This document shows, piece after piece, positions 1 through 64,000 of a stretch of 64,000 nucleotides of DNA (the stretch's first letter is position 1; every line of letters starts with the position of its first letter). Source of the stretch: Pseudooceanicola aestuarii (GTDB lineage Bacteria > Pseudomonadota > Alphaproteobacteria > Rhodobacterales > Rhodobacteraceae); contig NZ_JAAFZC010000005.1 of NCBI RefSeq assembly GCF_010614805.1, positions 55,269-119,268 on the forward strand, written 5' to 3'. The notes beneath the pieces were generated by a model, which was not told the DNA's origin, did no database searches, and saw only the letters and a program-made list of their open reading frames with translations. The translations under genes were made by a program, and so were the position numbers.

Positions 1-234
1 CGCGGCCAACACTTCATCGAGCGCCTCAAGCTCCGCAGCCGTCACCTTCACGCTGACAGCGGAGACCGGGATCGCGGCATCCGTCTGGCGCTCGGCATCA
101 GCTTTGAGCGTGTACTGGATCGCCCGGGGCGACACGCCAAACCGCTCCGCCAACACGGATGTAGACACACCTTCCGCAGCCTCGCGAACGATCTCCATGC
201 GGTCCGCATCTGTGAGACGTTTTGAGCGCGACAT
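1..234 (-). CDS. Partial helix-turn-helix DNA-binding protein, runs off the left edge
   Basis: The frame is open from an ATG at 234 to the first base of the window, giving 78 residues with no stop, so the C-terminus lies outside. Residues 1-45 read as a compact helix-turn-helix: a basic start (MSRSKRLTDADRMEI) followed by EGVSTSVLAERFGVSPRAIQ, which fits the turn-plus-recognition-helix pattern. The rest looks like a linker. This suggests a small DNA-binding regulator, or the N-terminal part of a transposase-like or recombinase-accessory protein; the visible part cannot decide. No good Shine-Dalgarno sequence is seen before the ATG. It shares orientation with the neighbouring plasmid-backbone genes. 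Confidence 0.6.
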   Translation of the reverse strand, partial: MSRSKRLTDADRMEIVREAAEGVSTSVLAERFGVSPRAIQYTLKADAERQTDAAIPVSAVSVKVTAAELEALDEVLAA

Positions 235-440
235 GCGAAGAAAGACCCCCTATTTCCTGCCACCTTCCACCAAGGCTGTCCCTACCTTACGATAATATAC
301 CTAGCTGTCAATTATATACTTACGTTGCCTTCAGTCTCAGGCAGCCTTGGTGTCCGCTTCCCCCGCGGCCCGCAGGGACGCGGCTCTGCCGCCCTCACCA
401 CCGGGCGACCCACCTGTCCAATGGGTCCCCTTCCCCAGCA

Positions 441-492
441 CCGCCCGAGGGTCTGACCGAACACGCATGTGTTCGGTCAGACCCTCGGGCGG
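441..492. repeat. 24-bp perfect inverted repeat with 4-base loop
   Basis: Arms at 441-464 and 469-492 are exact reverse complements, separated by GCAT. The inner arm reads GGGTCTGACCGAACAC. There is no T-tract on either side, so it is not a standard terminator. It lies between two genes on the same strand in plasmid backbone DNA. Possible roles are a binding or recombination site, a single-strand origin or a transfer-related structure; the sequence alone does not choose between them. Confidence 0.85.
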
Positions 493-749
493 GCGCAAAC
501 CCCACCGACAGGGCGGACAGGCAGGGTCAAGGAGGGCCAGATTTGGGTCCCCAAATCTCTGCCGCAAAAACCGGGAGGCCCTGGCCGATGGGTTTTTGTG
601 GATGGCCCCCTTGAGGCTGACTGGCCGGTCTGTCGCGGCCTGATCATTTCGGGGGGAGAGGGTCCCTTGATCGCGCAGCGACCGGCACCAAGAGGAGGTC
701 GCTATCGGCGATCACCTACGCCGGTGACGGCATCTCTGGAACAGGGATC

Positions 750-780
750 GGGCCGCCTCGAGATCGTCTCGGGGCGGCCC
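750..780 (-). terminator. Likely terminator of the 68-residue protein gene
   Basis: GGGCCGCC and GCGGCCC arms enclose an inner CGAGA/TCTCG stem, directly downstream of the minus-strand gene that ends at 797. There is no strong T-tract, so efficiency is uncertain. Confidence 0.45.
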
Positions 781-796
781 ATCCTCGTCAGAGGAT

Positions 797-1003
797 TCAG
801 TCCTGGGGATCCTTCGCGCTCGGCGGGAACATCACCAGCTCCGAGACCGCGACGGGGAAGTCGAGCTTGAGGCTGAAGAACTCCGAGCCATCCCCATTGC
901 GGGTGTTGCGGAACATCGCACCCACGCGCTGAAAACGGGTGCGCTCCTGGCCATCGGTGTCGGTGAACTTGACGGGGACGGTGGCGACGTAGTGGTTGGT
1001 CAT
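797..1003 (-). CDS. Small conserved plasmid protein (68 aa)
   Basis: The start is the ATG at 1003, preceded by GGAGA at a good distance; a longer upstream reading lacks a ribosome site and is compositionally poor. The 68-residue product is soluble, begins MTNHYVATVPVKFTDTDGQE and contains the segment FQRVGAMFRNT, then a hydrophobic FFSLKLDFPV strand. It looks like a small beta-rich single-domain protein. I cannot name a function. A degenerate second copy of the same sequence pattern lies on the opposite strand just upstream (about 1192-1430). A terminator-like stem follows at 750-780. Confidence 0.7.
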   Translation of the reverse strand: MTNHYVATVPVKFTDTDGQERTRFQRVGAMFRNTRNGDGSEFFSLKLDFPVAVSELVMFPPSAKDPQD

Positions 1004-1191
1004 TTGGGTCTCTCCTTTTTGCGATGGGGATCTGCCAGCACGGGGGCAAGAGGCCCGGTCGCAAGTGCAAATGCGGAGGGTTCGCGGCTCCGCCGTGGAA
1101 GCCGTATTTGTGCTTGCCGAAGCGTGAGCTGAGGGCACGATTGGGCCGACCCCGTGCGATCCACATCTATGAGCAAAAAGGAGTGATCCGG

Positions 1192-1430
1192 ATGACCCCT
1201 GCCATCACGCCGCAGCCACCTTCCGCGTCCTAGTTCCGCCGATCCTGGCCGGGGTGCTGATGGAGCCCGCCCGCGTGGATGCGATGTTCCGAAACACCCC
1301 CCGAGGGTTGTGCAGGTCTTCAGCCTCATGTGCGACGTTTCGACCCCTCGGTCTTGCGCTGCTGACGATGTGCGAGGTGCGCACCATCCCCAGCCCGTAC
1401 CGATGCGGATGGGCCGAACTCTGACGGGCT
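1192..1430 (+). pseudogene. Degenerate copy of the adjacent 68-aa gene
   Basis: A ribosome site (AAGGAG at about 1179) precedes an ATG at 1192 that opens onto MTPAIT and soon hits a stop at 1231 in that frame. In a shifted frame the sequence continues as FRVLVPP...RVDAMFRNT, and after another shift as QVFSLMCDV. These match the order of motifs in the intact neighbour on the other strand (VKFT...RVGAMFRNT...FFSLKLDF). At least two frameshifts are needed, so it is broken. It is most simply an inverted duplicate that decayed, though a chance resemblance of short segments cannot be fully excluded. Confidence 0.4.
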
Positions 1431-1538
1431 GGGTAGAGGGATGACGGTGCTGGACGCCGTGAGCTGCCGATCAAGTGTGACCGATCGCACGCGCCATGAG
1501 AAATGACGAAAGGGCCGCCCGAAGGCGACCCTCTCAAT

Positions 1539-2468
1539 TCACTCCTGCGACGCCGTCTTCGCCGGGTCAGCAACCCGCATGACCGTCAGGCCTTTCGCTT
1601 CCGCCTTCTGCCCGAGGTTCAGCGCGACCCCGTTGCCGCCGAAGAGGACAACCCCCGTCGCTGCGAACTTGTCGTCCAGCATTTCGTCGTTGCACTTGAA
1701 GGGTGCCGCCCGTCCATGCGCGGACCAGCGCGGATCGAAGCGCGCCTGTGCTATCCCGCGTGCCCGGGCCCACCGAGCCGCAATCATCTCCGCGCCGTGC
1801 TTGCCACCCTTGTGGCAGAGGAAGATCTCCTGGTTGCGGTTCTGTTTGATCCGTTCGCGAACCTTGTCGAGCGTGTTGAAGATCACATCGACATCGGTCC
1901 AGTCGGTGGCGCCTGAGACGATCAGGGGCACCCCCTCGACTTTCGACTTCTCGGCGGTTTCGCGGTCGTGCTGCTCCAGAAGCTGCCGCGCCTCGAAGAC
2001 CGCCCCGGTCTCTTGCGCCCGGACGCTTGCGCGCGACCCGGCTGCCGGGATGAAGGCTTGGCCCGTCTCGACCTCGTAGCATTCCGCCGCTGCTTCGCTC
2101 ATCACCTCGATGGCGCCGACAATCTCGCGCAACTGCACAAAGCGCGCCTGCGCCTCTTCGAGCGCGGTCTCGGCGATCTCCGATCCGTCGTGAGATTTTG
2201 CCAGCGCGCCGATCTTGTCGGCGGTGCGGTCGACCTCCTTGCCAAGTGCCACCTTGCGCCGCTGCAGGATCGTGGCGAGCCCATGGGCCAGCGGTTCGAT
2301 CTCTGCTTCAAGCCCGGTCCCGCGCAACTGCCCGAGCAAAGCCTCGAAGCTCTCGCGGATGATGCGGTCGGTCAGGATGTGATCTTCCGGGATCGGCAGC
2401 TGCGCGTCCTTCTCGGTCAGCCCAAAAAGTTCGATCGTCTCGTAGGTGTTTGCGGTGTCGTAAGCCAT
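1539..2468 (-). CDS. DUF2493 (SLOG-superfamily) domain protein
   Basis: The ATG at 2468 has a GGAG ribosome site; the product is 309 residues. The N-terminal half (about 40-180) is acidic and helical, probably coiled coil. The C-terminal half (about 185-305) carries DUF2493 hallmarks: GVPLIVSGATDWTDVDVIF, HKGGKHGAEMIAARWARARG, an FDPRWSAHGRAAPFKCNDEML segment and a final glycine-rich GGNGVALNLGQKA loop. Such SLOG-type folds are thought to bind nucleotides or nucleotide-derived ligands. The gene is common on alphaproteobacterial plasmids beside the other families seen here. Biological role unknown; I infer a nucleotide-sensing or binding protein. Confidence 0.8.
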   Translation of the reverse strand: MAYDTANTYETIELFGLTEKDAQLPIPEDHILTDRIIRESFEALLGQLRGTGLEAEIEPLAHGLATILQRRKVALGKEVDRTADKIGALAKSHDGSEIAETALEEAQARFVQLREIVGAIEVMSEAAAECYEVETGQAFIPAAGSRASVRAQETGAVFEARQLLEQHDRETAEKSKVEGVPLIVSGATDWTDVDVIFNTLDKVRERIKQNRNQEIFLCHKGGKHGAEMIAARWARARGIAQARFDPRWSAHGRAAPFKCNDEMLDDKFAATGVVLFGGNGVALNLGQKAEAKGLTVMRVADPAKTASQE

Positions 2469-3293
2469 GTCTGGTCTCCAGTGTTCGGTTCCAAGGCCAC
2501 CACGTGAGTGTGGGGGCATGGCCGAATGCCTGGTTTCCGAATCTGCCCGGGTCAGGGACGGCGCAGCCGCCGGCTTGCCGGGCGCAAAAGTTTTCCGCGT
2601 GCAGCAACTGACACATGCGCGCCCTCACGCACGGAACCGCCCCAAGCCACAGGCCCCGTCCTCGCCGAAAAGTTTTGCGATCCTTGACGCGGGCTGATTT
2701 GGGGGCCATCCGGAGGATATGCTTCCACGCTCATGTGTGTGTGTTTTGACGGTAGGTTTGCCCGACCCGAGCAGGCAAACGGCCCGACCGGACGCGGGAG
2801 ACGGATGCAGCGGCGGGATCGTTTTGGCCTCGGGCCAAAACAGACCAGAGCGCAATCCGGCGGAGCGGCCAGGGAGAGACGTGCTCGCGAGGCGGGCAAA
2901 CCGGGATGCCGGGTACGACGCCGCGGTGAGGCCGCATGGCCGAATGCGCGACGGACCGAAGGGCCGTTCTCCCCTGCGACACGCGCAGCCGAGCTGGGGA
3001 GGCCGCAAGGCTCTGGCCAAGGTTGATGTGCGGGCGACGCCGCTGCCGACTATAGGTATTGCTTGTCCGGGCATTCGACTTAAAGGGCGGGCGGACGTTC
3101 GCTGCGGCAGCGAAAAAAGTGAAGCAGGTCAAGAAAACCGGACGTTTGCCGTAAGATTTCGAACTGATTTGATGCGCCCTCAGCCTTTCTCGACACCGTG
3201 GCATGCCAACCCGGCTTTATCCAAATCAAGCGTCAAATTCGGTAGCGCTCGTCGCAATACTCGGCTACGATTTTACGAAAAGCAGGTGGTTGC
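2469..3293. other. Intergenic region before the ATPase/protease pair
   Basis: About 820 bases with only overlapping, atypical open frames in several directions and no ribosome-site-supported start. Two related dyad elements, CAAAAGTTTTCC near 2585 and GAAAAGTTTTGC near 2669, are visible. The last 200 bases become more AT-rich and probably hold the promoter of the plus-strand ATPase gene. I see no RNA gene. Confidence 0.5.
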
Positions 3294-4280
3294 ATGGCAC
3301 GCGGAGAACTGATGAAAAAGCTGTTGTCGAGCTACGGGCGCGACGATGAATTCCGTGGTGTTGTCGAACAGATCATCTCCGAAGAGGAAAAAAAGAACAA
3401 CCGAGTGCTAGCACGGTCACTGCGCAAGGCACTGGATGGACTGACGACACGCCCGCAAGCCAAGGGTCTTTCTCCTTTGGTGCCGTTCCCAGACGAGGCC
3501 GGAGAGTTCATCCAGCGGATCGAACCCGTTCATACGCCCGATGACATTATCCTGACTCACGACAACATTGAGCTCTTCACTGGGCTACTGGATGAATTCC
3601 GAAAGTCCGAAACGATCAAGCGCCACGGGCTTCCCGTGCGTTCCAAACTACTGTTCTGCGGGCCACCTGGAACGGGCAAGACATTGTGTGCTGAGGTTTT
3701 TGCCGGCCAGCTGGGATTGCCGTTTTTCTTTGTCAAACTGGACAGCCTCATCTCTTCATTTTTGGGCGAGACTGCCACCAATATTCGCAAGACCTTTGAG
3801 TTTGCACGCCGCCAGCCATGCGTACTTTTTTTCGATGAATTTGACGCGATTGCGCGGTCGCGGGAAGAAGGCAACGATCACAGTGAACTGAGACGCGTGG
3901 TCAACAGTCTTCTGATCTTCATCGATCAGATACAGCCAGGTGGTTTTCTGATTGCCGCCACTAACCTGGACGCTCACCTTGATCCCGCCATATGGCGACG
4001 CTTCGATGAAGTAGTATGGTTTGACCATCCCGACGAAGCAATGGTCCGCAGGTATCTCACCAATGCGCTGAAAAACACCGAAACGGAGTTCGAAGCAGAG
4101 GATTTCGTTCAGAGCCTAGCTGATTATTCCTATGCCGAGCTTGAAAAAATTTGCAACCAGGCCAAGAAAATTTCTCTTCTTGATCGCCGAAAAAGCATTT
4201 CAAAGAAAGACTTTCGTGATGCCATCCGTTACGCTGAACGCCGCAGGATGCGATTAAGGAAATTATCGAACAACCAGTGA
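3294..4280 (+). CDS. ietA: AAA ATPase of the IetAS pair
   Basis: A 328-residue AAA ATPase. The Walker A motif GPPGTGKT is at residues 123-130 and Walker B VLFFDEFDAIA has the catalytic pair D181/E182; an arginine-finger-type segment (AIWRRFDEVVWFDHP) and a C-terminal helical lid follow. The N-terminal ~100 residues are helical and have no recognised domain. The stop codon overlaps the GTG start of the downstream subtilisin-like protease by four bases, so translation is coupled. This AAA plus S8-protease pairing is the IetAS arrangement, described as a plasmid toxin-antitoxin/incompatibility system and later as an anti-phage system. Codon and base use is distinctly less GC-rich than the flanking backbone, which suggests acquisition. 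The identification rests on gene order and motifs. Confidence 0.85.
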   Translation: MARGELMKKLLSSYGRDDEFRGVVEQIISEEEKKNNRVLARSLRKALDGLTTRPQAKGLSPLVPFPDEAGEFIQRIEPVHTPDDIILTHDNIELFTGLLDEFRKSETIKRHGLPVRSKLLFCGPPGTGKTLCAEVFAGQLGLPFFFVKLDSLISSFLGETATNIRKTFEFARRQPCVLFFDEFDAIARSREEGNDHSELRRVVNSLLIFIDQIQPGGFLIAATNLDAHLDPAIWRRFDEVVWFDHPDEAMVRRYLTNALKNTETEFEAEDFVQSLADYSYAELEKICNQAKKISLLDRRKSISKKDFRDAIRYAERRRMRLRKLSNNQ

Positions 4281-6619
4281 GGCCACTGTTGGCACAATAC
4301 GATCATCTGCAACTGGTCAGAGCGAAAGAGCCTTTTGCACGCCGAAAAGACGGCAGACCCGGTCCAGCGCCCAAGCCGGGAAAGGGTCACGGAGGGCAAA
4401 TACGGCGCGAAGCCGATGATGCGGTCGCACGTCAACGCGCCATCCGCCCTCCCCAATTTGTCGATCCATCCCTGATTCTGAAAGTCCACATGCATGGACT
4501 GGCCATGGAGGGAGACTGGGAACAGCTTGGACTCACGCTGTTAAATACAGACGATGACAACAATATCGTCTTGTTTTCTTCAACAGATGAACTGAGCGAT
4601 TTTCGCAATAGGCTGGATGCCTATGAGGGACCAACACCTGCAGGTCAGAAGAATCCGAGCTACTCCGGTTTTATCAACCGTATCGGTAGTATTAGCACAC
4701 TGGAGCCGCGCGACCGTCTCGGGATCAAGATCAAGGAAGCCGGTTTTACGGAGGTTTCTGATCTTCAAGACGGCCAAGAGTACATACTCGATGTCGAACT
4801 TTGGGAGTTCGGGACGCAGGCTGCGCGTCGTCGAAAGGCAGAAGAAATCATCGCGTTCATTGAGGAGCAGGGTGGAGAGCTATACGACCACTATTCTGGG
4901 CCATCTATCACGATGATCCGGGTCAAGGCTTCAGGGCAGTCTATCAGACCGATTTTTTCTGTTCCTGAAGTAGCTTTTATTGACCTTCCACCGGAGCCGG
5001 ACATCGAAGCCAATCAGATCGTCCAGTTCGCGCTAGATGATGTTCCGCCCGTTGCGCCTCTTGACCCTGATCTGCCAATCATTGCTGTGTTGGATACGGG
5101 CGTGAACGATCATCCATTCCTCGCGGATGCGATCGTCGCGCGCGAGGCCTTTCCCAGCGAGCTCGGTGAAGCAGATATTGCCGGACACGGGACGGCAGTG
5201 GCCGGTGTTGCCGCGCTTGGTGATTTAAGGTCGCAGCTCGACGGAACCTCTTTGCAACGTGTGGCGAGAATTATCTCGGCAAAGGTGGTAACGGACGAGC
5301 GGAAGTTTTTTGATCGTCGGACGCTGCCGAGCCAGATGAGACAAACGATCCAGAGCCTAAATGCAAGTCATGGATGCCGGATATTCGTGATCTCTCTCGG
5401 CGACACGAAGGCTAACTTTGAGCAAGGACGCGTTGGTCCTTGGGCAACGACGCTGGATGAGTTGGCACGTGAGTTGAACGTCCTGATCTTTGTGTCAGCG
5501 GGAAACCGGCCCCCTCGTGGCGGTACATCAGTTGAGCAAGGCGTGACCCAATATCCGGGCTATCTCCTTGAAGTCGCAAACCGTGTATGTGAACCTGCTG
5601 GAGGCGCGAACATCGTGACGGTTGGTGCATTGGCTCATGCAAACGGCATTGGCCCTCAGCATGAATTTGATGCGCATATTCAGCCCATCACCGAGCGAGA
5701 TGAACCTGCACCTTTCACGCGCACTGGCCCAGGCGCCGGAGGCATGACCAAACCTGATTTCGTCGACTATGGCGGGACAATGGTTTTTGATGCCGTGGCG
5801 AGGCGTTTGCAGACGGCCCCTCATCTGGCGACGGCAGGCCTGATTACAACAAACCACGATTTCTTGCGTCAATTGCTTACAAGCAAAAGCGGCACGTCTT
5901 TCGCCGCACCGATGTTAGCGAACAGGGCTGCGCAGTTGGTCAGACGTTTCCCCGGGGCATCAGCCAATCTGATCAAAGCGCTTCTGGCGAATTCCGCGAC
6001 TGTTCCAGAGGCTTCCACTCGACGACTGTTGGCTCTTGATGCGCGTGATCATTCAAGAGTCCATGGTATTGGCCTCGTCGACACCTTGCGTGCGGCCTAC
6101 TCGGATGATCACCGCGTTGTTTACTTCGTGGAAGACAGTCTGGAACTGGACCATTTCGCAGTCTATCGGTTGCCAATACCGATTGAGTTTCAGACAGGAG
6201 GAAAACGCACTATTCGGGTTTCTCTGGCGTATGATCCTCCGGTGAAAAGAACCCGCGCAGAGTATATCGGCACGCGTATGAATTTTCGCCTTATTCGGGG
6301 CTGCCCGGTCGATCACGTCTTCGAGTATTTTCGCTCTCGGGTGGGAGAGGGAACGGATCCCCCAGAGATGGCGGGAAAATATGATTGTGATCTGGTGCCC
6401 AAGAAGAACGCTCGCGACAAAAACACAATCCAAAGCGCCTCGATATCGTTCTCAGCCGACACAACACAATATGGCGGTGAATATCATCTGGTAGTACGTT
6501 GCGTGGGTGGCTGGGCTATGGATCAGGAGATCCGTCAAAACTTCGCGCTGGTAGTCGAACTGGAGCACCATGCTCAAGTGCAGCTGTATGCAAGGCTACG
6601 GCCGAGATTGCGGACCTGA
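4277..6619 (+). CDS. ietS: Subtilisin-like S8 serine protease of the IetAS pair
   Basis: A 780-residue protein starting at a GTG that overlaps the ATPase stop. The first ~260 residues form a non-catalytic region without a signal peptide, so the enzyme is probably cytoplasmic. The S8 catalytic domain follows, with Asp273 in AVLDTGVNDHPF, His304 in GHGTAVAGV and Ser541 in SGTSFAAPML; all three residues are intact. The ~150-residue tail is a beta-rich region of unknown fold. In the IetAS model the protease is the harmful component and the AAA partner controls it or delivers substrates. The context here (plasmid backbone, no other defence genes beside it) fits either plasmid maintenance or phage defence. 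Confidence 0.85.
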   Translation: MRPLLAQYDHLQLVRAKEPFARRKDGRPGPAPKPGKGHGGQIRREADDAVARQRAIRPPQFVDPSLILKVHMHGLAMEGDWEQLGLTLLNTDDDNNIVLFSSTDELSDFRNRLDAYEGPTPAGQKNPSYSGFINRIGSISTLEPRDRLGIKIKEAGFTEVSDLQDGQEYILDVELWEFGTQAARRRKAEEIIAFIEEQGGELYDHYSGPSITMIRVKASGQSIRPIFSVPEVAFIDLPPEPDIEANQIVQFALDDVPPVAPLDPDLPIIAVLDTGVNDHPFLADAIVAREAFPSELGEADIAGHGTAVAGVAALGDLRSQLDGTSLQRVARIISAKVVTDERKFFDRRTLPSQMRQTIQSLNASHGCRIFVISLGDTKANFEQGRVGPWATTLDELARELNVLIFVSAGNRPPRGGTSVEQGVTQYPGYLLEVANRVCEPAGGANIVTVGALAHANGIGPQHEFDAHIQPITERDEPAPFTRTGPGAGGMTKPDFVDYGGTMVFDAVARRLQTAPHLATAGLITTNHDFLRQLLTSKSGTSFAAPMLANRAAQLVRRFPGASANLIKALLANSATVPEASTRRLLALDARDHSRVHGIGLVDTLRAAYSDDHRVVYFVEDSLELDHFAVYRLPIPIEFQTGGKRTIRVSLAYDPPVKRTRAEYIGTRMNFRLIRGCPVDHVFEYFRSRVGEGTDPPEMAGKYDCDLVPKKNARDKNTIQSASISFSADTTQYGGEYHLVVRCVGGWAMDQEIRQNFALVVELEHHAQVQLYARLRPRLRT

Positions 6620-6753
6620 AGACCCCGACATTTTCTAGCAATTTTTGCGCGGCTATCGGTAATCTTCGGACTAACAAACGTCAGCTTCGAGCAAGCCGCG
6701 CTGCGGCGAACTTTGCGCTCATCGAACGGCCGGAATCGGCCGAGTGTACGGCT

Positions 6754-7353
6754 TCAGTCCAGATCGACGCTGCCGAGGCGCGGCGCATGGACATGCGTCC
6801 GGATTAGGAACGCAGCGCCCGCGCCCGCGATAGCGCCGAAGAGATGCGCCTCCCACGACACGCCGGGTTGGCCCGGAAGAACGCCCCAGAGAATAGAGCC
6901 ATAGAGGACACCGACCACCAGTGCCGCGCCCAGCGTGATCGGGGAGCGATCCACAAGACCGCGCGCGATGAGGAAGCCGAACCAGCCGAAGACCAGCCCT
7001 GACGCTCCGATATGGATGGCGGAGCTTCCGAACAGCCAGACAAGAGCGCCGCCGAGGCCGATCACCACGGCATTCACCGACAGCAAGCCTCGCGTGGTTG
7101 TTGCCACCAGCAGCCCACCCATCACCAGGAGCGGCGGCGTATTGGCCATCAGGTGCGAGAAGCTCCCATGCAGGAGGGGCATAGCGATGACACCATCTAA
7201 CCCGCTGCCGTGCCTGGGGATCAGGCCGAAGGCCGGGTTCAGGCCGTAGCCGGTGATCCAATTGACAACCTGAACCGCCCAGAGCAGCGCGACAAAGGCG
7301 GCAAGCGCCGCGGTGCGCCGGAAGAAGACGCGCATATGATCCCGGTTCATCAT
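6754..7353 (-). CDS. Rhomboid family intramembrane serine protease
   Basis: About 199 residues with at least five to six hydrophobic membrane segments. The rhomboid catalytic dyad is visible: serine in [15 protein letters not shown] (Ser118 from the ATG at 7353) and histidine in [14 protein letters not shown] (His170). [11 protein letters not shown] segment fits the oxyanion-side HxxxN motif. Rhomboids cleave substrates within the membrane; the substrate is unknown. The start is uncertain: [11 protein letters not shown] at 7353 gives a sensible N-terminus just before the first membrane helix, while an upstream extension of 31 residues and a downstream ATG at 7335 are alternatives. None has a strong ribosome site. 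It sits between the IetAS insertion and backbone genes. Confidence 0.8.
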
Positions 7354-7483
7354 GTTGGCGACAGTAGTCGTCCCCACAGCGCCTTCAACGGCTTTCGCGC
7401 GCTGCACAGGGTGCCACCTCCGGGAAAGGGGGTTCGCGGCGGCCAAACTCGGTAGGGCTCAAGCCAAGAGAATGGCTCCGATC

Positions 7484-8020
7484 TTACACGGTGTTCCCAG
7501 GCCGCAGCGGCATGATTTCACGCTCGGGGCGCTTCAACGCTTCGGCATATTTGCGGGCATTGTCGTCAATCGCGCCGTGCCAGAGCTTTGAGACAAAGGC
7601 CTGGGCGTCTTGAACGGTCATGTCCTTCAGCGAAGAGGACAGCGCCATGAAGAGCTCATCCTCGCTGATCGCGGCGGCATAGTGCATGGCGTCCGCGTAA
7701 AATGATGGATCGTTGAGAACCTGATCGCTCAGGGGCATCCGCGCGAGGTTCTCTTCCGGGATCGCCATAAAGATCGTGTCCTGAAGGTCGGTCAGATAGG
7801 CGCGGCGCGATGTGGACGCCGGCTTTCCCGCCGCCTTGGCCTCCAGATATGCATGCCTTGTCCTGTCGAGCTTTGCCCTTGCATGGGTCATGATGACATC
7901 ACGCTGTCGTTCAGGCAGCGCAAATCCGGTGCAACGCTGGATATGAGCAAGAAGCTCTTCAACCTCGGCGTCTACATCAAAGCTCTCGAACCACGGAGCT
8001 TTTCCCAGTCTCGCCACCAT
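7484..8020 (-). CDS. Hypothetical plasmid protein (178 aa)
   Basis: A soluble helical protein without signal peptide, membrane segment or a motif I recognise. The start at 8020 (MVARLGKAPWFESF) is chosen because a purine-rich GAGGGTGGG lies just upstream, whereas the ATG six codons earlier follows an AT-only stretch. Conserved-looking regions are the acidic N-terminus (FDVDAEVEELLAHIQ) and a helical centre containing RRAYLTDLQDTIFMAIPEE. The upstream 8040-8070 stretch is a strongly AT-rich imperfect palindrome, probably its promoter/operator. Composition matches the neighbours, so it is probably a genuine backbone gene. Confidence 0.6.
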   Translation of the reverse strand: MVARLGKAPWFESFDVDAEVEELLAHIQRCTGFALPERQRDVIMTHARAKLDRTRHAYLEAKAAGKPASTSRRAYLTDLQDTIFMAIPEENLARMPLSDQVLNDPSFYADAMHYAAAISEDELFMALSSSLKDMTVQDAQAFVSKLWHGAIDDNARKYAEALKRPEREIMPLRPGNTV

Positions 8021-8112
8021 GTGCCCACCCTCGACCATTCAATAATATATTATCGTATATCATATTCAGCAGATCGCAAGCAGATGCGTGCTTCGTGCAG
8101 CCAGACATGGAA

Positions 8113-8144
8113 AAAGGGGAACCGTGGTATCACGGCTCCCCTTT
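8113..8144 (-). terminator. Rho-independent terminator of the DUF736 gene
   Basis: On the minus strand an AAAGGGG / CCCCTTT stem with an inner CCGTG/CACGG stem and 4-base loop ends in a run of five T. It lies 31 bases after the stop of the tandem DUF736 gene. Confidence 0.8.
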
Positions 8145-8174
8145 CGGTTCAGATCGTCTTCTCTCGCGCGCTGG

Positions 8175-8897
8175 TCATGCGACCAATGACAACCCCGCGT
8201 CCTGAGGCTGCTCACCGCTGTCGATGAACGGGATGATCGAGAAGGTCTGGCCACCGCGCTGCTCCTCGTTTTGCACGGCGTTGACGCGCAGGTCGCCATC
8301 AGGCGTGTTGATCAGCAGCGACAGGTAGTCGTTGCCCGTGCGGCTGCTTTTCGCCATCCACGCCGAGCCGACGCGGATCGGTGTGCCCCGGGGCGAGCTG
8401 ATCTCGATACGGTAATCGGGGTGGGTTTCCTCGGATTTGTAGCTGTTCTCGATCAGCATGAATTCCAGATCGAACATCATGTTGGCGATGTAGCCGGTGA
8501 AGGCGTTGTCGGCGTCCATGGCGGTGAGCTCGCCCGAGATCGAGCCGGATTTCATCAGGCCGTTCGAGACCAGCGGGATGATCTCGAATTCGCCGCTCTG
8601 GGCCGCGCGCGCCTCTTTCGTCTGCACCGCGTTGACCCGGAACGGGCCTAAGCCGACATCGATCTGCATCGAGATGTAGGGGTTGCCGCTGGTATTGCCG
8701 GTCTCGTTCCAGGCCGTGCCGATGCGCACCTTGCGGCCTGATTTGTTGACTGCCGTCACGTCAAAATCCGGGCTGCGCTCGGACATCTTCGGGCGGGTCT
8801 CAAGCTGGATGGCGATGTCAAAGCGCGTCGAGTGGATCATGCCGGTGTATTCGGCGGCTGCGGTCTCGACATTGCGGGTGAGGGTTCCTGCGAACAT
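8175..8897 (-). CDS. Tandem DUF736 protein
   Basis: 240 residues from the ATG at 8897, which follows AAGGAA. The protein is an internal duplication of two ~115-residue DUF736 units. Matching pairs include VRIGTAWNETGNTSGNPYIS with IRVGSAWMAKSSRTGNDYLS, and FRVNAVQTKEAR with LRVNAVQNEEQR, each followed by an IIPL/IIPF strand. DUF736 is a small beta-rich domain common on alphaproteobacterial plasmids and integrative elements, usually as a single copy near replication or transfer genes; its activity is unknown. A clear terminator follows at 8113-8144. The duplication makes it larger than the usual single-domain member. Confidence 0.85.
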   Translation of the reverse strand: MFAGTLTRNVETAAAEYTGMIHSTRFDIAIQLETRPKMSERSPDFDVTAVNKSGRKVRIGTAWNETGNTSGNPYISMQIDVGLGPFRVNAVQTKEARAAQSGEFEIIPLVSNGLMKSGSISGELTAMDADNAFTGYIANMMFDLEFMLIENSYKSEETHPDYRIEISSPRGTPIRVGSAWMAKSSRTGNDYLSLLINTPDGDLRVNAVQNEEQRGGQTFSIIPFIDSGEQPQDAGLSLVA

Positions 8898-9021
8898 GGG
8901 ATGGTTCCTTTTGGATTGGCCGGTGCCTGACGTTCTTGCCAACGCATCCGGGATTGCTTTCTCGACCCCTCTTGGGATCACAAATCAGAAAGCTCGCTTT
9001 CCTTTCAGCCCCGCCCACGGG

Positions 9022-9324
9022 TCAGAGCTGCCGTCCGAGTGGGAAGGCCCCCGCGCCTCCGGGTGCTACGCCCCTCCCCTGCCCGTCTGGTCTTGATTGG
9101 CTGCCCGGATTTTCTGCGGCGTCCTTCGATTGCGCGACGAAGAACTCCGTTTCTTTTCCGTTCAACCGGTGCCCGCTCCGGTCGGTCAGACCGATGCAGC
9201 TTCCGTTCGGCACATAGGTGATGAGGTACTGACCGAGCCTGTCCTTGTGGACAACGTAGCCGGTATTGGCCCAATGCACGGTCTGCCCGGCATCAACCGC
9301 GGCTTTGATTTCATCGAGTGTCAT
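9022..9324 (-). CDS. Small conserved plasmid protein (100 aa)
   Basis: Starts at the ATG at 9324 behind GAGGAG. The first ~70 residues (MTLDEIKAAVDAGQTVHWAN, then a beta-rich VVHKDRLGQYLITYVPNGS) look like a compact folded domain; the last 25 are low-complexity, Gly/Pro/Arg-rich and probably disordered. No signal peptide or catalytic motif. This kind of protein (TVHWANxGYxV) recurs on Rhodobacteraceae plasmids with DUF736 and strawberry-notch genes, but its function is not known to me. Confidence 0.65.
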   Translation of the reverse strand: MTLDEIKAAVDAGQTVHWANTGYVVHKDRLGQYLITYVPNGSCIGLTDRSGHRLNGKETEFFVAQSKDAAENPGSQSRPDGQGRGVAPGGAGAFPLGRQL

Positions 9325-9363
9325 GCGAACCTCCTCAAGAAGAATGGTGGGGAAACGACGCAA

Positions 9364-9389
9364 GAAGCCCGGTCGTCCAACCGGGCTTC
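9364..9389 (-). terminator. Terminator-like hairpin after the DUF6915-like gene
   Basis: Perfect 9-bp stem GAAGCCCGG/CCGGGCTTC with an 8-base loop, lying between the stop at 9425 and the next gene start at 9324. It lacks a T-tract. Confidence 0.55.
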
Positions 9390-9424
9390 CATGCAGCATT
9401 TGTTTGGCCAACGGCCGAGAGCTG

Positions 9425-9886
9425 TCAGGTACCTTGCGTGGCTTGCGTCGCGCGCGCCGCCATCCAATCCTTCAGGCCAAGAACCGTTCTTCCGGCGGCG
9501 ACCTCGGAGGCCCAGGCAACCCTTGGGTCGCCGCAGGGCTCATCGCCGGAATGCCGGTCGATGTGGCCATTGGCCATCCATGGCTCAGGCTGGATCCGTC
9601 GCAGCCAGTCCGCCATGCTCGGGATGCGGCCTTGGCAGTCTTCACGGATATGCTGCTCGCCGATCCAGCGCACGGGGATGTCGCGGCCCGCACTATTGGT
9701 CAGTGTCGGGCCAAAAACCCGTTGGGCCTCAAACAGGCCTTGCGCATGGTGACGCATGGCGCGGTGCGTGAAGAGCGCGAGGTGCTCTTTCGAGGCATCG
9801 AACCAATCGTGCACAGACTGATAGTCAGACGGCACCCCGCCGAATTTCTGGGCCGAGCTTTCAGCATGATGAAGCGGATGCGCCAT
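9425..9886 (-). CDS. DUF6915-like conserved protein
   Basis: 153 residues from the ATG at 9886, one base after the stop of the upstream gene and with GAGGGA as ribosome site, so the two are co-translated. The N-terminus MAHPLHHAESSAQKFGGVPS and the segment VHDWFDASKEHL...THRAMRHHAQGLFEAQRVFG are the hallmark of the family I know as DUF6915. Histidines are abundant (HPLHHAES, HRAMRHHAQG) and could bind a metal, but no enzyme is established. WIGEQHIREDCQGRIPS in the centre and a C-terminal DWMAA follow. It belongs to the minus-strand backbone cluster. Confidence 0.7.
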   Translation of the reverse strand: MAHPLHHAESSAQKFGGVPSDYQSVHDWFDASKEHLALFTHRAMRHHAQGLFEAQRVFGPTLTNSAGRDIPVRWIGEQHIREDCQGRIPSMADWLRRIQPEPWMANGHIDRHSGDEPCGDPRVAWASEVAAGRTVLGLKDWMAARATQATQGT

Positions 9887-9887
9887 C

Positions 9888-10274
9888 TCACAGTCCCTCG
9901 TCATAGCTGTGCGAGCATTCAACGTAGCGGTCCGCATGATCGAGCGTGATGCTGTCGGCTGCTATGTCCCAGGTCAGCGTGCCGTAGCCGCCCTCGTTGT
10001 TTTCGAACCCCGGGTGATGGTGATAGGCGAGCGACCAGGCGAAGTCGCCCACCTCGGTGGCAAGCGGCTCCGGCAGTTGGACCTCTGCAGGCTGCACCGT
10101 CACATCCTCGACATTGCCGGAATCGCCATAGCCTTCGTATTCGGCGGTGACCTCGCTGATGCCAAGCGCGCGTAGTTGCGCAAGCAGCTCCGCTCGGGAT
10201 GCCTTCAGGGTGGTTTCGCGCTCTGCACGCCACTGAGCCGCCATTGCGGCATAGTCGATCTGGGGATTGGTCAT
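9888..10274 (-). CDS. DUF6878-like conserved protein
   Basis: 128 residues, ATG at 10274 behind a GAGGA ribosome site. The N-terminal half is helical (AAQWRAERETTLKASRAELL). The C-terminal half carries the pattern AEYEGYGDSGNVEDVTV ... FENNEGGYGTLTWDI ... ITLDHADRYVECSHSYDE, which I associate with DUF6878. The acidic and histidine-rich C-terminus could bind a metal; that is inference. It is followed at one base by the DUF6915-like gene, forming a two-gene operon. Function unknown. Confidence 0.7.
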   Translation of the reverse strand: MTNPQIDYAAMAAQWRAERETTLKASRAELLAQLRALGISEVTAEYEGYGDSGNVEDVTVQPAEVQLPEPLATEVGDFAWSLAYHHHPGFENNEGGYGTLTWDIAADSITLDHADRYVECSHSYDEGL

Positions 10275-10395
10275 GGGTCTGTCCTCTTATCTGAATTTGG
10301 GGGGCCGGGCCTGGCATTGGTCAGCGCGCGCCCGGAAAGCGCAGATCGGCCAAATCCCGATCCACGCCGCCCGACCGGAAGCCCGCTTTGACTTT

Positions 10396-13300
10396 TCAGG
10401 CGGCTTGTTCTGACGTCATGGCGGCTTCCTGCCCCACGATCCGGGCCAGAATGCTTCCCGTGTCGATCCCGTCCCCATGCGGCAGGAACACCCGTAGCTG
10501 GAAGGCTATGATCTCGGTGAAGCAGCCGAGGGCCTTGAGGCCATCAATCATGCCCCTGTCAACGCCGCACAACTCAAGGCGCATCTCGCCTGCGACACGG
10601 CGACGGGTCAGGGTGAGACCCCGGCCCAGATCGACCGGCGCAGTGGTGCCGAGGGCGGCGGTCAACATCTCCTGCGGTGTTTGCGGGTTGGACACGAGGA
10701 AGCGGGCGCGCAGCGCGGCCGCCCCTTCCTCGCTCAGCGTGCGCCCGATCATGGCGGTCGCCCCATCGGGCGTGACCCGGTAGATGCGCTCATTGGTGTT
10801 CGGAATATCCTTCCAGATCGGCAACAAGAGCCCGGTCAGCAGGTAGAGCTTGGTTGTGGTGGTTTTTGGCAGGGACGCTGCCTCGGCATCCCAAAGCCAT
10901 GCGAACTCAGGCTTGCCGATCTCTTCCCAAGCCGAGGACTCAAACCGTGCCTCTTCGAGATAGCTCGACCCGTTTGGCCGCACCGCCTTGCGCATCAGCG
11001 TGACAGTGTCCTCGTCATACATCTGCATTGGCCGCGCCGAGATGAGCGCCGCGCGACCCGACGCGCGGTTGACCATCGGCAGCTTATCGAAATTGCGCGA
11101 CAGGGCGTCATCCGCCGAAAGCACATGGACCGGGTCGGTGACTTCAAGTCCAATGATCCGCGTCACGGCGCCGGATTTCGGGCAGGTCCAGAGATCCTCT
11201 GTGGATACCTGTTCGATCTTTTCGCCACGCAGAGTTTCCACGCCGAGATCGAGCGTGCCCGCCGCGCGCGCCCGCTCAGACTGATCGGCAATCCGCCTCA
11301 TGAACTCGGCAAAGAGCGCGTTCTGCATGTGGATGGGCAGGGCCAGAACCCGGTTGAGAAACCGCTGGATCGGGGGAAGCTCCTCAAGGAGCACCCCGTC
11401 CTTGTCGATCAGCCGCAGGGCCGTCCAGTCGGTGAAGCTCTCGTAGCTCATCGCCTCAGCGCGCCCGGCGGCAAGATCGGCGAAATACCCACGCAATGCC
11501 GCTCGCGCGATCGGGCTTTCGAGATTGTCCTCCTGGCGGAACATGCCTTGCGAGCCGGTCTCGCGCTGGCCCTTGGTCAGGGCCCCCAGCTGGTCGAGGC
11601 GCTTGGCGATCGTCGAGGTGAAACGTTTTTCGCCATGCACATCCGAGGTGCAGACCCGGAAGAAGGGCGCGCTGACCTGAGCCGAGCGATGCGTGCGCCC
11701 GAGCCCCTGGATGGCCGCATCCGCGCGCCAGCCGGGCTCCAACAGGTAGTGCCGCCGCCGTTTCTGGTTCTTCGCCGTTTGCGCCGCATGATAGGACCGG
11801 CCCGTCCCGCCCGCATCGGAGAAGATCAGGATATCCTTATCGCCGTCCATGAAGGCTTGGGTCTCGGATGAATTGCTGCTGGCGGCGCGCTTCTCGATGA
11901 AGAGATGGCCGTCCTCGGCTTTGATGGGTCGGATGGACCGCCCCGTGACTTCTGCCACGGCCTCGTAGCCAAAAGCCCAGAGGATCTGATCGAGCGCCGA
12001 GGGGATCGGGGCGAGCGTCATCAACTCCAGCATGGCCGCATCGCGCAGGGCGAGCGCCTCGCGCGAGACAACGAGCGCGCCGGTCTCATCCCGCAAGGGT
12101 TCCGCCACCATGTTGCCGTCAATCTCCACGAGCTTTTGCGCATGAATCGGGAAGGCCTGTTCGAGGTATCCCAGGACGTAGTCGCGCGGCGTTAGCGCGC
12201 CCTCGACCAGCTCGTCCTCCGGGTCCATCGTCTCAAGCCGACGTTTCAGCAGGCTTTCGCCTGTAGAGACCACCTGAATGACGCAAGCCTTGCCCGCTGC
12301 CAGATCGTCCTTGATGGCGCGGATGATGCTCGGGGCTTTCATGCCCATCAGGAGATGGTTGAAGAAGCGCTGCTTCGTGCTCTCGAAGCGGGACTTGGCC
12401 GAGGCGCGTGCGGCCGACGCATTAGTTTCCCCCGAGGCGTCGTTGACGCCGGTCGCCGTCAGCGCCGCTTCGAGATTGTGGTGGATCGTCCGAAACGCAC
12501 CCGCATAGGCGTCGTAGATCTCGATCTGGGCCGGGGTGAGCGCGTGTTCGAGCACGTCATACTCCACGCCGTCGAAGCTGAGGGCACGGGCCGTGTAGAG
12601 CCCGAGCGTCTTGAGATCGCGCGCGACCACCTCCATGGCGGCGACACCGCCGGCTTCCATCGCAGAAACGAAGCTCTCGCGGCTTGGGAAGGGGTATTCG
12701 GGGCCCTGCCCCCAGAGCCCCAGCCGCGCGGCATAGGCGAGGTTGTGGACGCTCGTCGCACCCGTGGCCGAGATGTAGAAGACGCGAGCGCGGGGTGCTG
12801 CCAGTTGCAGCCGGAGGCCAGCAAGGCCCTGCTGGGAGGGTTTGACCCCCCTGCCCTGCTCGGACCCGGCCGCGTTCTGCATGGCATGGGCCTCATCAAA
12901 GGCCAGTACGCCTTCAAAGTCTTCGCCCATCCAGTCGAGGATCTGGCACAGTCGTGTGGTGCCGCATTTGCCCGCCGAGCGCAGCGTGGCGTAGGTCACG
13001 AACAGGATGCCATCACCCATCTGGATCGGTTGGTCCGGTTTCCATTTGGAGAGCGGCTGAATGTCGGCGGGCGAGCCGCCGAGATCGGTCCAGTCGCGGA
13101 TCGCGTCCTCGATGAGCGTGGCGGATTTGGAGACCCAGATCGCCTTCCTGCGCCCAGCGAGCCAGTTCACCAGGATGAGCCCGGCGCATTCGCGCCCCTT
13201 GCCGCAGCCCGTGCCGTCACCGAGGAAGTAGCCAAGGCGATAAGCATTGGCGTCCGGGTCATCATCGGCACGGGTGAGTTTGGTCTGGTCGTCGTCGATG

Positions 13301-14658
13301 GTGAACCGCCCCGGCAGGTCACGCCCATGGGCATCATTGGCCATGATGATGGTCTCGAGCTGAGCCTCGGAGAGATGCCCATCCTCGATCAGCCTGGCAG
13401 GCAGGCGCAATTCCGCACTGGCCGCGCCAGAAGGCACGGGCGGCGCCACGGAAGCCATGGCGATGCTTTCGACCAAGGGCGTGGGATGTTCCTGCGCACC
13501 CGCGATCTCGATCCGCTGAGGGCGATAGCGCGCATAGATATCCGAGACGGGCGTGTTGTCGCGCGCGGCCTCAAGGCTTGTGAAAGTGAGCGGTATGGCG
13601 GCGTTGGTCTGAGCGTTGGACGCCACAACTCTAGCAACTGGTCGCTTGCGCGTGACAGGTACTGGACCGACCGATCGCGCATGAGGGTTTTTCGCCGCCT
13701 GTTGTACGGGGCGCGCCTCGGGCCGGGTTGCGGCCACGGCGTCGGCAAAAGGAAGGGCTTCATCCAAGTCCCTGACGCTGGCGCGGATCATCTCTCCGTC
13801 CTCCTGCACCTTGTCGAAGACCATCAGCTGGGTTTCCACAGAGGTGCCGAGCTTGCGGTAAACCTGTCCCGGCATCGTGAGGGCCAAGCGCGGCGTCAGG
13901 AGACCGCAAGCGCGGGACCAATGCGCGGCATCGCGTTCGGGCGTGAATCCCGGCGGCATGATCGCCACCAGCCGCCCGCCATGCGCGAGACGCTTTGCAG
14001 CCGCAATGAGATGTTTGGCGGCGATGTGCTTGTCGCGGGAGCGATCGACCGAGGAGGCGAACGGCGGGTTCATCACCACGATGTCGGGTAGAACCGGCGT
14101 CTGCAGCAGATCGTCGATATGCTCGCCGTCATGGCCCGTCGCCTCGCCGCCGAAGACCGCGCGCAATAGGCTATGGCGAAAGGGGTCGATTTCATTGAGA
14201 GAAAGCGTGGCACCGGCCCGGGCAGCAAAACCGGCCAAAGCACCGGTGCCAGCCGAGGGCTCCAGCACGGTCTCGCCCTTGCGAATGGCTGCCGCCCGCA
14301 CGGCCAAGGCGGCAAATGGCAGTGGCGTGGAAAACTGCTGCAACCGGATCTGCTGCTCGGAGCGGCGGGTTTCCGTCAGCAGCCGTGAGGCAAGCAGTTT
14401 TGCGGCGAAGTAATCATCCTCACTGTTATCGCCACGTAGCAGCGCCTGCACAGCCGCCGCCTGCATCAGGTCATAGGCCTTCCGCCAGTCCCAGGCGCCC
14501 CCGGCATCACTGCCAAGAAAGGTCTCTCGCATGATGCGTGCGAGCGCTGAGCTGCGCAGGGGTTGGTGGTCGATCTCCGTGCCGATCTGCTCGAGGGCAG
14601 AGACGAAGTTAGCTTTGGATTCAATAGGATCGGGGAGCGTTGAGCAGGGCTTGGACAT
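10396..14658 (-). CDS. Strawberry-notch-type methyltransferase/helicase fusion (1420 aa)
   Basis: Starts at the ATG at 14658 with AAGGAA upstream. Domain order: an N-terminal SAM-dependent N6-methyltransferase-like fold (about 90-310) with the SAM loop LEPSAGTGALAGFAA and the catalytic-type NPPF at residues 197-200; a linker (about 310-420); then a strawberry-notch-like superfamily 2 helicase with Walker A GDGTGCGKG (Lys487), DEAH-type motif DEAH at 588-591, and a C-terminal helicase domain containing SDAGGTGRSYHA and a GLGRTHRSAQ motif VI. Such very large proteins are common on alphaproteobacterial plasmids and are thought to act on DNA, but the role is not established. It is much the largest gene in the backbone. 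Confidence 0.85.
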   Translation of the reverse strand: MSKPCSTLPDPIESKANFVSALEQIGTEIDHQPLRSSALARIMRETFLGSDAGGAWDWRKAYDLMQAAAVQALLRGDNSEDDYFAAKLLASRLLTETRRSEQQIRLQQFSTPLPFAALAVRAAAIRKGETVLEPSAGTGALAGFAARAGATLSLNEIDPFRHSLLRAVFGGEATGHDGEHIDDLLQTPVLPDIVVMNPPFASSVDRSRDKHIAAKHLIAAAKRLAHGGRLVAIMPPGFTPERDAAHWSRACGLLTPRLALTMPGQVYRKLGTSVETQLMVFDKVQEDGEMIRASVRDLDEALPFADAVAATRPEARPVQQAAKNPHARSVGPVPVTRKRPVARVVASNAQTNAAIPLTFTSLEAARDNTPVSDIYARYRPQRIEIAGAQEHPTPLVESIAMASVAPPVPSGAASAELRLPARLIEDGHLSEAQLETIIMANDAHGRDLPGRFTIDDDQTKLTRADDDPDANAYRLGYFLGDGTGCGKGRECAGLILVNWLAGRRKAIWVSKSATLIEDAIRDWTDLGGSPADIQPLSKWKPDQPIQMGDGILFVTYATLRSAGKCGTTRLCQILDWMGEDFEGVLAFDEAHAMQNAAGSEQGRGVKPSQQGLAGLRLQLAAPRARVFYISATGATSVHNLAYAARLGLWGQGPEYPFPSRESFVSAMEAGGVAAMEVVARDLKTLGLYTARALSFDGVEYDVLEHALTPAQIEIYDAYAGAFRTIHHNLEAALTATGVNDASGETNASAARASAKSRFESTKQRFFNHLLMGMKAPSIIRAIKDDLAAGKACVIQVVSTGESLLKRRLETMDPEDELVEGALTPRDYVLGYLEQAFPIHAQKLVEIDGNMVAEPLRDETGALVVSREALALRDAAMLELMTLAPIPSALDQILWAFGYEAVAEVTGRSIRPIKAEDGHLFIEKRAASSNSSETQAFMDGDKDILIFSDAGGTGRSYHAAQTAKNQKRRRHYLLEPGWRADAAIQGLGRTHRSAQVSAPFFRVCTSDVHGEKRFTSTIAKRLDQLGALTKGQRETGSQGMFRQEDNLESPIARAALRGYFADLAAGRAEAMSYESFTDWTALRLIDKDGVLLEELPPIQRFLNRVLALPIHMQNALFAEFMRRIADQSERARAAGTLDLGVETLRGEKIEQVSTEDLWTCPKSGAVTRIIGLEVTDPVHVLSADDALSRNFDKLPMVNRASGRAALISARPMQMYDEDTVTLMRKAVRPNGSSYLEEARFESSAWEEIGKPEFAWLWDAEAASLPKTTTTKLYLLTGLLLPIWKDIPNTNERIYRVTPDGATAMIGRTLSEEGAAALRARFLVSNPQTPQEMLTAALGTTAPVDLGRGLTLTRRRVAGEMRLELCGVDRGMIDGLKALGCFTEIIAFQLRVFLPHGDGIDTGSILARIVGQEAAMTSEQAA

Positions 14659-14702
14659 GGGGAATTCCTTTGGATCAGGGTCTGAGTTCCAAAGGAGAGA
14701 AA

Positions 14703-14735
14703 GCCCGCTCTACACTTTGAAGGCGTAGAGTGGGC
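14703..14735 (-). terminator. Terminator of the toxin-antitoxin operon
   Basis: Stem GCCC.CTCTAC/GTAGAG.GGGC with a 12-base loop, followed on the minus strand by TTTCTC. It lies 30 bases past the toxin stop and before the helicase start. Confidence 0.65.
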
Positions 14736-14764
14736 AATTTCTTAGCGGGGGGCCTGCACCCCCA

Positions 14765-15055
14765 TCATGGCCACTGCTGCGCAGCATGAAGAACGCGTAA
14801 AATGGTCACCATCTCAAGGCTTTCAGCATAAACCACGATGTAGTTCGGCCGAATAACCATCTCCCTAGTCCCGTCCACACGGCCCGCGCGGTACATCTGA
14901 GGGCGTTCTGGAAGGAGGGACGTCTTGTGTTCAATCTCGTCTTTGAGAACTTGGGCGGCATCCGGGTTGTCGTCAGAGATGTAGCCAATGATTGCCAGCA
15001 AGTCGGCGATGGCCGTCGCTTTCCATTCAAGATTTGGCAAGGCGCTTCCCGTCAA
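14765..15055 (-). CDS. RelE/ParE-family toxin
   Basis: Up to 96 residues. ParE/RelE signature: N-terminal LEWKATAIADLLAIIGYISDDNPDAA, a central LLPERPQMYRAGRVDGTREMVI strand pair and the C-terminal VVYAESLEMVTILRVLHAAQQWP, which is the classic ending of this fold. These toxins inhibit gyrase (ParE) or cleave mRNA on the ribosome (RelE); the long N-terminal helix pair resembles ParE/RelE stabilisation modules. The start is a TTG at 15055, overlapping the antitoxin gene by 29 bases; a TTG at 15040 is equally possible. Translation is coupled to the antitoxin. Confidence 0.8.
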   Translation of the reverse strand: MTGSALPNLEWKATAIADLLAIIGYISDDNPDAAQVLKDEIEHKTSLLPERPQMYRAGRVDGTREMVIRPNYIVVYAESLEMVTILRVLHAAQQWP

Positions 15056-15326
15056 TCAATGCCTGAGCGTCTTGCATCGCCTTGGCATGGGGCGTTGTGG
15101 GCCTTGGATCGTCTAGCGCTTCCTGTACCTTCGCCCGGAACCAGGCGTCATAGGCATCCGGATCAGCGGTCAATCCGGCAGGCAAGCCGCCTTCTGCGGC
15201 CACGCGGGTCAGAAGAATACGCACCGCGTCGGAGAGCGTCAGACCGACGCCCGCAAGTGCGTCCGAAGCCTGTGCTTTCAGCTGATCGTCAACACGGACA
15301 TGAAGCATGGATGTTTGGGCAGGCAT
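15027..15326 (-). CDS. RelB/DinJ-family antitoxin
   Basis: 99 residues from the ATG at 15326, with a strong GGAGG. The N-terminal ~50 residues form a ribbon-helix-helix: LHVRVDDQLKAQASDALAGVG then LTLSDAVRILLTRVAAEGGLP, the RelB/DinJ pattern. The C-terminal half (YDAWFRAKVQEALDDPRP) would wrap the toxin. The gene overlaps the toxin start. A perfect dyad at 15355-15372 just upstream is the likely operator for autorepression. Probably a plasmid-stability module. Confidence 0.85.
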   Translation of the reverse strand: MPAQTSMLHVRVDDQLKAQASDALAGVGLTLSDAVRILLTRVAAEGGLPAGLTADPDAYDAWFRAKVQEALDDPRPTTPHAKAMQDAQALIDGKRLAKS

Positions 15327-15354
15327 GGATGGTCCTCCAGTTGATGGGAGCGAT

Positions 15355-15372
15355 GTATCTCATTTGAGATAC
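15355..15372. promoter_or_regulatory. Operator dyad of the toxin-antitoxin operon
   Basis: GTATCTCA-TT-TGAGATAC, 8-bp perfect arms, 29 bases upstream of the antitoxin ATG. The position and symmetry fit binding by a ribbon-helix-helix antitoxin. Confidence 0.7.
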
Positions 15373-15430
15373 GATTTCAAGGCGGCAGTATGTGTGCACG
15401 TGGTCCCGTGGTGTTGTCTCCGCGGGAAAC

Positions 15431-16087
15431 TCAGCCACCCTGCCCCGCGAGATACTCCGCCAGCACCGGGCTGGCAGCACCTTTCGCGGAGCTGAGCAGC
15501 TCAGAACCCGCAAGCGTGGCCTTCGAGAGGCGTACGAGCCCGCCGGTTTCCTCGATCCGGTAGCAGCGGCGTTTTTGTCGCCCCCGCTTGTAGTGGGTCG
15601 CGGTGACGATCTGGCATGTACTGCCATCGGTGAGCGTCACAGGGGTGGCGAGCCTGATCTTGTCGCCTTCCTCGTAGTTCGGGATCGAAGCCCATTCCCG
15701 GCAGCGCTGGCGCCAGTCCCGGGCGTAGCTGTCCGGGTCTTTCAGGTCGGAGAGAAGTTCGATCAGCGCAAGGGGCGCGCGCGACGCGTTCGGGCCAGCG
15801 CTTTCCTCCATATCCTTGTAGCCCCAACACCCATCATCGTAGGCGGTGAGGAAGACGGCGGCGAAAGTGATCGAGCCGTCAGGATCGGTGACATAGGTCG
15901 CGTCCTCGACAGGGGTGCCATCACGATTGGTAACCCTAGCCGCCGCATACCAGGTTGAGCCGACCTTGCAGGCTTTCACCAGTTCGGTTTTGCGCGTGTC
16001 GCCCTCAAAGGTGCAAAGCCGGGTGATCTCTGCTTTCTCATCCGCGTAGGATTTGACGCGGCGATCGGTGTAGAAGAGCCAACCCAT
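15431..16087 (-). CDS. DUF6927-like conserved protein
   Basis: 218 residues starting at the ATG at 16087, whose first base is the last base of the upstream stop (TGATG), so it is translationally coupled. The N-terminus MGWLFYTDRRV, a central beta-rich domain ITFAAVFLTAYDDGCWGYKDMEES and a C-terminal SH3-like part (GDKIRLATPVTLTDGS, CYRIEETGG) are visible. The MGWLF start and WGYKDM-E motif are what I associate with a DUF6927-type family on Rhodobacteraceae and rhizobial plasmids. No catalytic residues are recognised and the function is unknown. Confidence 0.65.
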   Translation of the reverse strand: MGWLFYTDRRVKSYADEKAEITRLCTFEGDTRKTELVKACKVGSTWYAAARVTNRDGTPVEDATYVTDPDGSITFAAVFLTAYDDGCWGYKDMEESAGPNASRAPLALIELLSDLKDPDSYARDWRQRCREWASIPNYEEGDKIRLATPVTLTDGSTCQIVTATHYKRGRQKRRCYRIEETGGLVRLSKATLAGSELLSSAKGAASPVLAEYLAGQGG

Positions 16088-16680
16088 CAAGCCGCCCTCC
16101 GATCATCAATCTCCATCAGCGCATCGAGCGGCACGCGGTAGGGCTGCATGGCGTCGAAATCCTCGCAATTGCCGCAGTTCTGCACGATCGCGAAGGTGTC
16201 GCAGGCATCCTTGAGGATGACCCGGAAGGTGCCGCCGAGGCCCGAGGGCACTTCGTAGGTCCCGCCGATGAGATAATCCGAGGCCCGGCGCACGAAGACG
16301 CGGATGCTGTGGCCATCGGTGGCGAGCCGGATGGCCCCTCGCCCCCGGTCGATGAGCACCTGCACGTCATCCAGGATGTCGGTGTAGAACTGGCCGGTCA
16401 GATCGCGAAACGCCATGCGGCGCTGCGCCATCCAGTCGGTGTCCCGAAACGGGTTCATGCCATCGGCGAAGGCGAAGGAGGGATCGGCCTGTTCGGTGGT
16501 GACGATACGGGTGGTCGTGCCATCGATGCCGTTCGAGCGCAGATGCACACCATTGCCGACGATGAGGATCAGGGCCGGCCTGTCCACGAGCCCGTTCCAG
16601 TTGGGCAGGAAGGTCTTGCAGGCGCGCGCATGTGCGATTTGCGCCGCGACAGCGGAGGCAGAGAACTTGAGAATAGCCAT
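16087..16680 (-). CDS. Conserved plasmid protein (197 aa)
   Basis: ATG at 16680 behind GGAAAG. A soluble protein with an N-terminal helix (KFSASAVAAQIAHARACKTFLPNWNG) followed by a mostly beta domain containing LILIVGNGVHLRSNGIDGTTTRIV and FVRRASDYLIGGTYEVPSG. A CGNCEDFD motif near residue 175 has two cysteines three apart that could bind a metal; this is only a possibility. It ends overlapping the next gene by one base. I do not recognise the family, but the composition and coupled arrangement argue that it is real. Confidence 0.65.
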   Translation of the reverse strand: MAILKFSASAVAAQIAHARACKTFLPNWNGLVDRPALILIVGNGVHLRSNGIDGTTTRIVTTEQADPSFAFADGMNPFRDTDWMAQRRMAFRDLTGQFYTDILDDVQVLIDRGRGAIRLATDGHSIRVFVRRASDYLIGGTYEVPSGLGGTFRVILKDACDTFAIVQNCGNCEDFDAMQPYRVPLDALMEIDDRRAA

Positions 16681-16752
16681 GGGGATGTCTTTCCGTTGGG
16701 TGTGGGAGGGTCGACCCGCGCGGGGAACGCCTCGCGCGGGTCGCGTGATGGC

Positions 16753-18735
16753 TCAGGCCGCTTGCGCGACCTCGCCGTCAGGTTCCGGGGTTTCCGCAGT
16801 TGGCTCCGCCTCATCAAAGGCGATACCGGCGGTCTGCATCATCGGCGGGCACCAGGCGGCCACGGCAGCGCGCTGCGCGTCCGTGAGTGTGGCGAAGGGC
16901 TCTGCAAAGAGCTTGTCGCAGAAGGCGACGATTTTCTTCTTGCTCGACGAGGCCAGCGTCACAGCCTCCTGGGCGAGACCCAGATCCTCGCCGAGGATCT
17001 TCAGGAGCCAGGCCTTCTTGAAGCGGTTGAAGAGGGCCGCATTCGGCGTCCAGTGGGCGCGGATGTCGGGCATGATCTCGATCTCGAACGCATGCATCAG
17101 GCTGTCGCGCTGGCGGTCCCGCGCGAAGCAGGACTGCGTGGTGCTGGCCGTGGCATAGGCCACGAGCTTGGCCTTCTCGCCGGCCTCCAGCGCGCGAAAC
17201 GCCGCGAACTGATCGGCGGGCGCGCGGGTGTCATCGAGCCACGAGAGATCAAGCGCATCATGCGCCGCCGCCACCTGCTCAAGCGAGGTCTCGTCAATCT
17301 CGTCCATCTTGGCATGGCTGCGGTATTCCTTGCGGGCCTCGACCTTGATCGCCTGCGTGACACTCATTCCGCTGGCCAGAACGTCACTGACCAGCTTGAA
17401 GAGCGTCAGATCGAGCGTGGCCTCCGGATGCAGCGCCATCGCGGCCCCAAGCGCCATGGCTCGCTCGGTCTTGAGGTCCTCAGCCAGTGAGGCTGGATAG
17501 GTGATTTCGCCGGCGTCTGGGGCCTCCTCCCCGGTCGGGCTAGCCGAGGAGCCGCGCGCGCCCTCCTTTTTGACGGTGTCTTCCGGGCGGACGAGGCCAA
17601 CATGCAGGGTCACCTGCCCGCCCGACCACGACGCGATCACCCCGGACCGCGCGAGGTCCTCGGTGCTGTAGGCCTCCTGCAGGTCGCGGGCTTCCTCTTC
17701 CAGAGCGTCGACGCGGTCGTAAAGGGCATTGTAGGCACCGTCCTCGAGCCCCTCATCCTCCATCTCGAGCTGCAATTTCTCAAGCTCGGTGGTGATCTCA
17801 TCGATGCGCTTCTGGGCAGCCTCATCCGGCTCGATCGGGCCGGGATAGACGCGGCCATAGTCGGCCATGGTCGCGTAGTCATAGCGCACCATCGCATCGG
17901 CCCAGGCAAACCCTAGCCTCATACGGGCCTCTTCGGCAGCGGCACCGAGCTTTTCGAGCAAGATGGTCTCGACCAGCGCCGCATCCTCCAGCACGGAATG
18001 CTCTTCCAGCAGATCGGCTGCGACGGCCCCGCCGCGGGCCTCGTAGTCCGCGCGCACGAAAGCCCCGATATCATCGCTGACCTGCACGCCGCGGGATTTG
18101 AGGGCCTGTCGCACCGTGTAGGCCTGCAGATAACCGCCGTCTTTCGTGAGCGCCTCGAACACCTCGCGCTGCGCCTCCTGGCTCGGGTGCTCGGCGAAGG
18201 CTTTCATCGTGTCGAGCGTGATCACCTTGGCGCGGGCCGCGGCGCGGATGTCGGGATGGATCAGGCCATAGCGCAACCGGCCTTTGACGGCGGTGACGGT
18301 CGTGCCGAAGGTCTTTGCGATGGTCTCGGGCGTCTGGCCGTCGACCTCCATCATCCGCGCGAAGGCTTCGAACTCGTCGATCGCGTTCATGGGGGCCTGG
18401 GTGATGTTCTCGGCGAGCGACAGCGCCGTGGTCAAGTCACAGTCCTCCGGCACAAGGCGGCAGTCGACCTTGGTTTTCGCTGTGAACCCCTTGGTGGCCT
18501 TGTCTGCGACCAGCTCCTTCAGCGCGGCATGGCGTCGGCCACCAGCCAGCACGGCGTATTTGCCGTCGAGCTTCTGGACCATGAGCGGCTGGAGCAGGCC
18601 CAGCACAGCGATACTGGCCTTCAGATGGGCGATGTTTTCAGGGTCATAGGTTTCCGGCGCGTTGCTGCGCACATTGGCGGGATGCGGGACGAGATCGCCG
18701 ATAGCGACGGTAAGGGGAGCAAAGCTTGTGGTCAT
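16753..18735 (-). CDS. Large ParB/Srx-domain DNA-binding protein (660 aa)
   Basis: The N-terminal ~100 residues are a ParB/sulfiredoxin-like domain: IGDLVPHPANVRSNAPE, LKASIAVLGLLQPLMVQ, KYAVLAGGRRHAALKEL (the GGRRHxA motif), then LTTALSLAENITQAPMNAIDEFEAF. A helix-turn-helix follows (PETIAKTFGTTVTAVKGRLRY, about 130-155). The remaining ~480 residues are helical, with coiled coil around 290-350, and lack a ParB dimer domain. It is therefore not the partition protein of this replicon, which has its own RepA/RepB; it belongs to a class of plasmid ParB-like proteins of unknown role, perhaps CTP-binding or nuclease-like. Start ATG at 18735 with AAGGA. Confidence 0.8.
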   Translation of the reverse strand: MTTSFAPLTVAIGDLVPHPANVRSNAPETYDPENIAHLKASIAVLGLLQPLMVQKLDGKYAVLAGGRRHAALKELVADKATKGFTAKTKVDCRLVPEDCDLTTALSLAENITQAPMNAIDEFEAFARMMEVDGQTPETIAKTFGTTVTAVKGRLRYGLIHPDIRAAARAKVITLDTMKAFAEHPSQEAQREVFEALTKDGGYLQAYTVRQALKSRGVQVSDDIGAFVRADYEARGGAVAADLLEEHSVLEDAALVETILLEKLGAAAEEARMRLGFAWADAMVRYDYATMADYGRVYPGPIEPDEAAQKRIDEITTELEKLQLEMEDEGLEDGAYNALYDRVDALEEEARDLQEAYSTEDLARSGVIASWSGGQVTLHVGLVRPEDTVKKEGARGSSASPTGEEAPDAGEITYPASLAEDLKTERAMALGAAMALHPEATLDLTLFKLVSDVLASGMSVTQAIKVEARKEYRSHAKMDEIDETSLEQVAAAHDALDLSWLDDTRAPADQFAAFRALEAGEKAKLVAYATASTTQSCFARDRQRDSLMHAFEIEIMPDIRAHWTPNAALFNRFKKAWLLKILGEDLGLAQEAVTLASSSKKKIVAFCDKLFAEPFATLTDAQRAAVAAWCPPMMQTAGIAFDEAEPTAETPEPDGEVAQAA

Positions 18736-18818
18736 GGGATATCCTTCCAGGAGGGTGAGGTGTGGCCCGCGCCTTCAAGCGCGTGACCAATCCCCGGCTT
18801 CAGGGATCACCACGACAA

Positions 18819-18855
18819 AAGGCCCGCTTTGCCTTTTTGAGGGGCAGCGGGCCTT
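18819..18855 (-). terminator. Terminator of the DUF3768 gene
   Basis: Stem AAGGCCCGCT/AGCGGGCCTT with a 17-base loop, followed on the minus strand by TTTT, just past the stop at 18892. Confidence 0.65.
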
Positions 18856-18891
18856 CATCGTCTCATATGTCAGGGGGAGGAGTCCCCTGCC

Positions 18892-19281
18892 CTACCAGTC
18901 GCGCGCCAGCATGATGGTCAGCACGCGGACGGTTGTGGCGGGATTGTCCGGGGCCTCAGCCCCGTAGCGGAAATCCGAATCCGCCTCATAGAGATCGATT
19001 TTCCAGAACACGGTCTCGCCCCGGATCTCGACCGCCCCGAAATCGTGCCATCCCTCGGGATCATTCTCAGGCTCGAATGTTGCAAATTCACCGGTGGCCT
19101 TCACCGCCTCGGCCATGAAGCCGTCGCTGGCCTCCATAAGCGAGCGGGTGACATGCATCCGGCCCTGGATGGGCTGGGCGGGCGGCACTCCAAGGCACGC
19201 GAGCTTGCGAAACGCGTCGTTCTGCGCCGCGATCACACTCGGATCCGGACGGTCTGGCTGGGGTTGAACATTCATGGACAT
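18892..19281 (-). CDS. DUF3768 protein
   Basis: 129 residues from the ATG at 19281 (AAAGGAGAT ribosome site). The DUF3768 pattern is visible: IAAQNDAFRKLACLG, GRMHVTRSLMEASDGF, FATFEPENDPEGWHDFGAVEI and FWKIDLYEADSDFRYGAEAPDNPATTVRVLTIMLA. It is a soluble, acidic, single-domain protein frequently encoded on alphaproteobacterial plasmids. No function has been assigned to the family as far as I know. A terminator follows at 18819-18855. Confidence 0.85.
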   Translation of the reverse strand: MSMNVQPQPDRPDPSVIAAQNDAFRKLACLGVPPAQPIQGRMHVTRSLMEASDGFMAEAVKATGEFATFEPENDPEGWHDFGAVEIRGETVFWKIDLYEADSDFRYGAEAPDNPATTVRVLTIMLARDW

Positions 19282-19368
19282 GGGGATCTCCTTTGAGAAG
19301 TTGAAACACCCTTCCCAAAGCCAGCTTTTTCTTTTCTGCTTGGCGGAAGTACCGAAGCAGAAGGTGCC

Positions 19369-19578
19369 CTACCCGAACAGCCCCTTGGGTCTGTAATTCG
19401 GGTTGGGGATAGTTTCGATCCAGCCGCCTTGTTCTTTGATGCTCTCGAGCGCTGCCGAGAACGGATAAGCGCCCTCGGACTGGCTCCACCAGTAGGCACC
19501 GCGTTTGAAGGTGATGATCTTGCGGCGGCCGTCTTCGAAGCAGGCCACCCGCAGCGTCTTGGGTTCCTTGCGTGACAT
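19369..19578 (-). CDS. Small hypothetical protein (69 aa)
   Basis: A basic 69-residue protein with ATG at 19578 behind CGGAG. The sequence TLRVACFEDGRRKIITFKRGAYWWSQ looks like a folded beta-hairpin and the C-terminus (IPNPNYRPKGLFG) is proline-rich. It lies between ArdC and DUF3768 on the same strand with short gaps and backbone-like composition, so it is likely genuine. Function unknown. Confidence 0.6.
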   Translation of the reverse strand: MSRKEPKTLRVACFEDGRRKIITFKRGAYWWSQSEGAYPFSAALESIKEQGGWIETIPNPNYRPKGLFG

Positions 19579-19601
19579 GCGAGTCTCCGTTCTCCGTGTG
19601 G

Positions 19602-20540
19602 TCAGGCGGCCTCTGCACTGCGCCCTGCCCTACCCGCCTCAGATTGTGCGATGAGATAGTCACAGGCACGATGCGCATCTGCGGCGTGCTTGAAGATCGC
19701 GCCCTTGTCCGACCGAAGAACGCGCAACCAGTTGTGGAGGTAGGCGGCATTCATCTCGAGCGTATGCGCCGTGAAGCCGAGCGTCTGACCCAGGAACACC
19801 GAGGTCAATTCCGCGACGATCTCCTCGCGCGCATAGGACGTGTTGCCAAACTTCGAGAACCCGAAATCACGGTTCAGTCGATGGGGGGCTTTCGTGGCAT
19901 GGGCCAGCTCATGAGCCCAGACCCCGTAGAAATTGCGCGGGTCCTGAAACCGCGTGATGGACGGCATGTAGACCTTGTCCACGGGGGGCAAATAGTACGC
20001 CTCCGTCCCCGTGAAGACGGTCGTGATGTCGATGGCATCGAAAAACGCCTGCATGTGCGGGATGGGCTCGGACGGCGGATGCTGGGGTAAGGGCTCAGGG
20101 TCCGGATAGAAGCTGTCCGGCAAGCCCTCGATCTGGCAGGCATTGAACACGCGGTAGGATTTCTGGAAGCGGAAGATGCGGGCTTCCTCGGAGCGATCAT
20201 CGCCATCGCTGCGGTCGTCCTCGCCGCCCGCGTCTTTCCGGCTTTGCCCGTAATAGACGACGACAGAGGATTTCTCGCCCTTGCGGACCTTTGCGTCCAA
20301 GGCATTGGCCTGCGGCAACGTCATCCAGAAGGGAGAGCTGTGGCCCGCCATCACGGTCCGCATCGTCAGCAGAAAGTTGTTCACTCCCTGGTAGGGTTCG
20401 CCGCCCACGCGCAAGGGTCGAGAGCTGCCGCCTGCGGTCCAGGGCTTGCGCCAGGGCAGGACGCCGCGCTCGATGATGCGGATGATTTCGTTTGTGATGG
20501 CCTCGGAGGCATCGAATTTGGGCGTGCGGGATCGGGCCAT
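19602..20540 (-). CDS. ardC: ArdC-like antirestriction protein with zincin domain
   Basis: 312 residues from the ATG at 20540 (AAAGGAGG upstream). The N-terminal ~130 residues are the ArdC ssDNA-binding-type domain: AITNEIIRIIERGVLPWRKPW, GVNNFLLTM, KVRKGEKSSVVVYYG, and RVFNACQIEGLP. The C-terminal metallopeptidase-like domain has HELAH at residues 210-214 with downstream glutamate in YAREEIVAELTSVFLG. ArdC proteins on conjugative plasmids protect incoming DNA from host restriction. An acidic insert (GGEDDRSDGDDRSEE) lies near residue 115. Placement in the plasmid backbone fits this role. Confidence 0.85.
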   Translation of the reverse strand: MARSRTPKFDASEAITNEIIRIIERGVLPWRKPWTAGGSSRPLRVGGEPYQGVNNFLLTMRTVMAGHSSPFWMTLPQANALDAKVRKGEKSSVVVYYGQSRKDAGGEDDRSDGDDRSEEARIFRFQKSYRVFNACQIEGLPDSFYPDPEPLPQHPPSEPIPHMQAFFDAIDITTVFTGTEAYYLPPVDKVYMPSITRFQDPRNFYGVWAHELAHATKAPHRLNRDFGFSKFGNTSYAREEIVAELTSVFLGQTLGFTAHTLEMNAAYLHNWLRVLRSDKGAIFKHAADAHRACDYLIAQSEAGRAGRSAEAA

Positions 20541-20580
20541 GGCTGGCCTCCTTTCGAGTTTTGGTGAGAGGAAATGGTGA

Positions 20581-21066
20581 TCAGGCTGACTGATGGGACC
20601 GCGGATCGTTGAGGATCCTCGCGCCGAGCCCTTCGACCATGTCGATGTAGGTGGTCAGCGAGACGGACTTGCCGGAACCCGAAGGTCCAGGGTCGCCCGA
20701 TCCGTCCCGCGCCACCCGCGGCAAGTTCGCGAAGGCAATCACATCGGTGACGGGTCGGATATCGATGAACGGGGTCCCTCGTGCGACCGCAAGAGTGGCC
20801 AATGGAAAGCGCTCGATCGGCGCGAGAGTCGAAACGGTAGTCCAACCAAGATGGATGAATGTCCCACCCGCCCCGCAGATCACATGGGCATTCGGCAGCG
20901 TCGCCGCCTGCCTGAGATAGCCGAGATCACGCAGGACGGTCTGGCGTTCGAGCCGCTGTGTCAGCGCCGTCTGGCCAGTTCGGCGCAGCTCTCTATGTCG
21001 CCACCAGGAGGCGGCGGTTGCGCGGAGCACGCGCAAGACACCTGTTTGCATGGGAATGCCCTTCAT
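20581..21066 (-). CDS. Hypothetical protein (161 aa)
   Basis: An open frame of 161 residues directly upstream of ardC on the same strand. The sequence RHRELRRTGQTALTQRLERQTVLRDLGYL is helical and basic, followed by a short hydrophobic stretch and an HVICGAGGTFIHLGWT segment. Starts at 21066 or 21051 are possible; the second has a moderate ribosome-like AAGGG. I do not recognise a family. A glycine-rich GPSGSGKS near residue 138 superficially resembles a P-loop but lacks a surrounding ATPase fold. It may be real because the opposite-strand frames are no better. Confidence 0.4.
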   Translation of the reverse strand: MKGIPMQTGVLRVLRATAASWWRHRELRRTGQTALTQRLERQTVLRDLGYLRQAATLPNAHVICGAGGTFIHLGWTTVSTLAPIERFPLATLAVARGTPFIDIRPVTDVIAFANLPRVARDGSGDPGPSGSGKSVSLTTYIDMVEGLGARILNDPRSHQSA

Positions 21067-22205
21067 CCGGAACGGCAGACCGGAACCCGGCCCGGACCCA
21101 TCTGAGGGACCCCAAAGGCCCTCATCCGTCAGTCACAAAACCCGAAGAACACTTTCACTTTTCGTGGACCAAACCCATGAAACACCCAACCGCCACCGAA
21201 CTGTACTGGTACGACGGGATCAGAACTTCCACAGGGCCCATCGGCTAGACCTGTGGCGGCTCCTTCTTCACGAGATAGCCCAAACCGCTCAATCGGCCCG
21301 CAACTGCCAACTTCTTCATAAAGCGTGCTGATGCTTTGGCTTCCCGCCGATGTAGCGGATCGGCACCCTGGAAAGGGAAACCATGTCGATGATGGCTGTT
21401 ATGGGCATAATTTCCCATCGCGAACACTAAAATACAATAACCCATTGTTATTAAATCGCTTTCATCCACCGGATGGATCAGATCATTCCGCAGCCAACAT
21501 CAAAGCACTCTTTTGAAGAGTTCGGGTGTCATGAAATCAAGAGATTAAGTTGCACCCGCTGTTCTGCGATGTCCTCGCCGTCCACTACGACCAAATCAGT
21601 GGAACGCGGGACCGCTGGCAACCAGCTGCTGCGCTTGAGGAACCGATTGCCTCGCTGGCCATGTCGCCATTATCGAAGTGACTGAGAAGTTACCGGCTCC
21701 CCGCGTGCGGGAATTCGAGGATCGAGCCCTTGGTCAAACGGTTTTGGCAACCATCGATCGTCTGCTCCTTGTGCGCTGCGGCCCGTAGCCACGATATCAT
21801 GCAACAGACATCCACAACCTACCTCTCAGGCATTAGCACCGATGAAGGCCAAGGGAATATCCGAGGCCAGGACCCAAATCGCCGTCAGCAGGCGCCGGAT
21901 AGCGTAGAACCAATTGTTCAGGGTATTCATCATCAGATCTCAGACTTCGAAAAGGGCAGGGGCCGCGGAGGCGCGCAACTGCTAGGTTGGCTACAGCGCA
22001 ACGCTCTGTATGTTCTTCACTAGCCGCCTTTGCGCTACTAGCAGCGATGGTCACCAGCTGAGGTTTTACCATGATGATCGGGATGCCCTCGTCATCAGAT
22101 CTTCGCCGCGACGAAGGCGAAAGCCACTTTCACGATCTCAAATACCGCCACACCTCAACCCCCTAACTTTTCTCTCTCGAACGCCGTTTGTGTGCCGAGA
22201 GCCTA
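21067..22205. other. Gene-poor region upstream of repC end, with possible relics
   Basis: About 1.1 kb with no gene I can support with confidence and lower GC than the backbone. Candidate remnants: a 48-codon open stretch on the plus strand (21535-21681) reading LHPLFCDVLAVHYDQISGTR without a start; a 23-codon frame at 21178 (MKHPTATELYWYDG); a minus-strand frame at 21245-21469; and a 35-codon minus-strand frame at 21826-21933 with a hydrophobic core (LLTAIWVLASDIPLAFIG). I see no tRNA or clear insertion-sequence ends. Confidence 0.5.
21245..21469 (-). CDS. Doubtful small ORF (74 aa)
   Basis: Starts with GTG and has no clear ribosome site. The C-terminal half is basic and helical (HRREAKASARFMKKLAVAGRL), but the N-terminus looks random. 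It may be the tail of a decayed gene. Kept only because nothing else explains the segment. Confidence 0.2.
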   Translation of the reverse strand: MDESDLITMGYCILVFAMGNYAHNSHHRHGFPFQGADPLHRREAKASARFMKKLAVAGRLSGLGYLVKKEPPQV

Positions 22206-22221
22206 CTTAACAGCTGTTAAG
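22206..22221. promoter_or_regulatory. Likely parS palindrome, copy 1
   Basis: CTTAACAGCTGTTAAG, a perfect 16-bp palindrome 41 bases downstream of the repC stop. The same 14-bp core recurs at 22253-22266. Palindromes with a central GC and TTAAC arms are the form of RepB-binding partition sites in repABC plasmids. Confidence 0.75.
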
Positions 22222-22252
22222 TTATGCCATGCCAGCCGCACGAGATCGGAGT

Positions 22253-22266
22253 TTAACAGCTGTTAA
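22253..22266. promoter_or_regulatory. Likely parS palindrome, copy 2, overlapping the repC stop
   Basis: TTAACAGCTGTTAA, identical in its 14-bp core to the copy 47 bases away. The repC stop codon (22263-22265) lies inside it, so the end of the coding sequence and the partition site share bases. Confidence 0.75.
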
Positions 22267-23474
22267 GCCGCGGTCCGCCGGCCAATCAATGCCATGACCA
22301 TTGGGCCACAGGAAAACTCGCCTGCCGCAGCTTTGGCAGTCAGAGCTCGCAAGTATCCACCAGGCGATCTTATGTCGGCGAAGCGTTCCAGCATGGCAGC
22401 AACGACGATCGACGCTTGCTCCGGACCCATGAACCGCTGTGCTTCTTCCCATGCAGACGCACTGATGCCCATGGCTGGCCGCACATGGCACGCCGCATCG
22501 AAGAGCTGATGCCAATGCCGGATCTCACCTTGGTAGAAGGTCTTGAGCGAGGGACATGCCGCGATCACTAGGTGCAGCGGGATCTTTGGCAGGTGTCTTG
22601 TGTCCTGTTCATCAACGTCAGCCACCGGCTCATTCGTATCCACATCTGGCACACCCGCGGCCGCCCCGCTTTTTTCTAAAGCAGGTTCAAGATCTATAGA
22701 TTCTTTATTTGAATTATGATGGAGACGCTCAGATTGGGCATCATTGGTGTTCATTTCTTCTGTTTCAGGGCCATCAATGATGTTGCGTGCCTGGTCAAGG
22801 AGAGCTTCAAGGTCGGCTCGATAGGCCGCGAGGTCCTCAACTGAAAGCTTGCGGCGAAGCGCGCGGGCTGTGAGGGCAGCCCTGTCGCGAAGCTGATCCC
22901 AGAAGCCTAGGCCTGGCTGCATCTCGTCTCCGAACTCGGCGAGGGCCGCGAGATCGCGGCGCATGAGGCTTACGACCTCTCTCAGGCGCCTGACGCGCTC
23001 CTCAGCCTCACGTACGGCCTCTGCGGCCCGTGCTATCTCCTCGGACTGACAGTAGAGCGGGGAAAGATCGAAGCCAAAGGCAACGCGGTCTTCGCCGTGC
23101 TTACGGACGTAGCGCTTCCCATTGGGGCTATCGCGCCGCTGGAGCAAGCCAGCCTCGACAAGACGCGCGAGGTGACGACGCATCGTGGAGCAGGGCATAC
23201 CATTCAGGCGCTCACAGATCGCCTTGTTCGAGGGGAAGACGACCATCTCGGCGTTCCCGCCAAGCGCATCGTCCGGAAAGAAGCTGAGGAGCCCTTGCAA
23301 AACCGTCAGATCACGTTCCGAGACCCCAAAGGCCGCTTGCGCCTTGGAGAGCTCGCGCAGGAGTTCCCACTTGTTAACGGGTCTGGCTGGAACAGATGCC
23401 TCGGGTCGCTCAATGACGCGCAAATGGGCGTGCGAAATAGGCCGCATAAACGGCGAGATTGGTGTGTACTCCAT
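22263..23474 (-). CDS. repC: Replication initiator RepC
   Basis: 403 residues from the ATG at 23474. The N-terminal winged-helix region has RepC features: VNKWELLRELSKAQAAFGVSERDLTVLQGLLSFFPDD, VVFPSNKAICERLNGMPCSTMRRHLARLVEAGLLQRRDSPNGKRYVRK. A helical middle part (about 150-260), a variable acidic linker (about 260-300) and a C-terminal domain (IAACPSLKTFYQGEIRHW... IVVAAMLERF) follow. RepC is the initiator of repABC plasmids and normally contains the origin within its own gene. It lies downstream of repB with a ~210-base gap that holds a counter-transcribed RNA. The exact start is uncertain; an in-frame GTG lies at 23486. Confidence 0.9.
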   Translation of the reverse strand: MEYTPISPFMRPISHAHLRVIERPEASVPARPVNKWELLRELSKAQAAFGVSERDLTVLQGLLSFFPDDALGGNAEMVVFPSNKAICERLNGMPCSTMRRHLARLVEAGLLQRRDSPNGKRYVRKHGEDRVAFGFDLSPLYCQSEEIARAAEAVREAEERVRRLREVVSLMRRDLAALAEFGDEMQPGLGFWDQLRDRAALTARALRRKLSVEDLAAYRADLEALLDQARNIIDGPETEEMNTNDAQSERLHHNSNKESIDLEPALEKSGAAAGVPDVDTNEPVADVDEQDTRHLPKIPLHLVIAACPSLKTFYQGEIRHWHQLFDAACHVRPAMGISASAWEEAQRFMGPEQASIVVAAMLERFADIRSPGGYLRALTAKAAAGEFSCGPMVMALIGRRTAA

Positions 23475-23524
23475 GAAAATGTCCACGAAGACAAAAATTC
23501 TAGGGCCCGCGAATCGCTTTGCGC

Positions 23525-23553
23525 TTGCGGGGTAGGGGCCAGAACGCTACATT
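23525..23553 (+). promoter_or_regulatory. Predicted promoter of the counter-transcribed RNA
   Basis: TTGCGG, a 17-base spacer and TACATT on the strand opposite repABC, about 60 bases before a strong terminator. This is the arrangement expected for the repABC incompatibility RNA. Confidence 0.55.
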
Positions 23554-23559
23554 CAGAAG

Positions 23560-23651
23560 TGCGAAAACTGAGATTTTGTAGCGGGCTGATCCCGGTGCGA
23601 AACCTTACAAAGGTCTCGTGAAGCTAGCTTCTCGGGGCCTTTTTCTTTTTG
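23560..23651 (+). ncRNA. Counter-transcribed incompatibility RNA of repABC
   Basis: In the repB-repC gap, antisense to the repABC message. The predicted start near 23560 follows the promoter at 23525-23553, and the transcript ends in a strong terminator (23612-23651). Such small RNAs pair with the repC leader and lower RepC synthesis, setting copy number and incompatibility. Length about 90 bases. The 5' end is inferred from the promoter only. Confidence 0.65.
23612..23651 (+). terminator. Terminator of the counter-transcribed RNA
   Basis: A 13-bp stem with one mismatch (GGTCTCGTGAAGC / GCTTCTCGGGGCC, loop TA) followed by TTTTTCTTTTT on the plus strand. Confidence 0.85.
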
Positions 23652-23687
23652 CCTGTATCGTGCCTCCTTCTTGTTGGTTGCTCTTCC

Positions 23688-24617
23688 TCAGTCTCCTGAA
23701 CGCTTCCAGCGCTCATGAAGCTCGGTAATCAGCTTTGGGGCGTTGCCCTCCAACCAGCTGATAAAATCAGGTTCATCCGTAGTTAGATCAAGTTTGAGCT
23801 GCTTGCCTTGGCGGCTGGTCTTGACCGTCGCAGCTCCAACACCGGGGATCGCCAAAGCAGGCACACCCTTTCTAGACGGGCTTGCTTTCTTCTCTGCGCT
23901 CTTCGCAGCTGCCAGAACTGCGAGAAACGCACGCTCAGAAGCCTCATCGACCGAGCCGGAACTTCCGGACTTGGCTGCATGAGCTATGGCTAGCAGTTGG
24001 TCCCGATCACCGTCGTAGGCACCCAAAGCCTTTTTGAGCTCTTCCCATCTCGGGCGACCAATCCCAGGAGCTGCACCAATTGCCTGGATGAGATCCTCGC
24101 CGACCGTCCGAACGACACTCAAGAGCTGTGAAACCCCAGCTTCGTGGAGGTTAAGGACTTCGGCGACACCACGATTGGTGCGCTCAGCCCCTTCCAAATG
24201 GTCGCCGTCTAGAAGCGCCGTCGCTACAAGCGCACGTTCAATAAAGCTCAGATCACGACGCTCTTGGTTCTCGAGAAGCTGATCTCGAAGCGCTTGATCA
24301 CCTTCAACCTCTGTGACGATGGCTCGAACTTTGATACCGAGTTCGCGACATGCTTCCAAGCGTCTGCGGCCATAGATCAGGTTGTAGCGATCGCCTTCCA
24401 GTGGGCGGACCAAGACAGGCACACGCTGACCGTTCTTGGAAATAGAGTTCTTCAGGCCCTCAACTTCAATCTGAAGCCTGTCATCCAACCGTCCTTCGGT
24501 AACAATCTGCGCCGGATCGATCTCAAAAACACCGCCACGCAGTCGGCGCCCTTCAAGAGCGTCAGGAGCGTTGCGAAGGGTCTGCAGCGGCAGGCCAAGT
24601 TTAGGCTTTCTTGCCAT
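23688..24617 (-). CDS. repB: Plasmid partition protein RepB (ParB type)
   Basis: 309 residues from the ATG at 24617, which overlaps the end of repA by 17 bases and has GGGGGCGG as ribosome site. The ParB nuclease-like domain is at about 45-135 (GLKNSISKNGQRVPVLVRPLEG, YNLIYGRRRLEACRELG, LLENQERRDLSFIERALVATALL). The helix-turn-helix follows at about 145-170 (RGVAEVLNLHEAGVSQLLSVV) and a C-terminal dimer region ends the protein. RepB binds parS sites; the twin palindromes by the repC stop are the obvious candidates. It is part of the repABC operon. Confidence 0.9.
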   Translation of the reverse strand: MARKPKLGLPLQTLRNAPDALEGRRLRGGVFEIDPAQIVTEGRLDDRLQIEVEGLKNSISKNGQRVPVLVRPLEGDRYNLIYGRRRLEACRELGIKVRAIVTEVEGDQALRDQLLENQERRDLSFIERALVATALLDGDHLEGAERTNRGVAEVLNLHEAGVSQLLSVVRTVGEDLIQAIGAAPGIGRPRWEELKKALGAYDGDRDQLLAIAHAAKSGSSGSVDEASERAFLAVLAAAKSAEKKASPSRKGVPALAIPGVGAATVKTSRQGKQLKLDLTTDEPDFISWLEGNAPKLITELHERWKRSGD

Positions 24618-25794
24618 TCCGCCCCCATGTGTTCTGGATGATTTCAGCGATCTCATCGTTCACTGCGTTCATAGACTCGATCGCACGATCAAACGTCTGA
24701 CGCGTGAAGTCCTTCTTGTCAGCTTCGTATAGCGTTTGCTTGGTCAAGCCGGCATCAGAAATTGCGGTCGACTCAACCATGTGATTGGTCAGGACCGACC
24801 TCCCAAAGAGCCCGCGAATGAAGGCGATGACTTCGGTCTGTGGTGCGTCACCGACTTTGTATCGCGTTGGCAAGAAGCGAAGCCAATCGAAGCGCAGATT
24901 TGCGCCTGCATCCCTGATTACTCCAAGGAGATCCGCAGTCATTCGCAGGAATTGGGACATCGACATAAGGTCAAGCATCTGCGGGTGAACCGTCACGAGC
25001 ACACCAGAGGACGCGGAAAGTGCTGACATCGTCAAGAAACCAAGTTGCGGCGGACAGTCGATCACAACAACGTCGTAGTTCGCTTCAACACTATCGAGTG
25101 CGTCATGAACTCTCGCGAAGAACGCCTTCGCTCCGCCTCGCTGGATCGCAGCAGGCGTCTCGTGCTCGAACTCCATGAGTTCAAGGTTGCCCGGGATAAG
25201 ATCAAGGCCGCGGATGTAGGTCTTGCGGATCACTTCGGCGATCGGAACCGGATCGTCATAGCGAACGGCATCATAGAGGGTCCCGCCCTCCATGAGGTCG
25301 AGTTCTGGCTGGATTCCGTGAAGAGCCGAAAGAGATGCTTGGGGGTCGAGATCGATCGCAAGAACCCTGTACCCCTTGAGCGCCAAGCGCTGAGCGAGGT
25401 GAGCAGACGTCGTCGTTTTGCCGGACCCGCCCTTGAAGTTCACCACTGAAATGACTTGAAGCTCGTCACCGTCGCGACGTCCAGGCACGTAAGTTCCAGA
25501 CTTTTTTGCGTTTCCTTCAAGCGTCTGCCGGATTTCCCAGATATCGTCGAGCGTATAGCGGCGATGACTTCCAGCCGTCGTCTCGACGTCAACGATCTTT
25601 CCTTCTCGATGAAGCTTCCGAAGATAGGTATGGTCGACGCCAAGGAGCTCAGCAGCTTCGCCGCTGGTCAGAGTGCGCATCACCTTCTTTGCATCTGGTG
25701 GGAAGTGTGCAGCGCGCTGAGCATGCAGGTTCGACGCGAGAAGTTCCGCGTAGTGCCCGATGGCGATATCTAGATCCTGTTCTGCTTCGCTCAT
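24601..25794 (-). CDS. repA: Plasmid partition ATPase RepA (ParA type)
   Basis: 397 residues, ATG at 25794. An N-terminal MerR-like helix-turn-helix (about 40-75, LTSGEAAELLGVDHTYLRKLHREGKI) is followed by a ParA/Soj ATPase: deviant Walker A VVNFKGGSGKTTTSAHLA, switch LAIDLDPQASLS and Walker B VVVIDCPPQLGF. The C-terminal half contains LRFLPTRYKVGDAPQT and the conserved SVLTNHMVESTAISDA. RepA with RepB separates plasmid copies and represses the operon. Two GCGCGTT-type direct repeats at 25813-25838 lie just upstream and may be its operator. Confidence 0.92.
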   Translation of the reverse strand: MSEAEQDLDIAIGHYAELLASNLHAQRAAHFPPDAKKVMRTLTSGEAAELLGVDHTYLRKLHREGKIVDVETTAGSHRRYTLDDIWEIRQTLEGNAKKSGTYVPGRRDGDELQVISVVNFKGGSGKTTTSAHLAQRLALKGYRVLAIDLDPQASLSALHGIQPELDLMEGGTLYDAVRYDDPVPIAEVIRKTYIRGLDLIPGNLELMEFEHETPAAIQRGGAKAFFARVHDALDSVEANYDVVVIDCPPQLGFLTMSALSASSGVLVTVHPQMLDLMSMSQFLRMTADLLGVIRDAGANLRFDWLRFLPTRYKVGDAPQTEVIAFIRGLFGRSVLTNHMVESTAISDAGLTKQTLYEADKKDFTRQTFDRAIESMNAVNDEIAEIIQNTWGRNGKKA

Positions 25795-25812
25795 GTTTGC
25801 CCCGATCCGTGG

Positions 25813-25840
25813 GCGCGTTTTTTATGTGACCGCGCGTTAT
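25813..25840. promoter_or_regulatory. Direct repeats upstream of repA, possible operator
   Basis: Two copies of GCGCGTT followed by a T-rich run, 19 bases apart, starting about 20 bases before the repA start. Position suits autorepression by RepA/RepB. Confidence 0.45.
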
Positions 25841-25928
25841 TTTTCGAGACTATTGCCCGAGCAGCCAGATTCGTGCAAGCACTTTCTAGATTTAGTGGCA
25901 ATCCGTTAGGCCAACACAAGTGTCGTGT

Positions 25929-26810
25929 TCAGAGGAGCCCCAACTTTTCCGCACGCTCAAGCAGCATTTTGACCGAAGACGGCTGCCAGCCAGTGCGGCC
26001 TCGAGGGGTGCGCTCACGCATGGCTTCCAACCGGTCGCAGATCGCTTGTAGCGTGATATCCGGGTCCGACCCTTTGATGGCCGCCACGATGGCCGGCAGG
26101 CGGTCATCGGTTTCGCGGCGTCCGGCGCGGCCAAGCACCTCGGCAGGAAGGAACCCGTCGCGCACATATGCCTTCACAGCGCGGAGCAGTCGGCTTTGTG
26201 TCCAATGGCGATCTGGGGGCAGGGGGCCATTGATGATCCGCAGCAGGTCTTCCCAGGCCATATCGGGGCGCAAGCGGCGCACATGGGGCACCCAATCCTG
26301 CGCGGTCTCGTTGAGGCGCTCCATGTAGCCGTCCTGTCGCGCCAGCCGCACCTTGCGCAGCGCAGCGGGATCCTTGGCGCGTAGCCCAGGATTGCCACCA
26401 ACGCGCCCTTTGGCGCGCGCAGAGGCAAGCCCGGCCTTTGTGCGTTCGCGGATCAGAGCGCGCTCGAACTCGGCCGCAGCGCCTAGAACCTGCAGCGTGA
26501 ACTTGCCTTGTGGCGATGCCGTGTCGATCGGGTCCTGCAGCGAGCGGAAGAAAGCCCCCTTGGCCTCCAGACGCTCAATCACCTCAAGAAGGTGCGACAG
26601 CGACCGCGCGAGCCGATCGATTCGCACGACGACCAACGTGTCGCCGCTCTGGACACGTTCGAGCACCCGCGCGAGCACCGGCCGCGCACGATTGCCACCT
26701 GAGGCGTGTTCTTCGAATATCTCGACGCAACCCGCAGCTTGCATGGCCTCAGACTGGGGCAGGGGGGTCTGATCCTCTGTGGAAACGCGGGCATAGCCTA
26801 TCAGGGGCAT
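25929..26810 (-). CDS. Serine recombinase/resolvase
   Basis: 293 residues. The N-terminal catalytic domain is canonical: IGYARVSTEDQ with Ser10, DTLVVVRIDRLARSLSHLLEVIERL and the FTLQVLGAAAEFERALIRERTKAGLASARAKGRVGG E-helix. Resolvases usually end after a ~45-residue helix-turn-helix; here the C-terminal region is about twice as long (about 155-293), with two helical repeats suggestive of two DNA-binding helix-turn-helix units (WVPHVRRLRP... and TLQAICDRLEAM... WQPSSVKMLLERAEKLGLL). It may resolve plasmid multimers. The 226-base region upstream contains AT-rich dyads such as CGTTTACAAACG that could be part of a recombination site. Confidence 0.88.
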   Translation of the reverse strand: MPLIGYARVSTEDQTPLPQSEAMQAAGCVEIFEEHASGGNRARPVLARVLERVQSGDTLVVVRIDRLARSLSHLLEVIERLEAKGAFFRSLQDPIDTASPQGKFTLQVLGAAAEFERALIRERTKAGLASARAKGRVGGNPGLRAKDPAALRKVRLARQDGYMERLNETAQDWVPHVRRLRPDMAWEDLLRIINGPLPPDRHWTQSRLLRAVKAYVRDGFLPAEVLGRAGRRETDDRLPAIVAAIKGSDPDITLQAICDRLEAMRERTPRGRTGWQPSSVKMLLERAEKLGLL

Positions 26811-27010
26811 GAAATCGGGCCGTTTGCAATTTTAGGTATCGCTACTAAACGACCGTTTACAAACGAATGCAAGCAAGTGTTTTCTCATTGTGCCGATGCA
26901 CAATCCCCTGGTTTCCTTGCATTGATCGCGATCTGAAAGGTTCCGTCGGCAGTCGCGCGCACGTAATGTGTAAAGAGCATTGTCGACGGTCACAAAACAG
27001 CTTGGGTAAT

Positions 27011-27034
27011 GTGCAAATAATCTGTATTTTGCAC
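27011..27034. promoter_or_regulatory. Operator-like inverted repeat abutting a start codon
   Basis: GTGCAAA and TTTGCAC arms separated by 10 bases, ending three bases before the ATG at 27037. A regulator bound here would block transcription or translation of the RHE_PE00001-type gene, whose own product has a C-terminal helix-turn-helix. Confidence 0.5.
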
Positions 27035-27036
27035 AT

Positions 27037-28104
27037 ATGATGCCACAATCGACTATTATTCCTGAAGATTTCGACGAACCCCTCGACATCGGAGAGGGGG
27101 ATGAGGATGCTTCGGAAGAAGTTCTCTGGTACCTGCCGGGCCCGATCGAAGAGGAACCGGATTACCGGCTTCCCGGACCTCGGGCGGGACAGCCGGAAAA
27201 GGGCCTCATTGATGACTGGGCAAGGGCCGAAGCGGATCAGGCTGCGCTTCTGGCAAGGGTGGCCGGGCGCTTGGGTGCGCTCGATGACCGATTGGCTCGC
27301 GCGCCCAAAGGCTGGCTGCATAGGTTGGCACTGATCGAGGCGGCAGACCTGAGCTGGTTTGCAGGAGATCGCGTAGGCCCGGATCGTCTGGCGCTATGGA
27401 TTTCTATGCGCCTGTCAGGCGCACAAGATGACCCAAATGCCTTGGCGCGAATTGGATGGGCCGTTCGGCGACTGACAGGCGGTCCTGACCCGATAGTCGA
27501 TATCGCAGCCTTCCTCGACCGCCGCGATCCTGAAAACATCGATGAAAATGCCGAGCGCTTCGACGATCGCGCGAGCGGTTGGCTGGATTTGATGAAACAG
27601 GCCGCCGATCTTCATCCGATCACCCGCGCCTGCATGGGGTTTCATCTCTGGAGTCTTGCGGGCCTTGGGCAGCAGGGCGATCGGGTGGAAGCAGCGGTCA
27701 CGGCCGCGCGCATCGCGGCTAGCGAGGGAAACGGGGCAATTTTCGCACCGTTGGCAATGGGCGGGGCAGGGGGCCTGCGCGCGAGTGGGCCATCGGCAGA
27801 GCGCCTTAAACAATGGCTCGAGGGGATGCAGACAGCTATCCTCATGGCGATGCGGCGCCTCGACGATATCCAATCATGGTCAGCGAAGGCCAAAGCAGAG
27901 ATGTCAACGCTCTCAGGCAAGACACCGCCGGTCCTGAGCGCCCTGCTGACCGAATGGCCCCTCGTTTCCGCCCCGATGGCCGAAATGTGGATCGGTGCTA
28001 GCCGCGCCACCGCTCAACGCAATCTCGCCTGGATGGAAGCGAAGGGTCTAATCCGTGAAGTGACGGGGCAGGGACGGTTTCGGATGTGGAGTGTTGCGAT
28101 TTAG
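27037..28104 (+). CDS. RHE_PE00001-type (DUF1612/HTH) protein
   Basis: 355 residues, starting ATGATG. The acidic N-terminus (IPEDFDEPLDIGEGDEDASEE) is followed by a conserved core with ADQAALLARVAGRLGALDDRLARAP and RLALIEAADLSWFAGDRVGPDRLALWISMRLSG. The C-terminus is a helix-turn-helix (AEMWIGASRATAQRNLAWMEAKGLIREVTGQGRFRMW). This architecture matches a protein family frequent next to repABC modules on rhizobial and Rhodobacteraceae plasmids. Role unknown; the DNA-binding end suggests a regulator. It is divergent from the recombinase. Confidence 0.8.
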   Translation: MMPQSTIIPEDFDEPLDIGEGDEDASEEVLWYLPGPIEEEPDYRLPGPRAGQPEKGLIDDWARAEADQAALLARVAGRLGALDDRLARAPKGWLHRLALIEAADLSWFAGDRVGPDRLALWISMRLSGAQDDPNALARIGWAVRRLTGGPDPIVDIAAFLDRRDPENIDENAERFDDRASGWLDLMKQAADLHPITRACMGFHLWSLAGLGQQGDRVEAAVTAARIAASEGNGAIFAPLAMGGAGGLRASGPSAERLKQWLEGMQTAILMAMRRLDDIQSWSAKAKAEMSTLSGKTPPVLSALLTEWPLVSAPMAEMWIGASRATAQRNLAWMEAKGLIREVTGQGRFRMWSVAI

Positions 28105-28173
28105 GCCGACCAGCGGCCAGTCGAAATCTGTTCCAGTTTCGAGCGCTCTGATTACAGATTATCCTTTATTGCA

Positions 28174-28734
28174 TCACCCCAAAGTCAGCACCATCTCCTC
28201 CGAGAGCGACAAGTCCGGAATATGCAGGTTCTCAGGTGCCGGGCCTTTGCGAATGCGCCCAGCCGCGTCATAATGGGAACCGTGACAGGGGCAGAACCAA
28301 CCCCCGAAATCCCCCGCCCCATCCCCCAGAGGGACACAGCCCAGATGGGTACAGACACCGATCATGACCAGATATGCCTCGTGACCCGCAATGGCCCGGT
28401 TCTCATCGCTTGCCAGCGCATCGTCGGGCAGATTTGGGTTGCGCGCCGAGCTGTCAGGCAGGTCAGAGACCGCCTGTGCCCGAGCCTGAGCCATTTCTGC
28501 CTCCGTTCGATGACGGATAAAGACAGGTTTTCCGCGCCAGTTGACGGTCAATTGCGTTCCGGGCGCGAGATCGGAAATATCAACAGTGATCTGTGCCAAG
28601 GCGCGGACATCGGCGGAGGGGTTCATCTGGTTCACCAGTGGCCAGAGCGCAGCCCCTGTTGCCACGACCCCTGCCCCGGCTGTTGCGTAATACAGGAAAT
28701 CCCTGCGGGCGGTATTCTCTGACGCTTCCATCAT
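28174..28734 (-). CDS. petA: Stand-alone Rieske iron-sulfur protein (PetA type)
   Basis: 186 residues. The N-terminus carries the Tat-type anchor of bc1 Rieske subunits ([35 protein letters not shown]). Both cluster-binding boxes are intact: C128-T-H130-L-G-C133 and C148-P-C150-H151-G-S. These bind a 2Fe-2S cluster at the periplasmic face. No cytochrome b or c1 gene is adjacent, so it would have to join a chromosomal bc1 complex or act with the island's cytochromes. A CueR-like promoter lies immediately upstream (28741-28771), placing the predicted transcription start at or next to the ATG. I infer replacement of a copper-damaged Fe-S subunit. Confidence 0.88.
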
Positions 28735-28740
28735 CGGGCA

Positions 28741-28771
28741 TGTGTCCGTGCCTCCCGCGCTGGAAGGTCAA
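28741..28771 (-). promoter_or_regulatory. CueR-type promoter of the Rieske gene (site A)
   Basis: Minus strand: TTGACC, a 19-base spacer TTCCAGCGCGGGAGGCACG, then GACACA. The spacer holds a CCTTCC/GGAGG dyad typical of MerR-family copper regulators. The predicted start falls at the ATG, so the message may be leaderless. Confidence 0.65.
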
Positions 28772-28837
28772 CACGCGAGATGTAACGTTTTGTCAGCGCA
28801 CCTCTCTACGGATCATCAAACAGGCCTTGTCGGCGCA

Positions 28838-29362
28838 TTAATGGTGCGGGCCCGCGCCTTTTGCCATCATGAGGTGGTGCTCCTGGTGATGCGCCCCGAT
28901 GGTCATCAGACCAAAGAAACCAAGTCCCTGAATCTGCGCGGCATCGCCATCGACACTGAGCGCCACGCCATCTTCTAAGTCCTCTGTCACAACGTCCCAG
29001 CCGGTCTCGGCCGCGAGAAAGGGCGCATGGGCGGGCACCATGGCGCGGATGGCCTCGAGAACACGGGGGGTGCCCCGAATCTCGAACCGGGCCCCTTCCG
29101 GCCGCAGGGTGCGGGCGACCACGGCCTCTTGGGTCAGAAGGTCCATATCGACCAGATGGCGGCGCAATCCGTCAATATCGACCCGCTCCCAATCCGTCTC
29201 GGGATCGGCCTGCAGGATCGTTACGATTTCCGCCAAGGCGGCAAAGGCCGATTGCCCGGTTTCCTGCGGTCCGCCCATGTCGTGACCAGCCGCGGAATTG
29301 GCGTGCTGCGCGGCCACGGGTGCGGCCATCACTATGGCAAGGACGAAGGGAATGAGACGCAT
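28838..29362 (-). CDS. Secreted His/Met-rich hypothetical protein
   Basis: 174 residues from the ATG at 29362 (AAGGACC upstream). A signal peptide (RLIPFVLAIVMAAPVAAQ) is followed by HANSAAGHDMGG, and the C-terminus ends in a cluster GAHHQEHHLMMAKGAGPHH. The two His/Met-rich ends suggest periplasmic copper binding; the middle is a helical domain I do not recognise (WERVDIDGLRRHLVDMDLLTQ). It is divergent from the Crp/Fnr regulator and upstream of the Rieske gene on the same strand. Function inferred only from composition and neighbours. Confidence 0.7.
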   Translation of the reverse strand: MRLIPFVLAIVMAAPVAAQHANSAAGHDMGGPQETGQSAFAALAEIVTILQADPETDWERVDIDGLRRHLVDMDLLTQEAVVARTLRPEGARFEIRGTPRVLEAIRAMVPAHAPFLAAETGWDVVTEDLEDGVALSVDGDAAQIQGLGFFGLMTIGAHHQEHHLMMAKGAGPHH

Positions 29363-29421
29363 GGACAGGTCCTTCAATGGGGTGGTGTCATGTTTACGCT
29401 AGCAGGGGCGGATGCATCGTA

Positions 29422-29439
29422 ATATGATTTCAATCATAT
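29422..29439. promoter_or_regulatory. Palindrome over the regulator's start codon
   Basis: ATATGATT-TC-AATCATAT, 8-bp perfect arms; the right arm reaches the ATG at 29438. It resembles a relaxed Fnr/Dnr site and sits in the divergent gap, so it may control both flanking genes. Confidence 0.6.
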
Positions 29440-30004
29440 GTTGCCAAACCCCTATGATCATATCCCGAGCTCAGCCCTGCGCCCAATCTCCGGCGCGGTT
29501 GGAGATACCGTATTTCACCAAGGCGACCCCACCCACGGTCTCTATGTCGTGCAAACCGGGCGCGTGCATCTCGAGCGGGTCGATCCAGATGGCGAGCGGT
29601 TCATCATCCACCGTGCCCAAGCCGGAACAAGCTTTGCCGAAGCTTCGGTGTTTTCGGAGGTCTATCATTGCGACGCAGTCATTGTTGAGGCCGGGGCGCT
29701 GATCCGGATCGACAAGGCTTCCGTATTGGCCGCTTTTGCCGACCCGGCATTTGCCCGCGCCTATGGCCGTCAGGCGGCTCAACAGATACAGGCGCAGCGA
29801 CAGATGCTGGAGATCGTCGGCATTCGGCGCGCAGAGGACCGGGTGATGGCAGGGTTGATCGCAGGCTTGCTCGAAGGCTCCATCGTCGAGTTTGCCGCTC
29901 GGTTACAATTGAGCCATGAGGCGACCTACAGGGCGCTGCGAAAGCTTGTGCAAGACGGACGGGTCATGAACCCGTCCCGCGGGATCTATCACCTGCACCC
30001 ATGA
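29438..30004 (+). CDS. Crp/Fnr-family transcription regulator
   Basis: 188 residues, somewhat short for the family. The cyclic-nucleotide-binding-like beta roll is clear (GDTVFHQGDPTHGLYVVQTGRVHLERVDPDGERFIIHRAQAGTSFAEASVF), followed by the long dimer helix (FARAYGRQAAQQIQAQRQMLEIVG) and a C-terminal winged helix (VEFAARLQLSHEATYRALRKLVQDGRV). There is no N-terminal cysteine cluster, so it is not an oxygen sensor of the Fnr type. The start codon overlaps a palindrome (29422-29439), suggesting autoregulation. The ligand is unknown. Confidence 0.85.
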   Translation: MLPNPYDHIPSSALRPISGAVGDTVFHQGDPTHGLYVVQTGRVHLERVDPDGERFIIHRAQAGTSFAEASVFSEVYHCDAVIVEAGALIRIDKASVLAAFADPAFARAYGRQAAQQIQAQRQMLEIVGIRRAEDRVMAGLIAGLLEGSIVEFAARLQLSHEATYRALRKLVQDGRVMNPSRGIYHLHP

Positions 30005-30009
30005 CCTGA

Positions 30010-30462
30010 TCAGCTGTGGCTCGCGAAGACCGAGGTCGCGCCGTCGGAGCCAACAAGCAAGGTGTCAAAAGCGTCACCGGCCCCGGGACCGCCCATGCCG
30101 GGCGAACTCATCGGCATGCGGGGGACAGTCAAACCGCGCGCCATCGGTTGCTCTGCTAGCAGCCGCGTGATGTCCGCGGCAGGCACGTGGCCCTCGATAA
30201 AATAGTCGCCCACGACCGCCGTGTGACATCCAGCAAGTTCCGGTGCAATTTGCAGCCGATCTTTGAACGCATAAAGCGCATCCTGATCGACGTCCTGCGC
30301 CTCGACCGCGAAGCCCGCTTGCCGGACATGATCGACCCAAGCGGTGCAGCATCCGCAGGTGGGGGTTTTCAGGACTTTAATGACCGGTTCCGTGTTGGCC
30401 AGTGCTCGCAGGGGGAGTGTGGCAGCCGCTCCGGCCAGCAAGAACGTACGTCGTTTCATCAT
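30010..30462 (-). CDS. DUF411 periplasmic metal-binding protein
   Basis: 150 residues with a signal peptide (MMKRRTFLLAGAAATLPLRALA). The DUF411 core starts with IKVLKTPTCGCCTAWVDHVRQAG, a thioredoxin-like motif with CGCC, then LAGCHTAVVGDYFIEGHVPAADITRLL and GLTVPRMPMSSPGM. The last ~25 residues contain a methionine-rich MPMSSPGMGGPG. DUF411 proteins are associated with copper and other metal resistance and are thought to bind metal in the periplasm. The gene is last in a five-gene minus-strand operon driven from site B, and its 5' end overlaps the preceding gene by 86 bases. Ribosome site AAAGGAAC. Confidence 0.85.
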   Translation of the reverse strand: MMKRRTFLLAGAAATLPLRALANTEPVIKVLKTPTCGCCTAWVDHVRQAGFAVEAQDVDQDALYAFKDRLQIAPELAGCHTAVVGDYFIEGHVPAADITRLLAEQPMARGLTVPRMPMSSPGMGGPGAGDAFDTLLVGSDGATSVFASHS

Positions 30463-31372
30463 GTGTTCCTTTTTGAGTTACCCGAGACCCTAGAACTGTG
30501 TTTTCGAGAGTCCAGAGGCTGTTCCTGCTTGTCGGCGTGAGGGCGGATGTATCCAGGGCGTGTCCGCTTGCTGGCCCGCGAAGGGGCTGGATCAACATCC
30601 TGTCGACCCAGAGGTCGCGCGTCGTGCGAAACTGCTCGATACCGATCGTCATTCCCTCGTGGCCCTTCGCGGGCTGGGCTACGTAAGTACCCATGAGGCG
30701 GTCCCACCACGGCAGGTTGAAGCCGTAGTTTGAGTTGGTTTCGCGCGGATCGACAGAATGATGCACGCGGTGCATGTCGGGTGTGACGACGATCCATCTG
30801 AGCCACCGGTCGACCGGTCTCGGCAGGTTGATGTTGGCATGGTTGAAGAGGGCAGTGGCGTTGAGGATGATCTCGAACAACAAAACCGCGACGGCGGGCG
30901 GACCAAGCGCTGCCACCAGGGCGAGCTTGATCGCCATCGAGATGAGGATCTCAATCGGATGGAAGCGTAATCCAGTGGTTGCGTCGAAGTCGAGATCCGC
31001 ATGGTGCATCCGGTGCAGGCGCCACAGGGCCGGGACGGCGTGGAACATGACATGTTGCAGATAGATCGCCAGATCGAGCAGCAGCATGGACAGGATCACA
31101 GCCAACCCGAAAGGAGCCTCGATAATGTTGAACAGGCCCCAGCCCCGCTCCTCGGCCAGGACCGCCAGACCGACGGCCAGGATTGGGAAAGACAACCGGA
31201 GGATCGCCGTATCGATCACGACAAGTGCCAGGTTGTTCGACCAACGGATGACACGCGGAATGTCACGCCGCCGACGCGGGGCGGCGAGTTCCCAAAGCGC
31301 CATGGCGGCCAGCACACTCAAAAACGCCGTCAGACGAATCTCCGGCTCTGCGGCTAGTATTATGTCCATCAC
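30377..31372 (-). CDS. Sterol desaturase/fatty acid hydroxylase family membrane protein
   Basis: 331 residues with four or more membrane segments and the di-iron histidine clusters of this superfamily: HVMFH, LHRMHHADLDF, a later HANIN and DMHRVHHS. Members hydroxylate or desaturate lipids; the substrate here is unknown but a membrane-lipid change is likely. The gene overlaps DUF411 by 86 bases: the final ~30 residues (VTQKGTHDETTYVLAGRSG) are read from the DUF411 signal-peptide region in another frame and look non-conserved, suggesting loss of an earlier stop. It is the fourth gene of the site-B operon. Confidence 0.82.
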   Translation of the reverse strand: MMDIILAAEPEIRLTAFLSVLAAMALWELAAPRRRRDIPRVIRWSNNLALVVIDTAILRLSFPILAVGLAVLAEERGWGLFNIIEAPFGLAVILSMLLLDLAIYLQHVMFHAVPALWRLHRMHHADLDFDATTGLRFHPIEILISMAIKLALVAALGPPAVAVLLFEIILNATALFNHANINLPRPVDRWLRWIVVTPDMHRVHHSVDPRETNSNYGFNLPWWDRLMGTYVAQPAKGHEGMTIGIEQFRTTRDLWVDRMLIQPLRGPASGHALDTSALTPTSRNSLWTLENTVLGSRVTQKGTHDETTYVLAGRSGCHTPPASTGQHGTGH

Positions 31373-31375
31373 AGT

Positions 31376-32362
31376 CTACGGCCCTTCTGTGTTAGGGCTT
31401 GGGTGCGGATGCGCATCTCGCACATCAGTCTTTTCTTGCGCAGCCTTTGCAGCCGCTATCTGGACTATATCAAGATCCCGCGCGTGGCGCTCGTCGAGAC
31501 ACTCTGTTTCGAGCTGCAGCGTGACCATGTGAAACCCATGCTGTTCCGTCAGCCGCCGATAGGCCCTGTTCAGCAAATCCGCGGCCTCGGCGGGTGACTG
31601 ATGGCGGATATGGGCGGAAAACGCGTGTTTGCCGCTGGTCAGCGTCCAGGCATGCACATGGTGAACGTCCAGAACCCCGTCCTGGCCGCGCAGGTCCGCC
31701 GTCACAGCCTCGAGATCCGTTCCCTCTGGCGTGCCTTCCATGAGGATGTGGACCGCTTCCTTGATGACGCCGACGGAGGCCCAGAGGAGAACCACCCCGA
31801 ACGCCATGCCGAGGATCGGGTCAATCGCCAGAAAGCCGGTGAACTCGATCACTAGAGCGGTGACGATGATCAGGAGGCTGCCGACAAAGGTCTGGATGAT
31901 GTGCCAGAGCGCACCACGGGCATTCAGATCGTCCTTGCTCGATTGCCACATCAGCCCCAGCGAGATCACTTCGGTGACCAGGCCTCCGAAGGCGACCCAG
32001 AGCATGGGACCCGTGGCCAGGTGAATCGGATTCCCGAGCCGCATCGCGCCCATCCAGATCACCAGAAGCGCCATACCGAGAAGAAAGCCGCCATTCACCA
32101 GTGCCCCGATGATCTCGGCGCGGTACCAGCCGAAACTCCGCGCCGAATCCGCCGGGCGGCGCGCAATGCGCTGCGCGATGATGGCCACCAGAACGCCGCC
32201 AACCGCCGACAGGGTGTGAAACGCATCCGACAGGACGGCAATCGAGCCAGTCCAGAGCCCGACGGCCAGTTCAATCACGAAGTAGACGCCGGTGAGCCAG
32301 GCCGAAATCACAAGGGCCTTGCCGGAACTCGGCATATGCCCGGCGTGGGAATGACTGGCCAT
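31376..32362 (-). CDS. Cation diffusion facilitator (CDF) transporter
   Basis: 328 residues from the ATG at 32362, which has AAGGAGAG at ideal distance; a longer upstream frame is rejected. It has six membrane helices with the CDF metal-site pattern SDAFHTL in helix 2 and NARGALWHIIQTF in helix 5. The N-terminus (MASHSHAGHM) and a loop are histidine-containing, and a C-terminal cytoplasmic domain (VLDVHHVHAWTLTSGKHAFSAHI) binds metal. CDF proteins export Zn, Co, Cd or similar divalent ions by proton antiport; copper is not a usual substrate. Middle gene of the site-B operon. Confidence 0.9.
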   Translation of the reverse strand: MASHSHAGHMPSSGKALVISAWLTGVYFVIELAVGLWTGSIAVLSDAFHTLSAVGGVLVAIIAQRIARRPADSARSFGWYRAEIIGALVNGGFLLGMALLVIWMGAMRLGNPIHLATGPMLWVAFGGLVTEVISLGLMWQSSKDDLNARGALWHIIQTFVGSLLIIVTALVIEFTGFLAIDPILGMAFGVVLLWASVGVIKEAVHILMEGTPEGTDLEAVTADLRGQDGVLDVHHVHAWTLTSGKHAFSAHIRHQSPAEAADLLNRAYRRLTEQHGFHMVTLQLETECLDERHARDLDIVQIAAAKAAQEKTDVRDAHPHPSPNTEGP

Positions 32363-32363
32363 A

Positions 32364-33026
32364 TCAGCTCTCCTTCCGTTTCGTACCGGTCTTTCGCGTC
32401 GCGGCGAAGAGAACCGACAGGCCGGTAAAGCCACCCAGCGCAAGTGCGGTCCATGTGGCAGTGCGGGCATCGCCGTTCATCGCCTGGCTGCCCATGTGAG
32501 CGAGCAAGAAACTCGCTGGAATAATCCCGGCCATCGTGGCCAGCGCGAACCTCCAAAGATGCAGCTTGCTCAGACCTGCGGCGTAACTGATCATATCGAA
32601 GGACAGAAACGGCAGCAGGCGACTGCCGAAGACCAGGAAGGTCAGAGTGTTCTGGGACCCGAACAGGCCTGCGTTAATCTTCTGACCGAGATGACGCTCA
32701 ACGAAGGGACGACCCAAGCCGCGGGCCAGACCAAAGGCGGCAAGCGCACCGAGTTCCGCACCTAGAACGACGAAGAGCGTCCCGTACGTGTGTCCATAAG
32801 CCGCTCCGGCGGCGAGTGCGATTGGCGCCGAGGGCAGGGGGCTTGCGACAATAGCGATTGTCATGAGCGCCACGATGACAATTGGTCCGGCAAGACCTGC
32901 CGCCTCGATCCAGCGGTCAATTTCCGCGCGATCAGGCAGGCGAATGTCAACGCCAAGGACGTCCGAGAAGGCCAATGCGACGACTCCCATCAGGAACACC
33001 GCAATAAGAAGGATGCGCATCATCAT
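32364..33026 (-). CDS. TVP38/TMEM64 (VTT-domain) membrane protein
   Basis: 220 residues with five to six hydrophobic segments and the VTT-domain signature: SPLPSAPIALAAGAAYGHTYGTLFVVLGAELGALAAFGLARGLGR and FGSRLLPFLSFDMISYAAGLSKL. Homologues (DedA/TVP38 type) move phospholipids or small ions across membranes; some are linked to metal tolerance. It starts three bases after the upstream gene and ends just before the CDF start, consistent with one operon. Confidence 0.85.
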   Translation of the reverse strand: MMMRILLIAVFLMGVVALAFSDVLGVDIRLPDRAEIDRWIEAAGLAGPIVIVALMTIAIVASPLPSAPIALAAGAAYGHTYGTLFVVLGAELGALAAFGLARGLGRPFVERHLGQKINAGLFGSQNTLTFLVFGSRLLPFLSFDMISYAAGLSKLHLWRFALATMAGIIPASFLLAHMGSQAMNGDARTATWTALALGGFTGLSVLFAATRKTGTKRKES

Positions 33027-33029
33027 GGA

Positions 33030-33479
33030 TCAAAACACGGCATAGAGCAGAACGAAGAACGTCGCTGCCAAAAGGTCAAAGGCCACGCAGAATGGAATAT
33101 ACCAGTTCGGAATCCGGGCGAGACGATAAGAATTGTGGTGTGACATGTCCCAAAGGGCGTGCAGGGCCAAGCCCAAGGGAAGGAAAGCCCAATGCCATAT
33201 CAGCCCCAAAAAGGCTGCCGAGCCGAACAAAAGGGCGACGGCGAGCTCTGCCCAGAACACGCGCGCTCTGCCGTCCGCGGCGCCAAAGCCGATATAGGCA
33301 CCGCCAATCAAAGCAAGCGTGATCGAAGCAAGAGCTATCGAGCTCTTTTCATCCAAAAACAGGTGAGCCGGCATTGTGAGCAAGACAAACAACACACCAA
33401 CCCATACGGGAGATTTCAAGATATCCCCGTGTCGATGGTGCGATACGTGATCGCCTGTCTTTTCGAAACTCTGTGCCAT
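33030..33479 (-). CDS. Hypothetical membrane protein, first gene of the site-B operon
   Basis: 149 residues with about four hydrophobic segments. The N-terminus is charged and histidine-rich (EKTGDHVSHHRHGDI), and the C-terminal half has HALWDMSHHNSYRLARIPNWYIPFCVAFD. The WDxSHH motif followed by a P.WY.PFC.xxD segment is seen in small bacterial membrane proteins of unknown function. The CueR-type promoter (33487-33517) predicts a transcription start within one or two bases of the ATG. It leads VTT, CDF, sterol-desaturase and DUF411 genes. Confidence 0.75.
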   Translation of the reverse strand: MAQSFEKTGDHVSHHRHGDILKSPVWVGVLFVLLTMPAHLFLDEKSSIALASITLALIGGAYIGFGAADGRARVFWAELAVALLFGSAAFLGLIWHWAFLPLGLALHALWDMSHHNSYRLARIPNWYIPFCVAFDLLAATFFVLLYAVF

Positions 33480-33486
33480 GGCTTTG

Positions 33487-33517
33487 TACCTAGGGATTCC
33501 AGCAACTGGAAGGTCAA
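33487..33517 (-). promoter_or_regulatory. CueR-type promoter of the membrane/CDF/DUF411 operon (site B)
   Basis: Minus strand: TTGACC, a 19-base spacer TTCCAGTTGCTGGAATCCC, then TAGGTA. The spacer carries a near-perfect TTCCAG/CTGGAA dyad. The predicted +1 is at the ATG at 33479, so a leaderless message is likely. Confidence 0.75.
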
Positions 33518-33640
33518 GGGCTATTCATCCACGCGCGCAACGCAGCGCTCACTCAACCTTTCCACGGTGAGGTCAAAGGACCGATATCAGGACGTATTTG
33601 ACGCTGACGCCCGGCTCATGTCCGACGCGCGTGGCGATTT

Positions 33641-34078
33641 TCAGTCATCTTTCGCCTTCTGCCAGACTTGCTGGCAGGCTGAGTAAAGAAACGTCGCTGA
33701 CCAGGTCAGCAACATGAAGCCCAAAAGCGATTGCAGCATCAGCAATAGTCGAAAGGGCCCGACCACCTCTATGGACGAATAGCCAAGGGTCGAGAACGAG
33801 ATGCCCGTAACATAGAGAACATCCTGAAACATCGGCGGGCTGTTGCTGAACGATTGCGGCAGAACGCTTGCCACCACCATCGTGTTGAACACGGCGAGCG
33901 TCACAAGTTCCAAGACATGCAGCAACAGCAACGTGGAAAACGTCAGGATGATCCGAAAGCCGGAGCCATCCGACCGCTGCGGGGAAAACTTCAGAATGCC
34001 CGACAACGCATAATGATGGACAATTCCCATCAGGATCGCCGCGCATATTCCGACAAACATGGCCATCAACTCGGTCAT
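33641..34078 (-). CDS. Two-helix ion-channel-like membrane protein
   Basis: 145 residues from the ATG at 34078 (an ATG at 34126 would add 16 residues). The hydrophobic helices flank a pore-like segment, QDVLYVTGISFSTLGYSSIEVVGPFRLL, followed by LLGFMLLTWSATFLYSACQ. This is the layout of bacterial two-helix potassium-channel relatives, but the selectivity filter is TLGYSS instead of TVGYGD, so selectivity is doubtful. Just upstream is the dyad GGTCAA-T-TTGACC (34108-34120). Not obviously linked to copper. Confidence 0.7.
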   Translation of the reverse strand: MTELMAMFVGICAAILMGIVHHYALSGILKFSPQRSDGSGFRIILTFSTLLLLHVLELVTLAVFNTMVVASVLPQSFSNSPPMFQDVLYVTGISFSTLGYSSIEVVGPFRLLLMLQSLLGFMLLTWSATFLYSACQQVWQKAKDD

Positions 34079-34107
34079 ACACCCAAACCCGTCTACCTGT
34101 TCAAACA

Positions 34108-34120
34108 GGTCAATTTGACC
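34108..34120. promoter_or_regulatory. GGTCAATTTGACC palindrome before the ion-channel gene
   Basis: Perfect 13-bp palindrome (arms GGTCAA/TTGACC, centre T), next to a second dyad ACCTGTT/AACAGGT at 34095-34110. It supports the shorter ion-channel start at 34078. Confidence 0.4.
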
Positions 34121-34166
34121 ATACATCAGGCTTTTAGCACAACGGAACCGATTGATTCTTCACAGG

Positions 34167-34640
34167 TCAGGTCAACGCGGGGGGCAACCCGTTCAGGGCG
34201 ACATCCACCGGAACGGTCGGCAAGTTCAATGCGATCCAGCCAGGCCCTTCGCCTGATCCCAACATCCCTTCCGAGATATCGGCGTAGCCCGAGTAACCAG
34301 CTTGTCTTAACGCTCGAAGCAGCGATGCGGAGCGTCCGCCAGTGGCGCAGATCAGTCCAACAGTGCGATCACCGCTCAGTTCCTTCGCCCTGAACAAGCG
34401 GTCCGGAAAACCGGACGCGTGCATGCTTATCGGCCATACACCAGCACCTACGCCGGTTTCTTGCCACTCTTCGTGCGTTCTGACATCGATGATCCGCGCC
34501 GTATCCGATAGAAGCGCGTCAAAGGCATTCTCTGCCGACCAGACAGATCGGCTCTGCGCCAAAAGCGGTGACGCCGTGACGGTCAGCACCGTCATATGAG
34601 CACCCAGAACGAAACGGCGCCGGTTCAAATCAAGAGCCAT
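34167..34640 (-). CDS. Exported rhodanese-domain protein
   Basis: 157 residues from the ATG at 34640, preceded by GAGG at suitable spacing. A Tat-like leader (NRRRFVLGAHMTVLTVTASPLLAQ) is followed by one rhodanese domain: ARIIDVRTHEEWQETGVGAGVWPI and the active-site loop ICATGGRSASLLRAL with the catalytic cysteine. Rhodanese-type proteins handle sulfane sulfur or thiols; an exported one in a copper island may protect or repair periplasmic thiols. It is divergent from the response regulator and has its own TACA-type box (34738-34751). Confidence 0.8.
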   Translation of the reverse strand: MALDLNRRRFVLGAHMTVLTVTASPLLAQSRSVWSAENAFDALLSDTARIIDVRTHEEWQETGVGAGVWPISMHASGFPDRLFRAKELSGDRTVGLICATGGRSASLLRALRQAGYSGYADISEGMLGSGEGPGWIALNLPTVPVDVALNGLPPALT

Positions 34641-34737
34641 ATTCGAAAACCTCATCCTTTGATCGGTTGCGATCCCAAAGGTCACATAACATACGCGCGA
34701 CGCTACCCGGGAGCACGACACGGTGCAGGCACAGATT

Positions 34738-34751
34738 TGTATCCATCTGTA
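34738..34751 (-). promoter_or_regulatory. TACA-N6-TACA direct repeat upstream of the rhodanese gene
   Basis: Minus strand TACAGATGGATACA: two TACA half-sites 10 bases apart, the geometry used by OmpR-type response regulators. Faces the rhodanese gene. Confidence 0.6.
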
Positions 34752-34768
34752 GCAAGGGACTGACCTGA

Positions 34769-34782
34769 TACAAACGGCTACA
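34769..34782 (+). promoter_or_regulatory. TACA-N6-TACA direct repeat upstream of the two-component operon
   Basis: TACAAACGGCTACA, 47 bases before the response regulator start; same half-site and spacing as the other boxes. Suggests autoregulation. Confidence 0.65.
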
Positions 34783-34828
34783 ATTCTGCCCATGAAACAG
34801 AATGCAACGATGATCTAGGAAGGACGCC

Positions 34829-35551
34829 ATGGGACCGCAACCTCATATCCTTATCGTGGACGACCACGCTCAGATACGCGAAAGCGTCGCGCGCTTCCTG
34901 GAGAAGAACGGAATGCGCACGACCGTCGCCAGGGATGCCGTGGAGATGGATGCCAAGCTGGCCACCGGTCACTTCGACCTCCTCGTGCTCGATGTCATGA
35001 TGCCGGGCGAGGACGGTTTGTCGGTTTGCCGCAGACTTGCGCCAGAGGGTGATCTTCCGATCATCATGCTGACGGCGCTTGGTGAGGAAACGGATCGGAT
35101 CGTGGGGCTGGAAATCGGTGCGGACGATTATCTCGCCAAGCCGTTCAATCCACGAGAACTGCTCGCCCGCATCAAGTCGGTTCTTCGGCGAAGCAACCGT
35201 GACGAACCCGTGGCCGGAAGGCTCGCGGGGAGGAAAGTCTCTTTTGCGCACTGGATACTGGATACCGACCGGCAGGTGCTGATTGACGAGTCCACCACCG
35301 AGACGCCATTGACGACCTCCGAGTTCAAATTGCTGGCGGTCCTGCTGGAACGTGCGAGGATGGTGCTCAGCCGTGACCAGTTGCTTGACCTGACCGCTGG
35401 TCGGACGGCAGGCCCGATGGATCGCACCATCGACAATCAGATCAGCCGCCTCCGCCGCAAAATCGAGCCGGATGTACTTAGGCCCAGTGTCATCAAAACG
35501 GTGCGGAACGGCGGATACTGTCTGGCTGCCGATGTCGAGGATGCGCCGTGA
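34829..35551 (+). CDS. OmpR-family response regulator, probable copper sensor (CopR-like)
   Basis: 240 residues. The receiver domain has acidic pocket D11/D12, phosphorylation site D55 (LLVLDVMMPG), T82 and K104 (LAKPF). The C-terminal winged helix ends in MDRTIDNQISRLRRKIEPD...IKTVRNGGYCLAADV. It overlaps the histidine kinase gene by four bases. Two TACA-N6-TACA boxes lie in the divergent region upstream and match boxes elsewhere in the island, so this regulator is the best candidate for recognising them. The inducing signal is inferred to be periplasmic copper. Confidence 0.9.
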   Translation: MGPQPHILIVDDHAQIRESVARFLEKNGMRTTVARDAVEMDAKLATGHFDLLVLDVMMPGEDGLSVCRRLAPEGDLPIIMLTALGEETDRIVGLEIGADDYLAKPFNPRELLARIKSVLRRSNRDEPVAGRLAGRKVSFAHWILDTDRQVLIDESTTETPLTTSEFKLLAVLLERARMVLSRDQLLDLTAGRTAGPMDRTIDNQISRLRRKIEPDVLRPSVIKTVRNGGYCLAADVEDAP

Positions 35552-37017
35552 TGCGCCGTGCGATGAGGTCTCTGAGCGGCCAGTTGATCCTGCTTGTGGT
35601 CGCGGCACTTGTCGTGGCCCAGGCGATCAGCCTGTTCCTGTTCGCTGACGAGCGCACCCTTGCGATTCGTGCCGCATTGGGGTTCGAGGCCGCCGGTCGC
35701 GCAGCAAATGTCGCGCGGTTGATCGAGGAGGCCCCGCCGGAGTTGCAGGACTCGATCCTCCGCGCGGCGAATTCGCCATTGATCCGGTTTGATCTGTCGG
35801 ACGTTCCGAGCGTGGAACACACCGGTCATTCGGATGGCGGCATCGTGGAAGGACGCATACGCGCGCTTCTGGGCGATAGCTACAGCCGGGATATTCGCGT
35901 TGAACTGCACGAGGTCGAGGGCGCGTTGCGGCCCCTTCCCAATCTCTCGGACGAGATGACGGAAATGCATCTCGCGATGATGCGCGGAGAGTTGACGGCG
36001 GTTGAGATGAACCTGTCGATCGCCATCAAGGGAGCGCGTTGGCTGAATGTCGGAACGCGGTTCGAGCGTCCGCCAATCCAATGGCCTTTCTATTCGATGC
36101 TGACCTTTGGAATTTCCGCCGGACTGCTTCTGGTGGCGATCTTCTGGTTTGTCATGACGCGCCTGACGCGTCCTTTGCGGCACCTCTCCAAGGCCGCGGA
36201 CCATCTTGGCCGGGGCGAGGATGTGGGTGAATTGACCGTCGCGGGGCCGACCGAGGTCAAGGATCTGACCGTCGCCTTCAACCGCATGCAACGACGGCTG
36301 ACCCGGTTTGTCAGCGATCGGACACGGATGCTCGCAGCGCTTGGTCACGATTTGCGCTCGCCGTTGACTGCTATGCGTGTCCGCGCGGAGCTGGTTGACG
36401 AAGAAGAGACGCGGGACAGCCTCATCGCATCGGTCGAAGAGATGCAGAGTATGGTCGAAGCGACGCTCACCTTTGCACGCGGCCTTACCGGATCCGAAGG
36501 TGCCGAAGTGGTCGATCTGCGCAATTTTCTGGACAGCTTGTGCAGCGATATGGCGGCACACTGCACCTTTGCCCCGAGTGATGATGTTGCCGTGCGGCTT
36601 CGACCCAACGCGTTCCGAAGGGCACTGAGGAACTTGCTTGAGAACGCCGTTCGCTACGGTGGTGCCGCAAAAGTCAGCTGGGCGACCCACGGTTCGAACC
36701 TCGTACTCAACATCGATGACAATGGGCCCGGCATTCCCGTCGACCAGTTGGAAAAGGTCTTCGATCCCTTCTATCGCCTCGAGCAATCGAGGTCTCTGGA
36801 AACGGGCGGTTATGGGCTTGGGCTCTCAATCGCGAGGACAATCGTCCAATCCCATGGCGGCGATATCCAGCTGGTCAATCAGAACAGCGCGGGTTTGCGC
36901 GCTGTTGTCACCATCCCGTTGGATGAAACCGAACTGATCGAAGGAGAAACAGATGAAACTGAACGCGTTGATCCTGCCGTTGCTGGCCAGCTTGCCCGCC
37001 AGCATGGCGCAGGCTGA
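35548..37017 (+). CDS. Sensor histidine kinase
   Basis: 489 residues. There are two membrane helices (about 10-30 and 185-205) around a ~150-residue periplasmic sensor region, then a HAMP domain, a dimer domain with His267 in LAALGHDLRSPLTAMRVRAEL, and an ATPase domain with N box LRNLLENAVRYGG, DDNGPGIP and GGYGLGLSIARTI. The sensor region has histidines and methionines (VEHTGHSDGG, MTEMHLAMMRGE) that could bind copper. Starts at ATG inside the regulator's end and is followed by an overlapping SHOCT-domain gene. Confidence 0.9.
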   Translation: MMRRAMRSLSGQLILLVVAALVVAQAISLFLFADERTLAIRAALGFEAAGRAANVARLIEEAPPELQDSILRAANSPLIRFDLSDVPSVEHTGHSDGGIVEGRIRALLGDSYSRDIRVELHEVEGALRPLPNLSDEMTEMHLAMMRGELTAVEMNLSIAIKGARWLNVGTRFERPPIQWPFYSMLTFGISAGLLLVAIFWFVMTRLTRPLRHLSKAADHLGRGEDVGELTVAGPTEVKDLTVAFNRMQRRLTRFVSDRTRMLAALGHDLRSPLTAMRVRAELVDEEETRDSLIASVEEMQSMVEATLTFARGLTGSEGAEVVDLRNFLDSLCSDMAAHCTFAPSDDVAVRLRPNAFRRALRNLLENAVRYGGAAKVSWATHGSNLVLNIDDNGPGIPVDQLEKVFDPFYRLEQSRSLETGGYGLGLSIARTIVQSHGGDIQLVNQNSAGLRAVVTIPLDETELIEGETDETERVDPAVAGQLARQHGAG

Positions 37018-37258
37018 TGGACCAGGCTCCTGGACGGGGCACATGTGGGGCAGTGGCTATGGCTTTATGGGCGGCTTCATGATGCTCGCCTTCTGGGGTG
37101 CGCTGATCGCATTGGTGGTGTTTCTGGTGTTCAGGCTGCGGGACAATGGCACCCGTCCCCCGGACTCGGACGCGCAGGAAGCGCTCCGGCGCCGCTTTGC
37201 AAATGGGGAAATCGACGAAGAAGAGTTCCGTCGCCGCAAAGCAACGCTCGACGAATAG
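36953..37258 (+). CDS. Small membrane protein with SHOCT domain
   Basis: 101 residues; its start overlaps the kinase end by 65 bases and has GAAGGAGA as ribosome site. A signal peptide (KLNALILPLLASLPASMAQA) is followed by a tryptophan/methionine-rich stretch (GSWTGHMWGSGYGFMGGFMML), one membrane helix and the C-terminal SHOCT module ALRRRFANGEIDEEEFRRRKATLDE. Such proteins are common beside copper regulators; the Met/Trp segment could bind Cu(I). Its role is not established. Confidence 0.78.
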   Translation: MKLNALILPLLASLPASMAQADGPGSWTGHMWGSGYGFMGGFMMLAFWGALIALVVFLVFRLRDNGTRPPDSDAQEALRRRFANGEIDEEEFRRRKATLDE

Positions 37259-37323
37259 ACCCCGCCGCGGACGCCAAAGCCGTCCGACGCGACGCCCACC
37301 GACGCTGAATAGGAAAGAACGCC

Positions 37324-39324
37324 ATGGTCCCGGAAATTGGTCACTTCGCACTGGCCCTCGCACTGGCGCTTGCGCTTGTTCAGAGTGTTCTACCGATTGC
37401 AGGTGCGTCGCGTAGAAATGCCGTCTGGATGAAATCCGCCCAGGCGACGGCAATAGGACAAGTGCTGTTTGTGGCCATCGCCTTCGCAGCGCTGATGCAG
37501 GCTTTCATCGTCAGCGATTTTACCGTCAGGAACGTCGTCGAGAACTCCCATTCGCTCAAGCCAATGCTCTACAAGGTGGCCGGGACCTGGGGCAGCCATG
37601 AGGGTTCGCTGCTGCTCTGGATCCTGATACTCGCGGTGTTCGGCGCGGGCGTCGCCTGGTTCGGATCGAACATCCCCGCCGAGACCAAGGCGCGCACCTT
37701 GTCGGTGCAGGCGTGGATCAGCGTCGGCTTCCTGTCCTTCCTGCTGCTGACGTCGAACCCCTTCGAGCGGGTGTTTCCGCCGCCGCTCGACGGCAATGAC
37801 CTCAACCCGTTGCTTCAGGACATGGGTCTCGCCATGCACCCGCCGCTCTTGTATTTCGGGTATGTCGGCTTCTCCATCGTGTTTTCCTTTGCCGTTGCGG
37901 CTCTTCTGGAAGGGCGCGTCGATCCGGCCTGGGCCAGATGGGTCCGCCCGTGGACATTGGCCGCGTGGGTCAGCCTTACGGCAGGTATCGCTCTTGGATC
38001 GTGGTGGGCCTATTATGAACTGGGCTGGGGCGGCTGGTGGTTCTGGGACCCGGTCGAGAATGTAAGCTTCATGCCCTGGCTACTGGGCACGGCGCTGCTG
38101 CATTCCGCCATCGTCACCGAAAAGCGCGACGCGTTCAAAAGCTGGACCATCCTACTTGCCATCCTGACTTTCTCGCTTTCGCTGCTCGGGACGTTCATCG
38201 TCCGGTCAGGCCTGCTTACATCCGTGCATGCCTTCGCCGTCGATCCAGAGCGCGGGCTTTACATTCTGGGTCTGCTGGCCGTGTCCATCGGTGGGTCGCT
38301 GGCGCTCTACGCCTGGCGGGCGCCCGAAATGGAGCCGGGTGGTCTGTTTCGCCCGATCAGCCGCGAGGCCGGGCTGCTCGTGAACAACCTCATTCTGGCC
38401 GCCGCTACGGGAACGGTCCTGTTCGGGACGCTTTATCCGCTGATCCTCGAGGCTATCACGGGGGACAAGATCTCGGTGGGTCCACCTTTCTTCAATGCGG
38501 CTTTCATTCCGATGATGCTGGCGCTGGTCGTGTTCATGGGTCTTGGTCCATTCCTGTCGTGGAAGCGGGCTGATTTCGCCGGTTTGCTCGATCGCATTCG
38601 GTTCGTGGCCGTGCTGGCGGTCGTCGCCGCCTTGGCCGCGTGGTATCTTCTGTATGGCGGGCCGATCATGGCCTATCTTGCCATCCTCGGCGCAGCGTGG
38701 CTGCTTTTTGCGACCCTGCGGGAATGGGCGCTACGCATCCGTCTGTTCGAGGTTTCCCTTGCAGAGAGCGCGAGACGCGTGCGCAACCTGCCACGCGCCT
38801 CTCACGGTATGACGCTTGCCCATGCCGGCGTCGCTGTGTTGATGATGGGGATGATCGGCTCGACCGGATGGAAGAGTGAGGAGATCGTCTTTGCCGCCCC
38901 CGGGACCGAAGTCACGATCGCGGGGTTCGACATCACCTTCGAAGGGGCCGCAAAGGTTCAAGGGCCGAACTACATCGCGGATCGCGGCACCCTTGTGGTG
39001 CGTCGGGATGGCGAATTGGTCACGACACTTTTCCCGGAACGGCGGTATTACCCGGTCGCGGAAAGCCAGACGACGGAGTCGGCCATCCGCTCCACATTGG
39101 CGGGTGATCTCTATACGTCGATTGCAACGCCAGCCTCCGATCAAGTGAACAACGCCGGAGCATGGACCCTTCGGATCCTCTATGAACCGCTCGTCAACCT
39201 GATCTGGATCGGCTCGATCCTGCTGGTGATCGGTGGCTGTTTGTCCTTGTCGGATCGCCGTTTGAGGGTCGGGGCGCCGCGCCGCGCCAAACAGCCAGCC
39301 AGCGATGCTGTTCCTGCCGAGTAG
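37324..39324 (+). CDS. ccmF: Cytochrome c heme lyase subunit CcmF
   Basis: 666 residues with about 15 membrane segments. The tryptophan-rich motif is WAYYELGWGGWWFWDPVENVSFMPW and the WGSHEGSLLLW loop is intact, with the conserved histidines of the family. CcmF with CcmH transfers heme from CcmE to apocytochromes at the periplasmic side. It is preceded by the SHOCT gene and followed without gap by ccmG, ccmH and ccmI. No ccmA-E is present here, so heme supply must come from the chromosome. Confidence 0.92.
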   Translation: MVPEIGHFALALALALALVQSVLPIAGASRRNAVWMKSAQATAIGQVLFVAIAFAALMQAFIVSDFTVRNVVENSHSLKPMLYKVAGTWGSHEGSLLLWILILAVFGAGVAWFGSNIPAETKARTLSVQAWISVGFLSFLLLTSNPFERVFPPPLDGNDLNPLLQDMGLAMHPPLLYFGYVGFSIVFSFAVAALLEGRVDPAWARWVRPWTLAAWVSLTAGIALGSWWAYYELGWGGWWFWDPVENVSFMPWLLGTALLHSAIVTEKRDAFKSWTILLAILTFSLSLLGTFIVRSGLLTSVHAFAVDPERGLYILGLLAVSIGGSLALYAWRAPEMEPGGLFRPISREAGLLVNNLILAAATGTVLFGTLYPLILEAITGDKISVGPPFFNAAFIPMMLALVVFMGLGPFLSWKRADFAGLLDRIRFVAVLAVVAALAAWYLLYGGPIMAYLAILGAAWLLFATLREWALRIRLFEVSLAESARRVRNLPRASHGMTLAHAGVAVLMMGMIGSTGWKSEEIVFAAPGTEVTIAGFDITFEGAAKVQGPNYIADRGTLVVRRDGELVTTLFPERRYYPVAESQTTESAIRSTLAGDLYTSIATPASDQVNNAGAWTLRILYEPLVNLIWIGSILLVIGGCLSLSDRRLRVGAPRRAKQPASDAVPAE

Positions 39325-39332
39325 GAGAGAAG

Positions 39333-39899
39333 ATGAAACGTCTCATTGCCGGGCTGCCGTTTATTGCGGCGGTCATATTCGGTGGGTTTTTTCTCTGGGG
39401 GCTCAATCCCGACCGGGATCCCAACGAGATCCCTTCCGTCCTGATCTCGCAACCGGCCCCGGCGTTCGACCTCGATCCCGTGCCGGGGTTGGAGACACCC
39501 GGCCTGGCCCGAAGCGATCTTGTCGGCAACGAACGACCGGTCGTGGTCAATGTCTTTGCGTCCTGGTGCGTGCCCTGCCGCGCGGAACATGCCGTGTTGA
39601 CAAGATTTGTCGAACGAGAAGGCATGCGGTTGTTCGGAATAAACTACAAAGACAAACCTGAGGATGCCGTGAAGTGGCTCAATGACCTCGGCAATCCCTA
39701 CGAGCGGATCGGGTCCGACCTGTCGGGCCGGACCGGGATCGAATGGGGCCTGTCGGGCGTGCCGGAAACCTTCATCGTCGATAGCGATGGCACCGTTTTG
39801 TTTCGCTATGTCGGGCCGGTCGTGGGTCCGGACGCCGTCGAACGGTTCACGCAAGCCCTGAAGCAGGCAGGCGCACTGCCAAATGGAGCAGGTTCATGA
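39333..39899 (+). CDS. ccmG: Thiol:disulfide oxidoreductase CcmG (DsbE)
   Basis: 188 residues: an N-terminal membrane anchor, then a thioredoxin domain with WCVPC (C79/C82) and cis-Pro in GVPETF. CcmG reduces the heme-binding CXXCH cysteines of apocytochromes. It overlaps ccmH by four bases. Confidence 0.92.
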   Translation: MKRLIAGLPFIAAVIFGGFFLWGLNPDRDPNEIPSVLISQPAPAFDLDPVPGLETPGLARSDLVGNERPVVVNVFASWCVPCRAEHAVLTRFVEREGMRLFGINYKDKPEDAVKWLNDLGNPYERIGSDLSGRTGIEWGLSGVPETFIVDSDGTVLFRYVGPVVGPDAVERFTQALKQAGALPNGAGS

Positions 39900-40369
39900 G
39901 ACAGTTGATTTTCGCGTTTTGCATCGGGCTCCTTCCCATTGCCGCCAATGCGGTGGAACCGGACGAAATGCTGACCGCCCCGGTATTGGAACAGCGTGCG
40001 CGGGAGATTTCCAAGGATCTGCGATGTGTCGTCTGTCAAAATCAGGACATCGACAGCTCGAACGCGGGTGTGGCGCGGGACTTGCGTCTGCTCGTACGCG
40101 AGCGCTTGGTCGCCGGAGACAGTGACACCGAGGTGATCGAATATATTCGGGCGCGGTACGGGGATTACGTGCTGCTCAAACCGCCTCTGGAGCCTGCGAC
40201 CTACGCGCTTTGGTTTGCGCCAATCGCTTTCGTTCTGGTCGGGGTTTTCGTCGGTGGTGGGGTACTGATGAGTCGGCGAAAGCAAGAGGCATTTGAAGAT
40301 TTGGGCTCAGAGGATGAGAACACCGTGTCCGAAATTCTCAGACAAAACGAAGCGGGGGATGCGCCATGA
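39896..40369 (+). CDS. ccmH: Cytochrome c maturation protein CcmH
   Basis: 157 residues with signal peptide, the conserved LRCVVCQNQDIDSSNA (C44/C47) redox motif, a helical LRLLVRERL region and a C-terminal membrane helix. CcmH/CcmF form the heme ligation complex. It overlaps both neighbours by four bases, so ccmFGHI is tightly coupled. Confidence 0.92.
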   Translation: MRQLIFAFCIGLLPIAANAVEPDEMLTAPVLEQRAREISKDLRCVVCQNQDIDSSNAGVARDLRLLVRERLVAGDSDTEVIEYIRARYGDYVLLKPPLEPATYALWFAPIAFVLVGVFVGGGVLMSRRKQEAFEDLGSEDENTVSEILRQNEAGDAP

Positions 40370-41517
40370 TCTGGGGTATTTTTGGTCTTCTGACGCTGCT
40401 CGCGATCGGAATAGTCCTCTACCCGCTGCTGCTGTCCAAATCGAACACTCTCACCAGAGGAGATGCTGTACCGGCAATCCTCGCCGATCAGATGCGGGAA
40501 ATCCAACGAGACATGGACCGCGGTTTGATTTCTGAACATGAAGCTCAAGCAGCCAGACTCGAAATCAAGAAACGGATCCTCGCGACGACCCGCAATTCGG
40601 AAGAAAAAGCCGGATCGTCCCGTAGTGGTGGCAGAGTCACTCTCGTTGTCGCGGCGGTTCTCGCGCCGGTTATTGCCGCGGGCTACTATCTGACGATGGG
40701 ATCGCCGGAGGTGCCTTCAATGGCCTTCGCTGCCCGTGCAGAGGAGCGCGCACAGACTGATGAAGTGACGGCGCTGGCGATACAACTTCGCGAAAGGCTT
40801 GTATCCGATCCGACCGGCGGCCCCAGCGAAGGGTGGATGCTGTTGGGCCAGACCTATCAGCGCATGGGCAGAACAGTTGATGCCGTCAAAGCATTCGAAG
40901 TTGTCGCCAAACGGGAGGATGCCACCTCCGCGACATTCTCCATGCTGGCGGAGGCTGTCGCGGTTGCCAATGACGGCGTTGTTATTCCACGGGCGAAATT
41001 GGCCATTGATCGCGCTTTGGAACTTGACCCATCCAATCCTGCGGCAACCTATTTCGAGTCTCTCTACCATCTTCAAAAAGAAGAGACGCGTAAGGCCTAC
41101 GATCTGCTCGTTTCCCGGCTGAACCAGGAAAAGACGTTCGTGCCCTGGATGGAAACATACGTTTTGCAGATCAACCGGATTGCAACGGCAGCCGACCTCC
41201 CGGTCGTCGATCTACCCAGCGGGCCGACATCACAACCCGGCCCGAGTGCGGCAGATGTTGCGGCGGCGTCGGAGATGAATGACGCGGACCGCGCGGAGTT
41301 CATCCGGTCGATGGTCTCGCGGCTGGCCGAGCGTCTTGAGGATGATCCGGACGATCTGGATGGTTGGATGCGGCTGGCAAACGCCTATACCGTCCTTCAG
41401 GAGCCCGATCGCGCCATCGCCGCCTACCGTAAGGCTGAAGCGCTGTTGGAACAGCAGCCTGCCAGTGATCCTCGGCGTGCGGCGGTCCGTGCCGCGCTTG
41501 AGCGGCTCGGCGGCTGA
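40366..41517 (+). CDS. ccmI: Cytochrome c maturation TPR protein CcmI
   Basis: 383 residues: an N-terminal two-helix membrane domain (residues 1-110, IWGIFGLLTLLAIGIVLYPLLL and VTLVVAAVLAPVIAAGYYL) and a long tetratricopeptide-repeat domain (WMLLGQTYQRMGRTVDAVKAFEVV and WMRLANAYTVLQEPDRAIAAYRKAEALL). CcmI holds apocytochromes for ligation. Last gene of the two-component-ccm operon, ending near the converging ScsB/DsbD gene. Confidence 0.9.
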   Translation: MIWGIFGLLTLLAIGIVLYPLLLSKSNTLTRGDAVPAILADQMREIQRDMDRGLISEHEAQAARLEIKKRILATTRNSEEKAGSSRSGGRVTLVVAAVLAPVIAAGYYLTMGSPEVPSMAFAARAEERAQTDEVTALAIQLRERLVSDPTGGPSEGWMLLGQTYQRMGRTVDAVKAFEVVAKREDATSATFSMLAEAVAVANDGVVIPRAKLAIDRALELDPSNPAATYFESLYHLQKEETRKAYDLLVSRLNQEKTFVPWMETYVLQINRIATAADLPVVDLPSGPTSQPGPSAADVAAASEMNDADRAEFIRSMVSRLAERLEDDPDDLDGWMRLANAYTVLQEPDRAIAAYRKAEALLEQQPASDPRRAAVRAALERLGG

Positions 41518-41545
41518 CTACTGGTCGGTGTCCCGCCCGGGCAGG

Positions 41546-43675
41546 TCACTCCTGTCCGGCAACCTTTGCGGAAATATCCCGACCCCTGGCTTGCGCCAAG
41601 GCGTTCATCACGTCCTCGGTCGTCAGCAATTCGGACAGCACAATGCCGTTTGGTGCCGACGGTCCATAGACGGCATTGAAGGGGATGCCATATCTGCCGA
41701 AACTCTCAAGGTAACGGGAAATGCGCGCGTCCGGGCGTGTCCAATCTGCCTGCATCGGCGTGACGCCCGGCGTGTCCAGCGCACTGCGGACCGGATCACG
41801 GTCGATGACAAGTGTCTTGTTCGCTTTGCACGTCAGGCACCAGTCAGCGGTCACATCGACAAAGACGACCTCTCCTGCGGACACGCGTTTCGCTATGTCC
41901 GAACGATCAAATGCGATCCAAGCCAATGCCGATTGCGACTCTGAACGGGCCGGCGCTGATTGCTGCAGGACAGGACCTGCGGCAAGAGCCAGGACAAGGC
42001 TGGCTGTGGCAATAGACCACCTGAATTGGGACTGCACATTCGGGAGGGACAAGATCAGAACGGCGAGACCGGACAACGCCGCGACCGCGATGACAGACGC
42101 AAGCCCGGCGACACCGTCGAGCACCCAGAACAGCCACACGGCGGTTGCAAGCAACAAAACCCCCATGACGCTTTTGATGATCAGCATCCATCGACCAGGC
42201 TTGGGCATGAATGCGACCAGACGCGGGAACGCGGCGATGACGAGATAGGGCAGGGCGAGGCCGAGCCCGAGGCTCGTAAAGACGATGAGGATGTCCACGC
42301 CACGCCCGGCCAAAGCAAAGGCCACCGCGGTGCCGAGGAACGGTGCCGAACAAGGCGTCGCCATGACGGCACCGAACATGCCAGTGAAAAAGTCGGCGGA
42401 ATACCCGTTGCGTCCTCCGGCCCCTGCAAGCCGCGTCTGCATGCCGTGTGGAAGGGCGAACTCGAACGCTCCGAACAGATTTGCCGAAAAGACGAGCAGG
42501 ACAGCGATCATCGCCGCAAGAAACAGCGGGCTTTGAAACTGCAAACCCCACCCGACGCTGAGGCCTGCCGTCTGGAGCGCCCAGAGGACGAGCGCCAGAC
42601 CCCACATGAACGTCATGATGCCGGCGCTGGCAGCGACGAAACCGAACCGGACACGGGTTGTGTCGTGATCGGTGTGTTTGAGCACAGACGACACCTTGAT
42701 GGACAGCACCGGCAGCACGCAGGGCATCACATTCAGGATCAATCCGCCCAGCAGCGCGATCGCGGCAATCCAGATCAGTTCCATCATGTCCGGTGTCGTG
42801 GCGGCCAGTTCAAAGGGTGGTGCTATTCCTTGCGCCACGCGATCCGCGATGATCGTGAAGGCCCGGTTCTCGCCGTCGGTGACGGTAATCGACGGAGCCA
42901 CTGTCACATCCGTATTCGACGAGAGGATCGGCAAGCGCGCCCAAAGCAAACGATCCTCTTCTCCCAAACGGATATCGGGTTTGCCAAGCGCAACACCCAT
43001 ACCCAGTTCGGGAAACACATCCGGCGACTGGAGTGGTTCATCGACGCGAAGGCTGACGATCAACTCCGTGAGGTCTTCGTCGATGAAGGCATTTGCCTCG
43101 CTGACGCCGCTCGTCTTGGCCCCTTCGGGGACGCGCTCGGAAAACGTACCGATCAGCCCAGCCGAAGTGCTGTCGATGACGTTGCCCCGTCCGAGGCGAA
43201 GTGACAGGTCAAACTCTTCCGGGACACAGACATTGGAGCACACCAGCAGTTTGACCTGCGCGGAAAGAGTCACAGGTGCGCCGGGATCTTTGAGCGTTAT
43301 GCGCAGCGGAAAGACGACGTCACCCGCATAACCAAAATTTTCGATGCCGAAGGCGGTGAAGCGCGTCGGGGCGGGCCACATGAATTCGACATCTGCGACG
43401 TTTTCGGAACCGCTCCATTCGACCGAAGGCGGTATTCCCACCTCGCCCGCCGACCGCCAATAGGTCTTCCAGTTTTCGTTCAGTTGAAGATGAAGCCCGG
43501 CTGACAGAGTCCGTGTGTTCTCGGGAACGCCGTCCTGTACACTGATGAGATACGCGGTAAGTGGCGCACTTTGGTATTCAGCAGAGGTTGCTGCCGAGAC
43601 ACTTCCAGAGACAAGGGCCAAGAGCACGAAGGGAATAAGCAAAACCCGTCGCAGGATCAAAAGGCAATCGATCAA
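41546..43675 (-). CDS. DsbD/ScsB-family protein-disulfide reductase
   Basis: 709 residues starting at a TTG at 43675 (GGAAG ribosome site). A signal peptide leads into a large N-terminal periplasmic domain with VCSNVCVPEE cysteines, an eight-helix transporter domain with the paired cysteines in LILNVMPCVLPVLSIKV and ATPCSAPFLGTA, and a C-terminal thioredoxin domain with ADWCLTC (C613/C616). The large N-terminus matches the ScsB (suppressor of copper sensitivity) class more than classical DsbD. It passes cytoplasmic electrons to periplasmic thiol proteins such as ScsC and CcmG. Third gene of the operon behind site E. Confidence 0.87.
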   Translation of the reverse strand: MIDCLLILRRVLLIPFVLLALVSGSVSAATSAEYQSAPLTAYLISVQDGVPENTRTLSAGLHLQLNENWKTYWRSAGEVGIPPSVEWSGSENVADVEFMWPAPTRFTAFGIENFGYAGDVVFPLRITLKDPGAPVTLSAQVKLLVCSNVCVPEEFDLSLRLGRGNVIDSTSAGLIGTFSERVPEGAKTSGVSEANAFIDEDLTELIVSLRVDEPLQSPDVFPELGMGVALGKPDIRLGEEDRLLWARLPILSSNTDVTVAPSITVTDGENRAFTIIADRVAQGIAPPFELAATTPDMMELIWIAAIALLGGLILNVMPCVLPVLSIKVSSVLKHTDHDTTRVRFGFVAASAGIMTFMWGLALVLWALQTAGLSVGWGLQFQSPLFLAAMIAVLLVFSANLFGAFEFALPHGMQTRLAGAGGRNGYSADFFTGMFGAVMATPCSAPFLGTAVAFALAGRGVDILIVFTSLGLGLALPYLVIAAFPRLVAFMPKPGRWMLIIKSVMGVLLLATAVWLFWVLDGVAGLASVIAVAALSGLAVLILSLPNVQSQFRWSIATASLVLALAAGPVLQQSAPARSESQSALAWIAFDRSDIAKRVSAGEVVFVDVTADWCLTCKANKTLVIDRDPVRSALDTPGVTPMQADWTRPDARISRYLESFGRYGIPFNAVYGPSAPNGIVLSELLTTEDVMNALAQARGRDISAKVAGQE

Positions 43676-43732
43676 GATACCTGCTTCCTTCCCATATTTT
43701 CCGCAGATTTCGCCAGGACGGCGGAAATTGCG

Positions 43733-43957
43733 TCAAAGTCCACCTGTGGCAAAACCCTGACGACCGTCCGCACAGACAATTCGCGCAACGCCAGTCGCAG
43801 AAGATGAAAGGGTTCGACACCCATCCGGCAGAAGGTCTGACGCTTGCTTCGTGGACACGATAGCGCCGCGATCCGAGCAGTCTTCAAGACTTCCTGCACA
43901 TCCCCCAAGCATGAAACCCGACAACAGCAACGCGCCTACGCGTACCTTCCCGCGCAC
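43733..43957 (-). CDS. Small lipoprotein
   Basis: 74 residues from a GTG at 43957, two bases after the DUF2933 stop. A signal peptide with lipobox LGG-C (FMLGGCAGSLED) is followed by a cysteine-containing mature part (LPDGCRTL, RIVCADG). Two further cysteines may bind a thiol or metal. An alternative frame over the same span lacks a plausible start. It sits between DUF2933 and ScsB; function unknown. Confidence 0.5.
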   Translation of the reverse strand: MRGKVRVGALLLSGFMLGGCAGSLEDCSDRGAIVSTKQASDLLPDGCRTLSSSATGVARIVCADGRQGFATGGL

Positions 43958-43958
43958 A

Positions 43959-44261
43959 TCACGGCCTGTCGCGGACCACGACTGGAATCGCGGAGGTTAT
44001 GGGCTCGGTCGTTTCCTCGATAGTATCCTTTGCCTTGTCGGAATGGCACGATTTTCCCATGAATTTGTGCATCACGAGATGCGCCCCCACGCACAGCAGG
44101 AGCGGGGCAAAAGCCGCTGCATTGCCCCACATGCCCGCCAATGTGCCGCCGGCAAGAAAAAATCCCGCAATGGGCAGCAGCATGACGACGCAACACGCCA
44201 TCATTCCGTAATGCATGAGCCTGTCCGTGATCGGCTTTTTTCTGTGGTTCCGGTGGTCCAT
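43959..44261 (-). CDS. DUF2933-type small membrane protein
   Basis: 100 residues with two membrane helices (CCVVMLLPIAGFFLAGGTLAGMW and AAFAPLLLCVGAHLVMHKFMG), a histidine-rich charged N-terminus (MDHRNHRKKPI) and the LCVGAHLVMHKFMGKSCHS end typical of DUF2933 proteins. These occur in copper and mercury resistance clusters. It begins the operon behind site E and is followed by the lipoprotein and ScsB. Confidence 0.75.
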   Translation of the reverse strand: MDHRNHRKKPITDRLMHYGMMACCVVMLLPIAGFFLAGGTLAGMWGNAAAFAPLLLCVGAHLVMHKFMGKSCHSDKAKDTIEETTEPITSAIPVVVRDRP

Positions 44262-44289
44262 GACACCCCCATTGTCTCGTTCCCCGCGT

Positions 44290-44320
44290 CATTTGCGGCC
44301 CTCCAGCAGGGTAAGGTCAA
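44290..44320 (-). promoter_or_regulatory. CueR-type promoter of the DUF2933-lipoprotein-ScsB operon (site E)
   Basis: Minus strand: TTGACC, 19-base spacer TTACCCTGCTGGAGGGCCG, CAAATG. The dyad is imperfect (ACCCT.GCTGGAGGG), weaker than at sites B and D. Confidence 0.6.
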
Positions 44321-44323
44321 GGA

Positions 44324-44337
44324 TACAAATGGATACA
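44324..44337 (+). promoter_or_regulatory. TACA-N6-TACA box upstream of the first L,D-transpeptidase
   Basis: TACAAATGGATACA immediately next to site E, facing the plus-strand transpeptidase gene 80 bases away. The two motifs divide the divergent gap between two regulators. Confidence 0.65.
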
Positions 44338-44417
44338 CTTCTCGCGGCCTTGTCAGGTTGCCTGATGCCGGGTCTCCCGTAAAAGAGATGCAACAAATCC
44401 GAGGCTAGGAGTGTGTC

Positions 44418-44978
44418 ATGACAATTTTGCGAAACAACAAGGTTAATCGACGAAGCCTATTGGGATATGCGGCTGTCGCTTTGGTTGCACCAAGCGTGGT
44501 TCGAGCCGAAACCATTCGCCGCAACATCTCTTCTTTTCGAGTTCATGACTGGCAAGATCACTTCGACGCACTCGGAAAGGGGATCATCATCTCCGATACC
44601 GTGACGAAGGCGCTCCAGCATTGGACATCAGATGGCGAAATGCGGATCTACCCAACGTCCGTTCCGCTGACCGACGAACTCACCAAACGCGGTTACACCG
44701 AAGTGGTGGAAAAACGCAAAAACCCCAGCTGGGCGCCAACGCCCTCCATGCGGGAACGCAATCCGGAATGGCCGGCTCGTGTCGAGGGGGGTGATCCGGA
44801 CAACCCATTGGGTACTCGTGCACTGTACCTGTCGTGGCAGTACTACCGTATTCACGGGACACAGGATACGCGCAAGATCGGCCGCCGGTCGTCAAACGGC
44901 TGCATCGGCCTGTTCAACGCACAGATCGAGGAAGTCTACGAGCGGGCACCTGTCGGCACTCAAGTCAAACTCATCTGA
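44418..44978 (+). CDS. L,D-transpeptidase, copy 1
   Basis: 186 residues. A Tat-like leader (NRRSLLGYAAVALVAPSVVRA) precedes a YkuD catalytic domain with YYRIHGTQDTRKIGRRSSNGCIGLF: the HGT and SxGC motifs of the active site. The mature protein has a single cysteine, the catalytic one. It would make 3-3 crosslinks or attach proteins to peptidoglycan. A TACA-N6-TACA box lies upstream. L,D-transpeptidases are known to be inhibited by copper at this cysteine. Confidence 0.87.
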   Translation: MTILRNNKVNRRSLLGYAAVALVAPSVVRAETIRRNISSFRVHDWQDHFDALGKGIIISDTVTKALQHWTSDGEMRIYPTSVPLTDELTKRGYTEVVEKRKNPSWAPTPSMRERNPEWPARVEGGDPDNPLGTRALYLSWQYYRIHGTQDTRKIGRRSSNGCIGLFNAQIEEVYERAPVGTQVKLI

Positions 44979-45006
44979 CCCAACGGGCAAGGCGGAAGAT
45001 ACAGGC

Positions 45007-45465
45007 ATGGACAAATTGACTGCGCTGATTGGTGCCGTTTTTGTTATCGGCGGGGGTTTTGCCGTTTGGCAGTTCGTTGGAGCGGAAGATACAGCGGTTG
45101 GCCACTCCATGACGCCACCCGACACAAGTGAGATCGCTGAAGGCGGCCCGATCGTTCAGGTCCAGCTGCCTTCTCATCTCTCGCAACAGGCGGCGCTTGG
45201 AAAGAGCATATTCGAGGCAAAGTGTTCTGAGTGTCACGGTGAAAATGCTGCCGGTCAAAACGGTGTTGCGCCGCCTCTTGTGCACAAGATCTACGAACCA
45301 AGCCACCATTCCGACATGGCCTTTGTTTTGGCCGCTCAAAATGGCGTGCGTGCGCATCACTGGAATTTCGGTAACATGCCACGGATCGAGGGATTGACCC
45401 AGGGAGACGTCAAGATGGTTGCCGCCTATGTCCGCGAACTACAGCGGGCCAACGGGATTGACTGA
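45007..45465 (+). CDS. Membrane-anchored cytochrome c
   Basis: 152 residues from the ATG at 45007. An N-terminal anchor or signal helix (LTALIGAVFVIGGGFAVWQFV) precedes a class I cytochrome with CSECH (C73/C76/H77) and a distal GNMPRIEGL methionine ligand region. It begins a run of plus-strand genes through the oxidase to the DsbA-like gene. Probably carries electrons to or from the multicopper oxidase. Confidence 0.85.
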   Translation: MDKLTALIGAVFVIGGGFAVWQFVGAEDTAVGHSMTPPDTSEIAEGGPIVQVQLPSHLSQQAALGKSIFEAKCSECHGENAAGQNGVAPPLVHKIYEPSHHSDMAFVLAAQNGVRAHHWNFGNMPRIEGLTQGDVKMVAAYVRELQRANGID

Positions 45466-45794
45466 TGCGTTGGTCGAAGACAAACGGATGGATTCTGTCG
45501 ATCGTTTTCGGCCTTTTCCTAGTGGTTCTCGGAGTGCCTGAGGCGCCAGCTTTTCATGGTGAAGCGTCCTTGGCGCAAGAATTTCACGCTCACGAAGATG
45601 TAGGGTCATCGACGAACGAGGCCTCTGGCCACTGTCATCCGGGACTCGATTGTTCTGTCACGGCGGTGGTGTTTCTCCAGCCAAACGTGGTTTACGAGCC
45701 GCAGTTTCTGACGGCAGTCATGCAAGACGGCGCGACCCAACGAACCGAGTTGCGCTCCGCCAGCGATCCTCCACCGCCACGACGGTGGGTCTGA
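45465..45794 (+). CDS. Small secreted protein, His/Cys-containing
   Basis: 109 residues; start overlaps the preceding stop (TGATG). A membrane or signal helix (GWILSIVFGLFLVVLGVPEAPAF) is followed by FHAHEDVGSSTNEASGHCHPGLDCSVTAVVF and a proline-rich tail (SDPPPPRRW). HCHPGLDC could bind copper. The HxH/CHPxxxC pattern recurs in small periplasmic proteins from copper regions, but I cannot assign a family with certainty. Confidence 0.6.
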   Translation: MRWSKTNGWILSIVFGLFLVVLGVPEAPAFHGEASLAQEFHAHEDVGSSTNEASGHCHPGLDCSVTAVVFLQPNVVYEPQFLTAVMQDGATQRTELRSASDPPPPRRWV

Positions 45795-45837
45795 TTTCAC
45801 ATCGCTCGAAAAGCAGACCCAAAGAAGGATCGAAGAC

Positions 45838-46410
45838 ATGAAAAAGACGACTATCGTAGCGGCAGTGTTGATTGCAGGTACTGCGGTCACGGCATTCGCG
45901 CATAGCGGTGCCACCGGCATCGTGAAAGAGCGCATGGACGCCATGCTTGCAATGGGGAAGGCGGTCAAGACCGTGGCCCCGATGATGAGGGGCGAAACGG
46001 CCTATGACGCAGAAACAGTGCGCGATGCCGCGCGCCTGTTCCAGCAGCACGCCGGTGAGAGCATGACGAACCTGTTCCCTGAGGGCACAGGGGGCATGCC
46101 CTCGGAAGCCAAAGACGAGGTGTGGACCGACTGGGACCGCTTCGCAGCATTGGCGAGTCAGCTGGAAGAATATTCCGAAGGCCTGGAACGCGCAGCCGAC
46201 AATGGATTGGGCGGCATGGGCGGCAATACCTCCATGGGTGGCACCTCGATGATGGGCGGTGGGTCCATGATGGGCGGGAGCACGATGATGGGCGGAGGCG
46301 GCATGATGGATGCTGCCGCCATTGCCGAAATGCCCGCCGACGCGGCATTCGCGATGACGACCCAGGTCTGTTCCGCGTGCCATGAACGCTTCCGGGCGGA
46401 AGAAGACTGA
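45838..46410 (+). CDS. Cytochrome c' with a Met/Gly-rich insert
   Basis: 190 residues: signal peptide (MKKTTIVAAVLIAGTAVTAFA), then a four-helix class II cytochrome pattern (VKERMDAMLAMGKAVKTVAPMMRGE, VRDAARLFQQHAGESMTNLFPEG, WDRFAALASQLEEYSEGLERAADN) and the C-terminal heme motif CSACH at 178-182. Between helix 3 and the heme helix is an extra segment (about 125-157) of MGG and MMGG repeats with about nine methionines. Such Met/Gly repeats resemble Cu(I)-binding segments of other copper proteins and are unusual in cytochromes c'. Confidence 0.83.
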   Translation: MKKTTIVAAVLIAGTAVTAFAHSGATGIVKERMDAMLAMGKAVKTVAPMMRGETAYDAETVRDAARLFQQHAGESMTNLFPEGTGGMPSEAKDEVWTDWDRFAALASQLEEYSEGLERAADNGLGGMGGNTSMGGTSMMGGGSMMGGSTMMGGGGMMDAAAIAEMPADAAFAMTTQVCSACHERFRAEED

Positions 46411-46412
46411 CC

Positions 46413-47330
46413 ATGCGACGGTTTTTGACACTGGTCAGCGGGGTCGCCGTGCTGGGCGCGGCCGGCCTCGGCGCGGTGATTGCATGGCCTGTCGGCAGTG
46501 CGGTGGCGCCGATCGCATCAGCGGGCAATGTCGACCGGGGCGCGTATCTGGCGCGCGCCAGTGGGTGCATTGCCTGTCATACCAATTTCGAAGCGGGCGG
46601 CGCGCCACTTGCCGGAGGGGCGCCGCTCGAAACCCCGTTCGGAACGTTCTATCCGCCCAACCTGACGACAGACCCCGAACATGGCATGGGCGAATGGACG
46701 GCAGAACAGTTCGCAAAAGCCGTGCGGCAGGGTATCGGCCCCGATGGAACGCCCTACTATCCGTCTTTCCCATATACGTTCTATGCGGATTTTTCTGACC
46801 AGGATATCGCTGACCTCTGGGCGGCGTTTCAAACCGTGCAGCCCGTGGACAAGCCTGCACCAGAAAACGATGTCAGCTTCCCATTCGACCAACGATGGGG
46901 GCTGAAGCTCTGGCGAGCGGCGTTCTTCTACGATCCGGATACCGAACCGGTTGAAGGGCGAAGCGACTCATGGAATCGCGGACGGGAATTGGTGCGCGGT
47001 GCGGCACATTGCGGAGCCTGCCATACGCCGCGCAATCTTGCGGGAGGCCGCGATATCGGTGCTTCCTTTGCAGGCAACGCCCAGCTTCCCGGTGGCAGCA
47101 AGGCACCCGCGATACGGCCAAAAGACCTGGCCAAAAATGACTGGACGGTTTCAAACCTCGCTTATGCGCTCCAGACCGGCATCACCCCTTCGGGCGATGC
47201 GTTCGGCGGCAGCATGGCGGAAGTCGTTCGCGACGGAACTCGGTTTCTGACACCTGCCGATCGCGAAGCGATGGCGCTTTTCCTACTGAACAAGGACACG
47301 GTCGAGGCGGAGAACTCCGCTTCGAACTAA
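46413..47330 (+). CDS. Diheme cytochrome c
   Basis: 305 residues with an N-terminal anchor and two class I heme domains: CIACH (C52-H56) and CGACH (C200-H204). The domain layout (GAYLARASGCIACHTN ... RGAAHCGACHTPRNLAGG) is that of electron-transfer subunits next to membrane or periplasmic dehydrogenases/oxidases. It starts three bases after the cytochrome c' gene. A strong hairpin at 47337-47360 separates it from the oxidase gene. Confidence 0.87.
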   Translation: MRRFLTLVSGVAVLGAAGLGAVIAWPVGSAVAPIASAGNVDRGAYLARASGCIACHTNFEAGGAPLAGGAPLETPFGTFYPPNLTTDPEHGMGEWTAEQFAKAVRQGIGPDGTPYYPSFPYTFYADFSDQDIADLWAAFQTVQPVDKPAPENDVSFPFDQRWGLKLWRAAFFYDPDTEPVEGRSDSWNRGRELVRGAAHCGACHTPRNLAGGRDIGASFAGNAQLPGGSKAPAIRPKDLAKNDWTVSNLAYALQTGITPSGDAFGGSMAEVVRDGTRFLTPADREAMALFLLNKDTVEAENSASN

Positions 47331-47336
47331 CATCAC

Positions 47337-47360
47337 GCGGGGGCGACACGCCCCCGCTTT
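47337..47360 (+). terminator. Hairpin between diheme cytochrome and oxidase
   Basis: GCGGGGGCG-ACA-CGCCCCCGC followed by TTT. A strong stem that may terminate or attenuate the cytochrome transcript before the multicopper oxidase. Confidence 0.65.
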
Positions 47361-47373
47361 CTCGAGGATCGAA

Positions 47374-48768
47374 ATGAAACAAACACGTAGGGATTTCTTG
47401 CGCAATGCAACTCTGGCGGCCTGTGCGGCCGCCATCCCGCGGTCGGCTTATGCCGCAACCCCGTTCGAGGACGTGGTTACCAAGGTTGCGCGTCGACAAC
47501 TTCTTCCGGACACCTACCCGGAAACAGAGATCTGGGGCTATGACGGTCTTGTTCCGGCCCCGGAAATCCGGGTTGCACAAGGCGATCGGGTGCGTCGCAG
47601 GTTCCGCAACGAGGTACCCGATCCCAGTTCGGTTCACTGGCACGGAATCCGGATCGATAACGCGATGGATGGCGTTTCAGGACTGACCCAGAAAGCCGTG
47701 GCACCAGGTGCAACCTTTGACTACGACTTCGTCGTACCGGACGCGGGCACCTATTGGTATCACGCGCATAATCGCTCATACGAGCAAGTCGCGCGTGGTT
47801 TGCGCGGTGCCTTGATCGTCGAAGAGGTCGATGGACCGGACATAGACCGCGAGGAAGTCATCGTTCTGGAGGACTGGTTGCTCGACCCTGAGAGCGGGCA
47901 GCTGTTCGACAATTTCGAACAGCCTATGATGATGAGCCACGGTGGACGCATCGGCAACTTTATCACGACCAATGGGCGCTATGACCTGACCTTGCCCGCG
48001 AAGCGCAACGAACGCATTCGCTTGCGGATCATCAACGCAGCAAGCGCTCGAATTTTCCCGCTGAGGCTCTCTGGATTCAGTGGCTGGACGGTGGCCGTGG
48101 ATGGAATGCCAACCGGCCAACCCCAGTCGGTTGACGGCGAGTTGATCCTCGGCCCGGCACAGCGCGTCGACTTAATTGTGGATGTGACCGAAGGCGAAGG
48201 CGGCACCGCCCAATTGCTTCGCATCGGCGATGATGATCAACTGACCCCGTTGGTGAGTTTTCTGGTCAACGGCACAGGCAGTTCAGTACCAAGAGGCAAG
48301 CCACTGCCGTTGCCGCCGAACCCCGCGGCACACGCCCCGGACCTTGCCGATGCGCGTGATTTGCGACTGGTCATGTCCGGCGGGGCAATGGGGCGAATGC
48401 AGTCCGCATTGCTTGGCGGGGAACGTCTTGGATTCCGTCAGCTTGCCCAAGCGGGCAAATTCTGGGCCCTGAATGATGTCGCCGAAATGACCGACACGCC
48501 ACTGGCCGATCTATCCCTGAACGAGCCGGTGCGCCTGAAGATCGAGAACCAGACCGTTTTCCCACATGCGATGCACCTGCACGGGATGCATTTCCGCGAG
48601 CTGCGCCCCGACGGCGCGTTCGGGCCGATGCGGGACACGATCCTGTTGGCCGGCAACGAGTCCCGGGAGATCGCCTTTACGGCAGACAATCCCGGCAAGT
48701 GGCTGTTCCATTGCCACATGCTCAGCCACGCCGCATCTGGCATGACAACCTGGATACGGGTCACATGA
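47374..48768 (+). CDS. Multicopper oxidase, copy 1 (CueO/CopA-like)
   Basis: 464 residues. A Tat signal (TRRDFLRNATLAACAAAIPRSAYA) precedes three cupredoxin domains. All copper-binding motifs are intact: VHWHGIRI, YHAHNRS, HAMHLHGMHF, and HCHMLSHAASGM for the type 1 site. Such enzymes oxidise Cu(I) or organic substrates with O2. The clear spacer and Met-containing HCHMLSH loop are normal. Its stop overlaps the next cytochrome by four bases, hinting at a redox pair. Confidence 0.88.
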   Translation: MKQTRRDFLRNATLAACAAAIPRSAYAATPFEDVVTKVARRQLLPDTYPETEIWGYDGLVPAPEIRVAQGDRVRRRFRNEVPDPSSVHWHGIRIDNAMDGVSGLTQKAVAPGATFDYDFVVPDAGTYWYHAHNRSYEQVARGLRGALIVEEVDGPDIDREEVIVLEDWLLDPESGQLFDNFEQPMMMSHGGRIGNFITTNGRYDLTLPAKRNERIRLRIINAASARIFPLRLSGFSGWTVAVDGMPTGQPQSVDGELILGPAQRVDLIVDVTEGEGGTAQLLRIGDDDQLTPLVSFLVNGTGSSVPRGKPLPLPPNPAAHAPDLADARDLRLVMSGGAMGRMQSALLGGERLGFRQLAQAGKFWALNDVAEMTDTPLADLSLNEPVRLKIENQTVFPHAMHLHGMHFRELRPDGAFGPMRDTILLAGNESREIAFTADNPGKWLFHCHMLSHAASGMTTWIRVT

Positions 48769-49247
48769 GATATCTCGTTTGGTCCCTTCCGATCACTGTC
48801 GCAGCAGCCGCCTTCACGTATTGGCTCTCGACCAGTGCATCCTCGGATGTCGGCAGCGCGTCCAGGGCGGAGAGCTACGACATCGAAGAAGGCGCGTTGC
48901 TCTACGCAGAAAACTGTGCGTCTTGTCATGGCGCGGGTCTGGAAGGCCAGCCGGAATGGCGAACGCCCGGCGCGGATGGGCGCCTGCCAGCACCACCACA
49001 TGATGAGACGGGTCACACCTGGCATCATCCTGACAGCCTGCTCTTCGATTACACAAAACTGGGGGGTGCGGCGCTTCTGGCGCGTCAGGGCGTCGAATTC
49101 GACAGTGGCATGCCCGGTTTCGCAGACGTGCTGACCGACCAGCAAATTCACAACATCCTGGCCTTCATCCGGTCCACCTGGCCAGACCGCATCCGCGAAG
49201 TCCAGGCCGCGCGGACAGAAGCCGACGAACAACGGGGAGAGAACTAA
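48765..49247 (+). CDS. Small cytochrome c coupled to the oxidase
   Basis: 160 residues starting at ATG overlapping the oxidase stop (ATGA). An N-terminal helix anchors a class I cytochrome with CASCH (C51-H55) and a distal MPGFADVLTDQQIHNILAFI region. The stop is one base before the following DsbA-like start. The exact coupling to the oxidase suggests that it delivers or accepts its electrons. Confidence 0.85.
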   Translation: MRYLVWSLPITVAAAAFTYWLSTSASSDVGSASRAESYDIEEGALLYAENCASCHGAGLEGQPEWRTPGADGRLPAPPHDETGHTWHHPDSLLFDYTKLGGAALLARQGVEFDSGMPGFADVLTDQQIHNILAFIRSTWPDRIREVQAARTEADEQRGEN

Positions 49248-49248
49248 A

Positions 49249-49980
49249 ATGCGTTTCAGACAAGCCTTCACGACGGTCGCGATAGCTGCCTTGCTTCCGC
49301 TACCGGCACTCGCGGACGAACTGTCAGAGTCCCGGGTCAAGGAACTTGTGCTCGAGGCAATCCGCGAGAAACCGGAGATTGTCATGGAGGCCGTGGCGAT
49401 CCTCGAACAAAGGCAGGCGCAAGCGCAGGAGCTCAGTCAGGCCCAAGTTCTGAATGACCAGCGCGATCTGATCGAGAACGATCCGAATGCGCCGGTTCTC
49501 GGCAACCTGGAAGGGGACGTCACTGTTGTGGAATTTTTCGACTACAACTGTCCCTATTGTCGGCGGGTCAAACCCGAGGTGCGGGCTTTGATCGAAGACG
49601 ATCCCAACATTCGCCTCGTCTATCGTGAATGGCCCATTCTCGGAGACGGATCGGTGTTTGCCGCGAAAGCGGCCTTGGCAGCGCGCAAGCAGGACAAATA
49701 CGAAGAGTTTCACTGGGCAATGATGGGGCTGGAAGGCCGCGCGGAAGAGGCCTCCGTGCTGCGCGTGGCCGAGGAGATCGGCCTGGATATCGCGCAGTTG
49801 CGCAAGGACATGGAGGCCCCCGAGGTCGAAGAGCACATTGCGACCTCCATGCAACTGACCCAAGCTCTGGGCTTTAACGGCACGCCGTCTTTCGTGATCG
49901 GGGATGCGCTGGTCCCGGGCTTCGTCGAAAAGGCGCAGCTTGCCGACTTGGTCGAGGAAGCCCGCAAAGTCGAAGACTGA
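49249..49980 (+). CDS. DsbA-family thiol protein (ScsC-like)
   Basis: 243 residues: signal peptide, an N-terminal helical stretch (residues ~25-70, SRVKELVLEAIREKPEIVMEAVAILEQRQAQAQ) that in ScsC proteins mediates oligomerisation, then a thioredoxin/DsbA fold with C101-P-Y-C104 and cis-Pro in GFNGTPSFVIGD. It would be an isomerase or oxidase kept reduced by the ScsB-like DsbD. A strong hairpin follows. Confidence 0.85.
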   Translation: MRFRQAFTTVAIAALLPLPALADELSESRVKELVLEAIREKPEIVMEAVAILEQRQAQAQELSQAQVLNDQRDLIENDPNAPVLGNLEGDVTVVEFFDYNCPYCRRVKPEVRALIEDDPNIRLVYREWPILGDGSVFAAKAALAARKQDKYEEFHWAMMGLEGRAEEASVLRVAEEIGLDIAQLRKDMEAPEVEEHIATSMQLTQALGFNGTPSFVIGDALVPGFVEKAQLADLVEEARKVED

Positions 49981-49986
49981 AATTCT

Positions 49987-50018
49987 GTGCCCGGACCACC
50001 CTTGGGTGGTCCAGGCAC
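49987..50018. terminator. Bidirectional terminator between scsC-like and copZ genes
   Basis: 15-bp stem with one mismatch (GTGCC.GGACCACCC / GGGTGGTCC.GGCAC), 2-base loop, between two converging genes. Confidence 0.7.
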
Positions 50019-50022
50019 TGCA

Positions 50023-50223
50023 TCAAGCGGCCGCAGGTTCCACGTTGTAGCCCGCATCCCGAATGATCGCTTGGACCTGATCGGCTGGTAACACGCTGTC
50101 GACATGCACCTGTCGGGCAGAAAGGTCACATTCTACGCCTGCATTCGGATCTGCGCTCTTCACCGCGCTTTCGATTGCTGCGGTGCAATGCCCACAGCTC
50201 ATGTCCAGAACGCTGAACTTCAT
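50023..50223 (-). CDS. copZ: Copper chaperone CopZ-like HMA protein
   Basis: 66 residues from the ATG at 50223 (AAGGAG). The heavy-metal-associated motif MSCGHCTAAIESAVKSADPNAGVECDL carries the GMxCxxC-type metal site (C12/C15-equivalent), followed by VQAIIRDAGYNVE. It hands Cu(I) to the copper ATPase. CueR-type promoter (site C) upstream. Confidence 0.9.
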   Translation of the reverse strand: MKFSVLDMSCGHCTAAIESAVKSADPNAGVECDLSARQVHVDSVLPADQVQAIIRDAGYNVEPAAA

Positions 50224-50255
50224 CGGAACCACTCCTTGATCTGATTTCTATCGGT

Positions 50256-50286
50256 GACATGGGGCTTCCCCCCGCTGGAAGGTCAA
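50256..50286 (-). promoter_or_regulatory. CueR-type promoter of copZ (site C)
   Basis: Minus strand: TTGACC, 19-base spacer TTCCAGCGGGGGGAAGCCC, CATGTC. The CTTCC/GGAAG dyad is clear and the start of copZ lies 26 bases beyond the predicted +1. Confidence 0.75.
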
Positions 50287-50314
50287 GTGAAGAAATTTAT
50301 TTGGCGCCCTCCCA

Positions 50315-50345
50315 TTGACCCTCCAGTAACTGGAAGCCTCATATT
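50315..50345 (+). promoter_or_regulatory. CueR-type promoter of copA (site D)
   Basis: TTGACC, 19-base spacer CTCCAGTAACTGGAAGCCT, CATATT. The dyad CTCCAGTAACTGGAAG is the best preserved of the set. It supports the copA start at 50376 rather than 50355. Confidence 0.85.
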
Positions 50346-50375
50346 CCACTTCGAATGGAAAAACAGGTGACACAT

Positions 50376-52886
50376 ATGCCCGAACCCAAACAGATCAGCC
50401 TGCCGATCGAAGGCATGTCATGCGCGTCCTGCGTTGGCAGGGTCGATCGCGCATTGAATGCAATCGACGGCGTAGAGGATGTGTCGGTGAACCTTGCCTC
50501 GGAAACTGCTCGCATGAGCGTGGACGCGCTCAAGCGCATTCCCGACATCATCGAATCCCTTCGCGAGCTGGGCTACCCCGCGCGGAAGGCCAGGGCCGAA
50601 CTCACGATTGCAGCGATGTCCTGTGCCTCTTGCGTCGGGCGGGTCGATAAGGCGCTTGCCGCGGTGCCCGGGGTGGTCGAGGTGAACGTCAACCTCGCCT
50701 CAGAGACGGCGACGGTCGTTTACGTCGAAGGTCTTGTCACGACATCCGATCTGATCGAATCAAGCGGCGCGGCAGGGTATCCAGCAACCGTGGCAACGGC
50801 CCAGGCCGGTGACGACAGAGTTGCGCGCAAGGAGGAAGAGGCTCAGGCGCTTGCCAAACGGGTCACCTTTGCGGCCATCCTCGCCTTGCCGGTCTTCCTG
50901 ATCGAAATGGGTGGCCACGTCATTCCGGCCGTTCATATGCTGATCGAGACCACGATTGGCCAGCAGACGAGTTGGCTTCTTCAGTTCGTGCTGACGACAA
51001 TCGTTCTCTTCGGCCCGGGCCGGACGTTTTATACCAAGGGTTTCCCGGCCTTGTTCCGGGGTGCCCCCGACATGAACAGCCTCGTCGCGGTCGGCACCGG
51101 GGCGGCTTACCTTTATTCCGTGGTTGCGACATTCGTACCGTCGGTCCTGCCTGACACGCTGCGCACCGTCTATTTCGAGGCGGCAGCGGTCATCGTCGTT
51201 CTGATCCTTCTGGGGCGGTTTCTTGAAGCGCGCGCCAAGGGGAGAACGGGCGCGGCCATCCAGAAGCTATTAGGGCTTCAGGCGCGGACTGCACGCGTGA
51301 TGCGGGACGGAGAAAGCGTCGAGATCGAGATCGATGCGCTGGTTCAGGGTGACATCGTCATCGTGCGCCCTGGTGAACGCATCGCGGTCGATGGCGAGGT
51401 CATCGAGGGGACCAGCCGCGTCGACGAAAGCATGCTGACAGGCGAGCCGATCCCCGCTGAAAAAGGTGCCGGAGATACGGTGACCGGCGGGACGGTCAAC
51501 GGCGCCGGAAGCCTGCAGTTCCTCGCCACGCGGGTCGGCGCCGACACGACCCTGGCGCAGATTATTCGCATGGTCGAAGAGGCCCAGGGCGCCAAACTGC
51601 CGATCCAGGGATTGGTCGACCGGATCACCTTGTGGTTCGTGCCTGCCGTGATGGCGATCGCGGCGGCGACCGTGCTGGTCTGGCTGTTTTTCGGGCCTGA
51701 TCCGGCCCTGACGATGGCGCTGGTCGCCGGTGTGTCGGTGCTCATCATCGCGTGCCCCTGCGCGATGGGGCTTGCGACGCCGACCTCGATCATGGTCGGG
51801 ACGGGACGTGCTGCGGAAATGGGTGTCCTGTTCCGTAAAGGTGACGCCTTGCAGCAACTTGATTCCGTTGATGTGGTCGCCCTCGACAAGACAGGCACGG
51901 TGACCGAGGGGCGACCCGCACTGACTGACCTTGTGCTGGCGGAAGGGTTCGATCGCCCAACAACGCTCTCGAAGATCGCTGCCGTGGAGTCGCTCTCCGA
52001 GCATCCTGTCGCGGACGCCATCGTCCGCGCCGCCCGGGCCGAGGGCGCACCTCTTGTGGCGGCCGAAGGCTTTCAATCGGTCACAGGTTACGGCGTGCGC
52101 GCCGTGGTCGAAGACGTGGAGGTGTTGGTTGGGGCCGACCGCTACATGGCGCGCGAAGGCATTGACGTCTCGGCATTGGCTCCAGAGGAAACGAAGATCG
52201 CAAGCAAGGGTCGCACGGCGCTTTACGCTGCCATAGATGGGCGTGTCGCCGCCGTGATCGGCGTGGCCGATCCGGTCAAACCGGCAAGCCGCGCAGCCAT
52301 CGCAGCGCTGCACGAAAAGGGTCTTGCGGTTGCGATGATCACCGGCGACAAACGCGAAACCGCCGAAGCCATCGCCCGCGAAACCGGTATCGACCACGTC
52401 ATCGCCGGCGTCCTGCCGGACGGCAAGGTTGCGGCGCTCGACAGTTTGCGCCAAGGGAACAAGCGCATCGCCTTTGTCGGCGACGGGATCAACGACGCCC
52501 CGGCGCTGGCGCATGCCGATGTGGGCATCGCCATTGGAACCGGCACCGATGTGGCCATCGAATCTGCGGATGTCGTCCTGATGTCGGGCGATTTGCGCGG
52601 CGTGGTGAACGCCTTCGAAGTATCGCGGCGGACCATGCGCAACATCCGGCAGAACCTGTTCTGGGCCTTTGCCTACAACGTGGCACTTATTCCGGTCGCT
52701 GCCGGGGTGCTCTATCCGGCCTTTGGGTTGCTCCTGTCACCAATCCTTGCGGCGGGTGCGATGGCGTTGTCCTCGGTGTTTGTCCTGACCAATGCCCTGC
52801 GGCTGCGGCGCATCGCGCCTGCGATGGACGAGCAGCGCGCAATCCCGGCAGAGATGGCAGCCGCCACTCCTGCTCCAGCAGAATAA
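50376..52886 (+). CDS. copA: Copper-exporting P1B ATPase CopA
   Basis: 836 residues from the ATG at 50376 with AGGTGA; the ATG at 50355 would leave no leader behind site D. Two N-terminal HMA domains each have MSCASC (C16/C19, C83/C86). Eight membrane helices carry the CPC motif (C460-C462) and later ATPase landmarks: TGEP, D504 in DKTGT, the nucleotide domain SEHPVADAI and GDGIND. It is the main copper exporter, followed 12 bases later by cueR. Confidence 0.95.
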
Positions 52887-52898
52887 CGGAGGTCCGAC

Positions 52899-53297
52899 AT
52901 GAACATCGGAGACGTTGCCCGACAATCGGGTGTGCCCGCCAAGACGATCCGCTACTACGAGGACATCGGTCTGATCCGCCCGAACCGTAGCGAGAACGGC
53001 TATCGCGCGTTCACCGAGAACCACGTTCACAAGCTGGCGTTTCTGGGTCGCGCACGGGCCTTGGGGTTCACCATCGAAGATTGCAGGACGCTCCTGTCGC
53101 TCTACGAGGATGAAAACCGCGAAAGCATGCAAGTGAAGGCGGTTGCGGAAGACCATCTGCGCCAGATCGAGGAAAAGATCGCGAAACTGCAATCCATGCG
53201 CGCGACGCTCGCCGAACTGGTGGAAAAATGTGCCGGGGATCACCGGCCCGACTGCCCCATCATCGAGGATCTGTCGCCGGAGCGGTTGGCCAAGTGA
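52899..53297 (+). CDS. cueR: Copper-responsive MerR-family regulator CueR
   Basis: 132 residues: the winged-helix N-terminus (MNIGDVARQSGVPAKTIRYYEDIGLIRPNR), a dimer helix and the metal loop with C111 and C119 (CAGDHRPDC), the CueR Cu(I)-binding pair. It activates promoters with long 19-bp spacers, seven of which are found in this island, including one before copA. It is transcribed with copA. Confidence 0.93.
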   Translation: MNIGDVARQSGVPAKTIRYYEDIGLIRPNRSENGYRAFTENHVHKLAFLGRARALGFTIEDCRTLLSLYEDENRESMQVKAVAEDHLRQIEEKIAKLQSMRATLAELVEKCAGDHRPDCPIIEDLSPERLAK

Positions 53298-53318
53298 CAG
53301 GCAAGAAGGGGCTGTACC

Positions 53319-54083
53319 TCAGAACCAGATCGCGCGGACCGGCATCCAGATACCCATGAAGATCATCATCAGGTTTTCCGTCAGCGAAATGAACCCCAGC
53401 GGGACGGAACTGTCACCGCCGACGCAGGCGCATTTCAGCTCTCTCTTGTCGATATAAACAGCCTTGAACACGCTGACAGCGCCGACCGTGCCGATAAACA
53501 GGGCGACAGGCGCCGAGAGCCACAGCAGCGCGCCGGCAGTCATCAGGACACCTGCCAACGCTTCGCCGACCGGGTAGACCTTGCCGTATCGCACCCATTT
53601 GCGCGCCAGCAGATCGTAGTTGAGGAACATCGTCGAAAACCCTTCGACATCCTGCAATTTCTGGATCGCGAGAATGGTCATGGACAGCGAAATGAACCAT
53701 TCGAACCCCCGCAAGGTAAGGACCGACCCGTACTGGTGCCAAGACAGGCCCAATGCCAACAGCGCGGCAACGGAAAAGATCGCGATGACCGGCTGGTAGG
53801 TCGTGTCGCTTTGCTCTTCCTCGGGTGGGTCAATGTCGAAAAACACCCTGAGATCATCGTAACCGCCGATCCGTTCGTCCCCGATGAAAGTCTGCGGCGT
53901 CGTCTCGACCCCGTGCTTCTCCATGAAAGCATCGGTGTCTTCACGGGTGTCAAGCGGATGGTCTTCCACCTCGAAGCCTTGCCGCTCCAGCAGGTCTTTC
54001 GATTTCAGACCGTAGGGGCAGACATGGCCCGGCATGACCATGCGATAAAGCTGCGCGGATTTACTGTCTGTGTCGCGGGGCAT
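53319..54083 (-). CDS. Glutaredoxin-MauE/DoxX fusion
   Basis: 254 residues. Residues 10-80 are a glutaredoxin domain (MVMPGHVCPYGLKSKDLLERQG with CPYG, and GVETTPQTFIGDERIGGYDDL). Residues 95-250 have four to five membrane helices typical of MauE/DoxX redox-membrane proteins (VIAIFSVAALLALGL, WFISLSMTILAIQKLQDVEGFSTMFLNYDLLARKWVRYGKVYPVGEALAGVLM). A CACVGGD motif near residue 225 has two cysteines. I infer membrane thiol redox work. Second gene of the site-F operon. Confidence 0.82.
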   Translation of the reverse strand: MPRDTDSKSAQLYRMVMPGHVCPYGLKSKDLLERQGFEVEDHPLDTREDTDAFMEKHGVETTPQTFIGDERIGGYDDLRVFFDIDPPEEEQSDTTYQPVIAIFSVAALLALGLSWHQYGSVLTLRGFEWFISLSMTILAIQKLQDVEGFSTMFLNYDLLARKWVRYGKVYPVGEALAGVLMTAGALLWLSAPVALFIGTVGAVSVFKAVYIDKRELKCACVGGDSSVPLGFISLTENLMMIFMGIWMPVRAIWF

Positions 54084-54095
54084 GTCCTTTCCTCC

Positions 54096-54932
54096 TTATC
54101 CGCTGCACGTAAGTTGACCACGGAACCCGGCTTCGTAGTCGGTTCCCGCGCTGACGATCAGATCGGTCAGGTCACCGTTCGTCTCTGCGATCTCGGCCGA
54201 CAGCGGGCCTTCAGAAAATGCATTTTCGCCCTGCGCATTCAGGCGCACCAGATCACCGCTGATCTTCATTGCGGCTGCAGACCCTTCGCCGGTTTCACCA
54301 GTCACCAGTACAGCCGGACTGTCCGAGGTGTAAGCAAAGCGGCAATTTCCGCCATTCGGGAACACCGCAGCGATTTCGTCTTCCGTCAGAAACTCAGGAT
54401 CGACCTTCGACACGACCTCCGTTTGAAGCGCCTGTTGCGCATCCACAACCTGCGCCGGCGTTTCGCTTCGCGTGGCCGATGCTTCGCCGTTTGCTCCAAT
54501 GTCAGCAATAAGGTAGCGCATTTCGGCGATTTCCTTGTCCTGCGCATAGATAATGTCGTCTGCGAGCCCCCGGACGCGCGGGTCGGTGATCTCGGCACGA
54601 GTCGACGTCATGATGGCGATCGAGTGGTGCGGGATCATGGCGCGCATGTAGGACCTGTCCTGCACCGTGAATTGCCCGCGAACCAGCCAGAGGCTCGCCG
54701 CGAAAAGGACTATTGCGCCAACGAAAATCGCGATGTTGGCTTTGGTGTTCTGATACATGGACAACATGTACGCCAACATGATCACGGCCATGGTCGCCCC
54801 CATCAGGATGGCCATGTAAAGGCGTGTCTCCGAAAAGAAGATATGGCCCCAAAGATAGGTGTTCAGGTACATCAGAACGAACATGACCACGGTCGATGTT
54901 CCGATCATCATAAAGAATCGTGAGTAGTGCAT
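54096..54932 (-). CDS. DUF305 membrane protein with extra C-terminal domain
   Basis: 278 residues, ATG at 54932 behind AAGGAGGTGA. Three membrane helices occupy the first ~100 residues, and DUF305 hallmarks appear at FTVQDRSYMRAMIPHHSIAIMTSTRA (HHSIAIM) with DIIYAQDKEIAEMRYLI. The remaining ~130 residues are a separate periplasmic beta-rich domain (VFPNGGNCRFAYTSDSPAVLVTGE... GQLTCSG). DUF305 proteins are frequent in copper-responsive clusters. Confidence 0.82.
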   Translation of the reverse strand: MHYSRFFMMIGTSTVVMFVLMYLNTYLWGHIFFSETRLYMAILMGATMAVIMLAYMLSMYQNTKANIAIFVGAIVLFAASLWLVRGQFTVQDRSYMRAMIPHHSIAIMTSTRAEITDPRVRGLADDIIYAQDKEIAEMRYLIADIGANGEASATRSETPAQVVDAQQALQTEVVSKVDPEFLTEDEIAAVFPNGGNCRFAYTSDSPAVLVTGETGEGSAAAMKISGDLVRLNAQGENAFSEGPLSAEIAETNGDLTDLIVSAGTDYEAGFRGQLTCSG

Positions 54933-54963
54933 TTCCAGTCACCTCCTTGCAGTTCTCTGTAAA

Positions 54964-54994
54964 ACAACAACATTCCAGCGCTGGAGAGTTCCAA
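54964..54994 (-). promoter_or_regulatory. CueR-type promoter of the DUF305-glutaredoxin operon (site F)
   Basis: Minus strand: TTGGAA, 19-base spacer CTCTCCAGCGCTGGAATGT, TGTTGT. The dyad TCCAGCGCTGGA is perfect; the -35 hexamer differs from TTGACC. Confidence 0.65.
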
Positions 54995-55111
54995 AAGCAC
55001 GCATTTTCGTAGTTTCAAGGCAACAAAGGCGCGTCGTTTGCCCCGGTTCACGGCTTCTTTTCTTTGCCCCTGACGCGCACTGAATTTTCATGGGTCCGAG
55101 GAGATCGCGCC

Positions 55112-55693
55112 ATGCAGAATTTCACGAGACGAGAATTGATTTGTGCCGGAGCGATGGGTTGCTTTCTGCCCACAACTGCCTGGGCCCACAAAGTCAAATT
55201 GCCCGAACGGTTCGAACCACAATTGGTAAACACCCGTCGTGGTGACTGGGTTAAAGGCGATGTCCACGTCGTTCCCGACGATTTTTTCCTTTATTTCATG
55301 CTCGAGGACGGGATGGCGATCCGCTACGGGGTCGGGGTAGGGCGCAAAGGTTTGTACGAACCCGGAGAGTTCACGGTAGCGCGCAAGGCCAAATGGCCAT
55401 GGTGGCGGCCAACGAACGCCATGATCCGGCGCGAGCCACGCAAATACGCAAAGTACAAGGATGGACTGAAAGGCGGGCCAAACAACCCGCTCGGGGCCCG
55501 CGCGCTCTATCTCTACGATGCCGAGGGACGCGATACCTATCTTCGCATTCATGGAACGAACGCCCCGGAGACAATTGGGTCTGCCGTGTCGAATGGATGC
55601 GCGCGGTTGACGAATGAACATGTGAAGGATCTGTACGAACGCGTTGAAATCGGCGCCCGCGTCTTCCTGTATCCCAAAGTGACAACGGCGTGA
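55112..55693 (+). CDS. L,D-transpeptidase, copy 2
   Basis: 193 residues from the ATG at 55112, behind GAGGAG. A Tat-type leader (TRRELICAGAMGCFLPTTAWA) precedes a YkuD domain with YLRIHGTNAPETIGSAVSNGCARL. After leader removal only the catalytic cysteine remains. It precedes the second multicopper oxidase. Related to copies 1 and 3 but clearly diverged. Confidence 0.87.
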   Translation: MQNFTRRELICAGAMGCFLPTTAWAHKVKLPERFEPQLVNTRRGDWVKGDVHVVPDDFFLYFMLEDGMAIRYGVGVGRKGLYEPGEFTVARKAKWPWWRPTNAMIRREPRKYAKYKDGLKGGPNNPLGARALYLYDAEGRDTYLRIHGTNAPETIGSAVSNGCARLTNEHVKDLYERVEIGARVFLYPKVTTA

Positions 55694-55776
55694 GGAGTGT
55701 TCTGTCGCCTTGAAGTTCCTCTTCCGGAAATGGCACAAGTGCGGCAGTTGGCGAAAGCCAGTCTATCATTCATGAG

Positions 55777-57081
55777 GTGACGGAATTGTCTTTGAGCCGG
55801 AGGTCTTTCCTTGGCGGGATGACCGTTGCGCTGGCTGGTACCCGCTTGCCAGCAGCGACACACGAGTTGATCCTCGCGCCCCAATCGATCAAGGCGCACC
55901 TTGCTGGGTACGACGTGTCGATGTTGGGCTTCAACGGTGGTCTGCCGGGCCCAGAAGTCAGAATGCGACAAGGACAAACCGCCCGCATTACCCTCGATAA
56001 CCGATTGGAGGAGGGCGCTCTCGTTCACTGGCATGGGTTGCGGGTTCCAAATCGGATGGATGGTGTCAACGTCCTCACTCAGGATGTGGTCATTCCGGGC
56101 GACTCGTATCGTTATCAATTCGGCGTCCCGGATGCCGGCACGTATTGGTATCACTCGCATTACCTGTCTTACGATCAGGTCAGCCGCGGTCTTTTCGGCG
56201 CCTTCATCGTCGAGGAGCAAAATGCGCCGGCTGTCGACCATGACATCGTTGTTCAGTTCTTCGATGTCTTGTTGGATCAGTCCGGACAGTACGACGAAGG
56301 GTTCAACCCGGCTCATTTCGCGACCGAGGGCCGTATCGGCAATACGGTCACGGCGCTTGTTTCCAATGGAACCAGCAAGAATGTGAGACAAGGCGACCGC
56401 CTGCGCTTGCGCCTGATAAATCCCTCTATCGACAGGGTTTACCGTGTCGGGCTGGACGGTCTGGCAGGCAAGATCGTTGCACTGGATGGTATGCCCCTGG
56501 CGCAGCCACAGACACTCGAACCCATCCTCCTAGCTCCGGGGCAAAGATGCGATGTGATTGGTGATGCGACCGGGCCTATTAGATTTGACGACAGCTTTGG
56601 AGAGCGGACGTTGAGCCTTGGCGAAATCGCTGTTTCCGGCTCTCGTGAGCCTGCGAAAGCGCCCATCACCGCGTTGCCCGCCAACCGAATGCCCGCCCCG
56701 CAAGACCCCGGCCAAACCGCGGAGCTGGTGCTTCAGGGAGGTGCGGGAAGCGCGTCCCACAACGGCACAGGGACGTGGGCGCTCAATGACGTATCGGGCC
56801 TGCCTCGAACCCCTTTCCTATCCGTCGCGCAGGGGACGACCGCGCGCATTTCGATCCGCAACGAAACCGGGTTTCCACACGTCATGCATCTGCATGGCCA
56901 CCATTTCTGGGAACTCGATGCGGCGGGGAAAGCCGGTCCATACCGGGACTCGACCTATCTGGATATCGGCGAGACGCGGGATATTCTCGTCGTCTTGGGC
57001 AATCCGGGATCCTGGATGCTGCATTGCCACATGTTGAGCCACCAAGCCGACGGTATGGCAACGTGGATCAGAGTCGGCTGA
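55777..57081 (+). CDS. Multicopper oxidase, copy 2
   Basis: 434 residues from GTG at 55777; a TTG at 55786 has the better ribosome site (GAGG) and gives LSLSRRSFLGG, a Tat signal, so the start is uncertain. Copper motifs are complete: VHWHGLRV, YHSHYLS, HVMHLHGHHF, HCHMLSHQADGM. It differs from copy 1 in spacer regions and lies in a separate block with transpeptidases and DsbB. Confidence 0.87.
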   Translation: MTELSLSRRSFLGGMTVALAGTRLPAATHELILAPQSIKAHLAGYDVSMLGFNGGLPGPEVRMRQGQTARITLDNRLEEGALVHWHGLRVPNRMDGVNVLTQDVVIPGDSYRYQFGVPDAGTYWYHSHYLSYDQVSRGLFGAFIVEEQNAPAVDHDIVVQFFDVLLDQSGQYDEGFNPAHFATEGRIGNTVTALVSNGTSKNVRQGDRLRLRLINPSIDRVYRVGLDGLAGKIVALDGMPLAQPQTLEPILLAPGQRCDVIGDATGPIRFDDSFGERTLSLGEIAVSGSREPAKAPITALPANRMPAPQDPGQTAELVLQGGAGSASHNGTGTWALNDVSGLPRTPFLSVAQGTTARISIRNETGFPHVMHLHGHHFWELDAAGKAGPYRDSTYLDIGETRDILVVLGNPGSWMLHCHMLSHQADGMATWIRVG

Positions 57082-57094
57082 GGGTCGAGACGGA

Positions 57095-57108
57095 TACATA
57101 CCGTTACA
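57095..57108 (+). promoter_or_regulatory. TACA-N6-TACA box upstream of dsbB
   Basis: TACATACCGTTACA, just past the oxidase stop and 87 bases before the dsbB start. Same half-site and 10-base spacing as the other boxes. Confidence 0.6.
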
Positions 57109-57194
57109 AATCTCTGAATGATAACAGGCCTTTCGCCGTCTACGTAACCTGACAAGCGAGAAACAGGTCCATCGACTGCCAATGGGAGCGTTCA

Positions 57195-57707
57195 TTGACC
57201 CTGACACCAAAATCTCTCGGCATGACTGCGGCGGCAGGATCAGCCGCCTTGCTGTTGGGGGCCTTCGTTTTCCAGGCTCTTGGGTACGCGCCGTGCGCAA
57301 TGTGCATCTGGCAACGCTACCCACACGCAATCGCCATTGGAATGGGCGCTCTGTTGCTCTTTGCTCTGCCGATTTTGCCAATCCTGATAATCGGTGCCCT
57401 GTCGGCACTCAGCACATCCGCGTTGGGAGTGTTTCATACCGGTGTCGAGCGCGGCTGGTGGGAGGGACCGACTTCTTGCACGGGATCCGGCCTCGATGTT
57501 TCCCAAATGTCGGTATCGGAATTGCTGCCCTCTGCCAGTTCAAATGCGTCCAATCTTGTTCTGTGCAGTGAGGTTGTCTGGGAATTTCTGACGTTGTCCA
57601 TGGCGAGTTGGAACGCGATCCTAAGCGGTGTCCTTGCTTGCCTCTGGTTGGTCGCGATCGCAAGACATCAAAAGGTTCGGTGGCATGGGGTCGCGGACGT
57701 TTCTTGA
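57195..57707 (+). CDS. dsbB: Disulfide bond formation protein DsbB
   Basis: 170 residues starting at TTG 57195 (GGGAG upstream). Four membrane helices with the quinone-side CAMC (GYAPCAMCIWQRYPH) and a periplasmic second cysteine pair (PTSCTGSG, LVLCSEVVW) identify DsbB. It reoxidises DsbA with quinone. A TACA box lies upstream. It sits between the second oxidase and the third L,D-transpeptidase. Confidence 0.87.
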   Translation: MTLTPKSLGMTAAAGSAALLLGAFVFQALGYAPCAMCIWQRYPHAIAIGMGALLLFALPILPILIIGALSALSTSALGVFHTGVERGWWEGPTSCTGSGLDVSQMSVSELLPSASSNASNLVLCSEVVWEFLTLSMASWNAILSGVLACLWLVAIARHQKVRWHGVADVS

Positions 57708-57749
57708 ATCGTCCCGCATTCATCGAAAACAAACAAAGGGCTTCGCTTC

Positions 57750-58415
57750 ATGGTTACAAGACGACACTTCCTTGCACTTTCCGGCTCGCTGTTTTCAGCT
57801 TCTCTGAGTTCGCCAGCATTCGCTAAGACCTGGCCGTCAACAGCCGAAAAAGCAGCTTGGGATGCGCAGATCACGCCCGCCAACTATGACCCGGCAACAA
57901 CCAACCCATGGGGGCTGCATCCCAGGCTGCTGCCGCAACGCGTTTTGGCGAATGACGGTTTGCGCCCGGGTGACATTCACGTCGATGCGATCGCGCGCTA
58001 TCTGTACCATATCGAGGAAGGTGGCACCGCGATGCGATACGGGGTGGCGATTGCCAAGGGCGATCTCTATGAACCCGGCACCTATACGATCCGCCGAAAG
58101 GTCGAATGGCCGCACTGGACGCCAACGCAGTCAATGATCGAACGCGATCCGGAGGCTTACGAGCGGTTTGCCGACGGTATGGAGCCCGGCCCCAACAATG
58201 CCTTGGGCAGCAGGGCTTTGTATCTATTCGTCGGAGATCGGGATACGTACCTTCGAATTCACGGAACGCCGAGCCCTCGCAGCATTGGCGGCCGGGCCAG
58301 TTCGGGATGCGTGCGCATGGTGATGGCCCACATCAATGATCTCTATCCGAATGTCGCTGTCGGATCGACGGCGTTCCTTTACTCGGCCGAAGACAGCGTT
58401 ACCGCTCGAAGCTAA
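57750..58415 (+). CDS. L,D-transpeptidase, copy 3
   Basis: 221 residues: signal (VTRRHFLALSGSLFSASLSSPAFA), then YkuD domain with YLRIHGTPSPRSIGGRASSGCVRMVMAHI. One cysteine in the whole protein. The longest copy. It follows DsbB by 42 bases and is likely in the same transcript. Confidence 0.87.
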   Translation: MVTRRHFLALSGSLFSASLSSPAFAKTWPSTAEKAAWDAQITPANYDPATTNPWGLHPRLLPQRVLANDGLRPGDIHVDAIARYLYHIEEGGTAMRYGVAIAKGDLYEPGTYTIRRKVEWPHWTPTQSMIERDPEAYERFADGMEPGPNNALGSRALYLFVGDRDTYLRIHGTPSPRSIGGRASSGCVRMVMAHINDLYPNVAVGSTAFLYSAEDSVTARS

Positions 58416-58491
58416 CCTATTGCATCTTTGGCTCACACGCCGAGGACTGCGTCGTGCAGGGACATCTTCCAATGAATTGTTGGACGAACAC

Positions 58492-59121
58492 TCACGGCTG
58501 TGTCGCAAGTGAACTTTCGAACTGTGCGATCGCTACGGATTTGTCGTCCTCATCGTTCTCGAACAGCTTTGTGGTTCGCAGGCCCGGCAACTTGCCAAAA
58601 TCCGCCATCAGGCGCTTTGGAAAAAATGTGCGTCCGATGGATTCAAATCCTGGTAATTGTCTGAGTACCGCGGAGGTACTGGCACTACAAAAACCGGAAG
58701 CGGCTGGGCCGCTGGCAATTGCAAGCCGCAAGGCCTGCTCCGCGACTTCGGGGGACACATCGATCTCTTGTATGACGACGTGGTAGGTCTCCCGTGCATG
58801 AGCCCGTGCGTAAAAATCGGCCACTTGTGGAGTAATGCCATAAAGCACATCTCCCCGTTCCAGTACCGCGCTCAGCCGGACCGTTCCTGCCGGATCGAAG
58901 ATAACGCGCTGCGACCCATTGATCATGACGCTGCTATGCGCACCCGCCCCGGATCTGTTGCTGATCATGGTGTACAGCGTCAGCGCAGCCGGTCCGTCGT
59001 GACGGTAGGATGCACTACTGATGACTTCGGCTGAAGCATCAGGGCGCATGTCGTTTCCTGCACCGCACCCCGCCAAAATCACCACGGTTAGAACTGAGAA
59101 AATGCGATTGGAAAAGCGCAC
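58492..59121 (-). CDS. Lipoprotein of unknown function
   Basis: 209 residues from a GTG at 59121 with GGAGG in good position; a much longer upstream frame is read antisense to the EF-hand gene and is rejected. Lipobox: LTVVILAG-C. Conserved-looking parts are AALTLYTMISNRSGAGAHSSVMINGSQRVIFDPAGTVRL and FCSASTSAVLRQLPGFESIG. I do not recognise a catalytic family. A weak TGTC/TGTA box lies in the gap upstream (59320-59333). Confidence 0.7.
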   Translation of the reverse strand: MRFSNRIFSVLTVVILAGCGAGNDMRPDASAEVISSASYRHDGPAALTLYTMISNRSGAGAHSSVMINGSQRVIFDPAGTVRLSAVLERGDVLYGITPQVADFYARAHARETYHVVIQEIDVSPEVAEQALRLAIASGPAASGFCSASTSAVLRQLPGFESIGRTFFPKRLMADFGKLPGLRTTKLFENDEDDKSVAIAQFESSLATQP

Positions 59122-59319
59122 CTTGCAGCCTCCTGCCATGAGTTGAATGACTGAATTTTCGGGATATTCAGGACCTCTAGCAATCTCGACATCAACTCTT
59201 CCGGATTTCACCTCTACCGAAACATGGGTTCGGTTTCGGTTGGTATACGGATCCTCGACACCTTTTTTTCTGGATATCGCATGTTTCAGATGAAGAGGAG
59301 CGTTCGCCCCGAATTGATT

Positions 59320-59333
59320 TGTCGCAATTTGTA
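59320..59333 (-). promoter_or_regulatory. Weak TACA-type direct repeat
   Basis: Minus strand TACAAATTGCGACA: one TACA and one GACA half-site 10 bases apart. Close to the island boxes but degenerate; faces the lipoprotein gene. Confidence 0.35.
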
Positions 59334-59446
59334 ACAGACCCCGCCTTTGTGACCTCGCGATACAAAACACCGGCTCGCGTGGCATTCCGCATCTGCAGGT
59401 GCCCCCCATATGCTGGGTATCGCAACACTGACACGAGGTGATCGAA

Positions 59447-60055
59447 ATGAAACGCAACACTTTACTCGCTGCAATGACCCTGGCTGCAACCGCCCTTGGC
59501 GGTGCCGCATTCGCGGACGCCAACCACGGGCGTGGGGGACAATTTGGCGCCCAGAGCGGACCAGGCATGATGCAGAACGGTGGTCCCGGTATGATGGGGA
59601 ACATGGGCGGAATGATGGACATGATGAAGCGCATGCACGGAAACATGATGGGCGCAGGCATGATGGGCGCAGGCATGGGCAGTGGTATGATGAGCCCAGG
59701 CATGGCTGGCGGCATGATGCAAATGTTCGACACTGATGGAGACGGCACAACGACGCCGGAAGAAATGCGCACGCAGCTGGAGGCCAAGCTTTCCGAGTTT
59801 GACAGCGACGGGGATGGAAGCCTCTCGATTACTGAATTTGAAGCTCTCCACAGCGCGATGATCCGCGAAATGATGGTGGATCGCTTCCAACACCTCGATG
59901 CCGATGGCGACGGCGCGGTGACGCCGGAAGAGATGGCCGCTCCTGCCGATAGGATGGAGCGGATGCAGATGATGCGGTCGAATATGGCAGATGCGCCTGC
60001 GCGGCCTGGCAACGGTCAGGGCATGGGCAACGGCTCCATGATGCAGGACAACTGA
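59447..60055 (+). CDS. Secreted EF-hand protein with Met/Gly-rich segment
   Basis: 202 residues from the ATG at 59447 (GAGGTGA). A signal peptide is followed by a Met/Gly-rich stretch (about 39-93) with MMGNMGGMMDMM and repeated MMGAG/MGSG units, then three EF-hand loops: DTDGDGTTTPEE (95-106), DSDGDGSLSITE (119-130) and DADGDGAVTPEE (151-162). The EF hands should bind calcium; the methionine stretch suggests Cu(I) binding. Confidence 0.83.
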   Translation: MKRNTLLAAMTLAATALGGAAFADANHGRGGQFGAQSGPGMMQNGGPGMMGNMGGMMDMMKRMHGNMMGAGMMGAGMGSGMMSPGMAGGMMQMFDTDGDGTTTPEEMRTQLEAKLSEFDSDGDGSLSITEFEALHSAMIREMMVDRFQHLDADGDGAVTPEEMAAPADRMERMQMMRSNMADAPARPGNGQGMGNGSMMQDN

Positions 60056-60061
60056 GCCAAT

Positions 60062-60087
60062 GGGTGCCGGTTTTTTTTCCGGCACCC
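60062..60087 (+). terminator. Terminator-like hairpin after the EF-hand gene
   Basis: GGGTGCCGG and CCGGCACCC arms around eight T. No T-tract follows the stem, so efficiency is uncertain. Confidence 0.55.
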
Positions 60088-60196
60088 GTCCTCACAACCC
60101 CAAAACCATTCGCGGTCGGGACATTGAACCGAACCGCGACCTGAACCGTTTAGCCTCGGTATGCCAACAAATAGAGACACGGAAAGGAAAATTCCC

Positions 60197-60583
60197 ATGG
60201 CCTATACCTATGATCGCGTCCTGAAAGACACCAAAATCGATGACGCAGAGATGCGTGTTCGGGATGCTTTGGCAGACAAGGGCTTCGGCGTGCTGACTGA
60301 GATTGACGTCAAAGCGACGATGAAAAAGAAACTTGATGCGGACATGCCGCCTTACCGCATCTTGGGGGCCTGTAATCCGGGCATGGCGCACAAAGCCATC
60401 GAGATCGAGCCTCGCATCGGTGCGATGCTTCCCTGCAATGTTATCCTGCGGCAACTGGACGGCGACACCGAGGTCAGCGCGGTCGATCCTGTCGCTTCGA
60501 TGCAGGCGGTGCAGAACCAAGACCTGGACGCGGTCGCCGGCGAAGTCCGCGATCTCCTTCGGGACGCCCTCGACACCGCGTGA
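60197..60583 (+). CDS. DUF302 protein
   Basis: 128 residues from ATG 60197 (GGAAAGG). DUF302 motifs: LTEIDVKATMKKKLDADMPPYRILGACNPGMAHKAIEIEPRIGAMLPCNVILRQ. No signal peptide is visible. Two cysteines (GACNPG, LPCNVI) could bind a metal ion. DUF302 proteins are often found with copper and sulfur stress genes; activity unknown. Confidence 0.85.
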   Translation: MAYTYDRVLKDTKIDDAEMRVRDALADKGFGVLTEIDVKATMKKKLDADMPPYRILGACNPGMAHKAIEIEPRIGAMLPCNVILRQLDGDTEVSAVDPVASMQAVQNQDLDAVAGEVRDLLRDALDTA

Positions 60584-60614
60584 TGGCGGGATGGGCGTTG
60601 GATGCCCTGTCGCA

Positions 60615-60642
60615 GATCGAGCGCCTTTAGCGGTGCTCGATC
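60615..60642 (+). terminator. Terminator of the DUF302 gene
   Basis: GATCGAGC and GCTCGATC arms with a short inner stem, 30 bases past the DUF302 stop. Confidence 0.55.
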
Positions 60643-60688
60643 AATGCCATCTAATCCCCACGTAAATTCCTGATGAGGAACTCACCCA

Positions 60689-61609
60689 GTGCTGCCAGCG
60701 GGATTGCCATTTCCGGATATTGGAACCGACCTCTTCTCCTTCGACATCGGGGGGGTCACATTCGCACTCCGCTGGTACGCGCTAGCCTATATCTTCGGTA
60801 TCCTGATTGGCTGGCGCATTTGTTCGAGTGCCATAAGCCGTCCCGCGCTCTGGACGTCAGCTGGACCGCCGCTTGACCGAACGCAGATCGAAGATCTTCT
60901 GACGTGGATCATCATCGGCGTGATTGCTGGTGGTCGCCTGGGCTTTGTACTGTTCTACCAGCCCGCATATTATCTCGCCAATCCCTTGGAAATTCTGATG
61001 GTCTGGCAAGGCGGCATGTCTTTCCACGGGGGGTTCGCGGGAGTTGTCATCGCGGCCTTGCTGTTCTGCCTTAGACAGAACGCGTCATTGCTCAGCACTG
61101 GCGACTTGCTGGCTTTGGCAACACCACCAGGCTTGTTTCTTGGAAGGCTGGCGAACTTCACCAACAATGAGTTGTGGGGGCGGCCGACGGACGTTCCCTG
61201 GGCGGTGATCTTTCCCGGCGAAGTCGCGCAGGCCTGCCCAGGGGTTAGCGGCCTCTGCGCCCGACACCCGTCCCAGCTGTACGAGGCGGTATTGGAGGGG
61301 CTCATTCTTGGAATACTGCTCATTTATCTCGCTTGGGGCCGGGGCTGGCTGAAAATGCCCGGTGCCTTGGCTGGCGTGTTTCTGACCGGCTATGGTCTTG
61401 CCCGAAATTTCGTCGAGATGTTCCGGCAACCGGACCAGCAGTTCGTGACGGAAGATAACCCAATTGGCCATGCGCTCCACTTTGGTGAGTGGGGTTTGAC
61501 CATGGGCCAGTTGCTCTCCATGCCAATGGTGCTGGTCGGGCTGGCGTTGATCGTGTTCGCCCGGCGGGAACGGGGCCGGACAGCGCCACCCCGCAGAGCC
61601 GCAATGTAA
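60689..61609 (+). CDS. lgt: Prolipoprotein diacylglyceryl transferase Lgt
   Basis: 306 residues from a GTG at 60689 (GAGGAA upstream). Seven membrane helices and the Lgt signature [12 protein letters not shown] with conserved [29 protein letters not shown] and [13 protein letters not shown]. Lgt attaches diacylglycerol to the lipobox cysteine of prolipoproteins. It is normally chromosomal and essential; the island copy may serve lipoproteins under copper stress. Confidence 0.9.
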
Positions 61610-61627
61610 TCGCCGTACTGATCTCTC

Positions 61628-61658
61628 TTGACCCTCCTGTGGATGGAAGCCCCAAGCA
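61628..61658 (+). promoter_or_regulatory. CueR-type promoter of the second copper ATPase (site G)
   Basis: TTGACC, 19-base spacer CTCCTGTGGATGGAAGCCC, CAAGCA. The dyad is weaker (CTCC/GGAAG) but -35 and spacing match the others. Confidence 0.6.
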
Positions 61659-61687
61659 AGAGAAGCATTCTCGGAAAGGACCGCAAA

Positions 61688-64000
61688 ATGAGCACCCCCG
61701 ACAGTTCTGAAACCACAGCAGCTTCCTCGGTATTCGTTTGCCCCATGCACCCTGAGGTGCGGCAGTTTGAGCCCGGCAAATGTCCGAAATGCGGGATGCA
61801 CCTCGTGCCGGAATCGGAGCTCGAGGTCCATTCAGCACATGATCATCACGACCACCACGCAGGTGCCGCACCGGCGGATGGCCGATATGATCTGGTTCCT
61901 ACAGGACATGATGGTCCCATTTACACCTGCCCGATGCACCCTCAGGTGCGGCAGCCTGATCCGGGCGCGTGTCCGATCTGTGGTATGGGATTGGAACTGG
62001 AATCCGGTGTGCCCGGCGATGAAGGTCCAAATCCCGAACTGGTAGATTTCACACGGCGGTTCTGGGCCGGCACAGTCCTGACGATCCCGCTCCTTGTCCT
62101 CACGATGGGGCCATTCGTCGGTTTCCCCGCAGTCCGGACGTTTTTTGGCGAAAGCACTACACAATGGATCGAATTGATCCTGGCAACGCCAGTGGTCTTG
62201 TGGTGCGGCTGGCCGTTTCTGGAACGCGGATGGATTTCGTTCCGCACATTGAACCTCAACATGTTTTCCCTGATCGGCATGGGCGTTCTAGCCGCCTGGC
62301 TCTTCAGCGTCGTTGCCGTTCTCGCACCGGACATGTTCCCTGATGGGTTCCGAGACTCCGAAGGCCATGTCGGCGTCTACTTCGAGGCGGCGGCGGTGAT
62401 CGTGACGCTCGTGCTGCTCGGTCAGGTGATGGAATTGCGCGCACGTGAAGGAACCGGCAAGGCGATCCGTGCGCTACTCGATATGGCCGCCAAGACCGCG
62501 CGGGTCATGCGGGACGATGGCTCCGAAGAGGAGATCCCGCTCGAGGACGTACAGGTCGGCGACCGGCTGCGCGTACGGCCCGGTGACAAGGTGCCTGTCG
62601 ATGGCGTGGTTCTGGACGGCCGGTCCTCGATCGACGAAAGCATGATCTCCGGTGAACCTGTGCCGGTCGAGAAGACCGAAGGCGACCCGGTAACCGGTGC
62701 GACGATCAACGGCACTGGCAGTCTAGTGATGGAGGCGACGCGTGTCGGGTCCGACACGATGCTGGCTCAAATTGTCGAGATGGTGTCGAACGCGCAGCGC
62801 TCGCGCGCCCCGATCCAGAAATACGCCGACAAGGTGGCGGGATATTTCGTTCCGGCCGTCATCGGTATCGCGGTCCTGTCCTTCATCGCCTGGGCGATCT
62901 GGGGGCCCGCGCCTGCGCTTTCCTACGCATTGATTTCGGCGGTGGCGGTTCTGATCATCGCCTGTCCTTGTGCGCTTGGCCTGGCGACACCGATGTCGAT
63001 CATGACAGCGACAGGACGGGGCGCTCAGGCAGGGGTGCTGATCAAGAACGCCGAGGCGCTGGAGCGGTTCGAGAAAGTCGATACCCTGATCGTCGACAAG
63101 ACCGGCACGTTGACCGAAGGCAAGCCGCGGCTTGTCGACGTACTCCCGCAACCCGGCCACGACGAAGCCGAGGTCTTGCGTCTCGCCGCATCGCTTGAGC
63201 GCGGATCGGAGCACCCCTTGGCCGAAGCGATCGTCAGGGGTGCGGAGGAGCGAGATGTCAAAATGGACGAGGCACGGGACTTCGAGGCGGTCACTGGCAA
63301 GGGCGTCAAGGGGGTCGTTGACGGCAAAGCGGTCGCGCTCGGCAATTTGGCGATGATCCGCGAATTGGGGCTCGAGGCGGGCGCGTTGACCGCCAAGGCC
63401 AATGCCCGCCGCGACGAAGGCGAGACGGTCATGTTCGTTGTGCTGGATGGCGAGATCGCCGGTCTAGTTGCTGTCGCCGACCCAGTGAAGGAGACCACGC
63501 CAGAAGCCATCGAGGATCTGCATGAACTGGGGTTCCGCGTCATCATGGCGACCGGCGACAACGAACGCACGGCCAAGGCCATCGGCACGCGGCTCGGAAT
63601 CGATGAGATCCGGGCCGACGTGCTGCCGGAGGACAAGGCGCGGATCATCCTTGAGTTGCAAGAGGCGGGCCACAAGGTCGCCATGGCCGGGGATGGCGTC
63701 AACGACGCCCCCGCGCTCGCGCAGGCCGATGTCGGCATCGCCATGGGCACCGGCGCCGATGTGGCCATCGAAAGCGCGGGCGTCACGCTGGTCAAGGGCA
63801 ACCTTGATGGTATCGTGCGTGCGCGGCGGCTCGCCCGGGCCACGATGCGCAACATCCGCCAGAACCTGTTCTTCGCGCTGATCTACAACGCCTCCGGCGT
63901 GCCGGTCGCGGCGGGAGTTCTGTTTCCCTTCTTTGGCATCCTCATCAGTCCGATGTTTGCTGCCTTCGCCATGAGCGCGTCGTCAATCTCGGTGGTGCTC
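61688..64000 (+). CDS. Second copper/heavy-metal P1B ATPase, partial at right edge
   Basis: 771 residues in the window from ATG 61688 (AAAGGA), no stop before the edge; perhaps 20-40 residues are missing. Instead of HMA domains it has two Zn-ribbon-like metal-binding repeats, [20 protein letters not shown] (C18, C32, C35) and [20 protein letters not shown] (C81, C95, C98), with a His-rich [13 protein letters not shown] between. The core has C426-P-C428, D470 in [25 protein letters not shown] and [10 protein letters not shown] in the last helix. Probably copper export with different kinetics from CopA. Driven from site G. Confidence 0.9.

Follow-up and report, generated by a model that had tools for sequence, protein, structure and literature searches.

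Whether the copper genes dispersed over a 64,000-nucleotide stretch of Pseudooceanicola aestuarii DNA (henceforth, the window) answer to one CueR through one kind of promoter is the question raised by this locus. An earlier note had described seven matching CueR-type promoters here, each with a TTGACC-like -35, a 19-bp spacer holding a CTTCC/GGAAG-type dyad and a -10-like hexamer. All seven 31-bp sites are indeed present where they had been placed, and six look like CueR-type promoters, with a CueR scoring above its NCBIfam cut-off being encoded inside the cluster. The seven do not, however, match one another. The TTGACC-like -35 with the 19-bp spacer is found in six, while the site at 54964 has a different -35/-10 pair; the dyad is odd, with an N7 centre, at four sites and shorter at 28741 and 44290; and the -10-like hexamers are present as candidates but are loose matches. 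Judged from sequence, it is somewhat probable that the copper cluster comprises a predicted plasmid-borne CueR regulon, with the operator set in three promoter designs.

The cluster, found in a plasmid region common to plasmids of several genera, includes copZ, encoding an HMA-domain copper chaperone (50023..50232, minus strand; Pfam HMA), copA, encoding a Cu(I) P-type ATPase (50355..52886, plus strand; Pfam, TIGR01511 over cut-off), and cueR, encoding a Cu(I)-responsive MerR-family activator (52899..53297, plus strand). The last scores 169.3 bits against TIGR02044 (cut-off, 147.4 bits) and matches CueR 1q05 in phmmer with an E-value of 2.1e-31. When aligned to 1q05, it presents the metal loop CAGDHRPDC (Cys-x7-Cys) together with the Ser, the mark of Cu(I)-sensing MerR proteins. 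A second Cu-ATPase gene (61688..64000, plus strand; Pfam, TIGR01511 over cut-off) encodes two HMBD domains and is incomplete, being cut by the contig end.

The classical layout, namely TTGACC, an odd N7 dyad and a 19-bp spacer, is seen before copA (50315..50345, plus strand; N7 dyad, 50315-50336), copZ (50256..50286, minus strand; 50265-50286), the second Cu-ATPase gene (61628..61658, plus strand; 61628-61649) and the DUF6010 operon (33487..33517, minus strand; 33496-33517). This operon (30010..33479, minus strand) was assigned by Pfam and comprises genes for DUF6010 (33030-33479), VTT-domain (32364-33026), CDF efflux (31376-32470), fatty-acid hydroxylase (30377-31372) and DUF411 (30010-30462) proteins. 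Published CueR sites are, in the excerpted text of one study, 21-bp odd palindromes, other centre-to--35 distances having been discarded (PMC5045206); a palindrome of this kind, centred 7 bp from the -35, occurs at 33487, 50256, 50315 and 61628 and is lacking at 28741, 44290 and 54964. Among relatives, the DUF6010-operon site is kept in two loci (L049, 65% identical; L050, 53% identical) and absent from two others (L051 and L052), while in the second Cu-ATPase family a site of at least 14 bits was found at 20 of 30 loci, the own locus included. At up to one mismatch, the N7 pattern matches three window sites and one other position in the genome, C2:568656, which precedes the copA of a second CueR module; across 90 genomes of the genus and family, it gave 168 matches versus 33 for a reversed control.

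The pattern TTGACCYTCC-N7-GGAAG, with up to three mismatches, occurs nine times in the window versus 3.13 expected, a count reached by one of 100 shuffled sequences. The dyad alone was rejected as evidence, with five matches versus 2.43 expected and 11 of 100 shuffles reaching that number. No site scoring 14/15 appeared in 30 simulated 64-kb windows, while five of the window sites score at least 14/15 (33517, 50286, 50315, 61628 and 28771). Because the 13/15 score of the 44290 site is common by chance (about 0.5 per random window; 15 in 30, gaps of 6 and 7 taken together), the case for this site rests on relatives. A search for further sites, covering 300 bp upstream of each of 20 genes in the window (ccmF, YkuD, multicopper oxidase and cytochrome genes among them), gave none above 12/15.

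The promoters at 28741..28771 and 44290..44320 (both minus strand; 19-bp spacer) depart from the classical form in that the right dyad half lies closer than in the N7 sites. The 44290 site fits N6 best (13/15, versus 12/15 for N5), while at 28741 N6 and N5 tie at 14/15 each; the shorter dyad of both is best read as N6. The 28741 site precedes a gene for a Rieske [2Fe-2S] protein with a TAT signal (28174..28734, minus strand; Pfam UCR_Fe-S_N and Rieske). A 14-scoring site was found at three of 30 Rieske loci, namely the own locus (L054), one with a 99% identical protein (L055) and one with an 85% identical protein (L056), where a similar arrangement includes a clear N6; the site is kept in one diverged relative among those listed. 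The putative -10, GACACA, is poor and lies six bases from the Rieske ATG at 28734, such that transcription from it would yield a leaderless mRNA unless translation starts elsewhere. The 44290 site precedes the DUF2933–ScsB operon (41546..44261, minus strand; Pfam, translation), comprising genes for a DUF2933 protein (43959-44261), a small ORF (43672-43908) and a ScsB/DsbD-like protein (41546-43675; the name ScsB is that of the earlier note). Here, N6 is clear in two relatives' loci (L092 and L096), N6 and N5 fit equally well by score in two (L089 and L090), diverged forms occur in four (L091 and L093-L095) and no site was found in three (L097-L099).

A search of 147 genomes gave 17 exact N6 matches, of which 16 lie within the family. 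The first gene behind them is copZ at seven positions, YkuD at two, DUF2933–ScsB at two, and ccmF, a cytochrome c gene, EamA and SBP/DUF2470 at one each; one position meets a contig end and one precedes an unassigned ORF between cueR and copA2. A second batch of N6 stretches, chosen partly by copper context, was excluded from these counts. A copA site in a relative (G071, L249) labeled N6 by script proved odd by eye and was not used. At up to one mismatch, the N6 pattern gave 117 matches in the 90 genomes versus 82 for the reversed control, an excess of only 1.4-fold. The -10 register was addressed with a matrix derived from 55 thinned N7 sites and applied to 55 thinned N6 sites, those fitting both gaps being set aside. 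The best spacer was 19 bp (mean score, -0.56, versus -4.79 at 18 bp and -4.91 at 20 bp), and the score peaked there in 26 of the 55 sites. The 18-bp spacer expected from the shorter dyad is therefore ruled out for the N6 class.

It is quite improbable that the 28741 and 44290 sites are chance resemblances or decayed remnants. The score of 44290 and the GACACA of 28741 are what such a view would have in its favor, yet a short dyad recurs before DUF2933–ScsB in L089, L090, L092 and L096 and before the Rieske gene in L056, and N6 sites hold the 19-bp register. The differing symmetry of N6 and N7 could instead point to a second regulator, another MerR paralogue, reading the N6 sites. Indeed, four CueR-related regulators (at least 36% identity) are encoded in this genome and several relatives encode two CueRs. 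By eye, however, two of the paralogues, C5:20204 and C6:56129, have Cys at roughly the position of the CueR Ser; as Cys there is typical of divalent-metal sensors, they are unlikely N6 readers. Moreover, in two relatives with one CueR each over cut-off (G027 and G026), a single divergon combines an N6 site before copZ with an N7 site before copA. We thus regard a separate N6 reader as unlikely. Much the same doubt attaches to the idea that control of these promoters, in whole or in part, falls to the second CueR, encoded on contig C2. Over 127 residues, that protein shares 76% identity with its plasmid counterpart, and it has its own copA and copA promoter, but the plasmid region, shared across genera, has its own CueR beside the operators.

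The remaining site precedes the DUF305–glutaredoxin operon (53319..54932, minus strand; Pfam), which encodes a DUF305/CopM-like protein (54096-54932; NCBIfam CopM domain, 41.1 bits, cut-off 90) and a glutaredoxin–MauE fusion (53319-54083). As part of a single promoter class it fails, with a leave-one-out matrix score of -10.3 that 5,393 window positions exceed. It contains no TTGACC, and its 'TTGGAA' is not a -35 of the CueR sigma70 class. Rather, the pattern and its relatives point to a composite promoter at 54966..54992 (minus strand; previously 54964-54994), in which the boxes of GGAAC-N18-TGTT flank the dyad TCC-AGCGCT-GGA. The window contains three instances of GGAAC-N18-YGTT, this site being one of them; the pattern is conserved around the dyad in part of the relatives. 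Promoters of EcfG, the general-stress sigma of the PhyR–NepR–EcfG system, are described, in the excerpt available, as having a GGAAC -35, a CGTT, also TGTT, -10 and a 16-bp spacer (PMC7083833). GGAAC…TGTT at 54964 agrees with this, such that the site looks like an EcfG-sigma promoter; its spacer, however, is 18 bp rather than 16 (16 or 17 in dyad-free relatives, 17 beside its own phyR) and contains a CueR-type dyad. The genome encodes PhyR (PF22029/PF22233; NF006623 over cut-off), and next to phyR both strands carry GGAAC-N17-CGTT. It also encodes an EcfG candidate, a sigma factor over the NF009198 cut-off. The best PDB match of this sigma factor is 5uxx, which we take to be an EcfG.

In GTDB genomes, 107 of 115 matches to the composite pattern precede a DUF305 (102) or glutaredoxin (5) gene, the other eight being unassigned; many are near-copies, with 48 distinct DUF305 upstream regions represented. 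As this pattern fixes both dyad and N18 spacer, its matches were left out of the spacer test, which used 50 DUF305 upstream regions retrieved through their proteins, 43 of them distinct. An N6 or N7 dyad was present in 17 of the 18 regions with GGAAC-N18-YGTT and in none of the six with N16 or N17; collapsed to clusters, the figures are 9/10 versus 0/5 (Fisher p 0.002). Eighteen of the 43 regions have no GGAAC-N14..20-YGTT and one has N15 only. The exceptions are L122, where N18 accompanies a decayed dyad, and L443, where N16 accompanies TCC-N8-GGA. Pairing an 18-bp spacer with a dyad would seemingly extend to an ECF promoter the way in which MerR activators exploit over-long spacers; these activators are described in excerpt as correcting over-long sigma70 spacers (PMC9909328).

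It could be argued that CueR acts at the classical and short-dyad sites alone and that the composite at the DUF305 operon is a plain EcfG promoter with an inner palindrome for another factor. The composite has no TTGACC, GGAAC…YGTT by itself accounts for EcfG control and dyad-free N16/17 versions exist. Still, the half-site of the composite dyad is that of CueR (AACCTTCCAGCGCTGGAAGGTT in some relatives), this dyad switches between N6 and N7 as CueR operators do, the promoter adjoins cueR in L352 and lies one operon from cueR in the window, and spacer length changes with dyad presence. This explanation is accordingly rather unlikely, albeit less so than those weighed above.

In the preferred reading of three promoter designs, Cu(I)-CueR would untwist an over-long spacer such that sigma reaches both boxes. 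In the first, classical design (copA, copZ, the second Cu-ATPase gene and the DUF6010 operon), as in the second, with the same -35, -10 and 19-bp spacer but an even N6 dyad (the Rieske gene and DUF2933–ScsB), sigma would be the housekeeping factor. In the third, with a CueR-type dyad between EcfG-type GGAAC and (T/C)GTT boxes 18 rather than 16–17 bp apart, sigma would be EcfG, and the DUF305–glutaredoxin operon would need both copper and general stress. CueR would thus bind N6 and composite dyads, EcfG would use GGAAC-N18-YGTT and distortion would operate at an ECF promoter. We propose tentatively, considering it possible though short of probable, that CueR controls an EcfG promoter by MerR distortion, N18 being one to two bases too long, that DUF305–glutaredoxin transcription needs Cu(I)-CueR and EcfG, and that one operator serves two sigma classes, the housekeeping class tolerating a one-base-shorter dyad.

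In Rhodobacter sphaeroides, a relative, a CueR homologue, RSP_2889, controls copper genes (Peuser 2011, as cited in excerpts of PMC10141476 and PMC8456105). The HmrR signal, as excerpted, reads ACCTTCCAG-(3)-CTGGAAGG with a 19-bp spacer (PMC1526738); four window sites match it, whereas two have a shorter palindrome, and targets here include the Rieske gene and the DUF2933–ScsB and DUF6010–CDF–hydroxylase–DUF411 operons. A regulon much broader than the classical one, as the earlier note had supposed, is predicted for this cluster, but non-classical CueR targets had already been proposed, including cytochromes and glutathione S-transferases (PMC1526738) and a type VI secretion system (PMC6907878), according to the excerpts. 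The DUF305 protein shares its domain with the copper-binding CopM/DUF305 proteins (PMC4335983, in excerpt), yet has a hydrophobic N-terminus (by eye), a glutaredoxin–MauE partner gene and a CopM score below cut-off. Broader CueR regulons have thus been predicted before, while among the literature matches listed on broader CueR regulons, MerR/CueR–ECF/EcfG and HmrR, the short-dyad and ECF-composite CueR promoters are without precedent.

Should MerR distortion work on an ECF promoter, the mechanism would follow from spacer geometry in general, and a single promoter could make its response to a metal conditional on general stress. Should the short-dyad class be true, searches for 21-bp odd palindromes, such as that excerpted from PMC5045206, would miss real CueR targets, which in the host family may include copZ.

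All seven CueR-type sites claimed in the earlier note are present in the window, namely, before a Rieske gene (28741), a DUF6010 operon (33487), DUF2933–ScsB (44290), copZ (50256), copA (50315), DUF305–glutaredoxin (54964) and a second Cu-ATPase gene (61628). When a matrix was built and scanned leaving out one site at a time, 33487, 50256, 50315, 61628 and 28741 fell in the window's top six with 22 or 31 columns, 44290 did so with 31 columns only, and 54964 scored far lower. With both dyad halves allowed to slide relative to each other, 33487, 50256, 50315 and 61628 were described by TTGACCYTCC-N7-GGAA(G/T), i.e., the classical odd CueR dyad with seven bases between the halves, and 28741 and 44290 by TTGACCTT(C/A)C, then six bases, then GGAGG; at 28741, N5 (GGGAG) scores the same as N6. 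The matrix result is thus explained by the right dyad half sitting nearer at these two sites than at the four classical ones. A score of at least 14 of 15 was reached at five window sites and at none in 30 simulated windows.

Across the genome (seven contigs, 4.2 Mb), the N7 pattern with at most one mismatch yielded four matches; three are window sites, and the fourth, at C2:568656, lies upstream of copA in a second CueR module. With at most three mismatches, 26 matches were obtained vs. 13 with the reversed pattern, and many weaker matches are therefore noise. The window makes up the right-hand end (64 kb) of contig C5 (119,268 bp) and is a plasmid region common to marine roseobacters; similar DNA was found on an Actibacterium plasmid (99.2% over 20.2 kb) and on those of Sagittula (97.7%), Phaeobacter, Leisingera and others, and for 25 records, coverage of the query at a single place amounts to at least 80%. 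The DUF6010 gene was matched in nine of 147 genomes, P. aestuarii included, with five copies elsewhere being 95–99% identical; among four diverged relatives, the CueR site is retained in two (65 and 53% identity) and absent from two (41 and 36%). In the second Cu-ATPase family, a site of at least 14 bits was found at 20 of 30 loci, again including that of P. aestuarii, and none of that score at ten. The copper region also holds a cytochrome c maturation run, ccmF–redoxin–ccmH–TPR (37324-41517), adjoined by a two-component system (34829-37017). Two MerR-type regulators of this genome (G000:C5:20204 and G000:C6:56129) resemble, by eye, divalent-metal (CadR/PbrR-like) sensors.

Among ScsB relatives (51–61% identity), TTGACCTTCC and a short dyad lie upstream of the operon at loci L092 and L096 (clear N6) and L089 and L090 (N6 or N5), with diverged versions at L091 and L093–L095; no short-dyad version was seen at L097–L099, nor any match of at least 14 at the more distant L100–L113. 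The window Rieske gene (28174-28734) is a stand-alone, copper-linked second Rieske, the other copy, 67% identical, being on contig C1, and may serve as a spare when copper stress occurs. Genome G056 holds two near-identical Rieske copies (G056:C2:163932 and G056:C4:100511), their match being limited to the first 49 residues.

In 90 genus and family genomes, scanned at no more than one mismatch with the reversed pattern as control, N7 gave 168 matches vs. 33 and N6 gave 117 vs. 82, and N6 is therefore weak in bulk. Unlike these counts, exact N6 matches are telling: 18 were found at 17 positions, of which 16 lie in these 90 genomes and the last, a palindrome, in the 57 remaining genomes. The first gene thereafter is copZ at seven positions (L235, L236, L240, L242, L245, L246, L249; four called by Pfam HMA, one by BLAST, two by eye from a CxxC motif), YkuD at two, DUF2933–ScsB at two, and ccmF, cytochrome c, an unassigned ORF between cueR and copA2, EamA, SBP/DUF2470 and a contig end at one each. 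An N6 copZ site accompanies a divergent N7 copA site in nine of 40 fetched stretches (L240, L245, L252, L256, L257, L259, L260, L263, L270); in the window, both are N7. A -10 matrix built from 55 thinned N7 sites and run on 55 thinned N6 sites, many probably chance matches, was maximal at a 19-bp spacer, such that in N6 the dyad is shortened and the over-long spacer retained. In PMC5045206, a 21-bp CueR motif was used and sites with a different centre-to--35 distance were discarded, a filter that would drop N6 sites.

In relatives (L234, L241, L243, L244, L255, L258, L261, L262 and L272), short-dyad sites also lie upstream of genes for L,D-transpeptidase (YkuD), of ccmF and of small ORFs, the one in L258 being followed by a multicopper oxidase gene; none was present at the window counterparts checked (44418, 37324, 47374). 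At L250 (G117:C43), outside the family, an exact, fully palindromic N6, readable on either strand, is flanked by peptide-binding protein and DUF2470 genes.

For the seventh site (54964), sequences preceding many DUF305 relatives (48–67% identity) can be aligned not on TTGACC but on GGAAC-N18-(T/C)GTT, a composite with TCC-N6/N7-GGA inside. When GTDB genomes were scanned with GGAACNNTCCANCGCNGGANNNTYGTT, 115 stretches were returned, about one match being expected by chance according to our arithmetic. Judging by the titles of the 80 of 115 matches listed, these are mostly Rhodobacteraceae and roseobacters; Hoeflea, Martelella and Ahrensia also occur, as do a few MAGs filed elsewhere. The gene that follows, as assigned by two slightly unlike BLAST procedures, is DUF305 in 102, glutaredoxin–MauE in five and unassigned in eight, three of which (L328, L379, L382) have the plasmid's YkuD1 gene on the opposite side. 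Such stretches are often near-copies, with 48 DUF305 upstream regions being distinct. In L352, the composite lies between DUF305 and a divergent cueR, and L140, a DUF305 relative (67% identity) without the composite, has TTCACCTTCC-N7-GGAAC upstream, pointing away from DUF305.

The promoter of EcfG, the general-stress ECF sigma factor, is GGAAC-N16-CGTT, with TGTT as a variant in use (PMC7083833). EcfG and PhyR are encoded in the P. aestuarii genome, and GGAAC-N17-CGTT is found beside phyR on both strands. Among DUF305 upstream regions retrieved via their proteins (50, of which 43 were distinct), an N6/N7 dyad was present in 17 of 18 N18 promoters vs. none of six N16/N17 promoters, the exceptions to the rule being L122, whose N18 promoter has a decayed dyad, and L443, whose N16 promoter has TCC-N8-GGA; by cluster, these values are 9/10 and 0/5 (p 0.002). 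The GGAAC…YGTT promoter was missing from 18 of the 43, and one held N15 alone. Shuffled upstream regions gave 0.07 GGAAC-N16/17-CGTT matches per 50.

Wider CueR regulons than copA/copZ/cueO were already predicted (PMC1526738), and a short dyad or ECF composite was not found in the literature searched, consisting mainly of openly accessible papers and, in places, parts thereof. A 19-bp spacer bound by a MerR activator becomes untwisted and shorter, by about two bases (PMC9909328 and PMC5045206). The composite shares with CueR promoters the same operator at an equal distance to the -35 element (within about one base, by hand count), and its spacer exceeds the length preferred by EcfG by one to two bases. 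Operator position and over-long spacer together point to the DUF305 composite as a putative CueR-activated EcfG promoter, on which CueR would act by MerR-type spacer shortening and untwisting.
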